Shown in pieces: positions 1-64,000 of a DNA stretch of 64,000 bases. Where the stretch lies: assembly GCF_032918005.1 (NCBI RefSeq), contig NZ_CP136628.1, positions 6,061,501 to 6,125,500 on the forward strand, in the 5' to 3' direction. The translations under genes and the position numbers were made by a program. How positions within the stretch are numbered: position 1 is the first letter of the stretch; each line of letters opens with the position of its first letter. The notes under the pieces are model-generated. The model had not been told where the DNA came from, ran no database searches, and saw only the letters and a program-made list of their open reading frames with translations. This stretch comes from Bradyrhizobium sp. NDS-1 (GTDB lineage: Bacteria > Pseudomonadota > Alphaproteobacteria > Rhizobiales > Xanthobacteraceae).

Positions 1-1085
1 TCGGGCTGACGTTGAAGGAGACCGCCGGCATCGTCTCTCCGGCGGGCATTGCCGGCCTCGAATTCCGCGACGAGGCCGAGACGGTGAACGCACTGGTGCC
101 GCAGCTGAAGGCGCGCGGGGTCGAGGCGATCGTGGTGCTGATCCACCAGGGCGGCGAGCCCGCCGGCGACTACAATGAATGTCCCGAGATCACGGGCCCG
201 ATCGTCGACATCGTCAAAAAATTCGACCGTGCCGTCGACGTCGTCGTCAGCGGTCATACCCATCGCGCCTATGTCTGCGACATCGACGGACGGCTCGTCA
301 CCAGCGGCGACAAATACGGCACGCTGGTCACCGCGATCGATCTCAAGCTCGACCCGGCAAGCCGCGACATCGTCGGCGCCAGCGCCGAGAACGTCATCGT
401 CGCCACGGCCTCGCTTGCAAAGGACCCCGACCAGACCGCGTTGATCGAGGCCTACGACAGGCTGTCGGCGCCAATCGCCAACCGGCCGGCCGGATCGGTC
501 ACGCAGACGCTGTCGCGCATTCCGAACGATGCCGGCGAAAGCGCGCTCGGCGACGTCATCGCGGATGCGCAATTGTTCGCAACCCGCGACGCCAAGGACG
601 GCGCCGCCGTCATCGCACTCACCAATCCCGGCGGCATCCGCACGGACATCGTTCCGAAGGAGAACGGCGCGATCACCTTCGGCGATGTCTTCGCCAGCCA
701 GCCGTTCCGCAATCGCCTGGTCACGATGACGATGACGGGCAACCAGTTGAAGGACATGCTGGAACAGCAATGGCTCGATCCGAAGCGACCGCGGATCCTG
801 CAGGTGTCAAACGGATTCAGCTATGCCTGGGATGCGGCAAAGCCATTCGGCGAGCGCGTGACCCCCGAGACGATGACGCTCAACGGCAGGCCGATCGAAC
901 CCGGAAGCGGCTACCGCGTCACCCTCAACGATTACCTCGCCGTCGGCGGCGACGGTTTTACCGTCGCCAAACAGGGCACGGCTCCGCAATATGGCGGCTA
1001 CGACGCGGACGCGCTGTTCGCGTTCTTCCGGGCGCACGGGCCGATCGGTCCGCTGCCGCCGACCCGCATCCTGCGCGTGAATTGA
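1..1085 (+). CDS. 5'-nucleotidase / metallophosphatase, UshA-like (C-terminal part)
   Basis: The reading frame is open from the first bases of the window, so the gene starts upstream; about 360 residues are visible. The metal-binding GHTH motif (VVSGHTHRAYVC) closes the metallophosphatase domain. The 5'-nucleotidase C-terminal substrate domain follows, with ALTNPGGIRTD near the middle and YLAVGGDGF near the end. The family hydrolyses extracellular or periplasmic nucleotides to nucleosides and phosphate. The export signal would lie outside the window. Family assignment is firm; the exact substrate is unknown. Confidence 0.88.
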   Translation, partial: GLTLKETAGIVSPAGIAGLEFRDEAETVNALVPQLKARGVEAIVVLIHQGGEPAGDYNECPEITGPIVDIVKKFDRAVDVVVSGHTHRAYVCDIDGRLVTSGDKYGTLVTAIDLKLDPASRDIVGASAENVIVATASLAKDPDQTALIEAYDRLSAPIANRPAGSVTQTLSRIPNDAGESALGDVIADAQLFATRDAKDGAAVIALTNPGGIRTDIVPKENGAITFGDVFASQPFRNRLVTMTMTGNQLKDMLEQQWLDPKRPRILQVSNGFSYAWDAAKPFGERVTPETMTLNGRPIEPGSGYRVTLNDYLAVGGDGFTVAKQGTAPQYGGYDADALFAFFRAHGPIGPLPPTRILRVN

Positions 1086-1218
1086 TCCGGATCAAACGGG
1101 CCGACGCGGGCCGACCCTTTGCCATTGCCGTCCAAACGCCTAGATTGGGTTTTGCATTGCGTTTTGGCGCCGGATGCGCCAACGACGCCAAAAGCCCGTT
1201 TCCTGTGAGGCCGACCTG

Positions 1219-2148
1219 ATGAGCACGCTTCTCCTTTCCCACAAGGCCTGCCTCGACCATGTCACGCCGCCGGGACACCCTGAGAGGCCGGATCGTCTGC
1301 GCGCGGTGGAAGAAGCCCTGTCAAAGGAGCGCTTCCAGTTTCTGGTGCGCGACCAGGCGCCGGAGGGCGATCTCGATCTCGTCACGCTGTGCCACAACGA
1401 GGATTACGTCACCGAGCTGCGCCACATCGCGCCGACCAGCGGACAGGTCTATATCGACGGCGACACGTCGATGTCGCCGGGCACGTGGGAAGCGGTGATG
1501 CGCGGCGTCGGCGGCGCGGTCGCAGCGACCGAAGCGGTGATGACTGGCGAGCATCGCAACGCCTTCGTCGCGGTGCGCCCGCCCGGCCATCACGCCGAGA
1601 TCGGCAAGCCGATGGGCTTCTGCTTCTTCGACAATGTCGCGATCGCCGCGCGCCATGCCCAGCGCAAATACGGCATCAAGCGCGCGGCCATCGTCGATTT
1701 CGACGTGCATCACGGCAACGGCACGCAGGACATCTTCTGGTCGGACCCGACCGTGATGTACTGCTCGACGCACCAGATGCCGCTGTTTCCGGGCACCGGC
1801 GCCAAGAGCGAGCGCGGCGACCACGACACCATCGTCAACGCGCCGCTCGCCTCCGAGGACGGCGGGCCGGAATTCCGCTCCGCGTTCGAGAATCTGATCC
1901 TGCCGCAACTCGAGAGATTCAGCCCCGAGCTCGTCGTCATTTCCGCGGGCTTCGACGCGCACTACCGCGACCCCCTGGCTTCGCTGAACTTGCGCGCGGA
2001 GGACTATGCCTGGGTGACGCGCAAGCTGATGGATCTCGCCGACAAGACCGCGGGGGGCCGCGTTGTTTCGGTGCTCGAGGGCGGCTATGACCTGCAAGGA
2101 CTGAAAGAATCTGTTACGGCGCATGTCGGCGCCTTGATGGGCGCCTGA
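1219..2148 (+). CDS. histone deacetylase family protein (acetylpolyamine/acetoin-utilisation type amidohydrolase)
   Basis: The 309-residue protein has the arginase/deacetylase fold motifs: HPERPDRL at the N-terminus, RPPGHHAE with the paired catalytic histidines, DFDVHHGNGTQ as zinc ligands, and SAGFDAHYRDP. Bacterial members remove acetyl groups from small amines or lysines. An in-frame start exists at 1174, but the ATG at 1219 begins MSTLLLSHKAC, the usual family N-terminus, and has GTGAGG a short distance upstream. xseB follows 74 bp later on the same strand, so co-transcription is possible. The physiological substrate cannot be told from sequence. Confidence 0.88.
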   Translation: MSTLLLSHKACLDHVTPPGHPERPDRLRAVEEALSKERFQFLVRDQAPEGDLDLVTLCHNEDYVTELRHIAPTSGQVYIDGDTSMSPGTWEAVMRGVGGAVAATEAVMTGEHRNAFVAVRPPGHHAEIGKPMGFCFFDNVAIAARHAQRKYGIKRAAIVDFDVHHGNGTQDIFWSDPTVMYCSTHQMPLFPGTGAKSERGDHDTIVNAPLASEDGGPEFRSAFENLILPQLERFSPELVVISAGFDAHYRDPLASLNLRAEDYAWVTRKLMDLADKTAGGRVVSVLEGGYDLQGLKESVTAHVGALMGA

Positions 2149-2222
2149 CGACGCCCGCCACATTAAGCCCGCAAAACCCGCCTTCACTGCCAGGTGAGCG
2201 AATCGGGCAATCGGAAACGGAT

Positions 2223-2474
2223 ATGGCCGAAAATATTCAAGTCGACGTCTCCAGGCTCACCTTCGAGCGTGCGATCGAGGAACTCGAGACGATCGTGAAG
2301 CGCCTCGAAGACGGCAAGGTGCCGCTCGAAGAATCCGTGACGATCTATGAGCGCGGCGAGGCGCTGAAGCGCCGCTGCGAGGAATTGCTGCGCCAGGCCG
2401 AAGCGCGCGTCGACAAGATCACCACCGATGCCAGCGGCCAAGCCACCGGCACTGCCCCGCTCGACGTCCAGTAA
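2223..2474 (+). CDS. xseB: exodeoxyribonuclease VII small subunit
   Basis: This 83-residue protein matches XseB in length and pattern: SRLTFERAIEELETIVKRLE, then GKVPLEESVTIYERGEALK and a helical tail with RCEELLRQAEARV. XseB binds the large subunit XseA to form the nuclease that degrades single-stranded DNA into oligonucleotides. It lies upstream of dxs, an order shared by many proteobacteria. Nearly 600 bp separate it from dxs, so the two may have separate promoters. Confidence 0.93.
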   Translation: MAENIQVDVSRLTFERAIEELETIVKRLEDGKVPLEESVTIYERGEALKRRCEELLRQAEARVDKITTDASGQATGTAPLDVQ

Positions 2475-3070
2475 GCCACGGCTTCCCGCACGGCTCCTGC
2501 CCGGTTCTGACCGCGCTTGGCCCTCCGGCGGGGGAAGCATAGCGGGCCGGGTTTTCGCGATCGCAGGACGCCGTCCTAGGAGGCATCTGCGGTTCCATGG
2601 GCAAGTGCACGGGGCCGGCCGTGCGCGAGACCGAAAAGACGTGGTTTCCCGGCAAAAGCCCGCCAGGGAACCGCGCCGAGCAGGAACCGCTCGCCCCGGA
2701 CCGCAGTTAACTACTCTGGCCCGACGGTTGCATCTGCATACCCCTAATCGGTCCTACGGGTTGGCTTTGGCCCAAGCTTTGGTGTAAAGCTGCGCAGAGT
2801 GTGGCTTTTTGCAAGCCTTGCGTGGGCACCGATTGTCGACGACAAGCGCTTCAAATTGCTGATGAAATTGGCTGGGACGGACGAAGCCGATCTACGTGAC
2901 AGGGATCACAGAGACTGAACCGGAGAGCACTTAAGCTTACCTAAGCTTGAAGACGGGGCCTTGCCCCATGCAGGTGGCTCCGACGGTTTGAGGACTCGCG
3001 CTGCGCCGATATTGAGCAAACCCATCGCGCACCGGAATGACCTTCCGGCGCTGACAAATTGGAAATCGCC
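2475..3070. other. Long non-coding interval between xseB and dxs, with a possible structured RNA
   Basis: No convincing gene is seen here. A block at 2589-2690 can fold: GCGGTTCC (2589-2596) is complementary to GGAACCGC (2683-2690, also present at 2667-2674). It encloses a GCACGG/CCGTGC hairpin (2607-2624) and a GGTTTCCC/GGGAACC pairing (about 2643-2673). A short direct repeat, TAAGCTTA then TAAGCTT, lies near 2933-2949. I do not recognise a known RNA family. The interval presumably also holds the dxs promoter. Confidence 0.4.
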
Positions 3071-4999
3071 GTGAACGCATACAGTAAAACGCCGCTTCTC
3101 GACACCATCCGGACGCCGGACGACCTGCGCAAGCTCAAGATCGAGCAGGTTCGCCAGGTTGCCGACGAGCTGCGGCAGGAGACCATCGATGCCGTCTCGG
3201 TCACCGGCGGTCACTTCGGCGCAGGTCTCGGCGTGGTCGAGCTTACCACCGCGATTCATTACGTCTTCGACACGCCGCGCGACCGGCTGATCTGGGACGT
3301 CGGCCATCAGGCCTATCCGCACAAGATCCTCACCGGCCGGCGCGACCGCATCCGTACCCTGCGCACCGGCGGCGGCCTGTCCGGCTTCACCAAGCGCAGC
3401 GAGAGCGACTACGATCCGTTCGGTGCGGCGCATTCCTCCACCTCGATCTCCGCCGGCCTCGGCATGGCGGTGGCGCGCGACCTCTCCGGCGGCAAGAACA
3501 ACGTTATCGCCGTCATCGGTGACGGCGCGATGTCGGCCGGCATGGCCTATGAGGCCATGAACAACGCGGGAGCGATGAACTCGCGCCTGATCGTCATCCT
3601 CAACGACAACGACATGTCGATCGCGCCGCCGGTCGGCGCCATGAGCGCCTATCTGTCGCGCCTCTACTCCGGCAAGACCTATCGCACGCTGCGTGATGCG
3701 GCCAAGCAGATCAACAAGCGCCTGCCCAAGATCATCGCCAACCGCGCCAACCGCGTCGAGGAATATTCCCGCGGCTTCATGATGGACGGCGGCACGCTGT
3801 TCGAGGAGCTCGGCTTCTACTATGTCGGTCCGATCGATGGCCACAATCTCGACCATCTCCTGCCCGTGCTGAAGAACGTCCGCGACATGGAGACCGGCCC
3901 GATCCTGGTCCACGTCGTGACGCAGAAGGGCAAGGGCTACGGCCCGGCGGAAGCGTCCGCCGACAAGTACCATGCCGTCGTCAAGTTCGACGTCGCGACC
4001 GGCACGCAAGCCAAGTCCAAGCCCAATGCGCCGGCCTACCAGAACGTGTTCGGCCAGAGCCTCGTCAAGGAAGCCGAGAAGGACGACAAGATCGTCGCCA
4101 TCACCGCGGCGATGCCGTCCGGCACCGGCGTCGACATCTTCAACAAGGCCTTCCCCGACCGGACCTTCGACGTCGGCATCGCCGAGCAGCACGCGGTGAC
4201 CTTTGCCGCCGGTCTTGCGAGCGAAGGCTACAAGCCGTTCTGCGCGATCTACTCGACCTTCCTGCAGCGCGGCTACGACCAGATCGTGCATGACGTCGCG
4301 ATCCAGAACCTGCCCGTCCGCTTCGCCATCGACCGCGCCGGCCTCGTCGGCGCCGACGGCGCGACGCATGCCGGCTCGTTCGACAACGCCTATCTCGGCT
4401 GCCTGCCGAACATGGTGATCATGGCGGCGGCCGATGAGGCCGAGCTCGTGCACATGGTGGCGACCCAGGTCGCGATCAACGACCGTCCGAGCTCGCTGCG
4501 CTATCCGCGCGGCGAAGGTCGCGGCATCGAGATGCCGGAGGTCGGCATTCCGCTCGAGATCGGCAAGGGCCGCATGATCCGCCAGGGCAGCAAGATCGCC
4601 CTGCTCTCCTTCGGCACGCGCCTCGCCGAATGTGAGAAGGCGGCCGACGAACTCGCAGCCCATGGCCTGTCGACCACGATTGCGGACGCGCGCTTCATGA
4701 AGCCGCTGGACACCGAGCTGGTGCTCAAGCTTGCCCGCGACCACGAGATCCTGATCACGATCGAGGAAGGCTCGGTCGGCGGCTTCGGCTCGCATGTCGC
4801 GCAGTACCTGACCGATCAGGGCGCGCTCGACACCGGCATGGTCAAGTTCCGCTCAATGGTGCTGCCCGACGTGTTCCAGGACCACGACACGCCGGCGGCG
4901 ATGTACGGCCGCGCCGGTCTCGACGCCAAGGGCATCGTCGCCAAGGTGTTCGAAGCGCTCGGCAAGGACGTCAAGGCCGAGACCGTCAAGCTCGCCTGA
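3071..4999 (+). CDS. dxs: 1-deoxy-D-xylulose-5-phosphate synthase
   Basis: Dxs condenses pyruvate and glyceraldehyde 3-phosphate with thiamine diphosphate, the first step of the MEP isoprenoid pathway. The ~642-residue protein is of normal length. Visible signatures are [14 protein letters not shown], the TPP motif [35 protein letters not shown] in the transketolase pyrimidine domain, and [20 protein letters not shown] at 3059 is in frame, but the GTG at 3071 gives [11 protein letters not shown] and has GGAA about ten bases upstream, so I prefer it. XseB lies upstream on the same strand. Confidence 0.96.
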
Positions 5000-5013
5000 G
5001 GCTGCTTTCTTTA

Positions 5014-5140
5014 CCTCTCCCGCAAGCGGGAGAGGTCGGATCGCGTAAGCCATCCGGGTGAGGCTTTCGCCTCTTGGGGGTCTCGCTTGCCGGGACACCC
5101 TCTCCCCAACCCTCCCCCGCAGGCGGAGGGAGGGAGCGCA
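5014..5140. repeat. Intergenic inverted-repeat element (REP-like)
   Basis: Two hairpins lie side by side in the dxs 3' spacer. The first has 10-bp arms, CCTCTCCCGC (5014-5023) and GCGGGAGAGG (5026-5035), with a two-base loop. The second, around 5108-5136, pairs CCTCCCCCGC with GCGGAGGGAGG. Such palindromic units are common between Bradyrhizobium genes. This one may also help end dxs transcription, but there is no T-run. Confidence 0.6.
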
Positions 5141-5190
5141 GTTTTCGCCGTGGTTCGCAGCTCGCCTGAATTTCTCCGAAGCACTCAGCC

Positions 5191-5745
5191 ATGAAAATTT
5201 ACCTGGCAGGTCCCGACGTGTTCCTGCCGGATGCCATCGAGATCGGCCGGCGCAAGCGCGATATCTGCGCGGCTCATGGCCTGACCGGCCTGTATCCCCT
5301 CGACAACGCCATCGATCCCACCGCGCCCGATGCCTCGCGCCAGATCTTTTGCGGCAACGAGGCGATGATGGAGGAGGCCGACGCCATCATCGCGAACCTC
5401 ACCCCGTTCCGGGGCGCCGGTGCAGATCCCGGCACCGTCTACGAGCTCGGCTACATGGCCGGCCGGCGCAAGTTCTGCCTCGCCTATTCCAACGACGGCG
5501 CCGCCTATGCGGACCGCGTCGGTCGCTTCATGGCAGTGACGCCGGAAGACGGCCGGCTGGTCGACGCAGAGGGGCTGACGGTCGAGGATTTCGGCCTCGT
5601 CGACAACCTCATGATGATCCATGCGCTGGAGCTGCACGGTTGCCCACTGGTGACGCCCGCCACGATGCCGATCGATGTCTGGCACGATCTCGCCGCGTTC
5701 GAGGCTTGCGTCCGGATGGCGGCCGCGCGATTGATCGCTACATAA
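5191..5745 (+). CDS. nucleoside 2-deoxyribosyltransferase family protein
   Basis: This 184-residue protein begins MKIYLAGPDVFLPDA and contains CGNEAMMEEADAIIANLTPF and DPGTVYELGYMAG, the core of the nucleoside 2-deoxyribosyltransferase fold with the catalytic glutamate in the YELGYM segment. Family members move deoxyribose between bases or hydrolyse deoxynucleotides, so a salvage or nucleotide-cleaning role is likely. tlyA starts 27 bp downstream on the same strand, so the genes may share a transcript. Confidence 0.82.
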   Translation: MKIYLAGPDVFLPDAIEIGRRKRDICAAHGLTGLYPLDNAIDPTAPDASRQIFCGNEAMMEEADAIIANLTPFRGAGADPGTVYELGYMAGRRKFCLAYSNDGAAYADRVGRFMAVTPEDGRLVDAEGLTVEDFGLVDNLMMIHALELHGCPLVTPATMPIDVWHDLAAFEACVRMAAARLIAT

Positions 5746-5772
5746 GCAGACTAATCGTCCCATGAGAGCGTG

Positions 5773-6507
5773 ATGCCCCCTGCCCGTAAGCGCGCGGATG
5801 TATTGCTGGTCGAGCGCGGCCTGTTCGAGAGCCGTGCGCGGGCACGCGCGGCGATCGAGGCCGGGCTCGTCACGGCCGACGACAAGCCGGTCACCAAACC
5901 GTCGGAGACGATTGCCGAGGATGCTGTAATTCAGGCCGAGCCCGCGCATCCTTACGTCTCCCGTGGCGGCGTCAAGCTGGCCGGCGCGCTGGAGCGCTAT
6001 CCGATCGAGATCGAGGATCATGTCTGCCTCGACGTCGGCGCTTCCACCGGCGGCTTCACCGAGGTGCTGCTGGCGAACGGCGCCAGCCTGGTGTTCGCAA
6101 TTGATGTCGGCACCAGCCAGCTGCATCCCTCGCTTCGAAATCATCCCAAGATCGTGTCGATGGAGGAGACCGACATCCGGAGCTATGACGGCAAGCGGTT
6201 GCCGGCGCGGCCCGACGTCGTCGTCATCGACGTCAGCTTCATCTCGCTCAAGACGGTGCTGCCGGTGGCGCTGTCCCTCGCCGCCGCGCCAATGAGCCTG
6301 CTGGCGCTGATCAAGCCGCAATTCGAGGCTGAGAGGAAGCACAACAAGAAAGGCATCGTCCGCGACGCCGCCGTGCACCGGGAGATCTGCGACGACATCG
6401 CCGCCTTTGCCGCTTCGCTGGGCTGCACTCATATCGAGGTGTTTCCCTCCTCGATCGCGGGCGGTGACGGCAATATCGAATTCTTTCTGGGCGCGCGCCG
6501 TGGTTGA
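5773..6507 (+). CDS. tlyA: TlyA family rRNA (cytidine-2'-O)-methyltransferase
   Basis: The protein has an N-terminal S4 RNA-binding domain ([20 protein letters not shown]) followed by an FtsJ/RrmJ-type methyltransferase with the SAM motif [16 protein letters not shown] and [13 protein letters not shown]. TlyA enzymes methylate cytidines in 16S and 23S rRNA; older annotations call them haemolysins. Length is 244 residues from ATG 5773; GTG 5770 is directly in front. Its end overlaps the next methyltransferase by 8 bp, so the two RNA-modifying enzymes are likely translationally coupled. Confidence 0.9.
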
Positions 6508-7747
6508 GCGCCTGACCATCGATCACGTCGGCCATCGCGGCGACGGCGTCTGCCTCGCGACGGGCGATGCGGTCTATGTGCCCTACACGCTTGCCGGCGA
6601 GACCGTCGAGGTCGATCACGTCGTGGGCCACCATCCCGACCGCCGCAAGCTGCTCGCAGTCGATGTCGCAAGCCCCCAGCGCATCGAACCGTTCTGTCCG
6701 CATTTCGGCGTCTGCGGCGGCTGCGCCATCCAGCACTGGGCGGCAGAACCCTATCAAGCCTGGAAGCGCGGTATCGTGGTCGAAACGCTGGCGCAGGCCG
6801 GCATCGATTGCGCGGTGGCGCCACTGGTCGATGCCCATGGCGCCGGCCGGCGGCGCATCACGCTGCACGGCCGCTTCGGCACGCATGACGTCCTCAAGGT
6901 CGGTTTCTCCGCGACGAGCTCGCACGACGTCATTCCGATTCATCGCTGTCCCATTCTCGATCCCGGACTCGAGGGCGCGCTCGAGGCCGCATGGGCACTC
7001 GCCGAACAGCTGACGTCCAAGATGCCGGTGACGAAGCCGCTCGACATCCAGGTCACAGCCACCGCCAACGGCCTCGACGTCGACGTGCGCGGCTCCGGGC
7101 CGTTGCCGACGGCGCTCGTCACGGCGCTCTCGCGCGTCGCCGAACAGCACCGCCTGGCGCGGCTAACGCGGCATGGCGAGTTGGTGCTGCAACGCGTGCC
7201 GCCGACGGTGAAGATGGGCCGCGCCGAGGTGACGCTGCCGCCGGGCTCGTTCCTGCAGGCAACCGTCGCGGGCGAGGAGACGCTGGCCGCGCTCGTCGCC
7301 GAACGCATCGGCAAGGCCAAGGAGGTTCTCGACCTTTTCTGCGGTGTCGGCCCGTTCGCGCTGCGGCTCGCCGAGAAGGCCCGCATCACCGCCTATGACA
7401 ACGACGCCGGCGCAATCGCGGCGCTGGCAAAAGCCGCGCGCACGCCGGGCCTGAAGCCAATCAAAGCCGAGCCACGCGACCTGTTTCGCCGCCCCTTGGT
7501 GCCGCCGGAGCTGCGCGACTTCGATGCCGTGGTGTTCGACCCGCCGCGCCAGGGCGCGCAGGCGCAGGCGCTGAAGCTCGCCGCGAGCAAGGTGCCGGCG
7601 GTGATCGCGGTATCCTGCAACGTCGCCACGTTCGCCCGCGACGCGCGACTGCTGATCGATGGCGGCTATCGGCTGGAGGCGGTGGTACCGGTCGACCAGT
7701 TTCGCCACACGCCGCATGTGGAGCTGGTGGCGCGGTTTACGCGGTAG
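6500..7747 (+). CDS. class I SAM-dependent RNA methyltransferase, RlmD/TrmA family (5-methyluridine)
   Basis: This is a 415-residue m5U RNA methyltransferase. Near residue 70 lies a cysteine cluster, [15 protein letters not shown], expected to bind a 4Fe-4S cluster. The SAM-binding [13 protein letters not shown] follows, then [11 protein letters not shown] and the catalytic-cysteine segment [14 protein letters not shown]. The open frame extends to 6407 inside tlyA, but GTG 6500 gives [16 protein letters not shown], the expected start of the N-terminal barrel, and overlaps the tlyA stop. The modified position (23S rRNA or tRNA) cannot be decided here. Confidence 0.9.
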
Positions 7748-7849
7748 CTCATCGTCATCGACCTTGATTCCGGTCAATCGTCGCAGCGCGATCGGCGTTA
7801 TGAACGGTCTGCGTCATGGAGCGCGATCTGAGACACGGAGCGGAAGCCT

Positions 7850-8929
7850 GTGTTTGACCGACGACAGTTCATCGCAACCGCGCTCGGGTTGTCCGCGGCT
7901 GCGATCAGCGGCTTCCCTGCCGCGGGAGCACCGATGACCTACGACGAGGCGGTGGACACATCACGGACCCCGCTGCAAGCAGCGCCACGGGATCGCGAGC
8001 TCGTGCGCTTTGCCACGCTCGCCGCCAACAGTCACAATACCCAGCCGTGGACATTCTCCGCTCGCGGCAACGAAATCGCGATTGCCCCGGATTTCACCCG
8101 CCGCTGTCCAGCCGTCGATCCGGACGATCACCACCTCTTCGTCAGTCTCGGCTGCGCCGCCGAAAACCTCATCCTCGCGGCGTCCATCCTGGGCTGGCGC
8201 GCCGACCCCGTCATTGACGGCGACCGGATCGTGATCGCGCTCGAGCAAGCCCCGCCGGCCGCATCGGCGTTGGCGGCCGCGATTCCGGTCAGGCAGTGCA
8301 CCCGCGCGACGTTCGACGGCAGGCCCGTCGCGCCCGACACCTTGCGCCGGCTCGAGGATGCCTGTCGCGAACCTGACGTCACAACCATCCTGATGACCGA
8401 ACGCGCCGCGATCGCCGGGGTCACCGACTACGTGCTCGAAGGCAATTCGGCGCAGATGCGCGACAAGGCCTTCATGCGCGAGCTCGTGAGCTGGATTCGT
8501 TTCAACGAGGCGGAAGCGCTCGCGACCATGGACGGGTTGTTCGCGACCGCCTCGGGAAACCCGTCCCTGCCGTCATGGCTGGCGCGACCGCTGTTGAAGC
8601 TCTTCTTCACCGAGAGCGGGGAAAACAAGAAGTACCGCGAACAGCTCGCCAGCTCGGCGGGCGTTGTCGTGCTCGCTGCAGATCGCAGTGACAAATCGCA
8701 CTGGATCGCGGTCGGACGCGCCTGTCAGCGCTTCGGTTTGCAGGCGACCGCGCTGGGACTCAAGTATTCCTTCGTCAACCAGCCGGTCGAGGTGGCGGCG
8801 CTGAGGTCGCAATTTGCGGCCTCGCTTGGACTGGGCGAACGACGATGCGATATCGTGATGCGCTTCGGAGCCGGTCCGGACCTGCCGAAATCGCCGCGGC
8901 GTCCGCCGGAACTGGTGATGCGATCCTAA
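7850..8929 (+). CDS. Acg-family FMN-binding nitroreductase-like protein with Tat signal
   Basis: The 359-residue protein opens with FDRRQFIATALGLSAAA, a twin-arginine-like export signal ending near residue 26 in a small-residue region. The mature part contains LAANSHNTQPWTF, typical of Acg/nitroreductase flavoproteins, and PDDHHLFVSLGCAAENL. Family members bind FMN and may act on quinones or nitro compounds or sequester flavin. Translation starts at GTG 7850. Its stop region overlaps by 4 bp the convergent gene that follows. Confidence 0.78.
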   Translation: MFDRRQFIATALGLSAAAISGFPAAGAPMTYDEAVDTSRTPLQAAPRDRELVRFATLAANSHNTQPWTFSARGNEIAIAPDFTRRCPAVDPDDHHLFVSLGCAAENLILAASILGWRADPVIDGDRIVIALEQAPPAASALAAAIPVRQCTRATFDGRPVAPDTLRRLEDACREPDVTTILMTERAAIAGVTDYVLEGNSAQMRDKAFMRELVSWIRFNEAEALATMDGLFATASGNPSLPSWLARPLLKLFFTESGENKKYREQLASSAGVVVLAADRSDKSHWIAVGRACQRFGLQATALGLKYSFVNQPVEVAALRSQFAASLGLGERRCDIVMRFGAGPDLPKSPRRPPELVMRS

Positions 8930-9543
8930 CGCCGCAGCCCGCTCAGCGCCGGCGACTCGCCGGGCAGCATGTTCGATCGGATATCGCTGTCCATGCGGCC
9001 CGAGTCCTGCTGGACGAAGCCGGCGCCGAACGACAGGCTGAGATTGGAGGTCGGCTTGATTTCGACGCCCGCAAATGCGCTGTAGCCGGGTGCCGCACCC
9101 GACGTCAGCGGCGCAACCGAACTGCCGATGCCATTGCCATATTTCAACGTGTCGAAGCCGGCGAAGAACGTCACGGGCAAACCGCCGACGGTTTTGGTGC
9201 TGTAGCCGAACTGCGTACTATCATAGGAGAGCGCGCTGAAATTTCCAGCAAATCCGGCCTGACTGAGTCCGGTCTGACTGAGGCCGCTCCAATTGAGATT
9301 GCCGCGCTGGCTGCCGACGAAGAAGCCGCTCGCCGCGCCGCTACGCCAATCCGCATCGCCAGCATTGAAGCTGGTGAAATTGCCATATGTATCGGAACTC
9401 TGGTTGGCGCCGCCGCTGAGACCGAAAGGCCCGCCGGGCACCCAATATCTCAGCGGCGCGACCTGGGCCTGAACCGGGGCCGCGATCGGGCAAAGCACAG
9501 CGAGCAAGGCTACGACAACGGATGAAGGGGCAAGGCTGGACAT
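8926..9543 (-). CDS. secreted Gly/Ser-rich protein, possible outer-membrane beta-barrel
   Basis: The 205-residue product has a clear signal peptide: VVVALLAVLCPIAAPVQAQ, cleaved near residue 27. The rest is rich in Gly, Ser, Asn and aromatic residues with alternating patterns (VTFFAGFDTLKYG, YSAFAGVEIKPTSNLSLSFGAGF), as in alphaproteobacterial outer-membrane beta-barrels of the opacity/porin type. It is short for a porin. I chose ATG 9543 over TTG 9558 because the signal peptide follows directly. Function is unknown. Confidence 0.7.
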   Translation of the reverse strand: MSSLAPSSVVVALLAVLCPIAAPVQAQVAPLRYWVPGGPFGLSGGANQSSDTYGNFTSFNAGDADWRSGAASGFFVGSQRGNLNWSGLSQTGLSQAGFAGNFSALSYDSTQFGYSTKTVGGLPVTFFAGFDTLKYGNGIGSSVAPLTSGAAPGYSAFAGVEIKPTSNLSLSFGAGFVQQDSGRMDSDIRSNMLPGESPALSGLRR

Positions 9544-9652
9544 TGAAGCTACCGTCAAGACTTTTGCAGATTATACTGCCTTGATATGGCCAATGCCAGC
9601 GTCGCGGCCGCACCAATGTCGCGGCCATGAGCCGTCCCGACAACTGAAACTC

Positions 9653-10480
9653 ATGCCCCCCGATCCGTTGCTCTCGCGCCTGATATTCGCCTTTCGCGAC
9701 GTCCCCGGCGTCGCGGCCATCGTGCTCGGCGGCTCGCGCGCGCGAGGCAGCGCGCATCCCTCCTCCGATTTTGATATCGGGCTCTACTTTGCCGCCGCGA
9801 GCCCGCTCGACACCGAGCGGCTGCTGGCGGCTGCGAAGGAGATCGCTGACGATCCCGCCGCCACGACCGTGACGCCGGTTGGCGAATGGGGGCCGTGGAT
9901 TATCGGCGGTGCCTGGCTGTCGGTGGAAGACCGCAAGGTCGATCTGCTCTATCGCGATGCCGATGCGGTCGAAGCCGTGATGAAGTCCTGCCATGCTGGC
10001 CTCGTCACCATGGATTATCAGCCCGGCCATCCGCACGGCTTCTGCTCGGCGATCTGGATGGGCGAGATCGCCTATTGCCAGCCCCTGCACGATCCCGAGA
10101 GCCTGATCGCGCGGCTGAAATCGATCGCCCTGCCCTATCCTCGCGCGCTGCGCGACGCCCTGATCCGACGCTTCCAGTGGGAAATCTCATTCGGCATCGA
10201 GAACGCCGAGCTCGCCATTGCGCGCGGCGACCGGACCCACGTCGCAGGATGTCTCTACAGATCGCTCTCCTGCATCGCTCAGGTGCTGTTCGCGCTCAAC
10301 GAACGCTATCTCATCAACGAGAAGGGCGCGCTGCACGAAGCGGTCCTGTTGCCGCTGACGATCCCGCATCTGGCGGAATGGACCGACGACGTTTGGCGGC
10401 TGATCGGCGATGGCGCCCTTGCACCCGCTTGTGACCTCTTGCGCCACATCGACCGCGAGTTGAAGGTGCTGTCCCAATGA
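9653..10480 (+). CDS. nucleotidyltransferase domain protein
   Basis: The N-terminus carries the polymerase-beta-like nucleotidyltransferase signature: GGSRARGSAHPSSDFDIG, a GS motif followed by DxD metal ligands, at about residues 25-42 of 275. The C-terminal half is helical (RRFQWEISFGIENAELAIARG) and resembles the substrate-side domain of adenylyltransferases. The enzyme likely transfers AMP to a small molecule or protein, but the target is unknown. Its stop overlaps the start of the crotonase gene in an ATGA arrangement, indicating one operon. Confidence 0.75.
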   Translation: MPPDPLLSRLIFAFRDVPGVAAIVLGGSRARGSAHPSSDFDIGLYFAAASPLDTERLLAAAKEIADDPAATTVTPVGEWGPWIIGGAWLSVEDRKVDLLYRDADAVEAVMKSCHAGLVTMDYQPGHPHGFCSAIWMGEIAYCQPLHDPESLIARLKSIALPYPRALRDALIRRFQWEISFGIENAELAIARGDRTHVAGCLYRSLSCIAQVLFALNERYLINEKGALHEAVLLPLTIPHLAEWTDDVWRLIGDGALAPACDLLRHIDRELKVLSQ

Positions 10481-11271
10481 GAAGCATGGAGAACGCGGTG
10501 ACATCTGACGATCCGGTCTCTTACGAACGTCTCGGCGACGTCGCCCGCATCACGCTGCGCCGGCCGCCCGTCAATGCGCTGGGCCTCGAGATGATCCGCG
10601 GCGTTGTCGCAGCGTTCCGCCGCGCGGCAGACGATGACGGCGCGCGCGTTGTCGTGCTGGCGAGTGCAATTGCAAAACGCTTCTCGGCGGGCCTCGATCT
10701 CGACATCCTGCTCGGCAGATCCGGCGCCGAGATCCGCGAATTCCTCCAGGCGCTCTATATCGACCTCTACGATGCCCAGTACGGGCTGGGAAAACCGTCG
10801 ATCGCCGCGGTCGGTGGCGCGGCGCGGGGCGGCGGCATGACGATGGCAGTGTCCTGCGACGTCGTGCTGGCTGCCGAGAGCGCGACGTTCGGCTATCCCG
10901 AGATTGACGTCGGCGTCATCCCGGCGATCCATTACGCGCATCTGCCGCGCATCGTCGGACGCCATCGCGCCTTCGAGCTGCTGTTCACCGGCCGGGTCTT
11001 CAGCGCCATGGAAGCACGCGAGCTTGGCGTCATCAACCGCGTCGTCGGCGATGCCGAGCTCGAGACGGAAGTGCTGAAGCTCGCGGCGCAATTCTCCGCC
11101 AAATCGGCCGCAGTGCTGCGGATGGGCCGCGCCGCCTTCATGCGCCAGATCGATCTCGACTATCGACGCAGCATTGCAAGCGCCGTGGACGATTTCTGCA
11201 ACGTCGCGACGTCGGATGAGGCACAGGAGGGCCTGCGGGCGTTCGTGGAGAAGCGGCCGCCGAAATGGTGA
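10477..11271 (+). CDS. enoyl-CoA hydratase/isomerase (crotonase) family protein
   Basis: Crotonase motifs are clear in this 264-residue protein: ITLRRPPVNALGLEMI at the start, FSAGLDLDIL forming the first oxyanion strand, and KPSIAAVGGAARGGGMTMA for the second. The loop YPEIDVGVIP carries one acidic residue near the usual catalytic position. Such enzymes hydrate or isomerise enoyl-CoA thioesters in fatty-acid or aromatic catabolism. The ATG overlaps the preceding nucleotidyltransferase stop; an in-frame ATG at 10486 is an alternative. Confidence 0.85.
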   Translation: MRSMENAVTSDDPVSYERLGDVARITLRRPPVNALGLEMIRGVVAAFRRAADDDGARVVVLASAIAKRFSAGLDLDILLGRSGAEIREFLQALYIDLYDAQYGLGKPSIAAVGGAARGGGMTMAVSCDVVLAAESATFGYPEIDVGVIPAIHYAHLPRIVGRHRAFELLFTGRVFSAMEARELGVINRVVGDAELETEVLKLAAQFSAKSAAVLRMGRAAFMRQIDLDYRRSIASAVDDFCNVATSDEAQEGLRAFVEKRPPKW

Positions 11272-11298
11272 GGACGGCAGGCTGCGCCGGCGCTGCGT

Positions 11299-11934
11299 TC
11301 AGGCGGTCTTGTCGAGCGTAGAGGAGGAATCGGCCGGTGGATATTTCGTCACCGGCACCATGAACGACTTCGTGCCGATCTGATAGATGACCCTGCCGTT
11401 CTGTCCGTCATCGGTCGCGATCTGCGCCTGCCCGAACATGATGACGTTCTTGTAGACGGTGCCCGTACCCTGACGGGTGACGCCGTCGGTGGTGACGCTG
11501 ACCTGGGCTTCCTTGCCGTTGACGGAAAGCACCTTGAAGCTCGCGCTCTTGCCGTTGTCGGGAGAATAGCCGCCCCAGCTTCCCATGAGACGGCTGTCGG
11601 ACGGTGGCGGGTCCTGCTTCTCGAGATTGGCGGTCTGCTTGCCGGCACCGCCAACGGAGTACAGCAGCACCATGTTCTTGCCGTCCTTGGTGCCGACAGT
11701 CACTCCACCGAAGGTGATCAGCGAGCCTTGGACCTCTGCAAAACCACGCTCGGTACGCCCGTTGTGCGTATACTCGACCTGCGCCCGGGCACCGCGGATG
11801 TTGATGACATTGAAGCTGACCGGCTGGTTGTTGCCGACCCAATTGCCCTTCCATTCACCGAGCAGCCTGCTCTGGCGGAAGACCCGCTCGTTGGCGGGCG
11901 ATATCTGGCTGGTGGTCGCTGAGATGGTGGCCAT
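11299..11934 (-). CDS. hypothetical protein made of two tandem ~80-residue beta-rich repeats
   Basis: No signal peptide is visible in this 211-residue protein. It contains an internal duplication. Residues around 25-95 (GEWKGNWVGNNQPVSFNV ... VLLYSVG) align with residues around 117-185 (GSWGGYSPDNGKSASFKV ... RVIYQIG), sharing the order G-W-G, S-F-x-V, A-Q-V, G-T/R-x-x-G, F-G-x-x-x-x-x-T-D/K-D-G-x-N. The repeats look like small beta-barrels. I do not recognise the family. The upstream region carries a TTAA-N7-TTAA site. Confidence 0.72.
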   Translation of the reverse strand: MATISATTSQISPANERVFRQSRLLGEWKGNWVGNNQPVSFNVINIRGARAQVEYTHNGRTERGFAEVQGSLITFGGVTVGTKDGKNMVLLYSVGGAGKQTANLEKQDPPPSDSRLMGSWGGYSPDNGKSASFKVLSVNGKEAQVSVTTDGVTRQGTGTVYKNVIMFGQAQIATDDGQNGRVIYQIGTKSFMVPVTKYPPADSSSTLDKTA

Positions 11935-12026
11935 TGATCTACTCGGTGGACGGGCCTGACAAACCCGCTTTCGTTCGCGTCCGATCGAAAACGAACTGAA
12001 ACACCCGGATTAGGGTCACGTGCCGG

Positions 12027-12041
12027 TTAACGAGGGGTTAA
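12027..12041 (-). promoter_or_regulatory. CtrA-like binding site TTAA-N7-TTAA
   Basis: TTAA at 12027-12030 and TTAA at 12038-12041 are separated by exactly seven bases, the spacing of the alphaproteobacterial CtrA box. The site lies about 93 bp upstream of the minus-strand start at 11934, a plausible promoter position. One chance occurrence in 64 kb cannot be excluded. Confidence 0.4.
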
Positions 12042-12092
12042 GTTCAACCACTGGGCGAGATGGGGCGAAAGGTCCCAACTGGCGGTACGCTC

Positions 12093-12950
12093 TCAGCGGC
12101 CCCAGCGATCCGACCAGATCTTCTCGCCGATCATGCAATTGACGCGCGGCTCCTTGTCCGCAACCCGCATCACGGGACGCTCCGGCGTGCGGCCGGCGAC
12201 CTCCATCAGCAGCTTGGTGCGGATCGCTTCCTTGAACTTGTCGCGTTCCTTGATCGTGATGACGAAGGAGCCGGGACCGCCGATGACGCAGTCCTCGTAG
12301 TAGAAATCGAGATTGTCGATATCCATGGTCGAATAGGACGGCTCCTTGACCATGATCGGCAGACCGTTGATGACGATGCCTTTCTCGAGCGCGGCGTCGC
12401 GCGCCACCGTGACCGGCCCGCCATTGTTGTTGGGCCCGTCGCCGGAAATGTCGATCACGCGGCGCAAGCCGCGATAGGGATCCTCGTCGAACAGCGGCAT
12501 CGCGAAATTGATTGCGCCGGAGATCGAAGTGCGCGATGCGCGCCGGATCGGCGTCTTCATGATCTCGGCGGCGACCGCATCCGCCGTCTCGGGTCCGTCG
12601 ACCAGCCGCCAGGGGATGATGATCTTCTGGTCGCTCGAGGCCGCCCACTCGAAATAGGTCACCGCGATCCGGCCGTTCGGACCGAGCTTCAGAGCCTGGA
12701 GGAACTCCTTTGACTGGATCGCCTGGGCGTAGCCCTCGCGCTGGATCGCGAGCTCGTCCATGTCCATCGAGTAGGAGACGTCGACCGCGAGGATCAATTC
12801 GACGTCGACCGCGTCCTTGTCGGCGGCCAGCCGCTGCGGCTGAGTCTTGGGCGGCTCAAACTTTGGTCCTGGTGCCGCGATGCCCGCGACATCCCCTCCG
12901 GCAAGCATGCCGGCCACAAGCACAGCCCCGATCGAGAACAGCAAGCGCAT
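12093..12950 (-). CDS. DUF1194-type von Willebrand factor A domain protein, secreted
   Basis: The 285-residue protein has a signal peptide (MRLLFSIGAVLVAGMLAGG) and a von Willebrand A domain starting at VDVELILAVDVSYSMDMDE, where DxSxS is the metal-ion-dependent adhesion site. RRVIDISGDGPNNNGG follows in the middle of the domain. This fits the DUF1194 family, common in Rhizobiales and of unknown role, probably periplasmic protein binding. ATG 12950 has GGGAGA about nine bases upstream; an in-frame start at 13025 would bury the signal peptide. Confidence 0.84.
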   Translation of the reverse strand: MRLLFSIGAVLVAGMLAGGDVAGIAAPGPKFEPPKTQPQRLAADKDAVDVELILAVDVSYSMDMDELAIQREGYAQAIQSKEFLQALKLGPNGRIAVTYFEWAASSDQKIIIPWRLVDGPETADAVAAEIMKTPIRRASRTSISGAINFAMPLFDEDPYRGLRRVIDISGDGPNNNGGPVTVARDAALEKGIVINGLPIMVKEPSYSTMDIDNLDFYYEDCVIGGPGSFVITIKERDKFKEAIRTKLLMEVAGRTPERPVMRVADKEPRVNCMIGEKIWSDRWGR

Positions 12951-13207
12951 CGCAGCAGTCTCCCGTCGTATGACGCGATGGTGACATGCAAACGCCTTGC
13001 CGCAAAGCGCGAAGATCGCTTGCACTTCACATTCGAGTTAGAGATTTCGCGATTTGCGCAAAGCTGCCGCCATGTTGCCGTGCTCGCGCCGCCGGAACAC
13101 GGCCGGCCACTCAAGTTGCCCGCGAAGCGCGGGCCCTGATACGAAGCGAGGGACAGCGCTTCCCGCCCACTTGTCCGGCACAATTTCCATGCTAGGCTGA
13201 CCGCACA

Positions 13208-13275
13208 GATGGGAATGGAGTCTCCCGACAACCGCCCGGCGGTCCGTGACCGTAGTGGGCTGATGACTCCTGCTC
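13208..13275 (+). promoter_or_regulatory. fluoride riboswitch (crcB motif)
   Basis: The sequence matches the fluoride aptamer. It has the stem GGGA (13211-13214) with TCCC (13223-13226), the stem GGAGT (13217-13221) with ACTCC (13266-13270), the conserved AACCGCC after the first hairpin, and GGCTGATGACTCCTGC closing the fold. A strong terminator hairpin follows at 13325-13346, before an MFS transporter and crcB, the classical fluoride channel. GGCGGG at 13308-13313 could pair with the terminator's CCCGCC arm as an anti-terminator. Fluoride binding would be expected to permit read-through. Confidence 0.88.
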
Positions 13276-13324
13276 GAGGTGAGGCAATCGTTGAGCCCTC
13301 TGCCTTTGGCGGGAGCATGGACAG

Positions 13325-13346
13325 GCCCGCCGACGGCGGGCTTTTT
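13325..13346 (+). terminator. riboswitch-controlled intrinsic terminator
   Basis: GCCCGCC (13325-13331), loop GAC, GGCGGGC (13335-13341) and five T make a strong hairpin terminator between the fluoride aptamer and the MFS start codon, as expected for transcription-attenuating riboswitches. Confidence 0.85.
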
Positions 13347-13377
13347 GCTGCCTTGAAAGGAACGGTCAGGAGAAGGC

Positions 13378-14586
13378 GTGACCACGACGACACCGAATGC
13401 TGCGCGGACCTCACTGCCCAGGGGAATCTGGGTGCTCGGTTTCGTCTCGATGCTGATGGACATCTCCTCCGAGATGATTCATGCGCTGCTGCCGATCTAT
13501 CTCGTTACCGTGCTCGGCGCCTCCACGCTCACCGTCGGATTCATCGAGGGCATCGCCGAGGCAACCGCCTCGATCACCAAGATCTTCTCCGGCGCGCTGT
13601 CGGACTGGCTCGGCCGCCGCAAGCTGCTCGCTGCGCTCGGCTACGGGCTGGCTGCCTTCACCAAACCGCTGTTTCCCCTCGCGCCAAGCGTCGGATGGCT
13701 GGTGGCGGCACGCTTCATCGACCGCGTCGGAAAGGGCATCCGTGGTGCGCCGCGCGACGCCTTGATCGCCGATATCGCCCCGGTCGGCCTGCGCGGCGCA
13801 AGCTTCGGGCTGCGGCAATCGCTCGACACCATCGGCGCCTTCCTCGGGCCGCTCGTGGCGATCGGCCTGATGTGGTGGACGGCGGACAATTTCACCCTGG
13901 TGTTCTGGGTGGCGGTGCTGCCGGCGTTCTTGTCGTTCGGGCTGATCGCCTTCGCCGTAAGCGAGCCTGACCCGGACCTGAGCCGCGAGCCGGCGAAGAA
14001 CCCGCTCAATCTTGCCGCGATGCGGCAGCTCGGAGCGGTGTACTGGCGCGTCGTCGCAGTCGGAATCGTCTTCACGCTGGCGCGCTTCAGCGAGGCCTTC
14101 CTGATCCTGCGCGCACAGAACATCGGGCTCAGCGTGATGTGGGTGCCGGCGGTGCTGGTGCTGATGAACATCGCCTATGCGCTGTCGGCCTATCCGGCCG
14201 GCGTGCTGTCGGACCGGATCAACCGGACCGGCCTGCTCGCGCTCGGCTTGGTCTTCCTCGCCGCCGCCGACCTCGCGCTGGCCATGCTCCCGAGCCTTGC
14301 GGGCCTCGCGCTCGGCGTCGTGCTGTGGGGGCTGCATATGGGACTGACGCAAGGCCTGCTCTCGGCCATGGTCGCCGACGCCGCGCCGCCGAGCCTGCGC
14401 GGCACGGCGTTCGGCTATTTCAACCTGTTCACGGGCCTCGCCCTGCTGGCGGCGAGCGTGATCGCCGGCGCGTTGTGGGACGTCTACGGTCCCCAAGGCA
14501 CGTTCCTCGCCGGCCTCGGCTTCGCGCTGGTCTCGCTCATCGGGCTATTCGCGATCGGCAAGGGGCTGGCTGCAAGGAACGCATGA
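13378..14586 (+). CDS. MFS transporter in fluoride-riboswitch operon
   Basis: This 402-residue membrane protein has about 12 hydrophobic segments and the MFS loop signature SGALSDWLGRRKLL between helices 2 and 3, with AGVLSDRINRTGLL in the second half. The gene starts at GTG 13378 with AGGAGAAGG just upstream. It lies directly downstream of a fluoride riboswitch and terminator and 28 bp before crcB, so it should be induced by fluoride. A fluoride, acid or general toxicant export role is inferred from context only. Confidence 0.85.
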   Translation: MTTTTPNAARTSLPRGIWVLGFVSMLMDISSEMIHALLPIYLVTVLGASTLTVGFIEGIAEATASITKIFSGALSDWLGRRKLLAALGYGLAAFTKPLFPLAPSVGWLVAARFIDRVGKGIRGAPRDALIADIAPVGLRGASFGLRQSLDTIGAFLGPLVAIGLMWWTADNFTLVFWVAVLPAFLSFGLIAFAVSEPDPDLSREPAKNPLNLAAMRQLGAVYWRVVAVGIVFTLARFSEAFLILRAQNIGLSVMWVPAVLVLMNIAYALSAYPAGVLSDRINRTGLLALGLVFLAAADLALAMLPSLAGLALGVVLWGLHMGLTQGLLSAMVADAAPPSLRGTAFGYFNLFTGLALLAASVIAGALWDVYGPQGTFLAGLGFALVSLIGLFAIGKGLAARNA

Positions 14587-14614
14587 TGCAGGTCGCAAAC
14601 CAGGGAACGGGACT

Positions 14615-14998
14615 TTGAACATCCAATACATTCTGGCAGTCGCTGCCGGCGGGGCGCTGGGCGCGGTCCTGCGCTATCTGATTGCCATCGGTTCGGGCCG
14701 CGCGTTCGGCACTGACTTTCCCTGGGGCACCCTGATCATCAACGTGACGGGATCATTCCTGATCGGCATCTTCGCCGCGCTGTTCGCGACGAGATGGAAC
14801 CTGCCGCAGGCCGCCCGGATATTCTTGACGGTCGGAATCTGCGGCGGATACACGACATTCTCGACCTTCTCGCTGGATGCCTGGTATCTGATCGAGCGCG
14901 GTCAGACCCTTGCCTCGGCCGCCTATATGATTGCATCGGTGGTACTGTCCGTGGGCGCGCTGATCGCCGCGATGCAAGTTGTTCGCGCCCTGCCGTAG
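14615..14998 (+). CDS. crcB: fluoride ion channel CrcB/Fluc
   Basis: CrcB forms a dual-topology dimer that lets fluoride leave the cell. The 127-residue protein has four membrane segments and all family marks: GGALGAVLRY in helix 1, GTLIINVTGSFLIG in helix 2, and GGYTTFSTFS in helix 3 with the pore-lining phenylalanines. It starts at TTG 14615 with GGAACGGGA upstream. Position after the MFS gene and under the fluoride riboswitch supports the function independently of the protein match. Confidence 0.94.
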   Translation: MNIQYILAVAAGGALGAVLRYLIAIGSGRAFGTDFPWGTLIINVTGSFLIGIFAALFATRWNLPQAARIFLTVGICGGYTTFSTFSLDAWYLIERGQTLASAAYMIASVVLSVGALIAAMQVVRALP

Positions 14999-15066
14999 AG
15001 CATGATCTGGACCCGAAGGGCCGCGTCAGCGCGTGCAGCGGTTTTCCGAAAGATCGTGATCAAACA
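14998..15066. repeat. Bradyrhizobium-type intergenic palindromic repeat
   Basis: The segment from AGCATGATC to GATCGTGATCAAAC, with the core GCAGCGGTTTTCCGAAAGATC, resembles a palindromic intergenic unit seen repeatedly in Bradyrhizobium and Rhodopseudomonas genomes. Its arms are imperfect here. It lies just after crcB and before clpS. Confidence 0.5.
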
Positions 15067-15213
15067 AGAACCTGATGCGGCGCATGCGCGATCAGTGCAT
15101 CCCTGCCCATCTGCAACGGCATGATAGCGGGCGCCAGCCATCTTGGAGAAGCCGGAGCGCCTGCAATATGATGCGACCGCTGGAGCTCATCAGGGCCGGA
15201 TATCTGGGACACG

Positions 15214-15519
15214 ATGAACGACACCGTCACCAAACCGAAGACGCGGACAAAGACCAAGGTCGAGCGGCCGAAGCTGCACAAGGTCATCCTGATCAATGAC
15301 GACTACACGCCGCGCGAATTCGTCACCATGATCCTCAAGGCCGAGTTCCGCATGACCGAGGATCAGGCTTACAAGGTGATGATCACCGCACACAAGCTGG
15401 GCGCCTGCGTCGTTGCCGTGTTCACCAAGGACGTCGCCGAGACCAAGGCGACGCGCGCCACCGACGCGGGCCGCGCCAAGGGCTATCCGCTGCTGTTCAC
15501 GACCGAGCCGGAGGAGTAA
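15214..15519 (+). CDS. clpS: ATP-dependent Clp protease adaptor ClpS
   Basis: ClpS delivers N-end-rule substrates to ClpAP. The 101-residue protein has a disordered basic N-terminus and the ClpS core: LHKVILINDDYTPREFVTMI, where the acidic pair contacts the substrate amino terminus, then HKLGACVVAVFTKDVAETK. No clpA lies next to it. Rhizobiales often have two ClpS paralogues, so this may be the stand-alone copy. Confidence 0.93.
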   Translation: MNDTVTKPKTRTKTKVERPKLHKVILINDDYTPREFVTMILKAEFRMTEDQAYKVMITAHKLGACVVAVFTKDVAETKATRATDAGRAKGYPLLFTTEPEE

Positions 15520-15522
15520 GGC

Positions 15523-16713
15523 TCAGCCGCCTGCCGCGTGCGTCTCCTCCACCAGCCCATACACCCGCTGCGCCTTGGAGAACCCCGCGATCGGAAATTC
15601 TCCGAGCTCGTGCCAATCGTGGCGGCAGACATTGGCAAAACCCTCCGACGCCACGACGGTCCGTCCCAGGCGTCCCGTGATCTTCTCGAGCCTTGCGGCG
15701 AGGTTGACGGCCGGTCCGATGCAGGTGAAGTCCAGCCGGTTGCCGCCGCCGATATTGCCGTAGAGGATGTTGCCGACGTGCAGCGCGACGCCGAAGCGGA
15801 AGCGCTCGACGACGTCGCCGACCGGAAAGGCGAGCGCCTCGACGTTGGCGCGGGATTCACGCGCCGCCTCCAGCACACCCGCGCAGACATGGGCGGCGTC
15901 GCCGACATATTCGTCGATCGGAAATACCGCGAGCAGGCCATCGCCCATGAATTTCAGCACCTCGCCGCCATGGCCCCGGATCGCAGTGACCTGGCAGTCG
16001 AAATAATGGTTGAGGATGGCGGCTACTGTCTCGGCCGGCAAGCGGTCCGACAGCGCGGTGAAGCCGCGCAGATCCGAGAGCCAGATCGCAGCCTGCATGG
16101 TGTCGTTGTGGCCGCGGCGGATCTGGCCGCCGAGGATGCGGGCGCCGGCGCGATTGCCGACATAGGTGTCGAGCAGCATCTCCGCCGTGCGGCGCAGGCT
16201 GACGATCTCGCTGACGCGCGCGAGCGGCGCTATGATGGCCCGGATCGCTGCGATGTCGTCGTCGCTGAAGCCGCCGGGCTGCCGCGTCATCCAACTCGTC
16301 GCGTGGGTCGAGCCGTCGAGGAACGGCAGCGGCACGGCGACATAGTCGGTCACGGCTTCGGCGCGCATGTCGTTGACGATCGGGAACCGCTGGCTGCGCG
16401 GATCGTCGACGCGCCCCCTGACCTCAATCCCCTGCTCGAATACGATCCGAAGCGGGCTCTGGGCGAACTCCGGCGAGTCCAGGACATCGAACTCGACGGC
16501 GCCGATTTCGACCTCTCCGCCCTGCCGCCAGATGAAGTTGCGGCCGAATATTTCGGGATGGAGCGTGCGGATGAAAATGCCGAACCGGAACACCGGCAGA
16601 CCGGCCGCGACCAGACGCTCACAAAAATCGGCGATCATCTCGGCGGGCTCGACCGACGACCAGGCGCCGTCGATCAGCCAGTTGGAGACGCGCTGAAGCT
16701 CGGAGCTGTTCAT
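15523..16713 (-). CDS. class III adenylate/guanylate cyclase
   Basis: The 396-residue protein has an N-terminal regulatory region of about 200 residues without membrane segments, and a C-terminal cyclase catalytic domain. IWLSDLRGFTALSDRLPAE supplies the first metal aspartate, HGGEVLKFMGDGLLAVFP the second, and GNRLDFTCIGPAVNLAARLE the substrate-contacting segment. It would make cAMP in the cytoplasm. The gene converges on clpS with 3 bp between stops. The N-terminal ligand or signal is unknown. Confidence 0.88.
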   Translation of the reverse strand: MNSSELQRVSNWLIDGAWSSVEPAEMIADFCERLVAAGLPVFRFGIFIRTLHPEIFGRNFIWRQGGEVEIGAVEFDVLDSPEFAQSPLRIVFEQGIEVRGRVDDPRSQRFPIVNDMRAEAVTDYVAVPLPFLDGSTHATSWMTRQPGGFSDDDIAAIRAIIAPLARVSEIVSLRRTAEMLLDTYVGNRAGARILGGQIRRGHNDTMQAAIWLSDLRGFTALSDRLPAETVAAILNHYFDCQVTAIRGHGGEVLKFMGDGLLAVFPIDEYVGDAAHVCAGVLEAARESRANVEALAFPVGDVVERFRFGVALHVGNILYGNIGGGNRLDFTCIGPAVNLAARLEKITGRLGRTVVASEGFANVCRHDWHELGEFPIAGFSKAQRVYGLVEETHAAGG

Positions 16714-16811
16714 GTCCGCATTTGCGGACGAAGTTGTGAGCCCGTCAAGCTGCGCGGTGGGCTAGTGTCGCGCCGGGAAGTTGACCTCTCTCTACGGGAG
16801 CGGTGAAGACG

Positions 16812-17900
16812 TCAGCGCCCCACCTGCCCGCGATCGCGCAGGAAATGATCGGCCAGCACGCAGGCCATCATGGCCTCGCCGACCGGAACGGCGCGAATGC
16901 CGACGCAGGGGTCGTGGCGGCCTTTCGTGAAGATCTCGGTGTCGGCGCCCTGGCGATCGACGGTCAGACGCGGCTGCAGGATCGACGAGGTCGGCTTCAC
17001 GGCGAAACGCACCACCACCGGCTGGCCCGTGGAGATGCCGCCCAGCACGCCGCCGGCATGGTTGGAGAGGAAGCGCGTGCCGTCATTGCCGGTGCGCATC
17101 TCGTCGGCGTTTTCTTCACCCGTGAGCTCGGCCGCGCCGAAGCCGGCGCCAATCTCGACGCCTTTCACAGCGTTGATCGTCATCATCGCACCCGCGAGGT
17201 CGGAATCCAGCTTGGCGTAGATCGGCGCGCCAAGGCCGGCCGGCACGCCTTCGGCGACGATCTCGATCACCGCGCCGATCGAGGAGCCGCTCTTGCGGAT
17301 GCCGTCGAGATAGGTCTCGAAGAACGCGGCCTTGTCCTTGTCGGGGCAGAAGAACGGGTTCTTCGCAATCTCGTCCCAATCCCATTTGGCGCGGTCGATC
17401 TTGTGCGGTCCCATCTGCACCAGCGCGCCGCGCACCTTTACGTCAGGAAGCACTTTTCGCGCGATCGCGCCGGCGGCAACGCGCGTCGCGGTCTCACGCG
17501 CCGAGGAGCGCCCGCCGCCGCGATAATCGCGCAGGCCGTATTTGGCCTCATAGGTGAAGTCGGCATGACCGGGACGAAACTTGTCCTTGATCTCGGAATA
17601 GTCCTTGGAGCGCTGGTCGGTGTTCTCGATCAGGAGCCCGATCGGGGTGCCCGTCGTCACCTGCACGCCGGTCTCCGGATGCGCCATCACGCCGGAGAGG
17701 ATTTTGACCTGGTCCGGCTCCTGGCGCTGGGTGGTGAAGCGCGATTGGCCCGGCCGGCGGCGGTCGAGATCGCCCTGGATATCGGCCTCGGTGAGCGGGA
17801 TCATGGGCGGGCAGCCGTCGACCACGCAGCCGATTGCCACCCCATGGCTCTCGCCGAAGGTGGTGACGCGGAACATGTGGCCGAAAGTATTGAAGGACAT
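16812..17900 (-). CDS. aroC: chorismate synthase
   Basis: AroC converts EPSP to chorismate with reduced FMN, the last step of the shikimate pathway. The 362-residue protein shows [20 protein letters not shown] at the N-terminus, [29 protein letters not shown] and [17 protein letters not shown], all diagnostic. ATG 17900 gives the standard MSFNTFGH start; an in-frame start at 17957 adds a non-conserved extension. A histidine phosphatase gene lies upstream on the same strand, then fabI. Confidence 0.97.
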
Positions 17901-17959
17901 CGCTGCTCGCAGGGCTCGGTTCCAGCGTGTGGTAACGCGCGAGGCGCTGGGGGTCAAAC

Positions 17960-18559
17960 CTAACTGAACTTCTCCAGCCGCCCGTCGCGGAACACGTAGA
18001 CGGCGCCCTGCTCAATATAGAGTTCGGCGGCGCCGGCGGGGGTCTCGATGCCCAAAGCCACCATCAGGGCCCGGCATGTGCCGCCATGGGCGACCGCGAC
18101 GGTGTCGACCAGAAGCGACTCGTACCAATCGAGCATGCGCAGCTGCACCGCCGCATAGGTCTCCCCGCCGGCGGGCGCGACCGTCCATTTGTCGGCGAGG
18201 CGCCTTGCATAGACGTCGGGATCGGAGGCCTCGCTTTCAGCCAGCGTCAGCCCCTCCCAGGTGCCGTAACCGATCTCGCGCAGGCGGTCGTCGAGCGAAT
18301 AGTCGGCAGGCGGCAGTTCGAGCTTGGCGCGCGCGAGCTCCATGGTCTGGCGCGCACGCCCGAGCGGGCTCGACACGTAGGGCAGCGCCGCTCTGTCCTT
18401 GCCGTCGCGCCTGAGTAGATCGGCCAGAACGTCAGCCGCCTGCACGGCCTGGCCGTGGCCGCGTGCGTTCAGCGGGATGTCCTGGGTGCCCTGAAGCCGC
18501 CCGAGCGCATTCCACTCGGTCTCGCCATGGCGAAGGAAGTAGATCGTGGGCACGGACAT
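17960..18559 (-). CDS. histidine phosphatase family protein (phosphoglycerate mutase-like)
   Basis: The N-terminal [19 protein letters not shown] carries the RHG motif with the phosphate-accepting histidine. [13 protein letters not shown] and the late [13 protein letters not shown], with the second catalytic histidine, complete the family pattern. Length is 199 residues. Members are phosphatases of sugars, cofactor precursors or proteins, and the substrate cannot be assigned. It lies 12 bp downstream of fabI and upstream of aroC, so the three may form one transcript. Confidence 0.87.
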
Positions 18560-18571
18560 TGCGGCTGAAAG

Positions 18572-19387
18572 TCAGTCCTTGCCGCCGAAGGAGATATCCG
18601 GCGCGTCAGGGCGCTTCATGCCGAGCACGTGATATCCGGAATCGACGTGATGCACCTCGCCGGTGACCCCGCGCGAGAGGTCGGAGAGGAAATAAAGCGC
18701 GCTGCCGCCGACGTCTTCGGTCGAGACGTTGCGCCGCAACGGCGCATTGGTCTCATTCCACTTCAGGATATAGCGGAAGTCACCGATGCCGGATGCGGCG
18801 AGCGTCTTGATCGGACCTGCCGAGATCGCGTTGACGCGGATGTTCTTCTCGCCGAGATCGGCGGCGAGATAGCGCACGCTGGCCTCCAGCGCCGCCTTGG
18901 CAACACCCATGACGTTATAGTGCGGCATCCATTTCTCGGCGCCGTAATAGCTGAGCGTGATCAGCGAGCCGCCGTCCGTCATCAGCTTCTCGGCGCGCTG
19001 CGCCACTGCCGTGAACGAATAGCAGGAGATCAGCATCGACTTGGAGAAATTCTCCGGCGTGGTGTCGACGTAGCGGCCATCGAGCTGCTCGCCATAGGCG
19101 ATCGCATGCACCAGGAAGTCGATCTTGCCCCACTTCTCCTGCAGCACCGCGAAGGCGGCATCGATGGTCGCGGCATCGGTGACGTCGCAATGGCCGAGCA
19201 CGAGACCGCCGATCTCGGCGGCGAGCGGTTCGACGCGCTTCTTCAGCGCATCTCCCTGATAGGTGAAGGCGAGCTCGGCGCCGGCGGCGTGGCATGCCTT
19301 GGCGATGCCCCAGGCGATCGAGCGGTTGTTGGCAAGCCCGAGGATCACCCCGCGCTTTCCTTGCATCAGACCTGAATTCTGCGCCAT
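18572..19387 (-). CDS. fabI: enoyl-[acyl-carrier-protein] reductase (NADH)
   Basis: FabI reduces trans-2-enoyl-ACP in the last step of each fatty-acid elongation round. The 271-residue protein starts MAQNSGLMQGKRGVILGLAN and has the divergent glycine motif GLANNRSIAWGIAKA. The catalytic tyrosine and lysine are spaced Y-x6-K in YNVMGVAKAALEASVRYLA, and the usual ISAGPIKTLAASGI follows. These are typical of triclosan-target FabI proteins. It heads a minus-strand set with the phosphatase and aroC. Confidence 0.95.
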   Translation of the reverse strand: MAQNSGLMQGKRGVILGLANNRSIAWGIAKACHAAGAELAFTYQGDALKKRVEPLAAEIGGLVLGHCDVTDAATIDAAFAVLQEKWGKIDFLVHAIAYGEQLDGRYVDTTPENFSKSMLISCYSFTAVAQRAEKLMTDGGSLITLSYYGAEKWMPHYNVMGVAKAALEASVRYLAADLGEKNIRVNAISAGPIKTLAASGIGDFRYILKWNETNAPLRRNVSTEDVGGSALYFLSDLSRGVTGEVHHVDSGYHVLGMKRPDAPDISFGGKD

Positions 19388-19560
19388 TTTTGAACGTCCC
19401 GTCGAACTCGTGCTGAGGTCTGGAGGTACACCAGCCCTCCCCTGCGGTACAGTCCTAATACGCCGCGTTAACGCTGTTTCGAGCGCCGGAATAGCCGTTC
19501 CGTTCGGGTGTTATGATCGCTATGGGCGCTTGCGCCTGATACCAGGACGTCAAGACCGCA

Positions 19561-20049
19561 ATGAGCGCGTTTCGCCAGAGTGTGGAAGCCATGATCCCGG
19601 CGTTGCGCCGTTACGCCCGCGCGCTCACGCGCGAGGCGGACGCGGCCGATGATCTGGTGCAGGACACGCTGGTGCGGGCGCTGCGTTCGGAGCGATTGTT
19701 TCTCGGAGGCGACGTCAGGAGCTGGCTCTACACGATCCTGACCAACCTCAACAAGAACCGGCGGCGCTCGCTGGCAAGGCGGCCGCAGTTCATGCAGCTG
19801 ACGGAGAACAACCCGGATGCCAGCGGCACCGAAGCCGAAGGGCGCGATATCGAGAGGGCACTGGCGACGCTCGTCGAGGAGCAACGTTCGGTGCTGCTCC
19901 TGGTGATGCTGGAGGGCATGAGCTACCGCGAGGTCGCCGACATTCAGGGCGTGCCGATCGGCACCGTGATGTCGCGCCTGGCCCGCGCGCGCGCCCACGT
20001 CAAGGCCTCGCTGGAAGGCGAGCGCCCGACGCTCAGGCGGGTGAAATGA
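19561..20049 (+). CDS. ECF-type RNA polymerase sigma factor
   Basis: This 162-residue protein has sigma region 2 (YARALTREADAADDLVQDTLVRAL, then RSWLYTILTN) and region 4 (LLLVMLEGMSYREVADIQGVPIGTVMSRLARARA), the ECF layout. A transmembrane anti-sigma-like gene lies 103 bp downstream on the same strand, so the pair probably forms a signal-responsive switch. It is not obviously EcfG itself, since neither NepR nor PhyR is adjacent. Confidence 0.88.
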   Translation: MSAFRQSVEAMIPALRRYARALTREADAADDLVQDTLVRALRSERLFLGGDVRSWLYTILTNLNKNRRRSLARRPQFMQLTENNPDASGTEAEGRDIERALATLVEEQRSVLLLVMLEGMSYREVADIQGVPIGTVMSRLARARAHVKASLEGERPTLRRVK

Positions 20050-20152
20050 TGGCGGGGTTGATGCATCGCGTATCGTCCGCCCGCCTGCCGATGGAGCGAG
20101 CGACGTTGCGCCAGGAAGAACATTTTGGGCGGCAGAGCCAGAGACGAGCGAT

Positions 20153-20923
20153 ATGAACGACCGCAGCATTCCGATCACCGAGGACGAACTGCACGCCTAT
20201 GTCGACGGAGAGTTGCCGGCCGAGCGCCGCTCTGACGTCGAGGCCTGGCTTGCCGCCCATCCTGACGAGGCCGAGCGCGTGCACTCCTGGCGCGCCATGG
20301 CCGAGATGCTGCACGCCCGCTACGACGCCGTCGCCCAGGAGCCGGTGCCGGCGCGGCTGGAGCTCGAGCGGCTCGAACGTCGCCCGCGGCAATGGCTCTA
20401 TGGCGCCGCCGCCGCCGTGCTGGTTGCTTTCGTCGCCGGCGGCACGGCCGGCTGGATCGCCCATGGCGCCGCCAGCGCACCCTCGACCTTCCAGAACTTT
20501 ACCGCGGACGCGCTCGACGCCCACCGCCTCTATGTCGTCGAGGTCCGCCACCCCGTCGAGGTCGGCGGCAACGAGCGCGACCACCTCCAGGCCTGGCTGA
20601 CCCGGCGCTGCGGCTGGACCGTGTTCGCGCCGAACTTGGAGGCCAGCGGGCTGAAACTCGTCGGCGGCCGGCTCCTGCCGGGGCCGAACGGCCCAGCCTC
20701 GTTCCTGATGTATGAGGGCGTCTCTGGCGAGCGCTACACGATCTACACCGCCAAGACCGATAATGGTGCGACGCAAATGCGCTACGCCAGGGCGGACAAG
20801 GATGGCGCGTTGTTCTGGGCCGAGCGCGGCGTCGGCTACGTCGTCAGCGGCGGCGGCGATCGCGACCGGCTGACCAGGGTGGCGCAGGCCGTCTACGATC
20901 AGGCCGAGAAAAGCGGCACCTGA
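20153..20923 (+). CDS. transmembrane anti-sigma factor
   Basis: The N-terminus ITEDELHAYVDGELPAERR is the typical opening of ECF-binding anti-sigma domains, followed by one membrane helix around residues 80-100 (LYGAAAAVLVAFVAGGTAGW) and a periplasmic domain of about 150 residues. The zinc-binding His-x3-Cys-x2-Cys motif of ZAS anti-sigmas is absent. It should hold the upstream sigma factor at the membrane until a signal arrives; the signal is unknown. Pairing is inferred from adjacency. Confidence 0.85.
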   Translation: MNDRSIPITEDELHAYVDGELPAERRSDVEAWLAAHPDEAERVHSWRAMAEMLHARYDAVAQEPVPARLELERLERRPRQWLYGAAAAVLVAFVAGGTAGWIAHGAASAPSTFQNFTADALDAHRLYVVEVRHPVEVGGNERDHLQAWLTRRCGWTVFAPNLEASGLKLVGGRLLPGPNGPASFLMYEGVSGERYTIYTAKTDNGATQMRYARADKDGALFWAERGVGYVVSGGGDRDRLTRVAQAVYDQAEKSGT

Positions 20924-21239
20924 GCAACGCAAACAGGCGGTGCCTCGATTCCGTCATTGAAAATTTGGAATGAAGACATCTGCGCGTCTCATTATCGCAC
21001 CGGATGATCACGCGAAAATGAGCAGCGTTCGATCCGCCGATCGACGCGGGCGGCCTCGATTGGGGTTTTTGGTACCGCGCTGGTCCCCCTCTCGAGGCCG
21101 CACCTTTTTATCGGCTGCCCCGCCGGACAGCCGATACGTCACGTCAGCGTCGAAGCGCGAGCCGCGCTTCAGGCGTATGTTGAGCATCATCCTTTCGGGA
21201 AGAGAATGCTCCGATCGTCGAGCCGGCCTGGATAGCGCC
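20924..21239. other. Non-coding interval with two short palindromes
   Basis: No believable gene is seen between the anti-sigma gene and the convergent DnaJ-type gene. TATCGGCTG and CAGCCGATA form an inverted repeat at about 21110-21138, and GAAGCGCG/CGCGCTTC another at about 21152-21170. Neither has a clear T-run, so I do not call them terminators. Confidence 0.4.
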
Positions 21240-22205
21240 CTAGCCGAGTCCGCTCCGTGGATTGTAGGGGTGTTGGTCCCGCCACTTTTCCATCAATGCC
21301 TCAAGTTCGGCATCGTTCCCGTCCGGTAGCATAATCCTGATGGTGACGAAGAGATCCCCGGTTCCGCCGGCTTTCGGCAGCCCCTTGCCCTTGAGGCGGA
21401 AGGTCCGGCCGCTGGACGTGTTTTTCGGGACCGAAAGCTCCACGGCATTGCCGAGGGTCGGCACGCGGACCTTGGCCCCGAGCACGGCCTCGTAGAGCGT
21501 AACCGGCAGGTCGATGCGCAAGTCGGCGCCTTCCACCTTGAAGAAGGGGTGCGGCGCGATGCTGATGGTGATCAGGAGGTCGCCGGGCGGATGGCCCTGC
21601 GCAGACTCGCCTTGCCCCCGGAGCCGGATCTGCTGGCCCTCGGCGACGCCGGCCGGAATCTTGACGTTGAGCTCCTTGCCCGTCGGCAGCCGGACGCGCT
21701 TCTCACCACCCTTGACCGACTCTTCCAGCGAGACGGACATGGCAACATTCACGTCGAGATCGAGCCCGATCCCGCCGGTGTCGAATTCGAACTGCCCGGC
21801 ACTGCCAGCCCCAGGCCGCGCACCCCGCATCCCGCCGCCGAACATGCTGTTGAGGATATCCTCGAACGCGCCGCCGCCCGGGCCAGCACCCGCCCCGCCG
21901 CCCCGGAACGTATAGCTTTCGAACCCGCCGGGACCCGCGCGCCCGCGCGGCCCGCCGCCGCCCGGAAAACCCTGGAAGCGCGGCTTGCCCTCGGCGTCGA
22001 TCTCGCCGCGGTCGAACTGCTTGCGCTTGTCTTCGTCGCCGATGATCTCGTTCGCCGAGTTGATCTCGGAGAACCGCTCGGCGGCTTTCGGGTCATCCTT
22101 GTTGCTGTCGGGATGGTGCTTCTTGGCAAGCTTGCGATAGGCGCTCTTGATCGCGGCAGCGCTCGCGCTCCGCGGCACCCCCAAGACCTCATAGGGGTCG
22201 CGCAT
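21240..22205 (-). CDS. DnaJ C-terminal domain co-chaperone (CbpA-like)
   Basis: The N-terminal J domain is complete: [36 protein letters not shown] with the HPD motif that stimulates DnaK. A Gly-rich linker follows ([15 protein letters not shown]), then the two-part DnaJ C-terminal substrate domain ([21 protein letters not shown]). The zinc-finger cysteines of DnaJ are missing, as in CbpA-type proteins. ATG 22205 has GGAG eight bases upstream; GTG 22211 is less likely. Length is 321 residues. Confidence 0.9.
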
Positions 22206-22391
22206 CGTCACGTCTCCTTCAAGAAATCGAATTGTTCAAAGGGCTCCCCGCCCCACCTGCGATCCATGTGGGGAGAGAGTGGCATTTTTGCAACTAGGCT
22301 TGCCGGGCCGAATTTCTACGTTTGGAGGATGATCTTATCGGCCAGCCGGTTCCCGCTCCTGGCGAACGCGGCCCTTCGGGTCCGATCATGC

Positions 22392-22799
22392 TCAGCTCCG
22401 CCACGGCTTTAGCGTATGAATCTCCCAACGGCCACGGCCACTTTGACAGCCGGCGCCCTGGAGCCAGCTTTCGGTATTGCCGTTGACGTAGCTCGCCAGG
22501 AAATCGCGGCATCTGCGGCCGTCCTCGGCGGCATAGGACTGCGCGATCGGCGTCACCGAGCCACGCGCCCCGGTCTGCGGATTCTCCCAATGCTGGCTGG
22601 AATCCTTGTCGCCCTTGCTGAGGACGTCGGTTGCGGCGTTGCGGGCGAAGGCGAGATCGGTCTCGGTCGGCGGGGCGTCCTTCGCCGGTTGCGCGATCGA
22701 GCCGGTGAGATCGTTGTCGTCGGCCTTGGCGTAGGCACTCTGGTCGTTGCGGGAGAAACTGCATCCCCCGGTCCCGAGTCCGATGAGGATGATCGCCAT
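22392..22799 (-). CDS. RT0821/Lpp0805-like surface lipoprotein
   Basis: The product starts with a short hydrophobic stretch ending in a lipobox-like GTGGC (MAIILIGLGTGGCSFSRN), so it is probably a lipoprotein. The C-terminal half has HWENPQTGARGSVTPIAQSY and RRCRDFLASYVNGNTESWLQGAGC, the pattern of small surface-antigen proteins named RT0821/Lpp0805. The frame stays open to 22955, but that would overlap the divergent pdxH start, so I use ATG 22799 (135 residues). The N-terminus is uncertain; the C-terminal match is good. Confidence 0.75.
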   Translation of the reverse strand: MAIILIGLGTGGCSFSRNDQSAYAKADDNDLTGSIAQPAKDAPPTETDLAFARNAATDVLSKGDKDSSQHWENPQTGARGSVTPIAQSYAAEDGRRCRDFLASYVNGNTESWLQGAGCQSGRGRWEIHTLKPWRS

Positions 22800-22845
22800 G
22801 ACAAAGCCGGACGGCCGGATCGCCGATAGGCCAACGCGTCCCCAT

Positions 22846-22859
22846 GCCCTATATAGGGC
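22846..22859. promoter_or_regulatory. 14-bp perfect palindrome in divergent promoter region
   Basis: GCCCTATATAGGGC is a perfect palindrome halfway between the divergent start codons of the lipoprotein gene (22799) and pdxH (22913). Its position suits an operator or overlapping divergent promoters; the binding factor is unknown. Confidence 0.4.
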
Positions 22860-22912
22860 GGTAGCGGACAACAACGCGTTTTGGGCCGCGGGACGCAACT
22901 CGGACTCCAGAC

Positions 22913-23554
22913 ATGACCGACACGACCTCGATGAAACACCAGACACCCTTAACATCCGGTGATTTCACCGCCGCCGACGAGCCGTTTGCGCTTTTCCAGA
23001 CCTGGCTGAACGAGGCGATCAAGAGCGAGCCGAACGATCCGAACGCGATGGCGCTCGCAACCGTCGACCCCGACGGGCTGCCTGACGTGCGCATGGTGCT
23101 CATGAAGGGCTTCGATACCGAGGGTTTTGTCTTCTACAGCCACATCGCGAGCCAGAAGGGCCGCGAACTCGCCGCAAACCCTAAGGCCGCGTTACTTTTT
23201 CACTGGAAGTCGCTACGCCGTCAGGTCCGCATCCGCGGCAACGTGACGCCGGTGACCGACGCCGAGGCCGACGCCTATTTCGCCACCCGGCCCAAGCAGG
23301 CGCAGATCGGCGCCTGGGCGAGCAAGCAGTCGCAGGAGCTGGAGAGCCGCTTCGCCTTCGAGCAGGCCATCGCGAAAGTCGCGGCCAGATACGTCATCGG
23401 CGAAGTGCCGCGGCCGCCCGGGTGGAGCGGCTGGCGCATCACGCCGTCGCGGATCGAGTTCTGGCACGACCGCCCATTCCGTCTGCATGACCGCATCGAA
23501 TTTCGCCGTGACGCCGCCGACCAGAAGTGGTCCAAGACGCGGATGTACCCTTGA
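22913..23554 (+). CDS. pdxH: pyridoxamine 5'-phosphate oxidase
   Basis: PdxH oxidises pyridoxamine or pyridoxine 5'-phosphate to pyridoxal 5'-phosphate using FMN. The 213-residue protein has [60 protein letters not shown] and the C-terminal [17 protein letters not shown] ... RLHDRIEF, all diagnostic. An SDR oxidoreductase follows 32 bp later on the same strand. Confidence 0.96.
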
Positions 23555-23586
23555 GCCTGATCTCGAACTTTGGGCCGACCTGAAAG

Positions 23587-24345
23587 ATGTCCATGCCGCA
23601 TTCGTCCAATGCGCCGCGCCGTACGCTGCTCCTGACCGGAGCCAGCCGCGGCATCGGCCACGCCACCGTGATCCGCTTCTCCTCGGCCGGCTGGCGCGTC
23701 ATCACCTGCTCGCGGCATCCCTTTCCGGAAGACTGCCCGTGGGACGCGGGGCCTGAGGACCACATCCAGGTCGACCTCGGCAATCCCCAGGACACGGCGC
23801 GCGCGATCAATGAGATTCGCGACCGGCTCGAGGGCGGCACGCTGCATGCGCTGGTCAACAACGCCGCGATCTCGCCGAAGGGCCCCGGCGGCTCCCGGCT
23901 CGGCTCGGTCGACACCGATCTCGACACATGGACTCACGTCTTCCATGTCAATTTCTTCGCGCCGATCATGATTGCACGCGGGCTGATCGAGGAATTGAAG
24001 GCGGCCAAGGGCTCGGTCGTGAACGTCACCTCCATCGCGGGCTCGCGCGTGCATCCCTTCGCGGGTGCGGCCTATGCGACGTCCAAGGCCGCGCTCGCCT
24101 CGCTGACGCGTGAGATGGCCTCCGACTTCGGCCGCGTCGGCGTGCGCGTCAACGCCATCGCGCCGGGCGAGATCGACACCTCGATCCTGTCACCGGGCAC
24201 CGAGAAGATCGTCGAGCAGCAGATCCCGATGCACCGGCTCGGCACGCCCGACGAGGTCGCCAAGATCATCTACGTGCTGTGCACGGACACCAGCTCTTAC
24301 GTCAACGGCGCCGAGATCCACATCAACGGCGGCCAGCACGTATAG
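23587..24345 (+). CDS. SDR family NAD(P)-dependent oxidoreductase
   Basis: This 252-residue Rossmann-fold enzyme has the nucleotide motif TGASRGIGHATVIR, the NNAAISPKG segment, the catalytic tyrosine and lysine in YATSKAALASLTREMA and the post-catalytic RVNAIAPGEIDTSIL. This is a complete classical short-chain dehydrogenase. The substrate cannot be predicted. It lies just after pdxH and may be co-transcribed with it. Confidence 0.9.
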   Translation: MSMPHSSNAPRRTLLLTGASRGIGHATVIRFSSAGWRVITCSRHPFPEDCPWDAGPEDHIQVDLGNPQDTARAINEIRDRLEGGTLHALVNNAAISPKGPGGSRLGSVDTDLDTWTHVFHVNFFAPIMIARGLIEELKAAKGSVVNVTSIAGSRVHPFAGAAYATSKAALASLTREMASDFGRVGVRVNAIAPGEIDTSILSPGTEKIVEQQIPMHRLGTPDEVAKIIYVLCTDTSSYVNGAEIHINGGQHV

Positions 24346-24500
24346 CGTCCTCGTCATTGCAAGCGGCTTGCCCCCCCAAGCTCAACGAGCGAAGGCGGAA
24401 GCGAAGCAATCACGGAATTGGAAATTGTGCTTCGGGGAAACAAGGCGATCCAGACAACGCCGCCGCAAGACCTGGATCGCCCGCCGTTCCTCCCCGTTCC

Positions 24501-24719
24501 TCAATCGAGTCGAATTCGACGCGACCTCTCGCGCGGCCGCGGAGCGGCCGTGCTGAATGCAGTCGAGCAGTCGTCGTCGTTCTCGCCGTCGAGCAGCGGA
24601 GCACCACAGTGCCGGCACATGCGTGCCGACAACGACGGCGCCTTGCCGCTCGTCACCGCCTGACGATAGTTCGCCAGATCGATGACGTTGCGGGGCGTCG
24701 TTATGTGTTTTTCAACCAT
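24501..24719 (-). CDS. small cysteine-containing hypothetical protein
   Basis: The 72-residue reading frame starts at an ATG with GAGGA about seven bases upstream. It contains ARMCRHCGAPLLDGENDDDC, a CxxCG zinc-ribbon-like half followed by an acidic stretch and a further cysteine. The C-terminal end is Arg-rich and looks less conserved. I do not recognise a named family. The start codon lies inside a 12-bp palindrome, CAACCATGGTTG. The rest of the spacer (24346-24500) resembles a decayed intergenic repeat. Confidence 0.58.
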   Translation of the reverse strand: MVEKHITTPRNVIDLANYRQAVTSGKAPSLSARMCRHCGAPLLDGENDDDCSTAFSTAAPRPRERSRRIRLD

Positions 24720-24904
24720 GGTTGTTCCTCGCGGCTAACATGCTGCTTATCGCAGACAAGTTTCGCGCAAACGTTCAGCCCACTGCTCAAATTTTACCGG
24801 AGGAATTGGGGCGGCACACAGGCATCACCGCGCGGCCGCAATCCCGCTCTATTCTGCGACACCAACCATCGTGTCTCTGCGTCCGGTGTAAGGTCTCGGT
24901 AGTG

Positions 24905-25882
24905 TTACAGCCACTTCTTCCACTTGAAGAGCCAGTACGGGACGATCGCGGCGATCAGCATCATCACCAGCGCCATCGGATAGCCGTGTACCCATTCGAG
25001 TTCCGGCATCACCTTGAAATTCATGCCGTAGATCGAGGCGATCAGCGTCGGCGGCATCAGGACGACGGCCATGACCGAGAACAGCTTGATGATGTTGTTC
25101 TGCTCGAGATTGACGACGCCGAGCATGGCGTCGAGCACGAAGGTGATCTTGCTGGAGAGATAGGAGGCGTGATCGGTCAGTGACGCCACGTCGCGCTGCA
25201 TGGTCTTGAGCTGCTCGCGCATGTCCTTCGACCATTTCACGCCCTCCACCACCGCGGAGAGGAACGTGACGACGCGGCCGATGGACACCAGGCTCTCGCG
25301 AACCTTCGAGGTCAGATCGCCCTTGCGGCCGATCGAGATCAGGATCTGGGAATATTGCTTGGCATGACCGTGGCGCTCGCTCTCGGGCTCGAAGATGTCG
25401 TGGCTGACCTGGTCGATCTCGGCGCCGCAGCGCTCCAGGATGTCGGCGCAGCGGTCGATTACGGCGTCCAGCAGCTCCATCAGCACCATCTCGCCGGTGA
25501 TCGCGGGCGTGCAGGAGCGGGCGAGCTTGGCCTCAACCAGGGCAAAGGGCTTGGGCTGGTCGTAGCGCACTGTCACGAGGCGGTGGTCGCCGAGGATGAA
25601 GGTCACCGCCGTGGTCCGGGGCATGTCGGTATCGGAGTGGCACATCAGCGTCGCGGTCATGTAGCGCGCGCCGTTCTCGATATAGAGACGACTGGAGATC
25701 TCGATCTCCTGCATGTCTTCCCGGGTCGGGATGGCAATGCCCGCGAGCCGCTCCACCGCCTTGTCCTCGGCGGCGCTGGGATTGACGAGATCGATCCAGA
25801 CCGCGCTCTCCGGCAGTACCGTGAGGTCCTCGACGACGGCCTTCTTGAGGGCGGACTCGGAGGGAACAAACACCGAAAACAT
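24905..25882 (-). CDS. corA: CorA-family magnesium/divalent cation transporter
   Basis: The 325-residue protein ends with two membrane helices separated by a short loop. The first ends at the signature YGMNF that forms the pore entrance, and the C-terminus WLFKWKKWL is basic, as expected. The long cytoplasmic N-terminal part has the acidic/helical pattern of the CorA funnel. It imports Mg2+ and possibly Co2+ or Ni2+ as a pentamer in the inner membrane. It stands alone, facing away from the L,D-transpeptidase gene. Confidence 0.93.
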   Translation of the reverse strand: MFSVFVPSESALKKAVVEDLTVLPESAVWIDLVNPSAAEDKAVERLAGIAIPTREDMQEIEISSRLYIENGARYMTATLMCHSDTDMPRTTAVTFILGDHRLVTVRYDQPKPFALVEAKLARSCTPAITGEMVLMELLDAVIDRCADILERCGAEIDQVSHDIFEPESERHGHAKQYSQILISIGRKGDLTSKVRESLVSIGRVVTFLSAVVEGVKWSKDMREQLKTMQRDVASLTDHASYLSSKITFVLDAMLGVVNLEQNNIIKLFSVMAVVLMPPTLIASIYGMNFKVMPELEWVHGYPMALVMMLIAAIVPYWLFKWKKWL

Positions 25883-26209
25883 GCACGACTCCAGAAAACC
25901 TGCGTCAGAACGACAGCCCTTAGCGCGATTCTGACAAGTTCACGATGACAACCAGATTAACGAAGCGTTTGCACTTGCGGCCCAACTGTGGCCCGGAATC
26001 GACAGTTCGGCGCTTCCCGCCCAAATAACCTCCACTCCGCCGCAAAATTTGCGGCAGAAAAGCCACAGCTACGGTCTTGCAGCGCGGGAAAAGGGCTTCA
26101 GTGCTGGAATTGTGGCAGATTTCAACGATAATGGGGATTAACGGAGTCGAGGAACTTGGGCGCCAAGCTCAAGCGTTCCGCACGGTATTGTTTTGATTGG
26201 AACCAAACC
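25883..26209. other. Divergent intergenic region corA / L,D-transpeptidase
   Basis: This interval of about 330 bp has no gene. It is more AT-rich than its surroundings and holds two single GATTAACG-type sequences (near 25954 and 26136), which resemble half CtrA sites but are not paired. It presumably carries the promoters of both flanking genes. Confidence 0.35.
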
Positions 26210-26890
26210 ATGTCGTCGCTGAAAGTCATATTTGGAATTCTGGCCGCTGGTCTGATGCTGTCAGGCTGCATGCAGGCCACGCGCTACGAGGCGACCGACA
26301 CCAAGGCGTTCAAGCCGAAGGACAAGGAACTCCTTGCCAAGGTCAAGTACGAGAATAATGCGGTCGCCGAGCCGTTCCGCCGCGCCATTGTCGAATTCCA
26401 CCGCAAGGAAGCGCCGGGCTCGATCGTGGTCGATTCCGACAACCATTACCTCTATTACGTGCTGGAGGGCGGCAAGGCGATCCGCTACGGCATCACCGTC
26501 GGCGAAGAGGCCATGGCCTGGTCGGGAATCGCCAAGGTGGCCAGCAAGACCGAGTGGCCGGCCTGGCACCCCACCCCCGGCGAAATCTCGCGCCTGGGCG
26601 TGCCGACCTACGTTGCACCCGGACCGGACAATCCGATGGGCTCCCGCGCGCTGTACCTCCATTCGGGAGGCAAGGACACGCTGTTCCGTATCCACGGCAC
26701 CAACCAGCCGGAATATATCGGCGCCTCGATCTCGTCAGGCTGTATCCGCCTGACCAACGAGGACGCGATCGATCTCTATGATCGCGTCAAGCTCGGCACC
26801 CTCGTCGTGGTGCTCGAGCCCAAGCACGGCGATTCGCCCTACAATTCGCGGCTGGCGCTCCAGGGCGGCGGCTCCGCTTCTTCTTACTGA
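26210..26890 (+). CDS. L,D-transpeptidase (YkuD domain) lipoprotein
   Basis: The 226-residue protein has a lipoprotein signal with lipobox LSGC at about residues 18-21 (LAAGLMLSGCMQATR) and a YkuD catalytic domain. The active-site segment is FRIHGTNQPEYIGASISSGCIRLTNED, with the nucleophilic cysteine in SSGCIR. Such enzymes make 3-3 peptidoglycan cross-links or attach proteins to the wall in the periplasm. ATG 26210 sets the signal at the start; an in-frame start at 26156 would add a long leader. A strong terminator follows. Confidence 0.9.
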   Translation: MSSLKVIFGILAAGLMLSGCMQATRYEATDTKAFKPKDKELLAKVKYENNAVAEPFRRAIVEFHRKEAPGSIVVDSDNHYLYYVLEGGKAIRYGITVGEEAMAWSGIAKVASKTEWPAWHPTPGEISRLGVPTYVAPGPDNPMGSRALYLHSGGKDTLFRIHGTNQPEYIGASISSGCIRLTNEDAIDLYDRVKLGTLVVVLEPKHGDSPYNSRLALQGGGSASSY

Positions 26891-26913
26891 GCAGGGCCAT
26901 CCTGAGACGTTTC

Positions 26914-26942
26914 AAAAGCGCCGGTTTCACCGGCGCTTTTTT
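26914..26942. terminator. bidirectional intrinsic terminator
   Basis: AGCGCCGGT (26917-26925), a three-base loop and ACCGGCGCT (26929-26937) are flanked by AAAA on the left and TTTTTT on the right. It serves the L,D-transpeptidase gene and the convergent extensin-like gene, whose stop codon lies in the hairpin itself. Confidence 0.85.
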
Positions 26943-28009
26943 GTTGCGGGCTTGGACGGCTGGGCTTTGTTGCCATCAGCGGTCGGCTTGTCTCCGGACG
27001 CAGGCGATTTCTCCGCCTCCCCGCCATCGGCCCCCTCCGCGCCCGGCTTGGCCGCGACCTCGCGAGGCGGCGCCTCGTCAGGGCGTTCCGCCGGCAGCAA
27101 GGGGGCGACCTGCGGCAGCGGATCCCAGACGTTCCACTGGCAGATCCGGTAGTCGTTGCGCCGCTGCGCCAGGTCGAGATGGATATGGTCCTCGTGGTAC
27201 CAGTCCGAACCCGGGCCGAGCACGGTGGAGAACCGCGCGCAGACCGAGTGCAGCACGCGCTCACGCACCTCGCGCGGCATGGTACGGTCGGTAAGACCGA
27301 TCGATTGCCCGTTGGCCAGCTTGATGGCACGTATGTCGAGGGCATTGGCCTTGCCGTGCTCCGACAGCATCGCGCCGGCGACACGGTTGCGGCCGCGACA
27401 CTCGAACGAATCGAAATTATCGAGTTCGCCAATGGTCGAGCCGAGGCTGGTGGCGAGCGGCGCGATGTCCTTGCGCAGCCAATCAGCGATCGCGGACGCC
27501 ATGGTGCAGCGGAGAATGGCCGCCGGCTTGACGGTCACCTTGCGCTTGTCCGGCAGCACGACGGCTTCCAGCCGCACCAGATCCTCGCCGCCACAGACGC
27601 CGGGGCCGCGGATATCCGGAATTGAGGGCGCGATCGCGATCTCCTCGGTCAGCGCGAGACGACAGGCCGAGACCGGCTTCTCGGGCGGCGGCACGGCTTC
27701 GGCAGGCTTCTCCGCACTCGGCTTGTCCGGAGATGGCTTGCCCTCTGCCTGTGATGGCCCCTCGTCGGTCGCTTTCGGGGCCTCTTCGGGACGCGATTTT
27801 GGGAGGGGAATCCTGGCGGCGCGGACGGCTGCGCGCGGCTTTGGGGCCCCAAGATTGAAGATATCGAGCGGCGCGGGATATTTCCGCGCCTCCGCCCTCT
27901 CGGCGAACACCAGTGACAGCCCGACCGCAGCGGTAACCATTGCCGCCCCAGTGGACATAAAGCCGCGACAAGACCATTTGCGGCGAAAGTCCGGCACGCT
28001 AAAACCCAT
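26927..28009 (-). CDS. extensin-like family protein, secreted
   Basis: The 360-residue protein has a signal region (VTAAVGLSLVFAERAEA), a Pro/Lys/Glu-rich low-complexity linker, the extensin-like C-terminal domain and a disordered Lys-rich tail. The domain is shown by CRGRNRVAGAMLSEHGKANALDI, WYHEDHIHLDLA and several conserved cysteines. This fold resembles D-Ala-D-Ala carboxypeptidases with His/Asp zinc ligands, so peptidoglycan processing is possible. The start is uncertain between ATG 28009 and the in-frame ATG near 27957. Confidence 0.82.
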   Translation of the reverse strand: MGFSVPDFRRKWSCRGFMSTGAAMVTAAVGLSLVFAERAEARKYPAPLDIFNLGAPKPRAAVRAARIPLPKSRPEEAPKATDEGPSQAEGKPSPDKPSAEKPAEAVPPPEKPVSACRLALTEEIAIAPSIPDIRGPGVCGGEDLVRLEAVVLPDKRKVTVKPAAILRCTMASAIADWLRKDIAPLATSLGSTIGELDNFDSFECRGRNRVAGAMLSEHGKANALDIRAIKLANGQSIGLTDRTMPREVRERVLHSVCARFSTVLGPGSDWYHEDHIHLDLAQRRNDYRICQWNVWDPLPQVAPLLPAERPDEAPPREVAAKPGAEGADGGEAEKSPASGDKPTADGNKAQPSKPATKKRR

Positions 28010-28073
28010 GGCAATCTTTGGCCCAACGCTGAGAGCGAAAACGCGCCCAGCGGCTTCTCGGAGGAACGTCGGA

Positions 28074-29702
<1,629 letters not shown>

Positions 29703-29715
29703 GCCACGACCACCG

Positions 29716-29830
29716 GCATGCCCGGGCTTCGTCCCGGGCATCCACGTTCTGGGCGTGGATGGCCGGGGCATAGGCGAGCGGAAGCGACGCCGTCCTTGGG
29801 ACGGCTATCCCCGGCCATGACGATGCAGGG
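29716..29830. repeat. Intergenic inverted repeat
   Basis: CCCGGGCTTCGTCCCGGG forms a hairpin, followed by GGCGTGGATGGCCGGGGCA and a second arm ending CCCCGGCCATGACGATGCAGG. This is a typical Bradyrhizobium intergenic palindromic mosaic between the acyl-CoA ligase and DUF1499 genes. Confidence 0.6.
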
Positions 29831-29932
29831 GTCCCCGGAACCCTTGAATTTGCCTCCGCGCCGTGGTCTCAACGGCCCATCGTCGCGCCGGATCGGCCGG
29901 CATCGCTCCAAATCCCCGGCAGAGCTCACTCG

Positions 29933-30787
29933 ATGGCCCGCAGGTTTTCCGCTCCCTATCAGTCGGAGCCCGTGTCCAGCCTCGCGAGCTGGGCGCGCAA
30001 CCTAGCCGTGTTCGCGGTGGTGGCCGTGGTGGTGTCGGTCATCATCGTCCGTTTCGATTTCCTGGAGCCGAAGCCGGCGCTTGCGACCTTCCTCGGCGGC
30101 CTCGCGATCGCCGGCCTCTCGATCCTGTTCGGGCTCGCCGGCTTTGCCGCGATCTGGCAGAACGGCTCGCGCGGCATGGCGCGCATCCTGCTCGCCCTTC
30201 TGATCGACGGAGCGATCCTCGCCTACCCCGCCTATCTGGCCTTGCAATATCGCAAGCTGCCGGCGATCCATGACATCACCACCGACCCGATTGATCCGCC
30301 GCGTTTCGACGCGCTGGCGCGCCTGCGCACCGGCGAGGGCACCAACACCGCGGTCTATGCCGGGCTCTATTCGGCGGAGCAGCAGCGCCACTTCTATCCA
30401 GAGATCGAGCCGGTCGAGCTCGAGATTTCCGTCGACCGCGCCTATGCGATCGCGCTGCAGCTCGTCAACAAGCGCAAATGGATCATCATCGACGAGCGCG
30501 CGCCGCAGCCGCCTCGCCGCATCGGCCGCATCGAGGCGGTGGCGCGCACGCCGATCATGGGTTTTCGCGAGGACGTTTCGATAAGGTTCGTGGCGGACGG
30601 CGATGACTCCCGCGTCGATATCCGTTCGGCCTCGCGCAATTTCGACAGCGATCTCGGCAGCAACGCCGCACGCGTCAAGAAATTCATCGACGATCTCAAC
30701 ACCGCGGCCGACGCCGACGCGCTCAAGCCCGTGAAGAAGACGCCGGTGACGCCGCCGAAGGCACCGGCAAAGACGGTCAAGAAGTAG
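29933..30787 (+). CDS. DUF1499 domain membrane protein
   Basis: The 284-residue protein has about three N-terminal membrane helices (NLAVFAVVAVVVSVIIVRF, ATFLGGLAIAGLSILFGLAG, ILLALLIDGAILAYPAYLAL). A DUF1499-type domain follows, containing AIALQLVNKRKWIIIDERAP, MGFREDVSIRFV and VDIRSASRNFDSDLGSNAARVKKF. The tail is Lys/Pro-rich. DUF1499 has no established function. An inverted repeat follows the stop codon. Confidence 0.85.
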   Translation: MARRFSAPYQSEPVSSLASWARNLAVFAVVAVVVSVIIVRFDFLEPKPALATFLGGLAIAGLSILFGLAGFAAIWQNGSRGMARILLALLIDGAILAYPAYLALQYRKLPAIHDITTDPIDPPRFDALARLRTGEGTNTAVYAGLYSAEQQRHFYPEIEPVELEISVDRAYAIALQLVNKRKWIIIDERAPQPPRRIGRIEAVARTPIMGFREDVSIRFVADGDDSRVDIRSASRNFDSDLGSNAARVKKFIDDLNTAADADALKPVKKTPVTPPKAPAKTVKK

Positions 30788-30790
30788 CCT

Positions 30791-30900
30791 CGCTGTCATT
30801 CCGGGGCGTGCGAAGCACGAACCCGGAATCCATCGGGCGGCGGAGTTCGTCGATGAATGGATTCCGGGCTCTCGCTTCGCGAGCCCCGGAATGACAGCGG
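30791..30900. repeat. Large intergenic inverted repeat (~110 bp)
   Basis: The arms CGCTGTCATTCCGGGGC (from 30791) and GCCCCGGAATGACAGCG (to about 30899) are exact reverse complements. Inside them GGAATCCAT and ATGGATTCC pair again. The whole could form a long hairpin. It sits between convergent genes and matches the form of Bradyrhizobium REP-type elements. Confidence 0.8.
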
Positions 30901-30904
30901 AGAG

Positions 30905-31828
30905 CTACGCGCCAGCCATCCGATAGGTCCCGCCGATCACCGGATCGCCCTCGGTCGCGACCACGCCGCGGGCGACCAGGTCTTCCAGGTGCGCCAGCAC
31001 CGAATAGCCGGCCGCCGTCGTGAGCCTGGGATCGATGCCGATATAGATCGCGCGCACCATGGTCTGGATGTCGGTCTCGCCCTTGGCGAGGCGGTGCAGG
31101 ATCGAGGCCTCGCGCGCCTTGCGATGCCGGATCAGGAATCGCACGAAGCGCTGGCCGTCGGGGATCTCGGGGCCGTGGCCGGAGAAGTAGAGATCCTCTT
31201 CGCGTGCGGCGAGCCGGTCGAGCGAATCCATGTAGTCGATCATCGAGCCGTCTGGCGGCGCCACGATCGAGGTGGACCAGCCCATCACGTGATCGCCGAC
31301 GAAGTTGAACTTTCGCTCCGGCCAGGCGAATGCCAGATGATTGGCGGTGTGCCCCGGCGTCGCCACCGCCTCGAGCCGCCAGCCGTCGCCTTCGACGACG
31401 TCGCCATGTGCAAGGTTGATGTCAGGTGCAAAATCGCGGTCGGATCCGGATTCCGGATCGTGCTTCTCGCTCTCGAAACGTGGGCGCGAGGCCCGGTGTG
31501 GGCCTTCGGCATAGACCGGCGCCCCTGTCGCCTGCTTGATCCGCGCGGTGTTCGGCGAATGGTCGCGATGGGTGTGGGTGACGAAGATATGGCTCACCGT
31601 CTCGCCGCGCACGGCATCGAGCAGCGCAGCCGCATGCGCCGCATCATCAGGACCGGGATCGATGATCGCGACATTGCCCTTGCCGACGATGTAGCTGACC
31701 GTGCCGGTGAAGGTGAACGGGCTCGGATTGTTACAGAGCACGCGGCGTACGCCGGGTCGGACTTCTTCGACGATGCCGGCTTTCAGCGGAAAGTTTCGGT
31801 TGAACGGGACGTCGTCATTATCGGACAT
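30905..31828 (-). CDS. MBL-fold metallo-hydrolase (LACTB2-like)
   Basis: The 307-residue protein carries the metallo-beta-lactamase zinc motif IFVTHTHRDHSPNTARI, then VATPGHTANHLAFAW, FVGDHVMGWSTSIVAPPDGSM and SGHGPEI, in the family's usual order. A C-terminal winged-helix-like segment (RKAREASILHRLAKG) is typical of the LACTB2 group, whose known members include ribonucleases. The exact substrate is unknown. The gene is flanked on both sides by intergenic repeats. Confidence 0.87.
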   Translation of the reverse strand: MSDNDDVPFNRNFPLKAGIVEEVRPGVRRVLCNNPSPFTFTGTVSYIVGKGNVAIIDPGPDDAAHAAALLDAVRGETVSHIFVTHTHRDHSPNTARIKQATGAPVYAEGPHRASRPRFESEKHDPESGSDRDFAPDINLAHGDVVEGDGWRLEAVATPGHTANHLAFAWPERKFNFVGDHVMGWSTSIVAPPDGSMIDYMDSLDRLAAREEDLYFSGHGPEIPDGQRFVRFLIRHRKAREASILHRLAKGETDIQTMVRAIYIGIDPRLTTAAGYSVLAHLEDLVARGVVATEGDPVIGGTYRMAGA

Positions 31829-31860
31829 GGGGACTTCCTGCGCACTGCTGCCCCACCCCT

Positions 31861-31970
31861 CGCCGTCATACCCCGCGAAGGCGGGGTATCCAGTACGCCG
31901 AGGCGTTTGCGGCGAAGGCTAGGTCTCTAGAATACTGGATCGTCCGCTTTCGCGGACGATGACAGCGGAG
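31861..31970. repeat. Intergenic inverted-repeat mosaic
   Basis: ACCCCGCGAAGGCGGGGT forms one hairpin and CGTCCGCTTTCGCGGACG another. TCCAGTA and TACTGGA lie between them as inverse arms. The unit separates the MBL hydrolase and glutaryl-CoA dehydrogenase genes. Confidence 0.7.
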
Positions 31971-31990
31971 CATATCAACGACGCCCGTTC

Positions 31991-33205
31991 TCAGAAAAAC
32001 GCCTGAATGCCAGTGATTGCCCGGCCCAGGATCAGGGCGTGGACGTCGTGGGTGCCCTCGTAGGTGTTGACGGTCTCGAGGTTATGGACGTGGCGCATCA
32101 CGTGGTACTCGATCGAGATGCCGTTGCCGCCGTGCATGTCGCGGGCGACACGGGCGATGTCGAGGGCCTTGCCGCAATTGTTGCGCTTCATGATCGAGAT
32201 CATCTCGGGCGCGAACTTGCCCTCGTCCATCAGCCGGCCGACGCGAAGCGAGCCCTGCAGGCCGAGCGCGATTTCGGTCTGCATGTCGGCGAGCTTCTTC
32301 TGCACCAGCTGGGTCGCGGCCAGCGGCCTGCCGAACTGCTTGCGGTCGAGCGTGTACTGGCGCGCGCGATGCATGCAATCCTCGGCCGCGCCGAGCACGC
32401 CCCAGGAGATGCCGTAGCGGGCGCGGTTGAGGCAGCCGAACGGACCCTTGAGGCCCGAGACGTTGGGCAGCAGCGCGTCTTCCGGAACCACGACGCCGTC
32501 CATCACGACCTCGCCGGTGATGGAGGCGCGAAGCGACAGCTTGCCGCCGATCTTCGGCGCGGACAAGCCCTTCATGCCCTTCTCCAGCACGAAGCCGCGG
32601 ATCTGGTTGTCGTGCGCGGCCGACTTGGCCCAGACCACGAACACGTCGGCGATCGGCGCGTTCGAGATCCACATCTTGCTGCCGGTGAGGCGATAGCCGT
32701 CCGCGACCTTCTCGGCACGCGTCTTCATGCCGGCCGGGTCGGAGCCGGCATCGGGCTCGGTCAGGCCGAAGCAGCCGACCCACTCGCCGCTGGCGAGCTT
32801 CGGCAGGTACTTCTTGCGCTGGTTCTCGTCGCCATAGGCGTAGATCGGGTACATCACCAGCGAGGACTGCACCGAGTTCATCGAGCGATAGCCGGAATCG
32901 ACCCGCTCGATCTCGCGCGCGACCAGGCCATAGGCGACGTAGCTCGCATTGGCGCAGCCATATTCCTCCGGCAGCGTGATGCCGATCAGGCCGAGCTCAC
33001 CCATCTCGTTGAAGATCTCGCGGTCGGTCTTCTCCTCGAGATAGGCCTTGGTGACGCGCGGCAGCAGCTTGTCCTGGGCGTAGGCGCGGGCGGTGTCGCG
33101 CACCATGCGCTCGTCTTCGGTCAGCTGCTCGTCGAGCAGGAACGGATCGTCCCACTGGAAAGAAGCCGCAGCCGGCTTGTCCTTGGCCTGAGGGCGCACG
33201 CTCAT
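31991..33205 (-). CDS. gcdH: glutaryl-CoA dehydrogenase-like acyl-CoA dehydrogenase
   Basis: The 404-residue flavoprotein has [41 protein letters not shown] and the C-terminal [20 protein letters not shown], with the catalytic glutamate in YEGTHD. The last motif and the [17 protein letters not shown] segment are characteristic of glutaryl-CoA dehydrogenases, which convert glutaryl-CoA to crotonyl-CoA in lysine and tryptophan breakdown and also decarboxylate the intermediate. It stands alone, so pathway context is not visible. Confidence 0.88.
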
Positions 33206-33344
33206 GAAACGTCCTTTCGTCTGGTTCCGTCAAAATTTGCCCGACAAAGTAGAGCGCCGCGGCAACAAGTGCAATTGCGTTGCAGATGGTGGGATCTGCG
33301 TGAATCCCCCGGGGACGCGCGTGGCGCGCCCCGGAACGACAGCG

Positions 33345-34421
33345 CTAGCTTTCAAGCTGCTCGTTGGCGACGATCTCGATGCCGAAGCCCGACAAGCCTT
33401 TGTAGTCGTGCACCGAGGAGGTGAGATGCCGGATCGAGGTGACGCCGAGGTCGCGCAAGATCTGCGCGCCGACGCCGACTTCGCGCCACTGGCGGTTGCG
33501 GTCGGCTTCCGTCGCCGACTCGTCCGGCAGCGCCGCCACGGGAACGCCGGCAGCGCCGTCGCGCAAGTAAACCAGCACCCCACGGCCGGATTTCTTGAAA
33601 TGCTCGAGCACGGTCGCCATGTGCTTGTGCCCGGTGAAGATGTCCTTGACGATGTTCGGCTTGTGAAAGCGGGTCAGCACGTTCTTGCCGTCGCCGACGC
33701 CGTTATAGACGAAAGCGACGTGGGCGATGGAATCGAACGGCGACCGATAGGCATAGCCTTGCAAGGGGCCAATCGGGCTTTCGGTGACGAAGGTCGAGAC
33801 CCGCTCGATCAACTTTTCGCGCGCCTGGCGGTAGGCGATCATGTCCGCGATGGTGACATGCTTGAGCTTGTGCTGGGCGGCGAAGCGGGCAACCTGCTCG
33901 CCTTTCATCACGCTGCCGTCGTCGTTCATCAGCTCGCTGATGACGCCGACCGGCGGCAGCCCGGAGAGCTTGCAGAGATCGACGGCCGCCTCGGTATGGC
34001 CGGAGCGAAGCAGCACGCCGCCGTCCTTGGCGATCAGCGGAAAGATGTGGCCGGGCCGGGCAAAATCGTTGGCGCCGGCATTGGGATTGGAGAGCGCGCG
34101 GCAGCAAGAGGCGCGCTCCTCGGCGGAGATGCCGGTGCCGCCATCGGGCTTGTAGTCGATCGACACCGTGAACGCAGTGGTGTGAGCGGAATCGTTATGG
34201 GCCACCATCGGATCGAGCCGTAGGCGGCGCGCGTCCTCGGTAGTCACGGGCGCGCAGACGATGCCGGAGGTGTGGCGGATGATGAACGCCATCTTCTCGG
34301 CGGTGCAGAGCGAGGCGGCGACGATCAGATCGCCCTCGCCCTCGCGGTCGTCGTCGTCGGTGACGACCACGAGCTCACCCCGGGCAAAGGCCTGCAAGAC
34401 TTCCTGGACGCTATCGGGCAT
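33345..34421 (-). CDS. ribB: 3,4-dihydroxy-2-butanone-4-phosphate synthase with degenerate RibA-like C-terminus
   Basis: Residues 1-205 form a complete RibB domain: DDDDREGEGDLIVAASL, HTTAFTVSIDYKPDGGTGIS, RPGHIFPLIAKDGGVLLRSG and HTEAAVDLCKLSGLPPVGVI. It makes the four-carbon precursor of riboflavin from ribulose 5-phosphate. Residues 210-358 align in layout with GTP cyclohydrolase II but lack its three zinc cysteines: where SEC...CDCG is expected there is RFHKPNIVKDIFTGHKH. The second half is thus probably inactive as a cyclohydrolase, as in RibBX proteins. Confidence 0.9.
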   Translation of the reverse strand: MPDSVQEVLQAFARGELVVVTDDDDREGEGDLIVAASLCTAEKMAFIIRHTSGIVCAPVTTEDARRLRLDPMVAHNDSAHTTAFTVSIDYKPDGGTGISAEERASCCRALSNPNAGANDFARPGHIFPLIAKDGGVLLRSGHTEAAVDLCKLSGLPPVGVISELMNDDGSVMKGEQVARFAAQHKLKHVTIADMIAYRQAREKLIERVSTFVTESPIGPLQGYAYRSPFDSIAHVAFVYNGVGDGKNVLTRFHKPNIVKDIFTGHKHMATVLEHFKKSGRGVLVYLRDGAAGVPVAALPDESATEADRNRQWREVGVGAQILRDLGVTSIRHLTSSVHDYKGLSGFGIEIVANEQLES

Positions 34422-34591
34422 GTCCCAATCTCTATCGGTTATGCCGGGAGGCTTAGCTGGACTTCGGCCGGGGCGCTAGTGTCCTGGACGCAACCAGATA
34501 TTCCGGGCGGCGGGCCATCGGAGGCGAGGCTTGCACCGAAGATACCAGGATATAGGCGCAGACAGCCGGAGAGGAAGGCGCCCGGACGCCG

Positions 34592-36322
34592 TCAGGGCAG
34601 CACTTCGCGCCGCTCACCGAGCCGCTGATCGAGCTCGGCGCGCTTGTCGGCCAGAAGACCCGCCTGGGCGGCTTCGATCACCGTGAACAGCTCGTGGGCA
34701 TCGCTGAGCCGGGTCACGGTGACGTAGCTGGCGCCGGCCTCGTAGAGCGAGGCGACGTCGGCCAAGAGGTCCGCCGTGGCCACGATCAAGGCGGTCGGAT
34801 TGAGGGCGCGGACGTGGCGGACCAGCTTCTCGTTGGTGGCGCCCTTCAGCAGCGAGTCCGGCACGCTGAGGATGATCATCTCGGACTTGCCGATGCCGGC
34901 ATGGAGCAAGGTATCGACATTGCTGATGTCGCCATAGATCACGTGCAGGCCGCGCGAAAGCAGGGTCTGGTACACATTGGGGTTGAAGTCGACCACGGTG
35001 ATCTGCTCGAGCAGCACCGGCGTCTGCCGCTCGACCTCGGCCAGCAGCGCGCTCGCTGCACGGAAAAAGCCGAGGATGACGATGCGGCGGGCCTCGCCAT
35101 GGCCGGCCTCGTGCCCCTCCTCGGCATGGCCGCTGCCATGGTCGAGGTCGCGCAGGCCGATTCGCTTCAAGGGGCCGATCGCCCAGCGGATGATCTCGTC
35201 ACTGCGGCTCATCGCGAAGGTCGAGAGCACCGCGAGCACCACGAAGGCGAAGGAAGCCGCGTTCGCCGTCTGCGCCGAGATATGGTGAGCGGCGACGCCG
35301 GTCTGGATGACCACCAGCGAGAACTCGGAAATCTGCGCGAGGTTCAGCGCCGGCAACAGGCTGGCGCGAAGGCCCTGCTTCATCAGATAAAGTGGCGTGA
35401 AGGTGGTGACGAGGCGGCTCACGACCGTGAAGGCCGCGATCATCAGCGCCAGCCCGATCACGGAGAGGCCGGGGATGGGAATGGTCATGCCGAGCGCGAC
35501 GAAGAACAGGGTGATGAAGAAGTCCCGGAGCGTGGTGACCTTGGCGGTGACGTCGAGCGCGTAGGGAAAGGTCGAGAGCGAGACGCCGGCGATCAGGGCA
35601 CCCATCTCGCGCGACAGCGACAGCCGTTCGGCGGTCTCGGAGACGAGGAAACACCAGGCCAGCGCGCCGAGCAGGATCAGCTCGGGCCGCCGGGCGATCT
35701 GGTGGAACAGCCGCGGCAGCACGTAGCGGCTGACCAGCAGGGCTGCGGTGACCAGCACCGCGACACGGCCGATCGAGAGCAGGATGACGCTGGCCTGCAG
35801 ATTGGCAAGGCTCGGCTGCACCGCCAGGAAAAGGATGGCGAAGATGTCCTGCAGCACCAGCACGCCGAGCGTGATTCGTCCCGGCAGCGTGTCGAGCTCG
35901 CGCTTCTCGTAGAGCACCTTGACGATGATGACGGTGCTCGACAGTGCGCAGGCAACGCAGAGATAGACCGCATCGAATTGCCCGCCGCCGAGCGACAGGC
36001 CGATGCCGACGAAGAACAGGACGCCAAGCAGGCAACCGCCGAGCAGCTGTCCTCCCGCGGCGAACAGGATCACCTTTCCCGCCCGCACGATCTTCTTCAG
36101 GTCGATCTCCAGCCCGATCATGAACAGCATGAAGATCAGGCCGAGCTCGGAGATGACGCTGATCGATTCCTGCGAGTGGACCCAGCCGGCGCCGAATGGA
36201 CCTATGCAGAAGCCGGCGATAAGATAGGCCAGGATCAGCGGCTGCCGGGAGAAATGGGCGAGCAGACCCAGCATCCAGGCAAACAGAATACAGAGAGTAA
36301 TGTCGCGAATGAGCTCGTGCAT
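34592..36322 (-). CDS. Kef/YbaL-type monovalent cation:proton antiporter
   Basis: The 576-residue protein has about 12 membrane segments of the CPA2 family (YLIAGFCIGPFGAGWVHS, FMLFMIGLEIDLKKI, LSSTVIIVKVLYEKREL). A His-rich linker (DHGSGHAEEGHEAGHGE) leads to a C-terminal TrkA-N/RCK domain beginning RRIVILGFFRAASALLAEVE. It exchanges K+ or Na+ for H+ across the inner membrane and should be gated by the nucleotide-binding domain. ATG 36322 begins MHELIRDITL; an in-frame start at 36373 overlaps the divergent gene more. Confidence 0.9.
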   Translation of the reverse strand: MHELIRDITLCILFAWMLGLLAHFSRQPLILAYLIAGFCIGPFGAGWVHSQESISVISELGLIFMLFMIGLEIDLKKIVRAGKVILFAAGGQLLGGCLLGVLFFVGIGLSLGGGQFDAVYLCVACALSSTVIIVKVLYEKRELDTLPGRITLGVLVLQDIFAILFLAVQPSLANLQASVILLSIGRVAVLVTAALLVSRYVLPRLFHQIARRPELILLGALAWCFLVSETAERLSLSREMGALIAGVSLSTFPYALDVTAKVTTLRDFFITLFFVALGMTIPIPGLSVIGLALMIAAFTVVSRLVTTFTPLYLMKQGLRASLLPALNLAQISEFSLVVIQTGVAAHHISAQTANAASFAFVVLAVLSTFAMSRSDEIIRWAIGPLKRIGLRDLDHGSGHAEEGHEAGHGEARRIVILGFFRAASALLAEVERQTPVLLEQITVVDFNPNVYQTLLSRGLHVIYGDISNVDTLLHAGIGKSEMIILSVPDSLLKGATNEKLVRHVRALNPTALIVATADLLADVASLYEAGASYVTVTRLSDAHELFTVIEAAQAGLLADKRAELDQRLGERREVLP

Positions 36323-36389
36323 GCCAAATTGGTCCGTTTTGCCGCACCCTAGAGGCGGGTTGCGGCGCGGCAAGCGAGCAATTCGTCAC

Positions 36390-36917
36390 ATGCGAGAAGG
36401 GCTGTTCGTAGCAATGCTGCTATGCTCCCTCGCCTTAGCCGCGCCCGTCGCCGCACAATCCAAGATCAGTATCGAACAGAACTTCGCCGATTCTCTCACC
36501 ACAACGCCGAAGGAAGAACTCGTCATCTCCGGCGGGTTCTACGTGCCCGCCTATTCGAGCGTCGCGATGAGCCAGGGCAAGCTGCGTGTCGACTTCTCGG
36601 TGACCTTGAGTGTTCACAACGCCTCCGAAACCCAGCCGCTGGTGATCAAACGCATCGCCTATTTCGACACCGCAGGCAAGCAGGTCGAGAGCTACCTGAA
36701 GGGTCAGGTGGCTCTGAAGCCGCTGGCCACCGTCTCGATCTTCATTCCGACCGACGACGTGCGCGGCGGCACGGGGGCCAATTTCCTGGTCGACTGGGCC
36801 GCGACAGGCGAGATTGCCGAGCCCGTGGTCGAGGCCCTGATGGTTGGCGGCGTCGCCAATGCACACTACGCTTTCATCAGCCAGGGCCGCCCGACCCGGA
36901 CGGCGACCAGGAAGTAA
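36390..36917 (+). CDS. DUF3124-like secreted protein
   Basis: The 175-residue protein has a signal peptide (MREGLFVAMLLCSLALAAPVAAQ, cut near residue 23). The following domain contains VDFSVTLSVHNASETQPLVI, RIAYFDTAGKQVESYL and GGTGANFLVDWAATGEIAEP, which resemble DUF3124. Function is unknown. The frame extends back to 36300, but the signal peptide fixes ATG 36390. It diverges from the Kef antiporter gene. Confidence 0.78.
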   Translation: MREGLFVAMLLCSLALAAPVAAQSKISIEQNFADSLTTTPKEELVISGGFYVPAYSSVAMSQGKLRVDFSVTLSVHNASETQPLVIKRIAYFDTAGKQVESYLKGQVALKPLATVSIFIPTDDVRGGTGANFLVDWAATGEIAEPVVEALMVGGVANAHYAFISQGRPTRTATRK

Positions 36918-37012
36918 GGCCGTCCGACCCGGACGGTTGGCAAGAAACAAGAATAAGGTGAGCTGGCGCAACGCCGGCTGCCTCGACAAGAACAGAAACG
37001 AGGAACGCTCCC

Positions 37013-38245
37013 ATGACGTCCAGCTTCGACTTCGCACCCCTGTTTCCGGCAGGGCTGCCGGCCCCTTCTGCGCGCTGGACAGGCCTTGCCAAATACAGCT
37101 TTGTGGGTGGCAATAACGATTCAGAGCAATTGCCGCTCGATGGCCTGATCGAGGCCACCACACTGGCGCTGCAGCGCGAGGGACGGTCGCTTGCCACCTA
37201 TGGGCTGGCGCACGGTCCGCAGGGCTATTTGCCCCTGCGCGAATTCCTGGTGACGAAGCTGAAGCGCGATGCCGGCATCACCTGCACGGTCGACGACCTC
37301 ATGATCGTCTCCGGCTCGCTGCAGGCGCTCGACCTCGTCAACGCGACGCTGCTGACGCGCGGCGACACCGTGATTTTCGAGCAGGATAGCTATCAGGGCT
37401 CACTGACCCGTCTGGCGCGTCTCGGCGTCAACGTGGTCGGCATTCCGCTCGATGCGGACGGCATGCGGATGGACCTGCTGGCGACGGCGCTGGCCGATCT
37501 GAAGAGCCGCGGCATCCGCCCCAAATACATCTACACCATTCCGACGGTGCAAAACCCGACCGGCAGCATCATGCCGGAGAGCCGTCGTGCCGAACTGGTC
37601 CGGCTCGCGACCGAGTATGGCGTGCCCATCTTCGAGGACGATTGCTATGCCGACCTCGTCTGGTCAGGGCAGCGGCCGCCGGCGATCTACGCGATGAGCG
37701 AGAGCGGCGGCGTGATCCATATCGGCTCGTTCTCCAAATCGATCGCGCCGGCGCTGCGCGTCGGCTTCATCGTGGCGCCCTGGGATGTGATGTCGCGGAT
37801 GCTGGCGCTGAAGACGGATGCCGGCTCGGGCGCGCTGGAGCAGATGGTGCTCGCCACCTATTGCAAGCCACACTTTTCGACCCACGTGCCGGCTCTGACG
37901 AAGGCGCTGCGCACCAAGCTCGACACGCTGATGGAAGCCCTGAACGAGCAGTTCGGGACGGCCGCAGAATTCGAGGAGCCCAAGGGCGGCATCTTCCTCT
38001 GGGTAAAGCTGCCCGACCAGGTCGATACGCTGAAGCTGTATCAGGCCGCGCTCGCGGCGGGCGTCTCGATCAATCCGGGGCCGGAATGGTCGACCAACAA
38101 GGGCCATTCCAGCTCGCGGCTACGGCTTTGCTTTGCAAGTCCGACGCATCAGCAGATCCGCGAGGGCGTCGCCGTGCTGGCCGAGGTCTGCCGCAAGGAA
38201 TTCGGCGTGCCGGCCCGCAGCGCCAATGTTGAGAAGCGGGCCTGA
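37013..38245 (+). CDS. PLP-dependent class I/II aminotransferase
   Basis: The 410-residue enzyme has the aminotransferase layout: YGLAHGPQGYLPLREFL, SGSLQALDLVNATLL, YIYTIPTVQNPTGSIMP, IFEDDCYADLVW and the PLP lysine in HIGSFSKSIAPALRVGFIVAP. The C-terminal RLRLCFAS carries the substrate-carboxylate arginine. It resembles the 2-aminoadipate/aromatic aminotransferase group. The dioxygenase gene converges 9 bp downstream. Confidence 0.88.
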   Translation: MTSSFDFAPLFPAGLPAPSARWTGLAKYSFVGGNNDSEQLPLDGLIEATTLALQREGRSLATYGLAHGPQGYLPLREFLVTKLKRDAGITCTVDDLMIVSGSLQALDLVNATLLTRGDTVIFEQDSYQGSLTRLARLGVNVVGIPLDADGMRMDLLATALADLKSRGIRPKYIYTIPTVQNPTGSIMPESRRAELVRLATEYGVPIFEDDCYADLVWSGQRPPAIYAMSESGGVIHIGSFSKSIAPALRVGFIVAPWDVMSRMLALKTDAGSGALEQMVLATYCKPHFSTHVPALTKALRTKLDTLMEALNEQFGTAAEFEEPKGGIFLWVKLPDQVDTLKLYQAALAAGVSINPGPEWSTNKGHSSSRLRLCFASPTHQQIREGVAVLAEVCRKEFGVPARSANVEKRA

Positions 38246-38254
38246 GGCGCTGCC

Positions 38255-39109
38255 TCACGCCTCGACGTGAAACTCGACGTTGACCTGGCCGGAGCCGGAC
38301 GAGGGAAAATAGTCGCAGAGCTGCTCGGCAGCGCCGCAATAATCGTACCAGCCGAGGGCAGCGAACAGCATGATCGTGTCAGCCATGCCGCCCTCGCCGT
38401 TGCACTTGGTGGCGTAGTCCGGGAGCATGTCGAGAAATTCGCGATAGCGGCGGCTCTGCCACAGCTCGAGCACGCGCAGGTCGACTTGGCGGTTGAACTC
38501 GCTCGCGATCGACGTCCACGCCTCGGGGCCGAGCTGCTTGTTCGGCCAGAGCCGATGCGAGAGCGAACCGCTGGCGAGGACGGCGACCCGCTCGCCGGAT
38601 CGATCGATCGCGCGGCGGGTCGCTTCACCGAGGATCCGGCTTTCCTCGAACGAGGTGAAGAGCGGCGAGGCGACCGAGACGACCTTCGCAAAGCCGTCCG
38701 GGTTCAGGTAGTGCATCGGCACGATGGTGCCGTATTCGAGCCCGAGGCTGGCCACCTGATGGGCGATCACGTTCAGGCCCGCGTCCACGGCCCTGTTTGC
38801 GATGGCCTCCGCGAGAGCCGTATCGCCCGGCAGGTCGTAGCGCAGATCCTGGATCATCTGCGGCGCCTCATGGCTCGTGAACGAGCCGCAATGCCGCGCA
38901 TTGGCATTGACATGGTAGCCGAAATTGGAGAGCCAATGGGTGTCGAACACCACGAAGCTCGTGACGCCGCGCTCTCTCGCCCGCCGGCCGAGCTCGCGCA
39001 AGGAGCTGACCGCCGGCTCGCGCGCGTTGCGCAGCGGGCTGCCGGGCGCCTCCGACAGCATCAACGACGGAACATGGGTGACCTTGGCGGCGAGAACGAG
39101 CTGCCCCAT
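38255..39109 (-). CDS. class III extradiol ring-cleavage dioxygenase (HpaD-like)
   Basis: This 284-residue LigB-family protein has FVVFDTHWLSNFGYHVNANA and RHCGSFTSHEAPQM with metal-ligand histidines, and VAVLASGSLSHRLWP late in the chain. It resembles 3,4-dihydroxyphenylacetate 2,3-dioxygenases that open catechol rings with non-haem iron. ATG 39109 has GAGG eight bases upstream and is preferred to GTG 39118. A small XRE-type regulator ends 18 bp upstream on the same strand. No other genes of a homoprotocatechuate pathway are nearby. Confidence 0.83.
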   Translation of the reverse strand: MGQLVLAAKVTHVPSLMLSEAPGSPLRNAREPAVSSLRELGRRARERGVTSFVVFDTHWLSNFGYHVNANARHCGSFTSHEAPQMIQDLRYDLPGDTALAEAIANRAVDAGLNVIAHQVASLGLEYGTIVPMHYLNPDGFAKVVSVASPLFTSFEESRILGEATRRAIDRSGERVAVLASGSLSHRLWPNKQLGPEAWTSIASEFNRQVDLRVLELWQSRRYREFLDMLPDYATKCNGEGGMADTIMLFAALGWYDYCGAAEQLCDYFPSSGSGQVNVEFHVEA

Positions 39110-39127
39110 GGCGGTCACCTCGAAGCG

Positions 39128-39433
39128 TCAGGCCGCCTGGGGCTGGCTGCCGTGGATCGCGGAGGTCAGCCGCAGCAAAAGGACGATCGAGACGTTGCCC
39201 TTGCCGGCCTCGATCTGGGCGATATAGCGCTCGGAAATCCCGGAACGGCGGGCCAGCTCGCGGCGCGACAGGTCGCAGCGCATGCGCGAGGACCGCAGGC
39301 GATCGCCCAGCTCGGTCAGAAACGCGGTCTCGGAATACGGCGGCACGGCACAGCTCCCCGGCAGCACTTCGCCCGCAAAATCCATGACTTGATTCAGCAT
39401 TGCTCTATCCAGGTTCGCCTTCGGGAAGCCCAT
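39128..39433 (-). CDS. XRE-family transcriptional regulator, BzdR/BoxR N-domain-like
   Basis: The 101-residue protein holds one helix-turn-helix domain: LGDRLRSSRMRCDLSRRELA followed by RRSGISERYIAQIEAGKGN and VSIVLLLRLTSAI. The sequence style is close to the N-terminal DNA-binding domain of BzdR/BoxR, regulators of aromatic degradation, but the shikimate-kinase-like effector domain is absent. The adjacent downstream dioxygenase gene is a likely target. ATG 39433 has GGTAGG just upstream; TTG 39472 is an alternative. Confidence 0.8.
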   Translation of the reverse strand: MGFPKANLDRAMLNQVMDFAGEVLPGSCAVPPYSETAFLTELGDRLRSSRMRCDLSRRELARRSGISERYIAQIEAGKGNVSIVLLLRLTSAIHGSQPQAA

Positions 39434-39558
39434 CCTACCCCCGAAAAGACCGGCCTCATTGACGCGGATCAAATTCGCGAGCGATCGGCCGCTGCCATGG
39501 ACGGAAGCGGGCGGGATGCTACACTTTGGAATTCTTCGAGGCGGGGTTCTTCTGGGAC

Positions 39559-40011
39559 ATGACGCGTTGTTTGAGCCGCTGGATCGCGGCTGCGATGCTG
39601 TGGGCGGCGATCACACCTGCGGCGGCTGCCGGGACGCTGGCCGCGACGGTCGAGCAATGGGGCCTGCTCGGCTCGTGGGCGGTCGACTGCGCGGCTCGGC
39701 CCGACCGCGACAAGGGCGCGCTGCTGACCTACGAGATCCGGAAGGACGGCCGGGTGATGTACCGGCGCAATTTCGGCGAGGCCAGGGACGAGAACGAGAT
39801 TGTATCGGCCACGGTCAACGCCGACGGCCTGCTCAATATGATGGTGTACTTCCCCTCGCTGCGTCAGACGCGTGAGTTCGGCTTGCTGCTCGCAAAGGAC
39901 GGCAGCCTGCGTGCGATCTACAATCGCAGCGAGCGCGGCGAGTACACGATCAGGGACGGCAAGTACATCGCGACAGGCGCGCCGACACCAATCCAGCAAC
40001 GCTGCGATTAG
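39559..40011 (+). CDS. secreted hypothetical protein
   Basis: The 150-residue product has a signal peptide (LSRWIAAAMLWAAITPAAAA). The mature part contains WGLLGSWAVDCAARPDRDKG, TYEIRKDGRVMYRRNFGE and YTIRDGKYIATGAPTPIQQR with a late cysteine. The two cysteines could form a disulfide. I do not recognise the family; it is probably periplasmic. ATG 39559 is chosen because the signal follows; an in-frame start lies at 39526. It diverges from the XRE gene. Confidence 0.68.
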   Translation: MTRCLSRWIAAAMLWAAITPAAAAGTLAATVEQWGLLGSWAVDCAARPDRDKGALLTYEIRKDGRVMYRRNFGEARDENEIVSATVNADGLLNMMVYFPSLRQTREFGLLLAKDGSLRAIYNRSERGEYTIRDGKYIATGAPTPIQQRCD

Positions 40012-40051
40012 CCACCTGAACAGCCGTTCAGAATTCTCCTGCGATTCCCCC

Positions 40052-40076
40052 GGAACGATCGCGTGAATGCGCGGTT
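40052..40076 (+). promoter_or_regulatory. EcfG-like general stress promoter
   Basis: GGAAC (40052-40056), 16 bases, GGTT (40073-40076). It lies 31 bp before the ATG of the His-rich protein gene, the expected position for a -35/-10 pair. Confidence 0.55.
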
Positions 40077-40107
40077 TAGATGTGCATTCGAATTGGAGGA
40101 GGACGTC

Positions 40108-40344
40108 ATGAAGAAGCTTGGTTATGTAATTGCGGCCCTGGGCGCGCTCGCGATCGCGGCGCCGACCCTCGCAAGTGCCGAGACGGTGGTGATCAAGCGC
40201 AGCGGCTATCACCATCATCATCACGGCCCGTACGGTGCTCGCGCCCAATACCGCACGCATCGCGACCACGGCTGGCATCGCGGCCACCATCGCGACAAGG
40301 TCGTGGTGATCAAGCGCGGCCATCGTCACCATCACTGGGACTAA
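40108..40344 (+). CDS. small secreted histidine-rich protein
   Basis: The 78-residue protein has a signal peptide (KKLGYVIAALGALAIAAPTLASA) and a mature part of about 55 residues with two His/Arg-rich blocks, each opened by VVIKR (VVIKRSGYHHHHHGPYG and VVVIKRGHRHHHWD). The histidines suggest metal binding or an acid-buffering periplasmic role, but this is a guess. A strong Shine-Dalgarno (GGAGGAGG) precedes ATG 40108. An EcfG-like promoter lies upstream and a terminator follows. Confidence 0.75.
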   Translation: MKKLGYVIAALGALAIAAPTLASAETVVIKRSGYHHHHHGPYGARAQYRTHRDHGWHRGHHRDKVVVIKRGHRHHHWD

Positions 40345-40358
40345 CGCAGAGTCATATG

Positions 40359-40388
40359 GAAATGGCCCCTCACGGGGCCATTTCTTTT
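40359..40388 (+). terminator. intrinsic terminator
   Basis: GAAATGGCCCC (40359-40369), loop TCAC, GGGGCCATTTC (40374-40384), then TTTT. It ends the His-rich protein gene and, because the hairpin is symmetric, may also act on the convergent aldo/keto reductase gene. Confidence 0.85.
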
Positions 40389-40409
40389 GCGTATCGAAAG
40401 CGCTTGGCG

Positions 40410-41228
40410 CTAGTCCCACTTCGGCGCAAAACCCGGATTGACGCAACGCCTGTCCTTCGGCAGCGCGGCGATCTTCCGGCGGTCGCCATCGTCGAGCGTG
40501 ATATTCAGCGCGTCGAGATTGGCTTGCTGGCTCTCACGGCGCGAGGCTTTCGGGATCGCGGCGACGCCGTCCTGGTCGAGCAGCCATTTCAGCGCCACCT
40601 GCGCAGCGGTCGCGTTGTGCCTGGCACCGATCTCGGCCAGCACCGGATCCGAGGCAATGCGCCCCTGCGCCAGCGGGCAATAAGCGACGAGCGGGATCGA
40701 CTTTGCCGCGAGATAAGCCAGCACCTTCGATTGATCGAGCATCGCGTGATATTCGATCTGATTGCAGGCGATCGGCGCCCTGACGTGCTCGACCGCGATC
40801 TTGAGCAGCGCCGTGGTGAAATTGGCGACACCGATGGCCCGCGTGCGCCCCTCCTCCTTCAGCTTCATCAGGGTCTCGAACACCGCACCCCAGTCCGCGG
40901 CCTTCGACGGCCAATGCACGAGATAGAGATCGACATGGTCGAGCCGAAGCTTCTTCAGGCTGGCATCGAAGGCACGCCGCATCGCGTCGGGGGTGAGGTT
41001 CTCGTGCCAGACCTTTGTCGTGACGTGCAGCTCGTTTCGCGGCAGACGGGACGCGGCGATGGCTGATCCGATCGGCTCCTCGTTCGCATACATCTCCGCA
41101 GTGTCGATGTGGCGATAGCCGATCGACAGCGCGCTCTCGACCGCGGCGCGGCAGGCATCGCCCTGCATGCGAAAGGTGCCGAGGCCGAGCTTGGGCATGC
41201 TGATGCCCTGTGTCTTCAGATTGTCCAT
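40410..41228 (-). CDS. aldo/keto reductase
   Basis: The 272-residue protein shows all AKR marks: MPKLGLGTFRMQG, GYRHIDTAEMYANEE with catalytic Asp and Tyr, TTKVWHENL with the lysine, LVHWPSK with the histidine, and CNQIEYHAML. It reduces carbonyls with NADPH, similar to 2,5-diketo-gluconate reductases. ATG 41228 starts MDNLKTQGISMPKLGLG; an in-frame start at 41324 adds a Pro/Ser-rich extension that looks non-coding. Confidence 0.92.
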   Translation of the reverse strand: MDNLKTQGISMPKLGLGTFRMQGDACRAAVESALSIGYRHIDTAEMYANEEPIGSAIAASRLPRNELHVTTKVWHENLTPDAMRRAFDASLKKLRLDHVDLYLVHWPSKAADWGAVFETLMKLKEEGRTRAIGVANFTTALLKIAVEHVRAPIACNQIEYHAMLDQSKVLAYLAAKSIPLVAYCPLAQGRIASDPVLAEIGARHNATAAQVALKWLLDQDGVAAIPKASRRESQQANLDALNITLDDGDRRKIAALPKDRRCVNPGFAPKWD

Positions 41229-41436
41229 GAACAGGCTCCTGACGTATTGCATCCCGCCGGACGCGCCGCGAGGCCGCGGGGACAGACTCTTCGGTGAAGG
41301 AAACGAGATGGCGGGAGCGGGCATCCTAGCGCGCCAGCAGCGCGGCGGCCAATCAAGATCGGGTTAGATGCGAGCCAGGCCAGTCATCATCATGGCCGGC
41401 TTGTCCCGGCATGACGACGAGGGCAGCGTATCCCCC

Positions 41437-43008
41437 TCACGAATGCTGCGCCACCACAGCCGGTCGCGCCTGTGGCTGCGGCGCGATGTCGACGGACCAT
41501 AGGCTGCGATTGTCGACGTCCTTCAACGTGACGGTCATGACGCCGCTGCGGCCATCGATGTCGACGCGGCCAAAAAACTGCAGTCCGAAACAGGGTGCCA
41601 GATTCTCGCCCTGCGCTGCGCTACAGCCGTTCTGGTACATCGCCGTCGGCCCGAAGGTATCGTCGAGTTCGCCCGGGCCCCAGCTCCCGGCGTGCAGCGG
41701 GCCGGAGACGAACTCCCAGAACGGCTCGAAATCCCTGAATTGTGCCTTGCCGGGATCGTAATAATGCGCGGCAGTGTAGTGCATGTCCGCGGTGAGCCAC
41801 ACCACGTTGCGGATTCCGGCGCACTTGATCGAGCTGAGAAGGTCGGCGATCTCGTGCTCGCGCCGGTCAGGCGCCCCATTGCCGAGCGCGACGGCATCGA
41901 GACTGACGAGGCCGATCGGCAAATCGGCGGCGATGACCTTCCACGTCGCGCGCGAGGCGGCGAGCTCCCGCTTCAGCCAGGCAAGCTGCTCGGAGCCGAG
42001 GATCCAGCCGCGACGGTCGCCGCCCTTGTTCCAGCTATCATCGCGATAGCTGCGCATGTCGATCATGAAGACGTCGAGCAGCGGACCGTAGCCGATGCGA
42101 CGGTAAACCCGGCTCTGCCGCGCGCCGAGATCACGGATCGGCATGAAGTCGAAGAAGGCGCGGCGGGCGCGCGCGACGAGGCGCGGGGTGCCGTCGTCCT
42201 CATGGCCGGCGTGATCATAGCTGCCGGTCGGCGACCAGTCGTTGGTGACCTCGTGGTCGTCCCACTGCGCGAACATCGGCACCTCCGCATGGAAGGCACG
42301 AAAGTTCTCGTCGAGATGGTTGTATTTGTAGTTGCCGCGGAACTGAGCCAGCGAGTGCGCGACTTCGGACTTCTCCTCGGTCACGAGGTTACGCCAGGTC
42401 TCGCCGTTGGGCAGCTTCTGCTCGGCAGGTATCGTGCAGTCGGCGTAGATGTGATCGCCGGAATGGATGAAGAAATCCGGACGGTTGTCGAGCATGGTGT
42501 GGTAGCTGCGATAGCCGCCGCGCGAGATGTCGATACCCCAGCCCTGCCCCGCGACGTCGCCCGACCACACGAATGAGATCGACTGGCGAGCTGCCGGCGC
42601 AGTGCGGAAATGCCCGAGACGGCTTTCGCCGCGAAGGCCGGTCGCGATGTCGTCGAAGCGGATGCGATATAAGACGTCCTGCCCGGGCGGCAGGTCGTCG
42701 AGCTGCAGCTTTGCGGTGAAGTCCGCATCGGGCAGCGCATCGCACGAGGCCGACGCCATGATGCTGAAGCTCTCGACGGTCGAGCACTCCACGTGCATCC
42801 GTGCGGCCCTGTCCGCGCGCGCCCAGATCACGGCGGAGCCATCGCAGACGTCACCGGACTGGATTCCGCCGGCGATTTGCGGACGATCGGCGGCGCGGCT
42901 GAGGTACGGGGTCGCGAGCGTGCCGAGCGAGGCAACCGCCAGGCTTGAAGTCGAACGGACCAGGAATTGCCGCCGGGTCCATGCGCGCGAAGCGCGGAGC
43001 GTTGCCAT
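41437..43008 (-). CDS. phoD: alkaline phosphatase D (PhoD) family protein
   Basis: The 523-residue protein has a Tat signal, TRRQFLVRSTSSLAVASLGT, and the PhoD order of motifs: GGIQSGDVCDGSAVIWARAD (N-terminal beta domain), FIHSGDHIYADCTIP, FAQWDDHEVTNDWSP with metal-binding aspartates and histidine, and VWLTADMHYTAAHYYDP. PhoD hydrolyses phosphate diesters and monoesters in the periplasm using Fe/Ca. No Pho box was recognised upstream. Confidence 0.92.
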   Translation of the reverse strand: MATLRASRAWTRRQFLVRSTSSLAVASLGTLATPYLSRAADRPQIAGGIQSGDVCDGSAVIWARADRAARMHVECSTVESFSIMASASCDALPDADFTAKLQLDDLPPGQDVLYRIRFDDIATGLRGESRLGHFRTAPAARQSISFVWSGDVAGQGWGIDISRGGYRSYHTMLDNRPDFFIHSGDHIYADCTIPAEQKLPNGETWRNLVTEEKSEVAHSLAQFRGNYKYNHLDENFRAFHAEVPMFAQWDDHEVTNDWSPTGSYDHAGHEDDGTPRLVARARRAFFDFMPIRDLGARQSRVYRRIGYGPLLDVFMIDMRSYRDDSWNKGGDRRGWILGSEQLAWLKRELAASRATWKVIAADLPIGLVSLDAVALGNGAPDRREHEIADLLSSIKCAGIRNVVWLTADMHYTAAHYYDPGKAQFRDFEPFWEFVSGPLHAGSWGPGELDDTFGPTAMYQNGCSAAQGENLAPCFGLQFFGRVDIDGRSGVMTVTLKDVDNRSLWSVDIAPQPQARPAVVAQHS

Positions 43009-43126
43009 TCAGGAAACCTTCGTCGAATCGCGACGGAAGGTGCCTGCGCTCCTTGACTCCCGGCTTACGGTTTCTTGACTCCGCGCCTACGGTTTTGCGA
43101 CGCGCGGATGACGGCTTCAGCCTCGC

Positions 43127-43546
43127 CTAATGCTTCCAGTTGCAGATGCCGCCGGAGCGGCACGGCCAGGTCTGGATGCGGGTATCCATTGCTTGCGCAT
43201 CCAGCGGGTTGCCGTGACGATGCGCAAGCTTCGCGCGAGCTGCGCCGCGCGGCTGGGCGGCCCTGGCGTGCGCGGCCTTGGGCTCGGCCCCACGGACGCG
43301 CTCGGCGGCAACCTTCTTCGGCACGTCGACCGGCTCGACGCGGGCCTGCGCCTCGCTGCCGCCACGCGCCTCCAAGGCTACCGGTGCAAACTGCGTCTCG
43401 GGCCCGAGCCGCTTCGGCGACAGCACCGCCTTGGAGAGATCGAGACCGAGATATTCACCGGGCTTGTAGTCGTCAGCGCGAGCGATGCCGCCGCCAGCGA
43501 GCATCAGGGCAACGGCAACTGCAAAATGAATGCTCTTCAGGACCAC
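43127..43546 (-). CDS. secreted hypothetical protein with Ala/Arg-rich middle
   Basis: The 139-residue protein begins with a signal peptide (LKSIHFAVAVALMLAGGGIARA), then DDYKPGEYLGLDLSKAVLSP, then an Ala/Arg/Lys-rich linker, and ends with TWPCRSGGICNWKH, where two cysteines may pair. GTG 43546 has AGGAGG five to six bases upstream, which supports translation. Family unknown; likely periplasmic. The upstream DNA is AT-rich and includes the palindrome CTCCTATTTAGGAG (43586-43599), a possible operator. Confidence 0.68.
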   Translation of the reverse strand: MVLKSIHFAVAVALMLAGGGIARADDYKPGEYLGLDLSKAVLSPKRLGPETQFAPVALEARGGSEAQARVEPVDVPKKVAAERVRGAEPKAAHARAAQPRGAARAKLAHRHGNPLDAQAMDTRIQTWPCRSGGICNWKH

Positions 43547-43655
43547 GGACGCCTCCTGAAACTGGATTATTAAAGGGGTAATTTACTCCTATTTAGGAGG
43601 CGCCGCGGCCAATTCCAGCGGTCAAGTGCCGCCGTGGTTAAGAAGTTTGGCGGTG

Positions 43656-44657
43656 TCATGCGACCTTTCGCGTCGCACCCGTCCCATCCAGGAACCCCAT
43701 CAGGCGGTTGCGGATGATCTGTTCCGCCTCGCCCATGATCCTGTCAATCAGCTCCTTGCAGGAGGGGATGTCGTGGATCAACCCAGCGACCATGCCGCAG
43801 CTCCAGGCGCCGGCGTCCATCTGGCCTTCGAGCATGATCTTGGGATAGACGCCCGCGACCTGGTCGTGGATGTCGTCGATCTTCAGTTTGTCGCCCTTCT
43901 CGCGCTCGATCTCGATGAGGCGATCGACATTGGCATTTCTCAGCACGCGCTCGGTGTTGCGCAAGCTGCGCATGATCAGGCGGGTATCGAGCTCGGTGGC
44001 CGCGACCAGCGCGTTCTTCACGTTCTGATGCACGGGCGCTTCCTTGGTGGCGATGAAGCGCGTGCCCATGTTCATGCCGGCCGCGCCCAGCGACAATGCC
44101 GCGACGAGGCTGCGCCCGTCGGCCATGCCGCCGGAGGCGACGAACGGGATCTTCAACTCCTCCGCCGCGCGCGGCAGCAGGATCATGTTGGGAATGTCGT
44201 CCTCGCCGGGATGACCGCCACATTCAAAACCATCGACGCTGACGGCGTCGCAGCCGATGCGCTCGGCCTTCAGCGAGTGGCGGACCGAGGTGCATTTGTG
44301 GATAACCTTGATGCCTGCGGCCTTCAGCGCCGGCATGTAGGCCTCCGGGCTGCGGCCCGCGGTCTCCACCGCCTTGATGCCGCCTTCGACGATGGCCGCG
44401 ATGTATTCGGGGTAAGGCGGCGCCGCGAAGGTCGGCAGGAAGGTCAGGTTCACGCCGAACGGCTTGTCGGTCATGTCGCGGCAGCGTGCGATTTCCTTCG
44501 CGAGCAATTCCGGCGTCTTCTGGGTGAGGCCGGTGATGATGCCGAGCCCGCCGGCATTGGACACGGCGGCGGCCAGTTCGGCAAAGCCGACGAAATGCAT
44601 GCCGCCCTGGATGATGGGGTGCTCGATGCCGAACAGCTCGGTGATCGCGGTCTTCAC
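43656..44657 (-). CDS. nitronate monooxygenase / 2-nitropropane dioxygenase family protein
   Basis: The 333-residue FMN enzyme has the TIM-barrel marks of the family: HPIIQGGMHFVGFAELAAAV, NAGGLGIITG, GCDAVSVDGFECGGHPGEDD with the active-site histidine, and VASGGMADGRSLVAALSLGA for phosphate binding. It oxidises nitronates such as propionate 3-nitronate, or acts as an enoyl reductase. It is transcribed alone on the minus strand. Confidence 0.88.
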   Translation of the reverse strand: MKTAITELFGIEHPIIQGGMHFVGFAELAAAVSNAGGLGIITGLTQKTPELLAKEIARCRDMTDKPFGVNLTFLPTFAAPPYPEYIAAIVEGGIKAVETAGRSPEAYMPALKAAGIKVIHKCTSVRHSLKAERIGCDAVSVDGFECGGHPGEDDIPNMILLPRAAEELKIPFVASGGMADGRSLVAALSLGAAGMNMGTRFIATKEAPVHQNVKNALVAATELDTRLIMRSLRNTERVLRNANVDRLIEIEREKGDKLKIDDIHDQVAGVYPKIMLEGQMDAGAWSCGMVAGLIHDIPSCKELIDRIMGEAEQIIRNRLMGFLDGTGATRKVA

Positions 44658-45097
44658 TTAGATACCTCCCGGGATTTTGATCAGGTTGGGTGCAGTCTAG
44701 CCGCAGTCTCGTGCCGCGGTCACCATTTCTCTCCGAAGGGTCGAAGGAGGTGCGATCCTGGCCGCGTAGGCGCTCGGGAGAGTCCCTCGAAGGATGTACG
44801 GCCCGGCCTCGTGAAGAACCCCCGCGGCCATCCGGGAACGCTATAACTCAAGAAAGAAGCGCGGCGTCATCAACGCCGCGCTTCATCTCGTCCCCACGGG
44901 AGACACTTGTCATTGCGTCTTCGTCCCGTGCCATTTCCCCAGGTCTGGCTTCACCTTGTCCGATCCTTGTTCCTTCTCCGGACTGCCTTGCCAGGCTTGT
45001 CCGTCAAGGCTTGTCCGTCCGTTTGCGCGATCCCCAGTCATTCTGATCCCGGGGATTCGTCGGTCGGCCGTTCCCTGCTCGTCGGATCGTCCCCTCG
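44658..45097. other. Non-coding interval with a minus-strand terminator
   Basis: No credible gene is seen. A hairpin with 11-bp arms, GAAGCGCGGCG (44856-44866) and CGCCGCGCTTC (44874-44884), is followed on the minus strand by TTTCTT. It could terminate transcription from the PRC-barrel gene. The remaining sequence has no obvious structure. Confidence 0.5.
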
Positions 45098-45472
45098 TTA
45101 CGCGAAGGGGACGCCGTAATAGGCATTGATGCGGCGCACGGCAGCGTCATCGCTCCAGTTCCACTGGGTCTGCTCGCCATATTTTGGAGCGCCTTCCAGA
45201 TCGCTGGCCGTGATTGCGGTAATATAACCGCCAAGCTCGGTGTCGTATTTCAGCGACTGCCAAGGCAACGGGTAGTGATCATTGCCGAGGCCAAGAAAGC
45301 CGCCGAAGCCGAGCACTGCGTAAGAGACCTTGCCAGTGATCTTGTCGATCATCACCCGCTCGATCGAACCGATCTTGTTTCGATCGGCACCGTAGACAGC
45401 GGTTCCCTCGACCTTGTCGCTTCCAATGAGCCGGCCCATCTCGTTCCGGTCCAGTTCGCCCTGATTCAGCAT
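45098..45472 (-). CDS. PRC-barrel domain protein
   Basis: The 124-residue protein has a PRC-barrel beta domain: GRLIGSDKVEGTAVYGADRN, KIGSIERVMIDKITGKVSYA and VLGFGGFLGLGNDHYPLPW. The C-terminal tail contains YGEQTQWNWSDDAAVRRINA. PRC barrels bind RNA, proteins or membranes; in rhizobia such proteins are common among stress-induced genes. ATG 45472 has GGAG seven bases upstream; ATG 45478 would leave no room for it. A divergent pair of EcfG-like promoters lies between this gene and the TPP enzyme. Confidence 0.85.
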   Translation of the reverse strand: MLNQGELDRNEMGRLIGSDKVEGTAVYGADRNKIGSIERVMIDKITGKVSYAVLGFGGFLGLGNDHYPLPWQSLKYDTELGGYITAITASDLEGAPKYGEQTQWNWSDDAAVRRINAYYGVPFA

Positions 45473-45502
45473 CGTCATTCTCCACTCAGGCATCTGTGAA
45501 TC

Positions 45503-45528
45503 AACCGCAAGGGGTGATCGATCGTTCC
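45503..45528 (-). promoter_or_regulatory. EcfG-like general stress promoter
   Basis: Read on the minus strand: GGAAC (45528-45524), 17 bases, GGTT (45506-45503). Transcription would start near 45496, leaving a short leader containing the GGAG ribosome site of the PRC-barrel gene. Confidence 0.6.
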
Positions 45529-45551
45529 GGCGTGCGTTTCGCAACAGCTTG

Positions 45552-45576
45552 GGAACATCGCCCCAAACAACCGGTT
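45552..45576 (+). promoter_or_regulatory. EcfG-like general stress promoter
   Basis: GGAAC (45552-45556), 16 bases, GGTT (45573-45576), 36 bp before the ATG of the TPP enzyme. It faces away from the neighbouring minus-strand EcfG-like promoter. Confidence 0.6.
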
Positions 45577-45612
45577 CTCCAGCTAACGAGGCCGAACCCA
45601 GAGCCGCCCGCT

Positions 45613-47421
45613 ATGTCCCAGACAGTCTCCGACTTCATCATTCAGCGTCTGCATCAATGGGGAGTGCGCCACATCTTTGGCTATCCCGGCGACGGCATCA
45701 ACGGCGTGTTCGGCGCGATGAACCGGGCCCAGGGAAAGGACCACAAGATCGGCTTCGTGCAGGCGCGGCACGAGGAGATGGCCGCCTTCATGGCAACCGC
45801 TTATGCAAAATTCTCAAGGGAGCTCGGTGTCTGCATTGCGACCTCCGGTCCCGGCGCTTCGCATCTCGTCACCGGGCTCTACGACGCGCTCCTGGATCAC
45901 CAGCCGGTGCTCGCGATCGTCGGCCAGCAGGCGCGGAACGCGCTGGGCGGGAGCTATCAGCAGGAGCTCGATCTCGTCTCGATGTTCAAGGACGTTGCCG
46001 GCGCCTACGTCATGCAGGCGTCCTCGCCTGCGCAAGTGCGGCATCTGATCGATCGCGCGGCGCGGATCGCGCTGGCGCGGCGGACCCCGACCGTGATCAT
46101 CCTGCCTAATGATCTGCAGGAAGAGCCTTACGAAGACCCGCCCCGCGCCCACGGCACGCTGCATTCCGGCATCGGCTACAGCGCCCCCAGCATCATGCCG
46201 CAGGAGGCCGATCTCGATCGCGCTGCGGAGATCCTCAATGCCGGCAACAAGGTCGCGATGCTCGTCGGCGCCGGTGCGCTTGGCGCCACCGACGAGGTGA
46301 TCGCCGTGGCAGATCGGCTGTCGGCCGGCTGCGCCAAGGCGCTGCTCGGCAAGGCCGCGCTGCCCGACGACCTGCCGTGGGTCACCGGCTCGATCGGCCT
46401 GCTCGGCACCGAGCCCAGCTACAACATGATGATGGAATGCGACACGCTGCTGATGGTCGGCTCCGCCTTCCCCTATGCCGAATTCCTTCCCAAGGAAGGC
46501 AACGCGCGCGGGGTGCAGATCGACATCGATGCCAGCATGATGTCGATCCGCTTTCCCATGGAGGTCGGCCTCGTGGGCGATGCCGCCGAGACCTTGCGCG
46601 CATTGCTGCCGCGACTGAAACGCAAAAGCGATGGCGCCTGGCGCCAGAGCATCGAAGAGGACGTTGCGGCATGGTGGAAGACGCTGGATGACCGCGCGCA
46701 CCAGCCAGCGGCGCCGGTCAATCCGCAGCTCGTCGCCTGGGAACTGTCCCCGCGGCTGCCCGATCGCGCCATCATCACCAGTGATTCCGGCTCATGTGCC
46801 AACTGGTTCGCACGCGACCTGAAGATGCGGCGCGGCATGATCGCCTCGCTCTCCGGCGGCCTCGCCTCGATGGGCGCAGCGGTGCCTTATGCCCTCGCCG
46901 CGAAGTACGCCCATCCGGATCGGCCGGTGATCGCCCTCGTCGGCGACGGCGCGATGCAGATGAACAACATGGCCGAGCTGATCACGGCCGCAAAGTACTG
47001 GCGCTCCTGGCGCGACCCGCGCTTCATCGTCTGCGTCTTCAACAACGAGGATCTCAACCAGGTGACCTGGGAGCAGCGCATCATCAACGGCGATCCCAAA
47101 TTCGAAGCCTCGCAGCGTATTCCCGACGTCTCCTATTCCCGCTTCGCCGAGCTCATCGGCCTGCGCGGCATCTTCGTCGACAGTCCACAGCGGCTCGGTT
47201 CGGCCTGGGAGCAGGCGCTGGCGAGCGAGATGCCCGTCGTGCTGGAAGTGAAAACGGATCCCGAAGTGCCGCCGCTGCCGCCGCATATCACGCTTCAACA
47301 GGCCAAGAACTTCTCGCTCGCCCTGATGAAGGGCGATCCGAACCAAAGCCGGATGATCAAGGGAGCGGCGCGGCAGGTGCTCGAAACGATCCTGCCCGGA
47401 AAGGAACGAGGTGAACCATGA
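45613..47421 (+). CDS. thiamine-pyrophosphate-dependent enzyme (pyruvate oxidase / acetolactate synthase-like)
   Basis: The 602-residue protein has the three-domain POX/AHAS architecture. The pyrimidine domain includes HIFGYPGDGINGVFGAM and the proton-relay glutamate in QARHEEMAAFMATAYAK. A middle domain follows (VAMLVGAGALGATDEVIAVA). The pyrophosphate domain contains the metal motif GDGAMQMNNMAELITAAKYW. It decarboxylates a 2-oxo acid such as pyruvate; PoxB-like activity in stationary or stressed cells is plausible. The C-terminal membrane-binding tail of E. coli PoxB is not recognisable. It overlaps the next small gene by ATGA. Confidence 0.86.
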   Translation: MSQTVSDFIIQRLHQWGVRHIFGYPGDGINGVFGAMNRAQGKDHKIGFVQARHEEMAAFMATAYAKFSRELGVCIATSGPGASHLVTGLYDALLDHQPVLAIVGQQARNALGGSYQQELDLVSMFKDVAGAYVMQASSPAQVRHLIDRAARIALARRTPTVIILPNDLQEEPYEDPPRAHGTLHSGIGYSAPSIMPQEADLDRAAEILNAGNKVAMLVGAGALGATDEVIAVADRLSAGCAKALLGKAALPDDLPWVTGSIGLLGTEPSYNMMMECDTLLMVGSAFPYAEFLPKEGNARGVQIDIDASMMSIRFPMEVGLVGDAAETLRALLPRLKRKSDGAWRQSIEEDVAAWWKTLDDRAHQPAAPVNPQLVAWELSPRLPDRAIITSDSGSCANWFARDLKMRRGMIASLSGGLASMGAAVPYALAAKYAHPDRPVIALVGDGAMQMNNMAELITAAKYWRSWRDPRFIVCVFNNEDLNQVTWEQRIINGDPKFEASQRIPDVSYSRFAELIGLRGIFVDSPQRLGSAWEQALASEMPVVLEVKTDPEVPPLPPHITLQQAKNFSLALMKGDPNQSRMIKGAARQVLETILPGKERGEP

Positions 47422-47645
47422 GCGACTTCCGCGATATCCAGCATGGCGTCAACGATCCCGTCGATGGCGTCGACGTGAAATACCACTTCAACGACAACAG
47501 GACGCCGCACGAGCGCGCACAACGCCACGCCGATGTGCGTGCCGATGCCACGGCCGTCCCCACTGAACCGTTTCTGCCCGAGCGGCTTCGACGCAAGCCG
47601 ACCGATCCCATCAATCCGCGCACCGGACGCAATCCAGCGGATTAG
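47418..47645 (+). CDS. small hydrophilic hypothetical protein coupled to TPP enzyme
   Basis: The 75-residue protein is highly charged and has no cysteine (GVDVKYHFNDNRTPHERAQR, then FLPERLRRKPTDPINPRTGR). Its ATG overlaps the TPP-enzyme stop, so expression should be translationally coupled. It is likely disordered. No family recognised; a partner or protective role is a guess. Confidence 0.72.
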   Translation: MSDFRDIQHGVNDPVDGVDVKYHFNDNRTPHERAQRHADVRADATAVPTEPFLPERLRRKPTDPINPRTGRNPAD

Positions 47646-47651
47646 TCCTTA

Positions 47652-47676
47652 GGAACCACGGCTCCCGCGGCCGGTT
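47652..47676 (+). promoter_or_regulatory. EcfG-like general stress promoter
   Basis: GGAAC (47652-47656), 16 bases, GGTT (47673-47676), 55 bp upstream of the DUF4142 start codon. Confidence 0.58.
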
Positions 47677-47731
47677 GGTCGGCGCAACATCGCGCGGCAC
47701 AAGGCTGCGCGCACAACCGAAGGGACTAGAC

Positions 47732-48283
47732 ATGAAACGGACCGTCATCGCCCTTGCCTGCGTGCTTCTCGCAGGCCCCGCCCTCGCCCAGTCGCTGGGC
47801 GAGAAGACCGGCATCAATTCGGCACTCGGCGTCGCACCTGCTACTGCGGATTTCGTCAAGGAGGTCGCGATCAGCGACATGTTCGAGATCGAGTCGAGCA
47901 AGCTCGCCCAGCAGAAGGGCAACGCTCAGGAGAAGAGCTTCGCACAGCAGATGGTGACGGACCACACCAAGACCAGTACCGAACTGAAGAGTCTCGTCAG
48001 TGACGGCAAGGTGCAGGCGACCCTGCCGACGGCACTCGACAGCTCGCACCATAGCAAGCTCGACAAGCTCAAGAACGCCACCGGCAAGGATTTCAGCTCG
48101 GACTACAACTCCTACCAGGTCAGCGCCCATGAAGATGCGGTGTCGCTGTTCGAACGCTACGCCAAGGGCGGTGACAATTCCGCGCTGAAGGACTGGGCCG
48201 GCAAGACGCTGCCGGCGCTCAAGCATCATCTTGTCATGGCCAAGGAGCTCGGCAAGGCGCCGAGTGTCGGCCAGACAAAGTAA
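47732..48283 (+). CDS. DUF4142 domain secreted protein
   Basis: The 183-residue protein has a signal peptide (KRTVIALACVLLAGPALAQ) and a four-helix ferritin-like DUF4142 domain: DFVKEVAISDMFEIESSKLA, SFAQQMVTDHTKTSTELKSL, and a final ALKDWAGKTLPALKHHLVMA. In rhizobia these periplasmic proteins are often stress-induced, but their biochemical role is unknown. A second, divergent copy lies at 51626. An EcfG-like promoter is upstream and a GC hairpin with 11-bp arms follows (48290-48325). Confidence 0.88.
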   Translation: MKRTVIALACVLLAGPALAQSLGEKTGINSALGVAPATADFVKEVAISDMFEIESSKLAQQKGNAQEKSFAQQMVTDHTKTSTELKSLVSDGKVQATLPTALDSSHHSKLDKLKNATGKDFSSDYNSYQVSAHEDAVSLFERYAKGGDNSALKDWAGKTLPALKHHLVMAKELGKAPSVGQTK

Positions 48284-48289
48284 CGCGTC

Positions 48290-48325
48290 GGACGAGGAGG
48301 CCGCCCCTCGGCGTCCTCCTCGTCC
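48290..48325. terminator. GC-rich hairpin after the DUF4142 gene, possible terminator
   Basis: GGACGAGGAGG (48290-48300) and CCTCCTCGTCC (48315-48325) form 11-bp arms just after the DUF4142 stop. There is no T-run, so termination strength is uncertain. Confidence 0.5.
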
Positions 48326-48499
48326 CCGGCAACGATGTCTTCTCTCCGTATGCCCGCAAGCTCACGATGATTCCGCTCGTCCATCCGGAGCAGCCTGCCG
48401 CACTCGTTTCGATCGATCCGCAGAGGCCACGAGCGCCGCAGAACGTTCATTGTCATACAGAATTTACAGAACGGTCATCATGGATAACTCGCCAGACCG

Positions 48500-49084
48500 A
48501 TGGCACTCGTAAAAGTAAAACCGACCCGGATCGACCAGGCGCTCGCCAACGAAATAGCGCAGGACACAAATTCAGACATCGAGCAAGTCGCCCAGATTTT
48601 GACCTGGGCTGCGGACGAGCACGTGCTGCTCGTGCTCGCTGCGGCTGGTTGGCTTTACGCCCGGCTTCGGCAACCCGGCGCGCGTCCTGTCGCAAATCAC
48701 ATGTTGGCGGTCTCCTTGGCGACCGCGGTGCTGCCGCACCTGCTGAAGTCCCTGTTCGACCAGACGAGGCCCGACCGGCTGACAGTGCGCGGTCATGCGA
48801 ACGGTATTCCCATATCGGGACGATCCCGCGACGCGTTTCCTTCCGGCCATGCTCTGCACATGGGCGCGCTGGCCTCGGCGGCAGGGCTGCTGAAGCCCGT
48901 CCCACGCCGGCTGGTGCGCTCGCTTGCCGTGGCTCTGTCGTTGACGCGCGTTGTCGTGCTTGCACACTGGGTCAGCGACGTCGTGGCAGGCTTCATCCTC
49001 GGCGTCGGCGTCGAACGACTGTTCAGGCCGCTCACGCTCGGAAAGCCAAGACAGCGGCCCCCTGCCTCGCGGGTGCGGTCATGA
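48500..49084 (+). CDS. PAP2 superfamily membrane phosphatase
   Basis: The 194-residue protein carries the three PAP2 motifs: KSLFDQTRPDR, then FPSGHALHMGAL with the catalytic histidine, and SLTRVVVLAHWVSDVVAG with the second histidine and aspartate. Hydrophobic helices place it in the membrane. It would dephosphorylate lipid phosphates such as phosphatidate or undecaprenyl pyrophosphate. It overlaps the next membrane gene by ATGA and heads a three-gene operon. Confidence 0.88.
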   Translation: MALVKVKPTRIDQALANEIAQDTNSDIEQVAQILTWAADEHVLLVLAAAGWLYARLRQPGARPVANHMLAVSLATAVLPHLLKSLFDQTRPDRLTVRGHANGIPISGRSRDAFPSGHALHMGALASAAGLLKPVPRRLVRSLAVALSLTRVVVLAHWVSDVVAGFILGVGVERLFRPLTLGKPRQRPPASRVRS

Positions 49085-49428
49085 CGGAATATCTGCTGCG
49101 CTTCATCGCCGGCGGGGTCATCGTCTCCGCCTTCGCGATCCTGGGAGACATGCTCAAGCCGAAGAGTTTTGCCGGGCTGCTCGGCGCGGCTCCGTCGGTC
49201 GCGCTGGCCACACTCAGCATCGCCGTCGTCCAGCACGGCCCGCAATATGTCGCCGCCGAAAGCTGGACGATGATCTATGGTGCCGTCGCACTTGCCTTCT
49301 ACAGCCTGGTCGTCTGCCATCTCTTGATGAGGTTTCGTCTCGGCGCATTGCCAGCCACCGTCGCCGCTTTTGCCGTATGGCTCGTCGTCGCCTTCGGTCT
49401 GCTCGCGGCCTTCGGAGGTGCTGCCTGA
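49081..49428 (+). CDS. small membrane protein, DUF3147-like (first of a pair)
   Basis: The 115-residue protein has about four hydrophobic helices (LLRFIAGGVIVSAFAILGDM, TMIYGAVALAFYSLVVCHLL, ATVAAFAVWLVVAFGLLAAF). The pattern PKSFAGLLGAAPSVALATLS is like DUF3147 proteins. Start and stop overlap both neighbours (ATGA with PAP2; TGATG with the next gene), showing a compact operon. Function unknown. Confidence 0.75.
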   Translation: MTEYLLRFIAGGVIVSAFAILGDMLKPKSFAGLLGAAPSVALATLSIAVVQHGPQYVAAESWTMIYGAVALAFYSLVVCHLLMRFRLGALPATVAAFAVWLVVAFGLLAAFGGAA

Positions 49429-49913
49429 TGCTGGTCAAGCTGTCTCCATCGGCGCTGAAGCAGACCCGGTGGTACGAGTACGGTGTTCGCTTCCTCCTTG
49501 GCGGACTGGCAACGGCGATCGCGGGAATCGTCGGTGCGCGTTTCGGCGTCTCCGTCGGCGGGCTCTTCCTCGCACTTCCCGCCATCTTCTGCGCCAGCGC
49601 AACACTGATCGAAAGTCATGAGCGCCGCGCCAAGGAAAAAGCCGGTCTCAGCGGGCGAAGGCGCGGGCAGCAGGCAGCGGCGCTCGATGCTGCGGGTGCG
49701 GGCTTGGGAAGCATCGGTCTTGCGGCGTTCGCCATGATTTTTTACGTCGTGGTTTCGACGACCGTGATCGGCGCATTCGTCACCGCCATTCTGGGATGGG
49801 CGGCCGTGTCGGTATCGGCGTGGTTGCTGAGGCGAAAGCTTCGCATCACCTCCCGCGCCGTGCAGACCGAGCGCATCGGGCCATCAGCGAGGCGCCGCGG
49901 CCTCTTCCCGTAG
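49428..49913 (+). CDS. small membrane protein, DUF3147-like (second of a pair)
   Basis: The 161-residue protein resembles its neighbour at 49081 in layout, with helices GVRFLLGGLATAIAGIVGAR and FGVSVGGLFLALPAIFCASA and a cytoplasmic-looking insert ESHERRAKEKAGLSGRRRGQ. RFLLGG...GLFLALPAIFCASATL parallels RFIAGG...GLLGAAPSVALATL in the first protein, suggesting that they arose by duplication or work as a pair. Its start overlaps the previous stop by one base, and its 3' end overlaps a minus-strand small gene by 30 bp. Confidence 0.75.
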   Translation: MLVKLSPSALKQTRWYEYGVRFLLGGLATAIAGIVGARFGVSVGGLFLALPAIFCASATLIESHERRAKEKAGLSGRRRGQQAAALDAAGAGLGSIGLAAFAMIFYVVVSTTVIGAFVTAILGWAAVSVSAWLLRRKLRITSRAVQTERIGPSARRRGLFP

Positions 49914-50078
49914 CATCAGAAAGCCATACATCTCGGCAGCGGTCTGAAGCTGATCGATGCGCGCGACAACGACGTCGCGCTCGCGTCCATTCGGCAGGCT
50001 CGATAGCTCACGCTCGAGCCGCAGCTTCTGCGCCTCGAGGCGTTGCTCAAACGTATGGGGCTCAGATGGTTTTCGCAT
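49884..50078 (-). CDS. small helical hypothetical protein
   Basis: The 64-residue protein is almost entirely helical and charged (FEQRLEAQKLRLERELSSLP, then RERDVVVARIDQLQTAAEMY), probably a short coiled-coil. Its start overlaps the end of another small gene upstream (50062-50220) by 17 bp, so the two are likely co-translated. Its 3' end overlaps the convergent membrane-protein gene. Family not recognised. Confidence 0.65.
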   Translation of the reverse strand: MRKPSEPHTFEQRLEAQKLRLERELSSLPNGRERDVVVARIDQLQTAAEMYGFLMLREEAAAPR

Positions 50079-50220
50079 CTTCCGTCCTCGGTGGCTGCAA
50101 GGCCGGGCTGTTGGCCCAGCGTTCGACTTGCTCGATGACCCTCTGGTGGCTCGGGCGCACCGGTTTGGGGGCTTCCGGCTCTTCGGAAAGCTTACGGGGC
50201 AACCTGACTTCGTCCGTCAT
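50062..50220 (-). CDS. very small hypothetical protein (52 residues)
   Basis: A short frame runs from ATG 50220 to TGA 50062. It begins MTDEVRLPRKLSEEPEAPKP, continues with VRPSHQRVIEQVERWANSPA and ends in DAKTI. A strong ribosome site, GGGAGAGA, lies about eight bases upstream, and the frame overlaps the next small gene's start. The Pro/Glu-rich start and helical middle look protein-like. The AT-rich upstream region (to about 50300) should hold its promoter. Confidence 0.6.
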   Translation of the reverse strand: MTDEVRLPRKLSEEPEAPKPVRPSHQRVIEQVERWANSPALQPPRTEDAKTI

Positions 50221-50298
50221 GGTCTCTCTCCCTTCCAGGAGGAAATGCGCGACCGCGAAAGTCGTTCAATTATAACATATTGATTTCGCTAAGTTTTT

Positions 50299-50377
50299 TA
50301 CTCATCTTGAGACTTTCCCGTCTCTTGTGGAACTCCAACCAAGTTGGTTCGTTGAGTAATCTACTCAACCTACTCAA
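50299..50377. promoter_or_regulatory. Multi-site operator of TACTCA half-sites, overlapping EcfG promoter
   Basis: GTTGAGTA (50351-50358), three bases and TACTCAAC (50362-50369) form a perfect 8-bp-arm palindrome. Further TACTCA half-sites occur at 50299-50304 and 50371-50376; the last two half-sites are spaced nine bases apart. The array lies before a small DNA-binding-type gene at 50393, which fits autorepression. Confidence 0.6.
50329..50353 (+). promoter_or_regulatory. EcfG-type general stress promoter (exact consensus)
   Basis: GGAAC (50329-50333), 16 bases, CGTT (50350-50353). The -10 element overlaps the left arm of the GTTGAGTA/TACTCAAC palindrome, so a bound repressor would block it. 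Confidence 0.72.
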
Positions 50378-50392
50378 TTTGTGTGATTGACC

Positions 50393-50641
50393 ATGCAAGA
50401 CCTTCGCGCCGAGCGGCTTCAGGTCATGCTCTCGCCGGAAGAGTTGGCCGCCGTTGACGATTTCCGGTTCAAGCATCGCATGCCGACGCGGGCGGCGGCA
50501 GTCCGCGAGCTCCTCAAGTTCGGACTGGCCGCCGCAGACGTCGATGCAGCCGCCGGCGTGAAGTCGAGCAGCTTCGGCGTGTTCGGCCGCGGAGCCGACG
50601 GACACACGCAGAGAGATCCCGAAAGCGGTGCCGAGGACTGA
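50393..50641 (+). CDS. small ribbon-helix-helix-like DNA-binding protein
   Basis: The 82-residue protein starts RAERLQVMLSPEELAAVDDF, a beta-strand then helix, followed by KHRMPTRAAAVRELLKFGLA, as in ribbon-helix-helix repressors. The Gly/Ser-rich C-terminal 25 residues look disordered. It may bind the TACTCA palindromes directly upstream of its own ATG (50393), controlling itself and the divergent small-protein pair. No toxin partner follows, so a toxin-antitoxin role is unlikely. Confidence 0.68.
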   Translation: MQDLRAERLQVMLSPEELAAVDDFRFKHRMPTRAAAVRELLKFGLAAADVDAAAGVKSSSFGVFGRGADGHTQRDPESGAED

Positions 50642-50810
50642 GCAATGAGGACTGAGCAATAGAGGCTTCCACAGGCGAACGGCCCCGGCAGGATGAGTGC
50701 CGAGGCCGTCCTTGGAGATTGCTTCCGGCTCACCGGGGGCATGACGACCGGAAGCAACCTGTCGACTCCGCGCACGAGGATTCGTTCCTCGTGCGGGATC
50801 ACCGCTTCGT

Positions 50811-51029
50811 CTAGCTGCTCGGCGCGTCGCCGGAATCATCCGGCGTCATGCCGGAGCCCGGCGTCTTGCTCTTGTCATTCAGTCTGGGATCGCGCGTCGC
50901 CTCGCGTGACGGCGAGCCGTTCTGAGTTCTCTGTGGATCCGTCTTGTGCGCAGACTGCGCGCGCTGCTTGTCACGGGGCTGCTCCTCTCCCCGCTTATCC
51001 CTGACGATGCCGTGGTCGGAATGGGCCAT
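50811..51029 (-). CDS. small disordered hydrophilic protein
   Basis: The 72-residue frame is rich in Asp, Arg, Lys, Ser and Gln with no hydrophobic core (VRDKRGEEQPRDKQRAQSAH; the end is GMTPDDSGDAPSS). It looks like an intrinsically disordered stress protein. GAGGCGAAGG lies before ATG 51029, and a weak EcfG-like site (GGAAC-N16-CGTA on the minus strand, 51090-51066) is upstream. Family not known; it could be a chance frame. Confidence 0.52.
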   Translation of the reverse strand: MAHSDHGIVRDKRGEEQPRDKQRAQSAHKTDPQRTQNGSPSREATRDPRLNDKSKTPGSGMTPDDSGDAPSS

Positions 51030-51065
51030 GGTGTGCCTTCGCCTCTTCTGATGTCTCGAAGCGCT

Positions 51066-51090
51066 TACGCACTGCGGCGCCGAATGTTCC
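51066..51090 (-). promoter_or_regulatory. Weak EcfG-like promoter
   Basis: On the minus strand GGAAC (51090-51086), 16 bases, CGTA (51069-51066). The -10 differs from CGTT at the last base. It lies 37 bp before ATG 51029 but falls within or near the neighbouring 43-residue gene's end. Confidence 0.3.
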
Positions 51091-51099
51091 GGCGCCGCT

Positions 51100-51231
51100 C
51101 TAGCTGTGCGTTGCGTGGACGGCGGCCGATGCGTTCTCCAGCTGCACCTGACGAACCGTCGTCACCGTCGCAAACGCGACCGAGACGCCGAAGGCAAAAA
51201 TGAGTGAAAGAAGGGCCAGACGTGGAGCCAT
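51100..51231 (-). CDS. 43-residue membrane or secreted peptide
   Basis: ATG 51231 has an ideal AGGAGG ribosome site seven bases upstream. The product starts MAPRLALLSLIFAFGVSVAF, one hydrophobic helix, and ends in VRQVQLENASAAVHATHS. It is either a single-span membrane peptide or a short secreted peptide. The frame is open back to 51360, but the ribosome site supports the short form. Function unknown. Confidence 0.6.
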   Translation of the reverse strand: MAPRLALLSLIFAFGVSVAFATVTTVRQVQLENASAAVHATHS

Positions 51232-51337
51232 CGCAAACCTCCTTCTGGAATCGTGATTGATTGTTCCCTGATCATCCTTGATTGACCGCTTGCATTCCGT
51301 GAGCGGTCTCACACGCGGATTCACGAAAGGCGAGCGC

Positions 51338-51532
51338 TCAGGCGTCCTGCTTCTGCGCAAAACGGACCGGAACGGGCGCGATCTCGCCGTCGAGCCAATC
51401 CTGCTCGTGAGCGAGCGCCGTCCAGGCGTCCGCCATGCGCGAATAGCGCTTGTGGGCGGGTTTTCCCTCGGCGCGCTCGGCGAGCTGGAGACAATTGTCG
51501 GCGTTATCTCTGAAGATGTCGGACTGTTTCAT
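51338..51532 (-). CDS. small conserved-looking hypothetical protein
   Basis: The 64-residue protein reads MKQSDIFRDNADNCLQLAER, then PAHKRYSRMADAWTALAHEQ and DWLDGEIAPVPV. It is helical, with a single cysteine, and has the look of small rhizobial proteins encoded in many copies. No function is known to me. It lies divergent from the second DUF4142 gene. Confidence 0.68.
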   Translation of the reverse strand: MKQSDIFRDNADNCLQLAERAEGKPAHKRYSRMADAWTALAHEQDWLDGEIAPVPVRFAQKQDA

Positions 51533-51625
51533 GAAGCAAGACGTGGGGATGGAACTCTACCGTCGCAACCCGCTTTCCGATCGTAATGTTGAGGGAACTT
51601 TGCCTCCGATCCGCAATTGATCTCG

Positions 51626-52138
51626 ATGCGAGTTCTCGTCGCGATCATCCTGGCATTCATCAGCACCGCGGCGCTCGCCGACAGCACCGGCGAACGCAAG
51701 CCCGGCGAACGTCCGCCGAGCGCGATCGACGTCATCAGCGGTCTCTACAATTTCAGCCGCTTCCAGCAGGGCCTTCTGGAGAACACGGATTTGAAGGGCA
51801 ACGCCGAGGTCAAGAACCTCGCAGCCTTGCGCGCAGAAGAGGCCACCAAGCGCGACAAGGCGCTCAAGCAGATACAACAGGCGATCGGCGCGGAGCCACG
51901 CGTCGACAAGGCGTCGTCCGTCAGCGCGAGCCTGGTCGAGCCCGAAACTTCGGACGGACCGACTTACGTCCGAAGCTTCTACGCCTCGCAGATCCCGGAG
52001 TATGAATCCGCCATCGATCTGCTCGAACGCTATCTGAAGGCGCCCGACAACACCGCGCTCGCAGCGTTCGCGCGCGAGCAGCTCCCGATGCTGCGCGCGC
52101 AGGTCAGGGACGCCGAGCGCACCATGGCGGACAAGTAG
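51626..52138 (+). CDS. DUF4142-like secreted protein (second copy)
   Basis: The 170-residue protein has a signal peptide (MRVLVAIILAFISTAALA) and helices similar in order to the DUF4142 protein at 47732: ending SAIDLLERYLKAPDNTALAA and REQLPMLRAQVRDAERTMAD, parallel to VSLFERYAKGGDNSALKDWA and the final helix there. The first helices diverge. ATG 51626 is used; TTG 51617 is in frame. It converges on the Ser/Gly-rich protein gene with 6 bp between stops. Confidence 0.75.
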   Translation: MRVLVAIILAFISTAALADSTGERKPGERPPSAIDVISGLYNFSRFQQGLLENTDLKGNAEVKNLAALRAEEATKRDKALKQIQQAIGAEPRVDKASSVSASLVEPETSDGPTYVRSFYASQIPEYESAIDLLERYLKAPDNTALAAFAREQLPMLRAQVRDAERTMADK

Positions 52139-52144
52139 CAGCCT

Positions 52145-52450
52145 CTATTTGTCGTTCGAATGACGTTGCTGGCTCTGCGGGCGCACGGTGCGGTCGCTCT
52201 CCGGCATCTTGTCCCGGCCGGCGTCGCCATTGTCATCCTTGCCGCCCGAAGATGAGGTGCCACTGCCGCTCGGGTTCGAGCGGGTCGCCGCCCCCGTGGT
52301 CGGGGTATCCGCCCGCGAGCTGGCGGAGCTCGCGGCGGGATCGCCGGTCACCGCCCCGCGACCGCTGGGCGCACCGTTCTGCGCCAAGGCCGGCCCGGCA
52401 AACAGCATGGCGACGATCGCGAGTCCTCCTTTAGCAAGTCCTGCCCTCAT
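52145..52450 (-). CDS. small secreted Ser/Gly/Asp-rich protein
   Basis: The 101-residue product has a signal peptide (MRAGLAKGGLAIVAMLFAGP ending ALAQ). A low-complexity, probably disordered mature chain follows, with PSGRGAVTGDPAASSASSRA, SGTSSSGGKDDNGDAGRDKM and RPQSQQRHSNDK. The frame is open to 52621, but the signal peptide fixes ATG 52450. An EcfG-like promoter lies 23 bp before it on the minus strand, facing away from the hybrid kinase promoter. Confidence 0.7.
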   Translation of the reverse strand: MRAGLAKGGLAIVAMLFAGPALAQNGAPSGRGAVTGDPAASSASSRADTPTTGAATRSNPSGSGTSSSGGKDDNGDAGRDKMPESDRTVRPQSQQRHSNDK

Positions 52451-52472
52451 GTCCGTTCTCCCTTTGCGGGCT

Positions 52473-52497
52473 AACCACGAGGCCTGGCGCCCGTTCC
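52473..52497 (-). promoter_or_regulatory. EcfG-like general stress promoter
   Basis: On the minus strand GGAAC (52497-52493), 16 bases, GGTT (52476-52473). It drives the small secreted Ser/Gly-rich protein gene starting at 52450. Confidence 0.58.
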
Positions 52498-52564
52498 GGG
52501 ACGCTGCCGGAGACGACCGAACGAGGCGGGGGGCCGCCCACGCCATTTCTGTCCGAATTGGCAT

Positions 52565-52589
52565 GGAACCAAATCGCTCCATCGCCGTT
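52565..52589 (+). promoter_or_regulatory. EcfG-type general stress promoter (exact consensus)
   Basis: GGAAC (52565-52569), 16 bases, CGTT (52586-52589). It lies about 136 bp upstream of the giant hybrid kinase ATG and is the only clear promoter seen there. Confidence 0.7.
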
Positions 52590-52724
52590 GTTTGCATCGG
52601 GCTGAGCAAGGCAGGTTCCATTCTCGCGCCGCACCTTGGCGCTTGATTTCGAATTGGGCTGACGCTCTATTTCGACGAGATGCGTCACGCCTTGGATTCG
52701 GCCGGCGCCTGCGGGGGAATCAGT

Positions 52725-59021
<6,297 letters not shown>

Positions 59022-59034
59022 GTTGGATCCGAGA

Positions 59035-60525
59035 ATGGACCACGAAAAGGTCAACATCCTCCTCGTCGACGACCAGCCGGCAAAGCTGCTCGCCTATGAG
59101 GTGATCCTGAAGGATCTCGGCGAGAACCTCGTGATCGCCTCGTCCGGACGCGAGGCGCTGGAGCTGCTGCTCAAGACCGAGATCGCGGTGATCCTCGTCG
59201 ATGTCTGCATGCCGGAGCTGGACGGCTTCGAGCTTGCCGCAATGATCCGCGAGCATCCGCGCTTCCAGAAGACCGCGATGATCTTCATCTCCGCCATCCA
59301 GGTCAGCGACATCGACCGGTTGCGCGGCTACGAGATGGGCGCGGTCGACTACGTGCCGGTACCGGTCGTGCCGGAGGTGCTGCGTGCCAAGATCAAGGTG
59401 TTTGCCGAACTCTACCGCAAGACCCGCGAGCTCGAACGGCTGAACCAGGAGCTCGAGGATCGCGTCCGCGCACGCACGGCGGAGCTGGAAAACTCCACCG
59501 CGAAGCTGCGCGAGAGCGAGCAGCGGCGCAGCATGGCGATCGCCGCCGGCAAGATGGGCTCCTGGGATTGGGACTGGATCAGCGGCGACTGGATGTGGGA
59601 CGAGGGGCAGTATCGCATCTTCGGCGTCAGCCCCGAGAGCTTCGAGGTCAACCCGGCCAATGTCCAGGCGCTGTTGCATCCCGATGACGTCGATCAGTTG
59701 CGCAAGGCGATTGCCGAGTTCAACAAGGGCGCGCGGGCCTACGAGACCGAGTTCCGCATCATGCGGCCCGACGGAGAGGTGCGCTGGTGCGTTGGCACGG
59801 CGGCAGCAACGGTGGACGATAGCAGTCGCGTCGTGCGCGTGAGCGGCGTCACCGTGGACATCACCGAACGCAAGCGCGCCGAGGAGCGTCAGAATCTCTT
59901 GGCGCGGGAAGTCGATCATCGCGCCAAGAATGCGCTGGCTCTGGCGCAGTCGATCGTTCGCCTCACCCGTGCCGACGAGGTCAAGGCCTATGTGAGCGCC
60001 GTCGAGGGACGCATCAACGCGCTGGCGCGCGTGCACACCATCCTGTCGCTGTCGAGCTGGCAGGGCGCCGAGCTCTCCAGGCTGATCGACGAGGAGCTTG
60101 CGCCCTATTCGCTTGGCGGCCAGATCATGTTGGCGGGTCCGGAAGTCCAGTTGCTGCCGGCGACGGCCCAGACGCTGGCGCTCGCATTGCACGAGCTCTT
60201 CACCAACTCAGCCAAGTACGGCGCCCTCTCGACGAGGTCGGGACGGCTCACGATCGGCTGGCAGGTCGAAGATCAAGTGCTCACGCTGAACTGGGAGGAA
60301 TCCGGCGGTCCGCTGGTCATGACTCCGAAATCTCGCGGCTTCGGCACCCGGAGCCTGCTCGCGAGCGTCGAGTCCCAGCTCGGCGGACAGGCGCGGTTCG
60401 ATTGGCGAGCCGAAGGCCTGTTGTGCCGTCTGGAGGTGCCGCTGACACGCAAGACGGCGGCGACGGCCGTATCGGGTAAATTCGAAGAGGCCGGCTCTGC
60501 CGAATTGCAGCGCGCGTCCGGTTAG
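59035..60525 (+). CDS. response regulator/PAS/HWE-family histidine kinase
   Basis: The 496-residue protein starts with a receiver domain (NILLVDDQPAKLLAYEVILK; VILVDVCMPELDGFE with Asp56). A coiled coil and a PAS domain (about 165-280: GSWDWDWISGDWMWDEGQYR, ending SGVTVDITERKRAEE) follow. It ends in an HWE-type kinase core: LLAREVDHRAKNALALAQSI with His295, and LALALHELFTNSAKYGALST. HWE/HisKA_2 kinases often phosphorylate PhyR in the alphaproteobacterial general stress response. It begins 13 bp after the giant kinase and probably acts with it. Confidence 0.9.
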   Translation: MDHEKVNILLVDDQPAKLLAYEVILKDLGENLVIASSGREALELLLKTEIAVILVDVCMPELDGFELAAMIREHPRFQKTAMIFISAIQVSDIDRLRGYEMGAVDYVPVPVVPEVLRAKIKVFAELYRKTRELERLNQELEDRVRARTAELENSTAKLRESEQRRSMAIAAGKMGSWDWDWISGDWMWDEGQYRIFGVSPESFEVNPANVQALLHPDDVDQLRKAIAEFNKGARAYETEFRIMRPDGEVRWCVGTAAATVDDSSRVVRVSGVTVDITERKRAEERQNLLAREVDHRAKNALALAQSIVRLTRADEVKAYVSAVEGRINALARVHTILSLSSWQGAELSRLIDEELAPYSLGGQIMLAGPEVQLLPATAQTLALALHELFTNSAKYGALSTRSGRLTIGWQVEDQVLTLNWEESGGPLVMTPKSRGFGTRSLLASVESQLGGQARFDWRAEGLLCRLEVPLTRKTAATAVSGKFEEAGSAELQRASG

Positions 60526-60605
60526 AGAGCATTTGCAGCGAAGTGGAGATCGTTTTCGCGTTGAGAAAGCGCGTCAAGACGAGAATCGAGAGCTTCCGTT
60601 TCGAT

Positions 60606-60848
60606 TCAGCCGGAATGGGAGAAGCTCCGGCCGGACGCCGCGCTCGTCATACGTTGCACCATCCGCGGTTCGCGCGCGACCCGGCCTTCGAGCCAGGCTT
60701 CCGTTCGGGCGAGATCGCGGAGCGCCTTGGCATAGCGGCGGGCCGCGCTTCGCTCCGCGCCTCGCGGCAGCTTGCGCGCCTTGCGCAACATGTCCGCGGC
60801 GGCGTTGCGATAGGCCAGTGAGCGGTAAAGAAAGACTACCTTGCCCAT
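60606..60848 (-). CDS. small basic hypothetical protein
   Basis: The 80-residue protein begins MGKVVFLYRSLAYRNAAADM and continues with LRKARKLPRGAERSAARRYA and KALRDLARTEAWLEGRVARE. It is helical and strongly basic. The frame continues upstream to 61241, but ATG 60848 begins the plausible protein and has GGGAC at a fair distance. Family not recognised. Confidence 0.6.
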   Translation of the reverse strand: MGKVVFLYRSLAYRNAAADMLRKARKLPRGAERSAARRYAKALRDLARTEAWLEGRVAREPRMVQRMTSAASGRSFSHSG

Positions 60849-60937
60849 ATCGAATGTCCCGTTTTGATAGCGCCCATCCTCGCAAGGCCGGCATGAACGT
60901 CGGATGAAGCCGGTGATGACAATTCCTTCATTTATTT

Positions 60938-60962
60938 GGAACCAGCAACTATTGCCCGCGTT
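60938..60962 (+). promoter_or_regulatory. EcfG-type general stress promoter (exact consensus)
   Basis: GGAAC (60938-60942), 16 bases, CGTT (60959-60962). Transcription would begin near 60970, which places the in-frame ATG at 60966 inside the promoter and supports the start at 60990 for the gene downstream. Confidence 0.7.
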
Positions 60963-60989
60963 TGCATGCCAGATCGGGATGCTGTTCCC

Positions 60990-61247
60990 ATGCGCGCAAA
61001 AAAGTCGTCGGACCTGATCTCCGCTGCCGGCCTCATCAAGCTGATGACGCATACGATGATGGGCGCGGCCCTCGGCCTCGCCTTCAGTCTCGCGCTGATC
61101 CTGTGCAATCCCGCCGTCGCCCGCCTGCTCGATCACGGTGGAAGCCAGGCCGCGATCGTTTTTGCCCTCACATTGGTGACGACGTTCGCGATCGGCGCGA
61201 CCCTCACCGGCGTGGTGTTCATCATCACAGAGGACAAGCAATCTTGA
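60990..61247 (+). CDS. small two-helix membrane protein
   Basis: The 85-residue protein has two hydrophobic helices (MMGAALGLAFSLALILCNPA and AAIVFALTLVTTFAIGATLT), a charged start (MRAKKSSD) and an acidic C-terminus (ITEDKQS). It is likely an inner-membrane protein of unknown function. ATG 60990 is preferred to 60966 because of the exact EcfG promoter just upstream and GGGAT nine bases before it. A terminator lies about 115 bp downstream. Confidence 0.7.
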   Translation: MRAKKSSDLISAAGLIKLMTHTMMGAALGLAFSLALILCNPAVARLLDHGGSQAAIVFALTLVTTFAIGATLTGVVFIITEDKQS

Positions 61248-61360
61248 AGCGAGGTGAAGCCGGGCAGATGCTTCGTCGGGAACTCCTGTAGTAAAGGCGA
61301 TTGACTGCCTGCGTCAATTTAACTCAGGAGTTTTTCGCATGCAGGCTCAGGCGCCCTCTC

Positions 61361-61388
61361 AAAAACCCGCGCCGGCGCGGGCTTTTTC
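61361..61388 (+). terminator. intrinsic terminator
   Basis: CCCGCG (61366-61371), CCGG, CGCGGG (61376-61381) with AAAAA before and CTTTTT after. It can act in both directions: for the membrane-protein gene on the plus strand and the small-protein pair on the minus strand. Confidence 0.8.
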
Positions 61389-61439
61389 GTCTCGATGATC
61401 GATCGGGAATCGCGGGTATCGGCGAGCGCCCGCATCAGC

Positions 61440-61640
61440 TCATTGCAGCCGGCGCTTGGAGCCGAGGCTCACAGAATTCATCTTCACGAGATGCTCGAGC
61501 TGCGCCCGCTTGCGTCCGATCAGAAGTTGGGCCGCTGCATCATCGAGACCCGCGCGCTGCAATTGCCGGATGGCAGAGCCCAGTTCGAGAATCTCGGCGC
61601 GCAACCTCAAGATCCGGTAAGTGTCCGGCTCTTCCTCCAT
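61440..61640 (-). CDS. small helical hypothetical protein
   Basis: The 66-residue protein (MEEEPDTYRILRLRAEILEL, then GSAIRQLQRAGLDDAAAQLL and KRAQLEHLVKMNSV) looks like an alpha-helical hairpin. It follows another small gene after 15 bp on the same strand, so both are probably driven from the LexA-box promoter at 61937-61965. No family recognised. Confidence 0.68.
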   Translation of the reverse strand: MEEEPDTYRILRLRAEILELGSAIRQLQRAGLDDAAAQLLIGRKRAQLEHLVKMNSVSLGSKRRLQ

Positions 61641-61655
61641 GGCGCCCCCAAGCTT

Positions 61656-61877
61656 TCAGCGCCGTGTGCTCGCGCGCTTGGGATCGCCGACCGACTTCAC
61701 GGAACGAAGCCGCATCCGGCCGCGGACGTCAGGCAGGACATCGCCGCCGCCGGCAGCCTTCCATTCGCCGACCAACAGATTGATCTTCAGCCGCAAATCC
61801 ATCTGCGCCAAGGCTTGCTCGGTGCAATCGCGATCGCCGTTGATGCGATCGCGCACGGCGGCCTCGACGTCGGCCAT
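61656..61877 (-). CDS. small hypothetical protein behind a LexA-box promoter
   Basis: From ATG 61877 the protein has 73 residues (MADVEAAVRDRINGDRDCTE, then LAQMDLRLKINLLVGEWKAA and a basic tail). GAGG lies six bases upstream. The frame is open to ATG 61931 (91 residues), but that ATG lacks a ribosome site, sits at the predicted transcription start and adds an AT-rich stretch. Family unknown. The promoter contains GAAC-N7-GAAC, so SOS induction is likely. Confidence 0.65.
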   Translation of the reverse strand: MADVEAAVRDRINGDRDCTEQALAQMDLRLKINLLVGEWKAAGGGDVLPDVRGRMRLRSVKSVGDPKRASTRR

Positions 61878-61936
61878 TTCTAGCCTCAAGGCACTGATTT
61901 TACGTCGAATTTCATTAATTCTATTGTCCATGACTT

Positions 61937-61965
61937 GTTAGAACAAAATAAGAACATATAGTCAA
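61937..61965 (-). promoter_or_regulatory. sigma-70-like promoter with LexA (SOS) box
   Basis: On the minus strand TTGACT (61965-61960), 17 bases and TCTAAC (61942-61937) form a good promoter. GAAC at 61941-61944 and at 61952-61955, seven bases apart, make the alphaproteobacterial LexA site, which overlaps the -10 and spacer. Bound LexA would block this promoter and perhaps that of the divergent gene at 61993. Confidence 0.68.
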
Positions 61966-61992
61966 GTCACGATTTCAGGACGGAGAAGCCAG

Positions 61993-62187
61993 ATGCAGGT
62001 TCAAGGCAAATACAACGCCAGGGTCTTCCTCACCGAGCAGATGACCCGGGCGCAGTCGCTGAGGCTGAAACGGCTGAGCGAAGAGGCGTATCAGCCCGCA
62101 CAATATGCGCGCGATCTGTCCTTCACCGAGGCGGCACGTCGCATCCAGGTACTGGAAGCGGAGATCGAGCTGGCAAATTCCTTCTAG
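61993..62187 (+). CDS. DUF3072-like small protein
   Basis: The 64-residue protein contains TRAQSLRLKRLSEEAYQPAQ and DLSFTEAARRIQVLEAEIEL. This matches the DUF3072 pattern of a short helical motif in which an ATP-like 'xxQxxxLxxLxxEA' helix precedes 'TKAEAxxxIxxL'. Function unknown. GGAGAAG lies eight bases before ATG 61993. It diverges from the LexA-box gene, so it may share SOS control. Confidence 0.72.
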   Translation: MQVQGKYNARVFLTEQMTRAQSLRLKRLSEEAYQPAQYARDLSFTEAARRIQVLEAEIELANSF

Positions 62188-62226
62188 GCTGCGGCCCGCG
62201 CCCGGAATGTCGGGTACGCAGCTTTC

Positions 62227-62252
62227 GGAACCATGCCCCGGGTCGAACGGTT
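62227..62252 (+). promoter_or_regulatory. EcfG-like general stress promoter
   Basis: GGAAC (62227-62231), 17 bases, GGTT (62249-62252), 24 bp before the ATG of the Lys/Arg-rich protein gene. Confidence 0.55.
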
Positions 62253-62276
62253 CTTCTCGGCCAAGGGAGAACATGC

Positions 62277-62555
62277 ATGGCACGCAAGGCAAAGAAACGT
62301 CGCTACTCGCGCAGCTCCGGCAGCGATGTCGAAAGCGAGATGCGCCGCTACAAGAAGGGTACGGCAAAAAGCGGTCGCAAAGGCCGTGGCGGACGCGTGA
62401 AGAGTCGCAAGCAGGCGATTGCGATCGGACTGTCGAAGGCGCGCAAGAAGGGCAAGAAGGTCCCGAAGAAGGCTACGAAGAAGAAAGCGACCAAGAAGAG
62501 GACCACCAAGAAGACAACCAGGAAATCGTCGAAGCGCAAATCCAGCAAGCGTTGA
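62277..62555 (+). CDS. Lys/Arg-rich histone H1-like protein (DUF6496-like)
   Basis: The 92-residue protein is extremely basic. The front half (EMRRYKKGTAKSGRKGRGGR, VKSRKQAIAIGLSKARKKGK) resembles DUF6496. The rear third is a KKATKK/KRTTKK repeat tail like histone H1 C-termini and Hc-type chromatin proteins. It probably binds DNA or RNA and could compact the nucleoid under stress; this is inferred from composition. An EcfG-like promoter is directly upstream. Confidence 0.78.
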   Translation: MARKAKKRRYSRSSGSDVESEMRRYKKGTAKSGRKGRGGRVKSRKQAIAIGLSKARKKGKKVPKKATKKKATKKRTTKKTTRKSSKRKSSKR

Positions 62556-62567
62556 CGCTGACCTGGC

Positions 62568-62930
62568 TCAGATCATGCTGCCCGGCATGAAGCAGCGGAT
62601 CGAGATCCCGAACGCGGTCTTCACCGGCCAAACCATGGTGCGGCCGGCGCGGTTCGGCTCGGTGATGACGGCTTCGTCCGGCACATCGATCCACTCCCCG
62701 TCGAGACGAACACGATAATGCCCGTCCCGCGACTCCCAGTCGGGATCGGCGACGGCAAAACCATCGGCGTCAGAGCAGCACGGACCGAGATGGCTGCGCA
62801 GGTTGTCGAACCACGGTTTGAGGGGTGAGTCCGCGTAGCGGCCGTCGTCACGACCGAGCGCGCTTCCAGCCCAGAGCACGAACGGCGCCGCGAGCAGCGC
62901 CCCCCTCAGCGAGAGCTTCAATCGATCCAT
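62568..62930 (-). CDS. secreted hypothetical protein
   Basis: The 120-residue protein has a signal peptide (KLSLRGALLAAPFVLWAGSA). The mature domain contains SPLKPWFDNLRSHLGPCCSD, DPDWESRDGHYRVRLDGEWI and AGRTMVWPVKTAFGISIRCF, with a CC pair and a further cysteine that may form disulfides. I do not recognise a named family, though the motif order is common in rhizobial periplasmic proteins. ATG 62930 is set by the signal peptide; the frame opens to 63056. Confidence 0.72.
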   Translation of the reverse strand: MDRLKLSLRGALLAAPFVLWAGSALGRDDGRYADSPLKPWFDNLRSHLGPCCSDADGFAVADPDWESRDGHYRVRLDGEWIDVPDEAVITEPNRAGRTMVWPVKTAFGISIRCFMPGSMI

Positions 62931-63143
62931 GTCGGCACCGATCAAATGTGAACCACCGGCCAGTTCCACAAAGCGGCGCCGCGGTTCGAAGTTCCACGCT
63001 TGCAACTCTCGCCAGCGTCGTTGCTGACGAGCATTGGAACTGTGACGGTCGAACACGGCTTTTTCATATGAACCGCGTCACCATCCCTGCCGTTAACGCG
63101 AATGTTATCGACGGCCCCTCCCGGAGGTCATGAAGCCGAACGG

Positions 63144-63171
63144 AAAAGGCGGCCCAAGGGCCGCCTTTTTT
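63144..63171 (-). terminator. intrinsic terminator of the HtrA/DegP gene
   Basis: GGCGGCCC (63148-63155), AA, GGGCCGCC (63158-63165) with AAAA on the left and TTTTTT on the right. It lies about 30 bp after the protease stop codon at 63196 and can work in either direction. Confidence 0.85.
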
Positions 63172-63195
63172 GATTCTTGGCTGTCGATGTTCGTC

Positions 63196-64000
63196 TCAGG
63201 CGAGCGGCACCGCCACGAACCTCGTCGCCTCCGCGCTCTTGACCTGCAACAGCACGCTGCGCTTGCCGGACGATTTGGCCTGCGCCAGCTCCGACCTGAC
63301 GTCGCCGACATTTGCGACAGCCTTGCCGCCGACATTGAGGATGACGTCGCCAGTCTGGATGCCGCGCTGTGCCGCCGGTCCTTGCGGATCGACTTCGGTG
63401 ACGACAACGCCCTTCTGGCCAGCGCCCTGGACGTCACCGGCCGGAGCCAGGCCGAGCCCGAGGCGCGGTGTGCCGGTGTTCGGCTGCCCCTTGCCCTCGT
63501 CAGCGCCGCCGTTGCCTTTGGCCTGCCGCTCGTTCGGCAGCTCGCCGAGCGCGAGCGTCAGCGTCTTGGTCGCGCCCTTGTGGAAGACGTCGAGCTTCAC
63601 CGAGCTGCCCGGGGCCAGGGTGGCGATGGTGCGGGCAAGGTCGCGGGAGTCCTTGATCGCGGTGCCGTTGACGGCGGTGATGACGTCACCTGCCTCGATG
63701 CCGGCCTTGGCCGCCGGGCTGCCGTCCTGCGGATTGTCGACGATGGCGCCGCGCCCCTCCTTCAGGCCGAGGCTGTCGGCGATCTCGGCGGTGACCGGCT
63801 GCACCTGCACCCCGAGCCAGCCGCGGGTCACCGCGCCCTTGTCCTTCAGCTGCGCGACGACGAGTTTCGCGGTCGAGGCCGGAATGTCGAAGCCGATGCC
63901 GACCGAGCCGCCGGAGGGCGAGAAGATCGCCGTGTTCACGCCGATCACGTTGCCATTCATGTCGAAGGCCGGGCCGCCGGAATTGCCCTTGTTGATGGGC
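63196..64000 (-). CDS. Do/DegP-like serine protease (C-terminal part)
   Basis: The gene runs off the window. At the edge PINKGNSGGPAFDMNGNVIG includes the catalytic serine of the HtrA family. Two PDZ domains follow: GWLGVQVQPVTAEIADSLGL ... IEAGDVITAVNG, and LGLGLAPAG ... IQTGDVILNVGGKAV. A Gly/Asn-rich linker (GNGGADEGKGQPNTG) separates them. DegP proteases degrade or refold misfolded periplasmic proteins. The first part, with the signal peptide and the catalytic His and Asp, lies beyond base 64000. Confidence 0.94.
   Translation of the reverse strand, partial: PINKGNSGGPAFDMNGNVIGVNTAIFSPSGGSVGIGFDIPASTAKLVVAQLKDKGAVTRGWLGVQVQPVTAEIADSLGLKEGRGAIVDNPQDGSPAAKAGIEAGDVITAVNGTAIKDSRDLARTIATLAPGSSVKLDVFHKGATKTLTLALGELPNERQAKGNGGADEGKGQPNTGTPRLGLGLAPAGDVQGAGQKGVVVTEVDPQGPAAQRGIQTGDVILNVGGKAVANVGDVRSELAQAKSSGKRSVLLQVKSAEATRFVAVPLA

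Follow-up and report, generated by a model that had tools for sequence, protein, structure and literature searches.

The region from 45.1 to 62.6 kb of the window (the whole stretch of 64,000 nucleotides of Bradyrhizobium sp. NDS-1 analyzed here) is, with high confidence, a conserved cluster of the Bradyrhizobium general-stress regulon; g41, at 40 kb, stands apart as an outlier. The sigma factor used at the cluster promoters is, judging by their sequence, very likely EcfG, which in Alphaproteobacteria is also named RpoE2 or SigT. The promoters and genes concerned are listed below; the fractions given for promoters count the upstream sequences of relatives in which the site was kept.

40052..40076, + strand: EcfG-type promoter of g41; 20/20 distinct upstreams keep GGAAC-N16/17-NGTT; 56 nt before the start
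40108..40344, + strand: g41, 78-aa His-rich protein with a signal-like N-terminus
45503..45528, - strand: EcfG-type promoter of g46; 18/18 relatives
45098..45472, - strand: g46, PRC-barrel protein (PF05239, 3e-11)
45552..45576, + strand: EcfG-type promoter of g47-g48, divergent from g46; 9/10
45613..47421, + strand: g47, thiamine-diphosphate enzyme, pyruvate oxidase-like (NF006129, 1074 bits, cut-off 724)
47418..47645, + strand: g48, 75-aa protein with a 4-nt overlap with g47
47652..47676, + strand: EcfG-type promoter of g49; 12/12 (TGTT 11, GGTT 1)
47732..48283, + strand: g49, DUF4142 exported protein (PF13628, 6.5e-43)
50329..50353, + strand: EcfG-type promoter of g52; NGTT 44/51, NNTT 51/51
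50352..50377, + strand: possible operator over the g52 -10 box and start region, repeated TACTCA/TGAGTA; pattern in 37/50 relatives
50393..50641, + strand: g52, 82-aa possible ribbon-helix-helix regulator
51066..51090, - strand: variant EcfG-type promoter of sm72, GGAAC-N16-CGTA; 52/53
50811..51029, - strand: sm72, 72-aa hydrophilic protein
51594..51618, + strand: variant EcfG-type promoter of g54, GGAAC-N16-AATT; N16/17-NNTT 51/51, NGTT or CGTA 11/51
51626..52138, + strand: g54, second DUF4142 exported protein (PF13628, 7e-9)
52473..52497, - strand: EcfG-type promoter of g55; 26/31
52145..52450, - strand: g55, 101-aa exported low-complexity protein
52565..52589, + strand: EcfG-type promoter of the apparent g56-g57 operon; NGTT 43/65; GGAAC 99% identical over 65 upstreams
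52680..59021, + strand: g56, hybrid kinase with an uncertain start, at most 2113 aa
59035..60525, + strand: g57, REC-PAS-HWE kinase with an HRAKN motif at residue 295 (PF07536, 5e-22)
60938..60962, + strand: EcfG-type promoter of g59; 49/50
60990..61247, + strand: g59, 85-aa protein containing two hydrophobic segments
62227..62252, + strand: EcfG-type promoter of g62; 49/49
62277..62555, + strand: g62, DUF6496 protein, Lys/Arg at 42 of 92 residues (PF20106, 1e-26)

Scanning the window for GGAAC-N16/17-SGTT revealed nine matches, which lie from 40052 to 62252 and leave the first 40 kb empty. These are the nine full sites reported in the earlier note, all at the positions and on the strands claimed there. 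When the -10 box was widened to NGTT or CGTA, eleven sites were found in the window, namely the nine SGTT sites, the CGTA site at 51066-51090 (minus strand) and an AGTT site at 2683; a 14-kb stretch to the right of the window contained none.

The position of the sites relative to genes was determined with a crude codon-based gene caller. Eight of the nine window sites fell between genes, with a gene beginning 25-170 nt further on, compared with 14 of 40 sites sampled elsewhere in the genome (Fisher p 0.004), a comparison to be read knowing that the caller placed just 15 of those 40 within genes, indicating that it is lenient and misses genes in short fragments. The remaining window site, 52565, stands 115 nt before a possible g56 start at 52680, the caller having picked a later one. 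The claim that the full sites precede and face genes thus held for eight of nine by the caller, and 52565 fits the alternative start of g56. The site at 40052 is genuine, and four genes (g42-g45), whose orthologues carry no motif, lie between it and the rest.

The conservation of the sites was analyzed in upstream sequences from the named loci (L004-L083, the best 80 of 581 around g57, nearly all labelled Bradyrhizobium), from relatives' loci (L085-L173) and from twelve 20-kb stretches (L194-L205). The own genome was left out, orthologues had more than 55% identity, identical sequences were counted once, and GGAAC-N16/17-NGTT or CGTA was sought within 160 nt. The pattern was found before most or all orthologues of g41, g46, g47, g49, g52, sm72, g55, g56, g59 and g62. 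On the other hand, there were no matches upstream of g40 (n = 12), g42 (17), g43 (9), g44 (12), g45 (13), g50 (41), g51 (39), sm43 (54), g57 (81), g58 (50), g60 (46), g61 (51), g63 (44) and g64 (46), and counts were low for PAP2 (1/14), g53 (2/54) and g48 (4/12). For g41, with the own genome included, the site was kept in 25 of 30 rows, and the other five are paralogues of at most 53% identity.

Alignments of ten sites made blind to the motif showed the -35 pentamer GGAAC to be 96-100% identical to the window and the last three letters of the -10 box 87-100%, against 41-73% in the spacer; identity was 28-78% in the 25 nt upstream and 32-84% between the -10 box and the start. Before g56 in distant elkanii/jicamae-type loci, GGAAC was present in 19/19 and NNTT at the 16/17 spacing in 11/19, with three on the other strand. 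The relatives in this set are related rows and not independent samples, and unrelated pentamers were also conserved in position, CAAGG being found before g64 in 45/45 and before g57 in 47/80. Given these two points and the identity of the stretch between -10 box and start, the argument depends on the two boxes together, on how they are spaced and on how the genes differ in having them. Control spacings matched by overlap, at 12-13 nt in 29/51 for g52 and at 20-21 nt in 8/65 for g56, and a shifted GAACG control pattern matched in 18/38 for g55. Opposite-strand counts were high at the divergent units g46/g47, g55/g56 and g58/g59.

The weak minus-strand site placed at 51090 in the earlier note proved to be real, its CGTA box being kept in all but one of the 53 relatives; the phyR gene of this genome has the same -10 box. 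The list of sites in that note was not complete: it lacked 51594-51618. Since the looser NNTT box is kept in every relative before g54, this site is taken as the eleventh promoter. A loose conserved site was also found before PAP2 in 13/16, yet the window itself has AGAAC there, and before g63 in 31/44; both are ambiguous, leaving the border of the cluster soft.

Some of the products gave further indications of their nature. The match of g41 to the mini_HHHH profile was below the cut-off, and neither family profiles nor sequence search gave a match for g52. DUF6496, the domain of g62, had 12 matches in 10 of 121 genomes across the order. An NGTT site was present upstream of three Bradyrhizobium genes (this genome's included), one close DUF6496 gene in another family (L261) had a GATT variant, and eight more distant or paralogous genes showed no site upstream.

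The genome encodes EcfG, NepR and PhyR. Under stress PhyR would be phosphorylated, and PhyR-P would remove NepR and set EcfG free. Free EcfG would then bring RNA polymerase to GGAAC-N16/17-NGTT promoters and their CGTA and NATT variants, so that the eleven units would be started together. The predicted products include an envelope or exported set (the PRC-barrel protein, the two DUF4142 proteins, g55, g59 and g41), the pyruvate-oxidase-like enzyme, the basic DUF6496 protein, hydrophilic sm72 and the small possible regulator g52. The remaining unit would be the operon of the poly-HAMP hybrid kinase and the HRXXN/HWE kinase.

The protein encoded by g56 contains at least 11 HAMP repeats, GAF, HisKA and HATPase domains and three receivers. 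That of g57 has an HWE/HisKA_2 domain with HRAKN, as expected of an HRXXN kinase, and its closest solved sequence is 6ph4, a blue-light-activated histidine kinase (4e-40). According to passages of PMC5898713, PhyR of Sphingomonas is a target of HRxxN kinases belonging to the HWE/HisKA_2 family, and PhyR phosphorylation in vitro by an HWE LOV kinase is described in passages of PMC4438053. EcfG probably drives both g56 and g57, a kinase of the PhyR-activating class, and we infer that g57, either by itself or together with g56, signals to PhyR, which would close a feedback loop. The genome has nine HWE kinases, g57 among them, and g57 is far from phyR. An EcfG-type promoter at C1:1994158 was considered for a second HWE kinase (domain at 1996373) and rejected, no frame longer than 300 aa starting within 400 nt of the site.

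The arrangement of the cluster was compared between relatives. A promoter stood before g48 in four of six loci without g47 and in none of 14 with g47 (Fisher p 0.003), or in 4/5 versus 0/8 after merging loci of the same sequence. Relatives also carried extra site-bearing modules between g45 and g46, an HlyD-like gene in 8/12 stretches and a 52-aa gene in 3/12, neither of which was seen between g45 and g46 in this genome. There were 83 BGTT sites in the twelve 20-kb stretches, 65 of them lying 20-170 nt upstream of a listed gene, 11 preceding the HlyD-like or 52-aa modules (the three 52-aa-gene sites being counted under the HlyD-like entry) and 7 elsewhere, including one before a g55-like frame. 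Individual modules, each a promoter with its gene, thus differ in presence from species to species through gain and loss.

This turnover, together with the absence of g47 from several relatives, is what would be expected if the promoters were EcfG-dependent and the clustering itself meaningless, the stress genes having gathered by chance in a tolerant region. We consider this a serious alternative, with somewhat less than an even chance of being right; the unrelated functions and the lack of sites at g58, g60 and g61 are also in its favour. It is at odds with the constant relative order of the genes found in the twelve stretches of relatives and with the presence of a PhyR-activating-class kinase inside the cluster. 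Orthologues of g59, g62 and g52 moreover lie within 10 kb of g57 orthologues in 50, 49 and 43 of the 80 named loci, some of which are cut short. A mobile genomic island was rejected, as no tRNA was found in the window and no mobility domain among the scanned cluster proteins, and the gene order was kept in the twelve stretches. The stress island proposed in the earlier note for 45-62.6 kb therefore stands as a conserved cluster, by density and footprint, and not as a mobile element. Half of its genes have their own site; the other ten of the 20 do not, which counts against the cluster.

A further-reaching reading, offered tentatively and in our view improbable as a whole, is that the conserved cluster constitutes a self-contained, evolvable stress module. 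EcfG would induce its own sensor pair (g56 to g57 to PhyR) as well as a repressor, g52, which would shut off its own unit by binding across the start site; positive and negative feedback would stand side by side, and cassettes would be swapped between species.

The identity of the sigma factor was addressed by comparing promoters of the sigma genes themselves. EcfG is encoded at C1:998685-999230 and shares 99% identity with its orthologues from several relatives, against 39% for the next ECF of this genome among the matches listed; nepR precedes it (NepR domain, 6e-16) and phyR is divergent. This locus is unlinked to the cluster, lying 5.1 Mb away along the contig, or about 2.5 Mb if the chromosome is circular. 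Among Bradyrhizobium rows, that of this genome being one, nepR is preceded by GGAAC-N16/17-NATT in 24/24 and phyR by GGAAC-N16/17-CGTA in 17/24 (CGTN in 20/24), indicating that the core stress genes share the promoter layout, with variant -10 boxes. At the nepR-ecfG and phyR places, CGTT is present in several other families. That nepR-ecfG and phyR of the genus carry variant -10 boxes and not the exact motif is a point against the EcfG reading.

The cluster promoters could instead belong to another ECF sigma factor, notably the one encoded at 19561 in the window next to an anti-sigma gene. This protein has a PhyR_sigma2 match and shares 39% identity with EcfG along most of the sequence, and its gene lies about 25 kb from the cluster. 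However, in 20/20 genomes, that of the window among them, its upstream region has GGAATA followed 15-17 nt on by GTTAT (GTTATG in 19), and GGAAC was absent from these upstream stretches in all 20, indicating that its promoter is a different one. For each gene, GGAAT versions of the cluster motif turned up in one upstream sequence or none. The nepR-ecfG and phyR genes have the GGAAC layout. Attribution to this or another ECF factor is therefore very unlikely, and EcfG is retained.

The density of the motif was determined over the whole genome (one contig of 7,645,890 bases), which contains 226 SGTT matches, or about 1.89 per 64 kb; this average (1.9 when rounded) bears out the figure of about two per 64 kb that the earlier note expected by chance. 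A control pattern read backward gave 255 matches, indicating that the motif has no genome-wide excess and that many matches elsewhere must be due to chance. Part of the sites outside the window are probably genuine, as would be expected of a regulon that a passage of PMC8092242 puts at more than 100 genes. In 100 dinucleotide shuffles of the window the mean was 1.44 matches and the maximum 5, nine or more being reached in 0/100. The expectation per 22.2 kb is 0.66, and nine sites were reached in 0 of 20,000 simulations (maximum 8) in which 216 sites were placed uniformly over the genome. Positions were listed for 209 of the 226 matches, and among these listed sites the sole denser place consists of 11 copies of a 582-bp coding repeat (C1:6192359-6198203); apart from this repeat and the window, no more than 4 listed sites fell within 22.2 kb. 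The earlier note's island depended on the motif not being equally dense throughout the genome, and the density here is indeed higher. That a short, degenerate motif came to be clustered by chance, for which the lower count of the motif relative to its backward control might speak, is extremely improbable in view of these simulations and of two boxes conserved in position amid diverged spacers.

These results name eleven likely EcfG target units, most of them without known function, ten lying within one deletable 17-kb block of this soil bacterium's chromosome, and make g57 one concrete sensor candidate, among the nine HWE kinases, for the Bradyrhizobium general stress response. They also suggest CGTA and NATT as additions to the -10 boxes used in motif scans in Bradyrhizobium. 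The cluster is not mentioned in passages of PMC8092242, PMC4842269, PMC3420878, PMC8125078, PMC5591287, PMC6599016, PMC4814048, PMC5898713 and PMC4438053, a partial coverage of the literature in which absence of mention is no proof of novelty. The kind of system is known. New, as far as these passages extend, are the clustering, the kinase operon inside it and the variant -10 boxes.

The EcfG consensus is given as GAAC-N16,17-C/GGTT in a passage of PMC4814048, and as GGAAC-N17-20-GTT in passages of PMC6599016, where promoters ending in CATT, AATT and AGTA are also tabulated and an EcfG-dependent PRC-barrel gene is recorded. In agreement with the alphaproteobacterial EcfG regulon, the cluster has GGAAC at -35, a -10 box around GTT, a spacer of 16-17 nt and sites near gene starts, and phyR and the nepR-ecfG locus of this genome share this layout. 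In contrast to the S. melonis regulon, whose numbered genes are, in the table passages of PMC6599016, spread out apart from a few small runs, eleven sites here lie in 22 kb. The PhyR/EcfG regulon of B. diazoefficiens USDA110 (Gourion 2009), to which a passage of PMC8092242 assigns more than 100 genes, has its genus and sigma factor in common with the cluster; the two likely overlap, and some cluster genes are probably already in the published B. diazoefficiens arrays. The EcfG-dependent promoter of bll6649 in B. diazoefficiens has, in the passages concerned, been employed as a tool. Like PakA-G and the LOV kinases, which are PhyR-activating HRXXN kinases, g57 has an HWE domain, an HRAKN motif and a PAS domain; unlike them, it has an N-terminal receiver, lies in an apparent operon with a poly-HAMP hybrid kinase and has an EcfG-type promoter before that operon.

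Immediately 5' of the EcfG-type (general-stress) promoter of g41, which encodes a 78-aa His-rich protein, the palindrome CTGAACAGCCGTTCAG was observed (window 40016-40031). A close form of it was present in 23 of 26 g41 upstream regions, and it was also found upstream of g41 paralogues that carry no EcfG site. Repeats were found at g52, the gene of a possible ribbon-helix-helix regulator:

50352-50377, three TACTCA/TGAGTA repeats across the g52 start region

This pattern was conserved in 37 of 50 relatives.

The upstream regions of PAP2 and g63 (window 48400-48499 and 62931-62992, respectively) showed conserved, loose GGAAC boxes in relatives, possible promoter elements, whereas the PAP2 box of the window itself reads AGAAC. 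Some relatives also carry additional EcfG-type modules, encoding an HlyD-like protein and a 52-aa protein (L196:10694-12285, a stretch from a relative); neither module was seen in the g45-g46 interval of the window genome.

At L217 (C1:6190000-6200000, contig coordinates), eleven of the nearly identical 582-bp units, which lie within a minus-strand open frame of about 2986 aa, contain an EcfG-like match; these matches are due to chance.

The window also contains an ECF sigma gene:

19440-20923, ECF sigma gene and zinc-finger-type anti-sigma gene

Its own promoter, GGAATA...GTTAT, was found in all 20 of 20 genomes.
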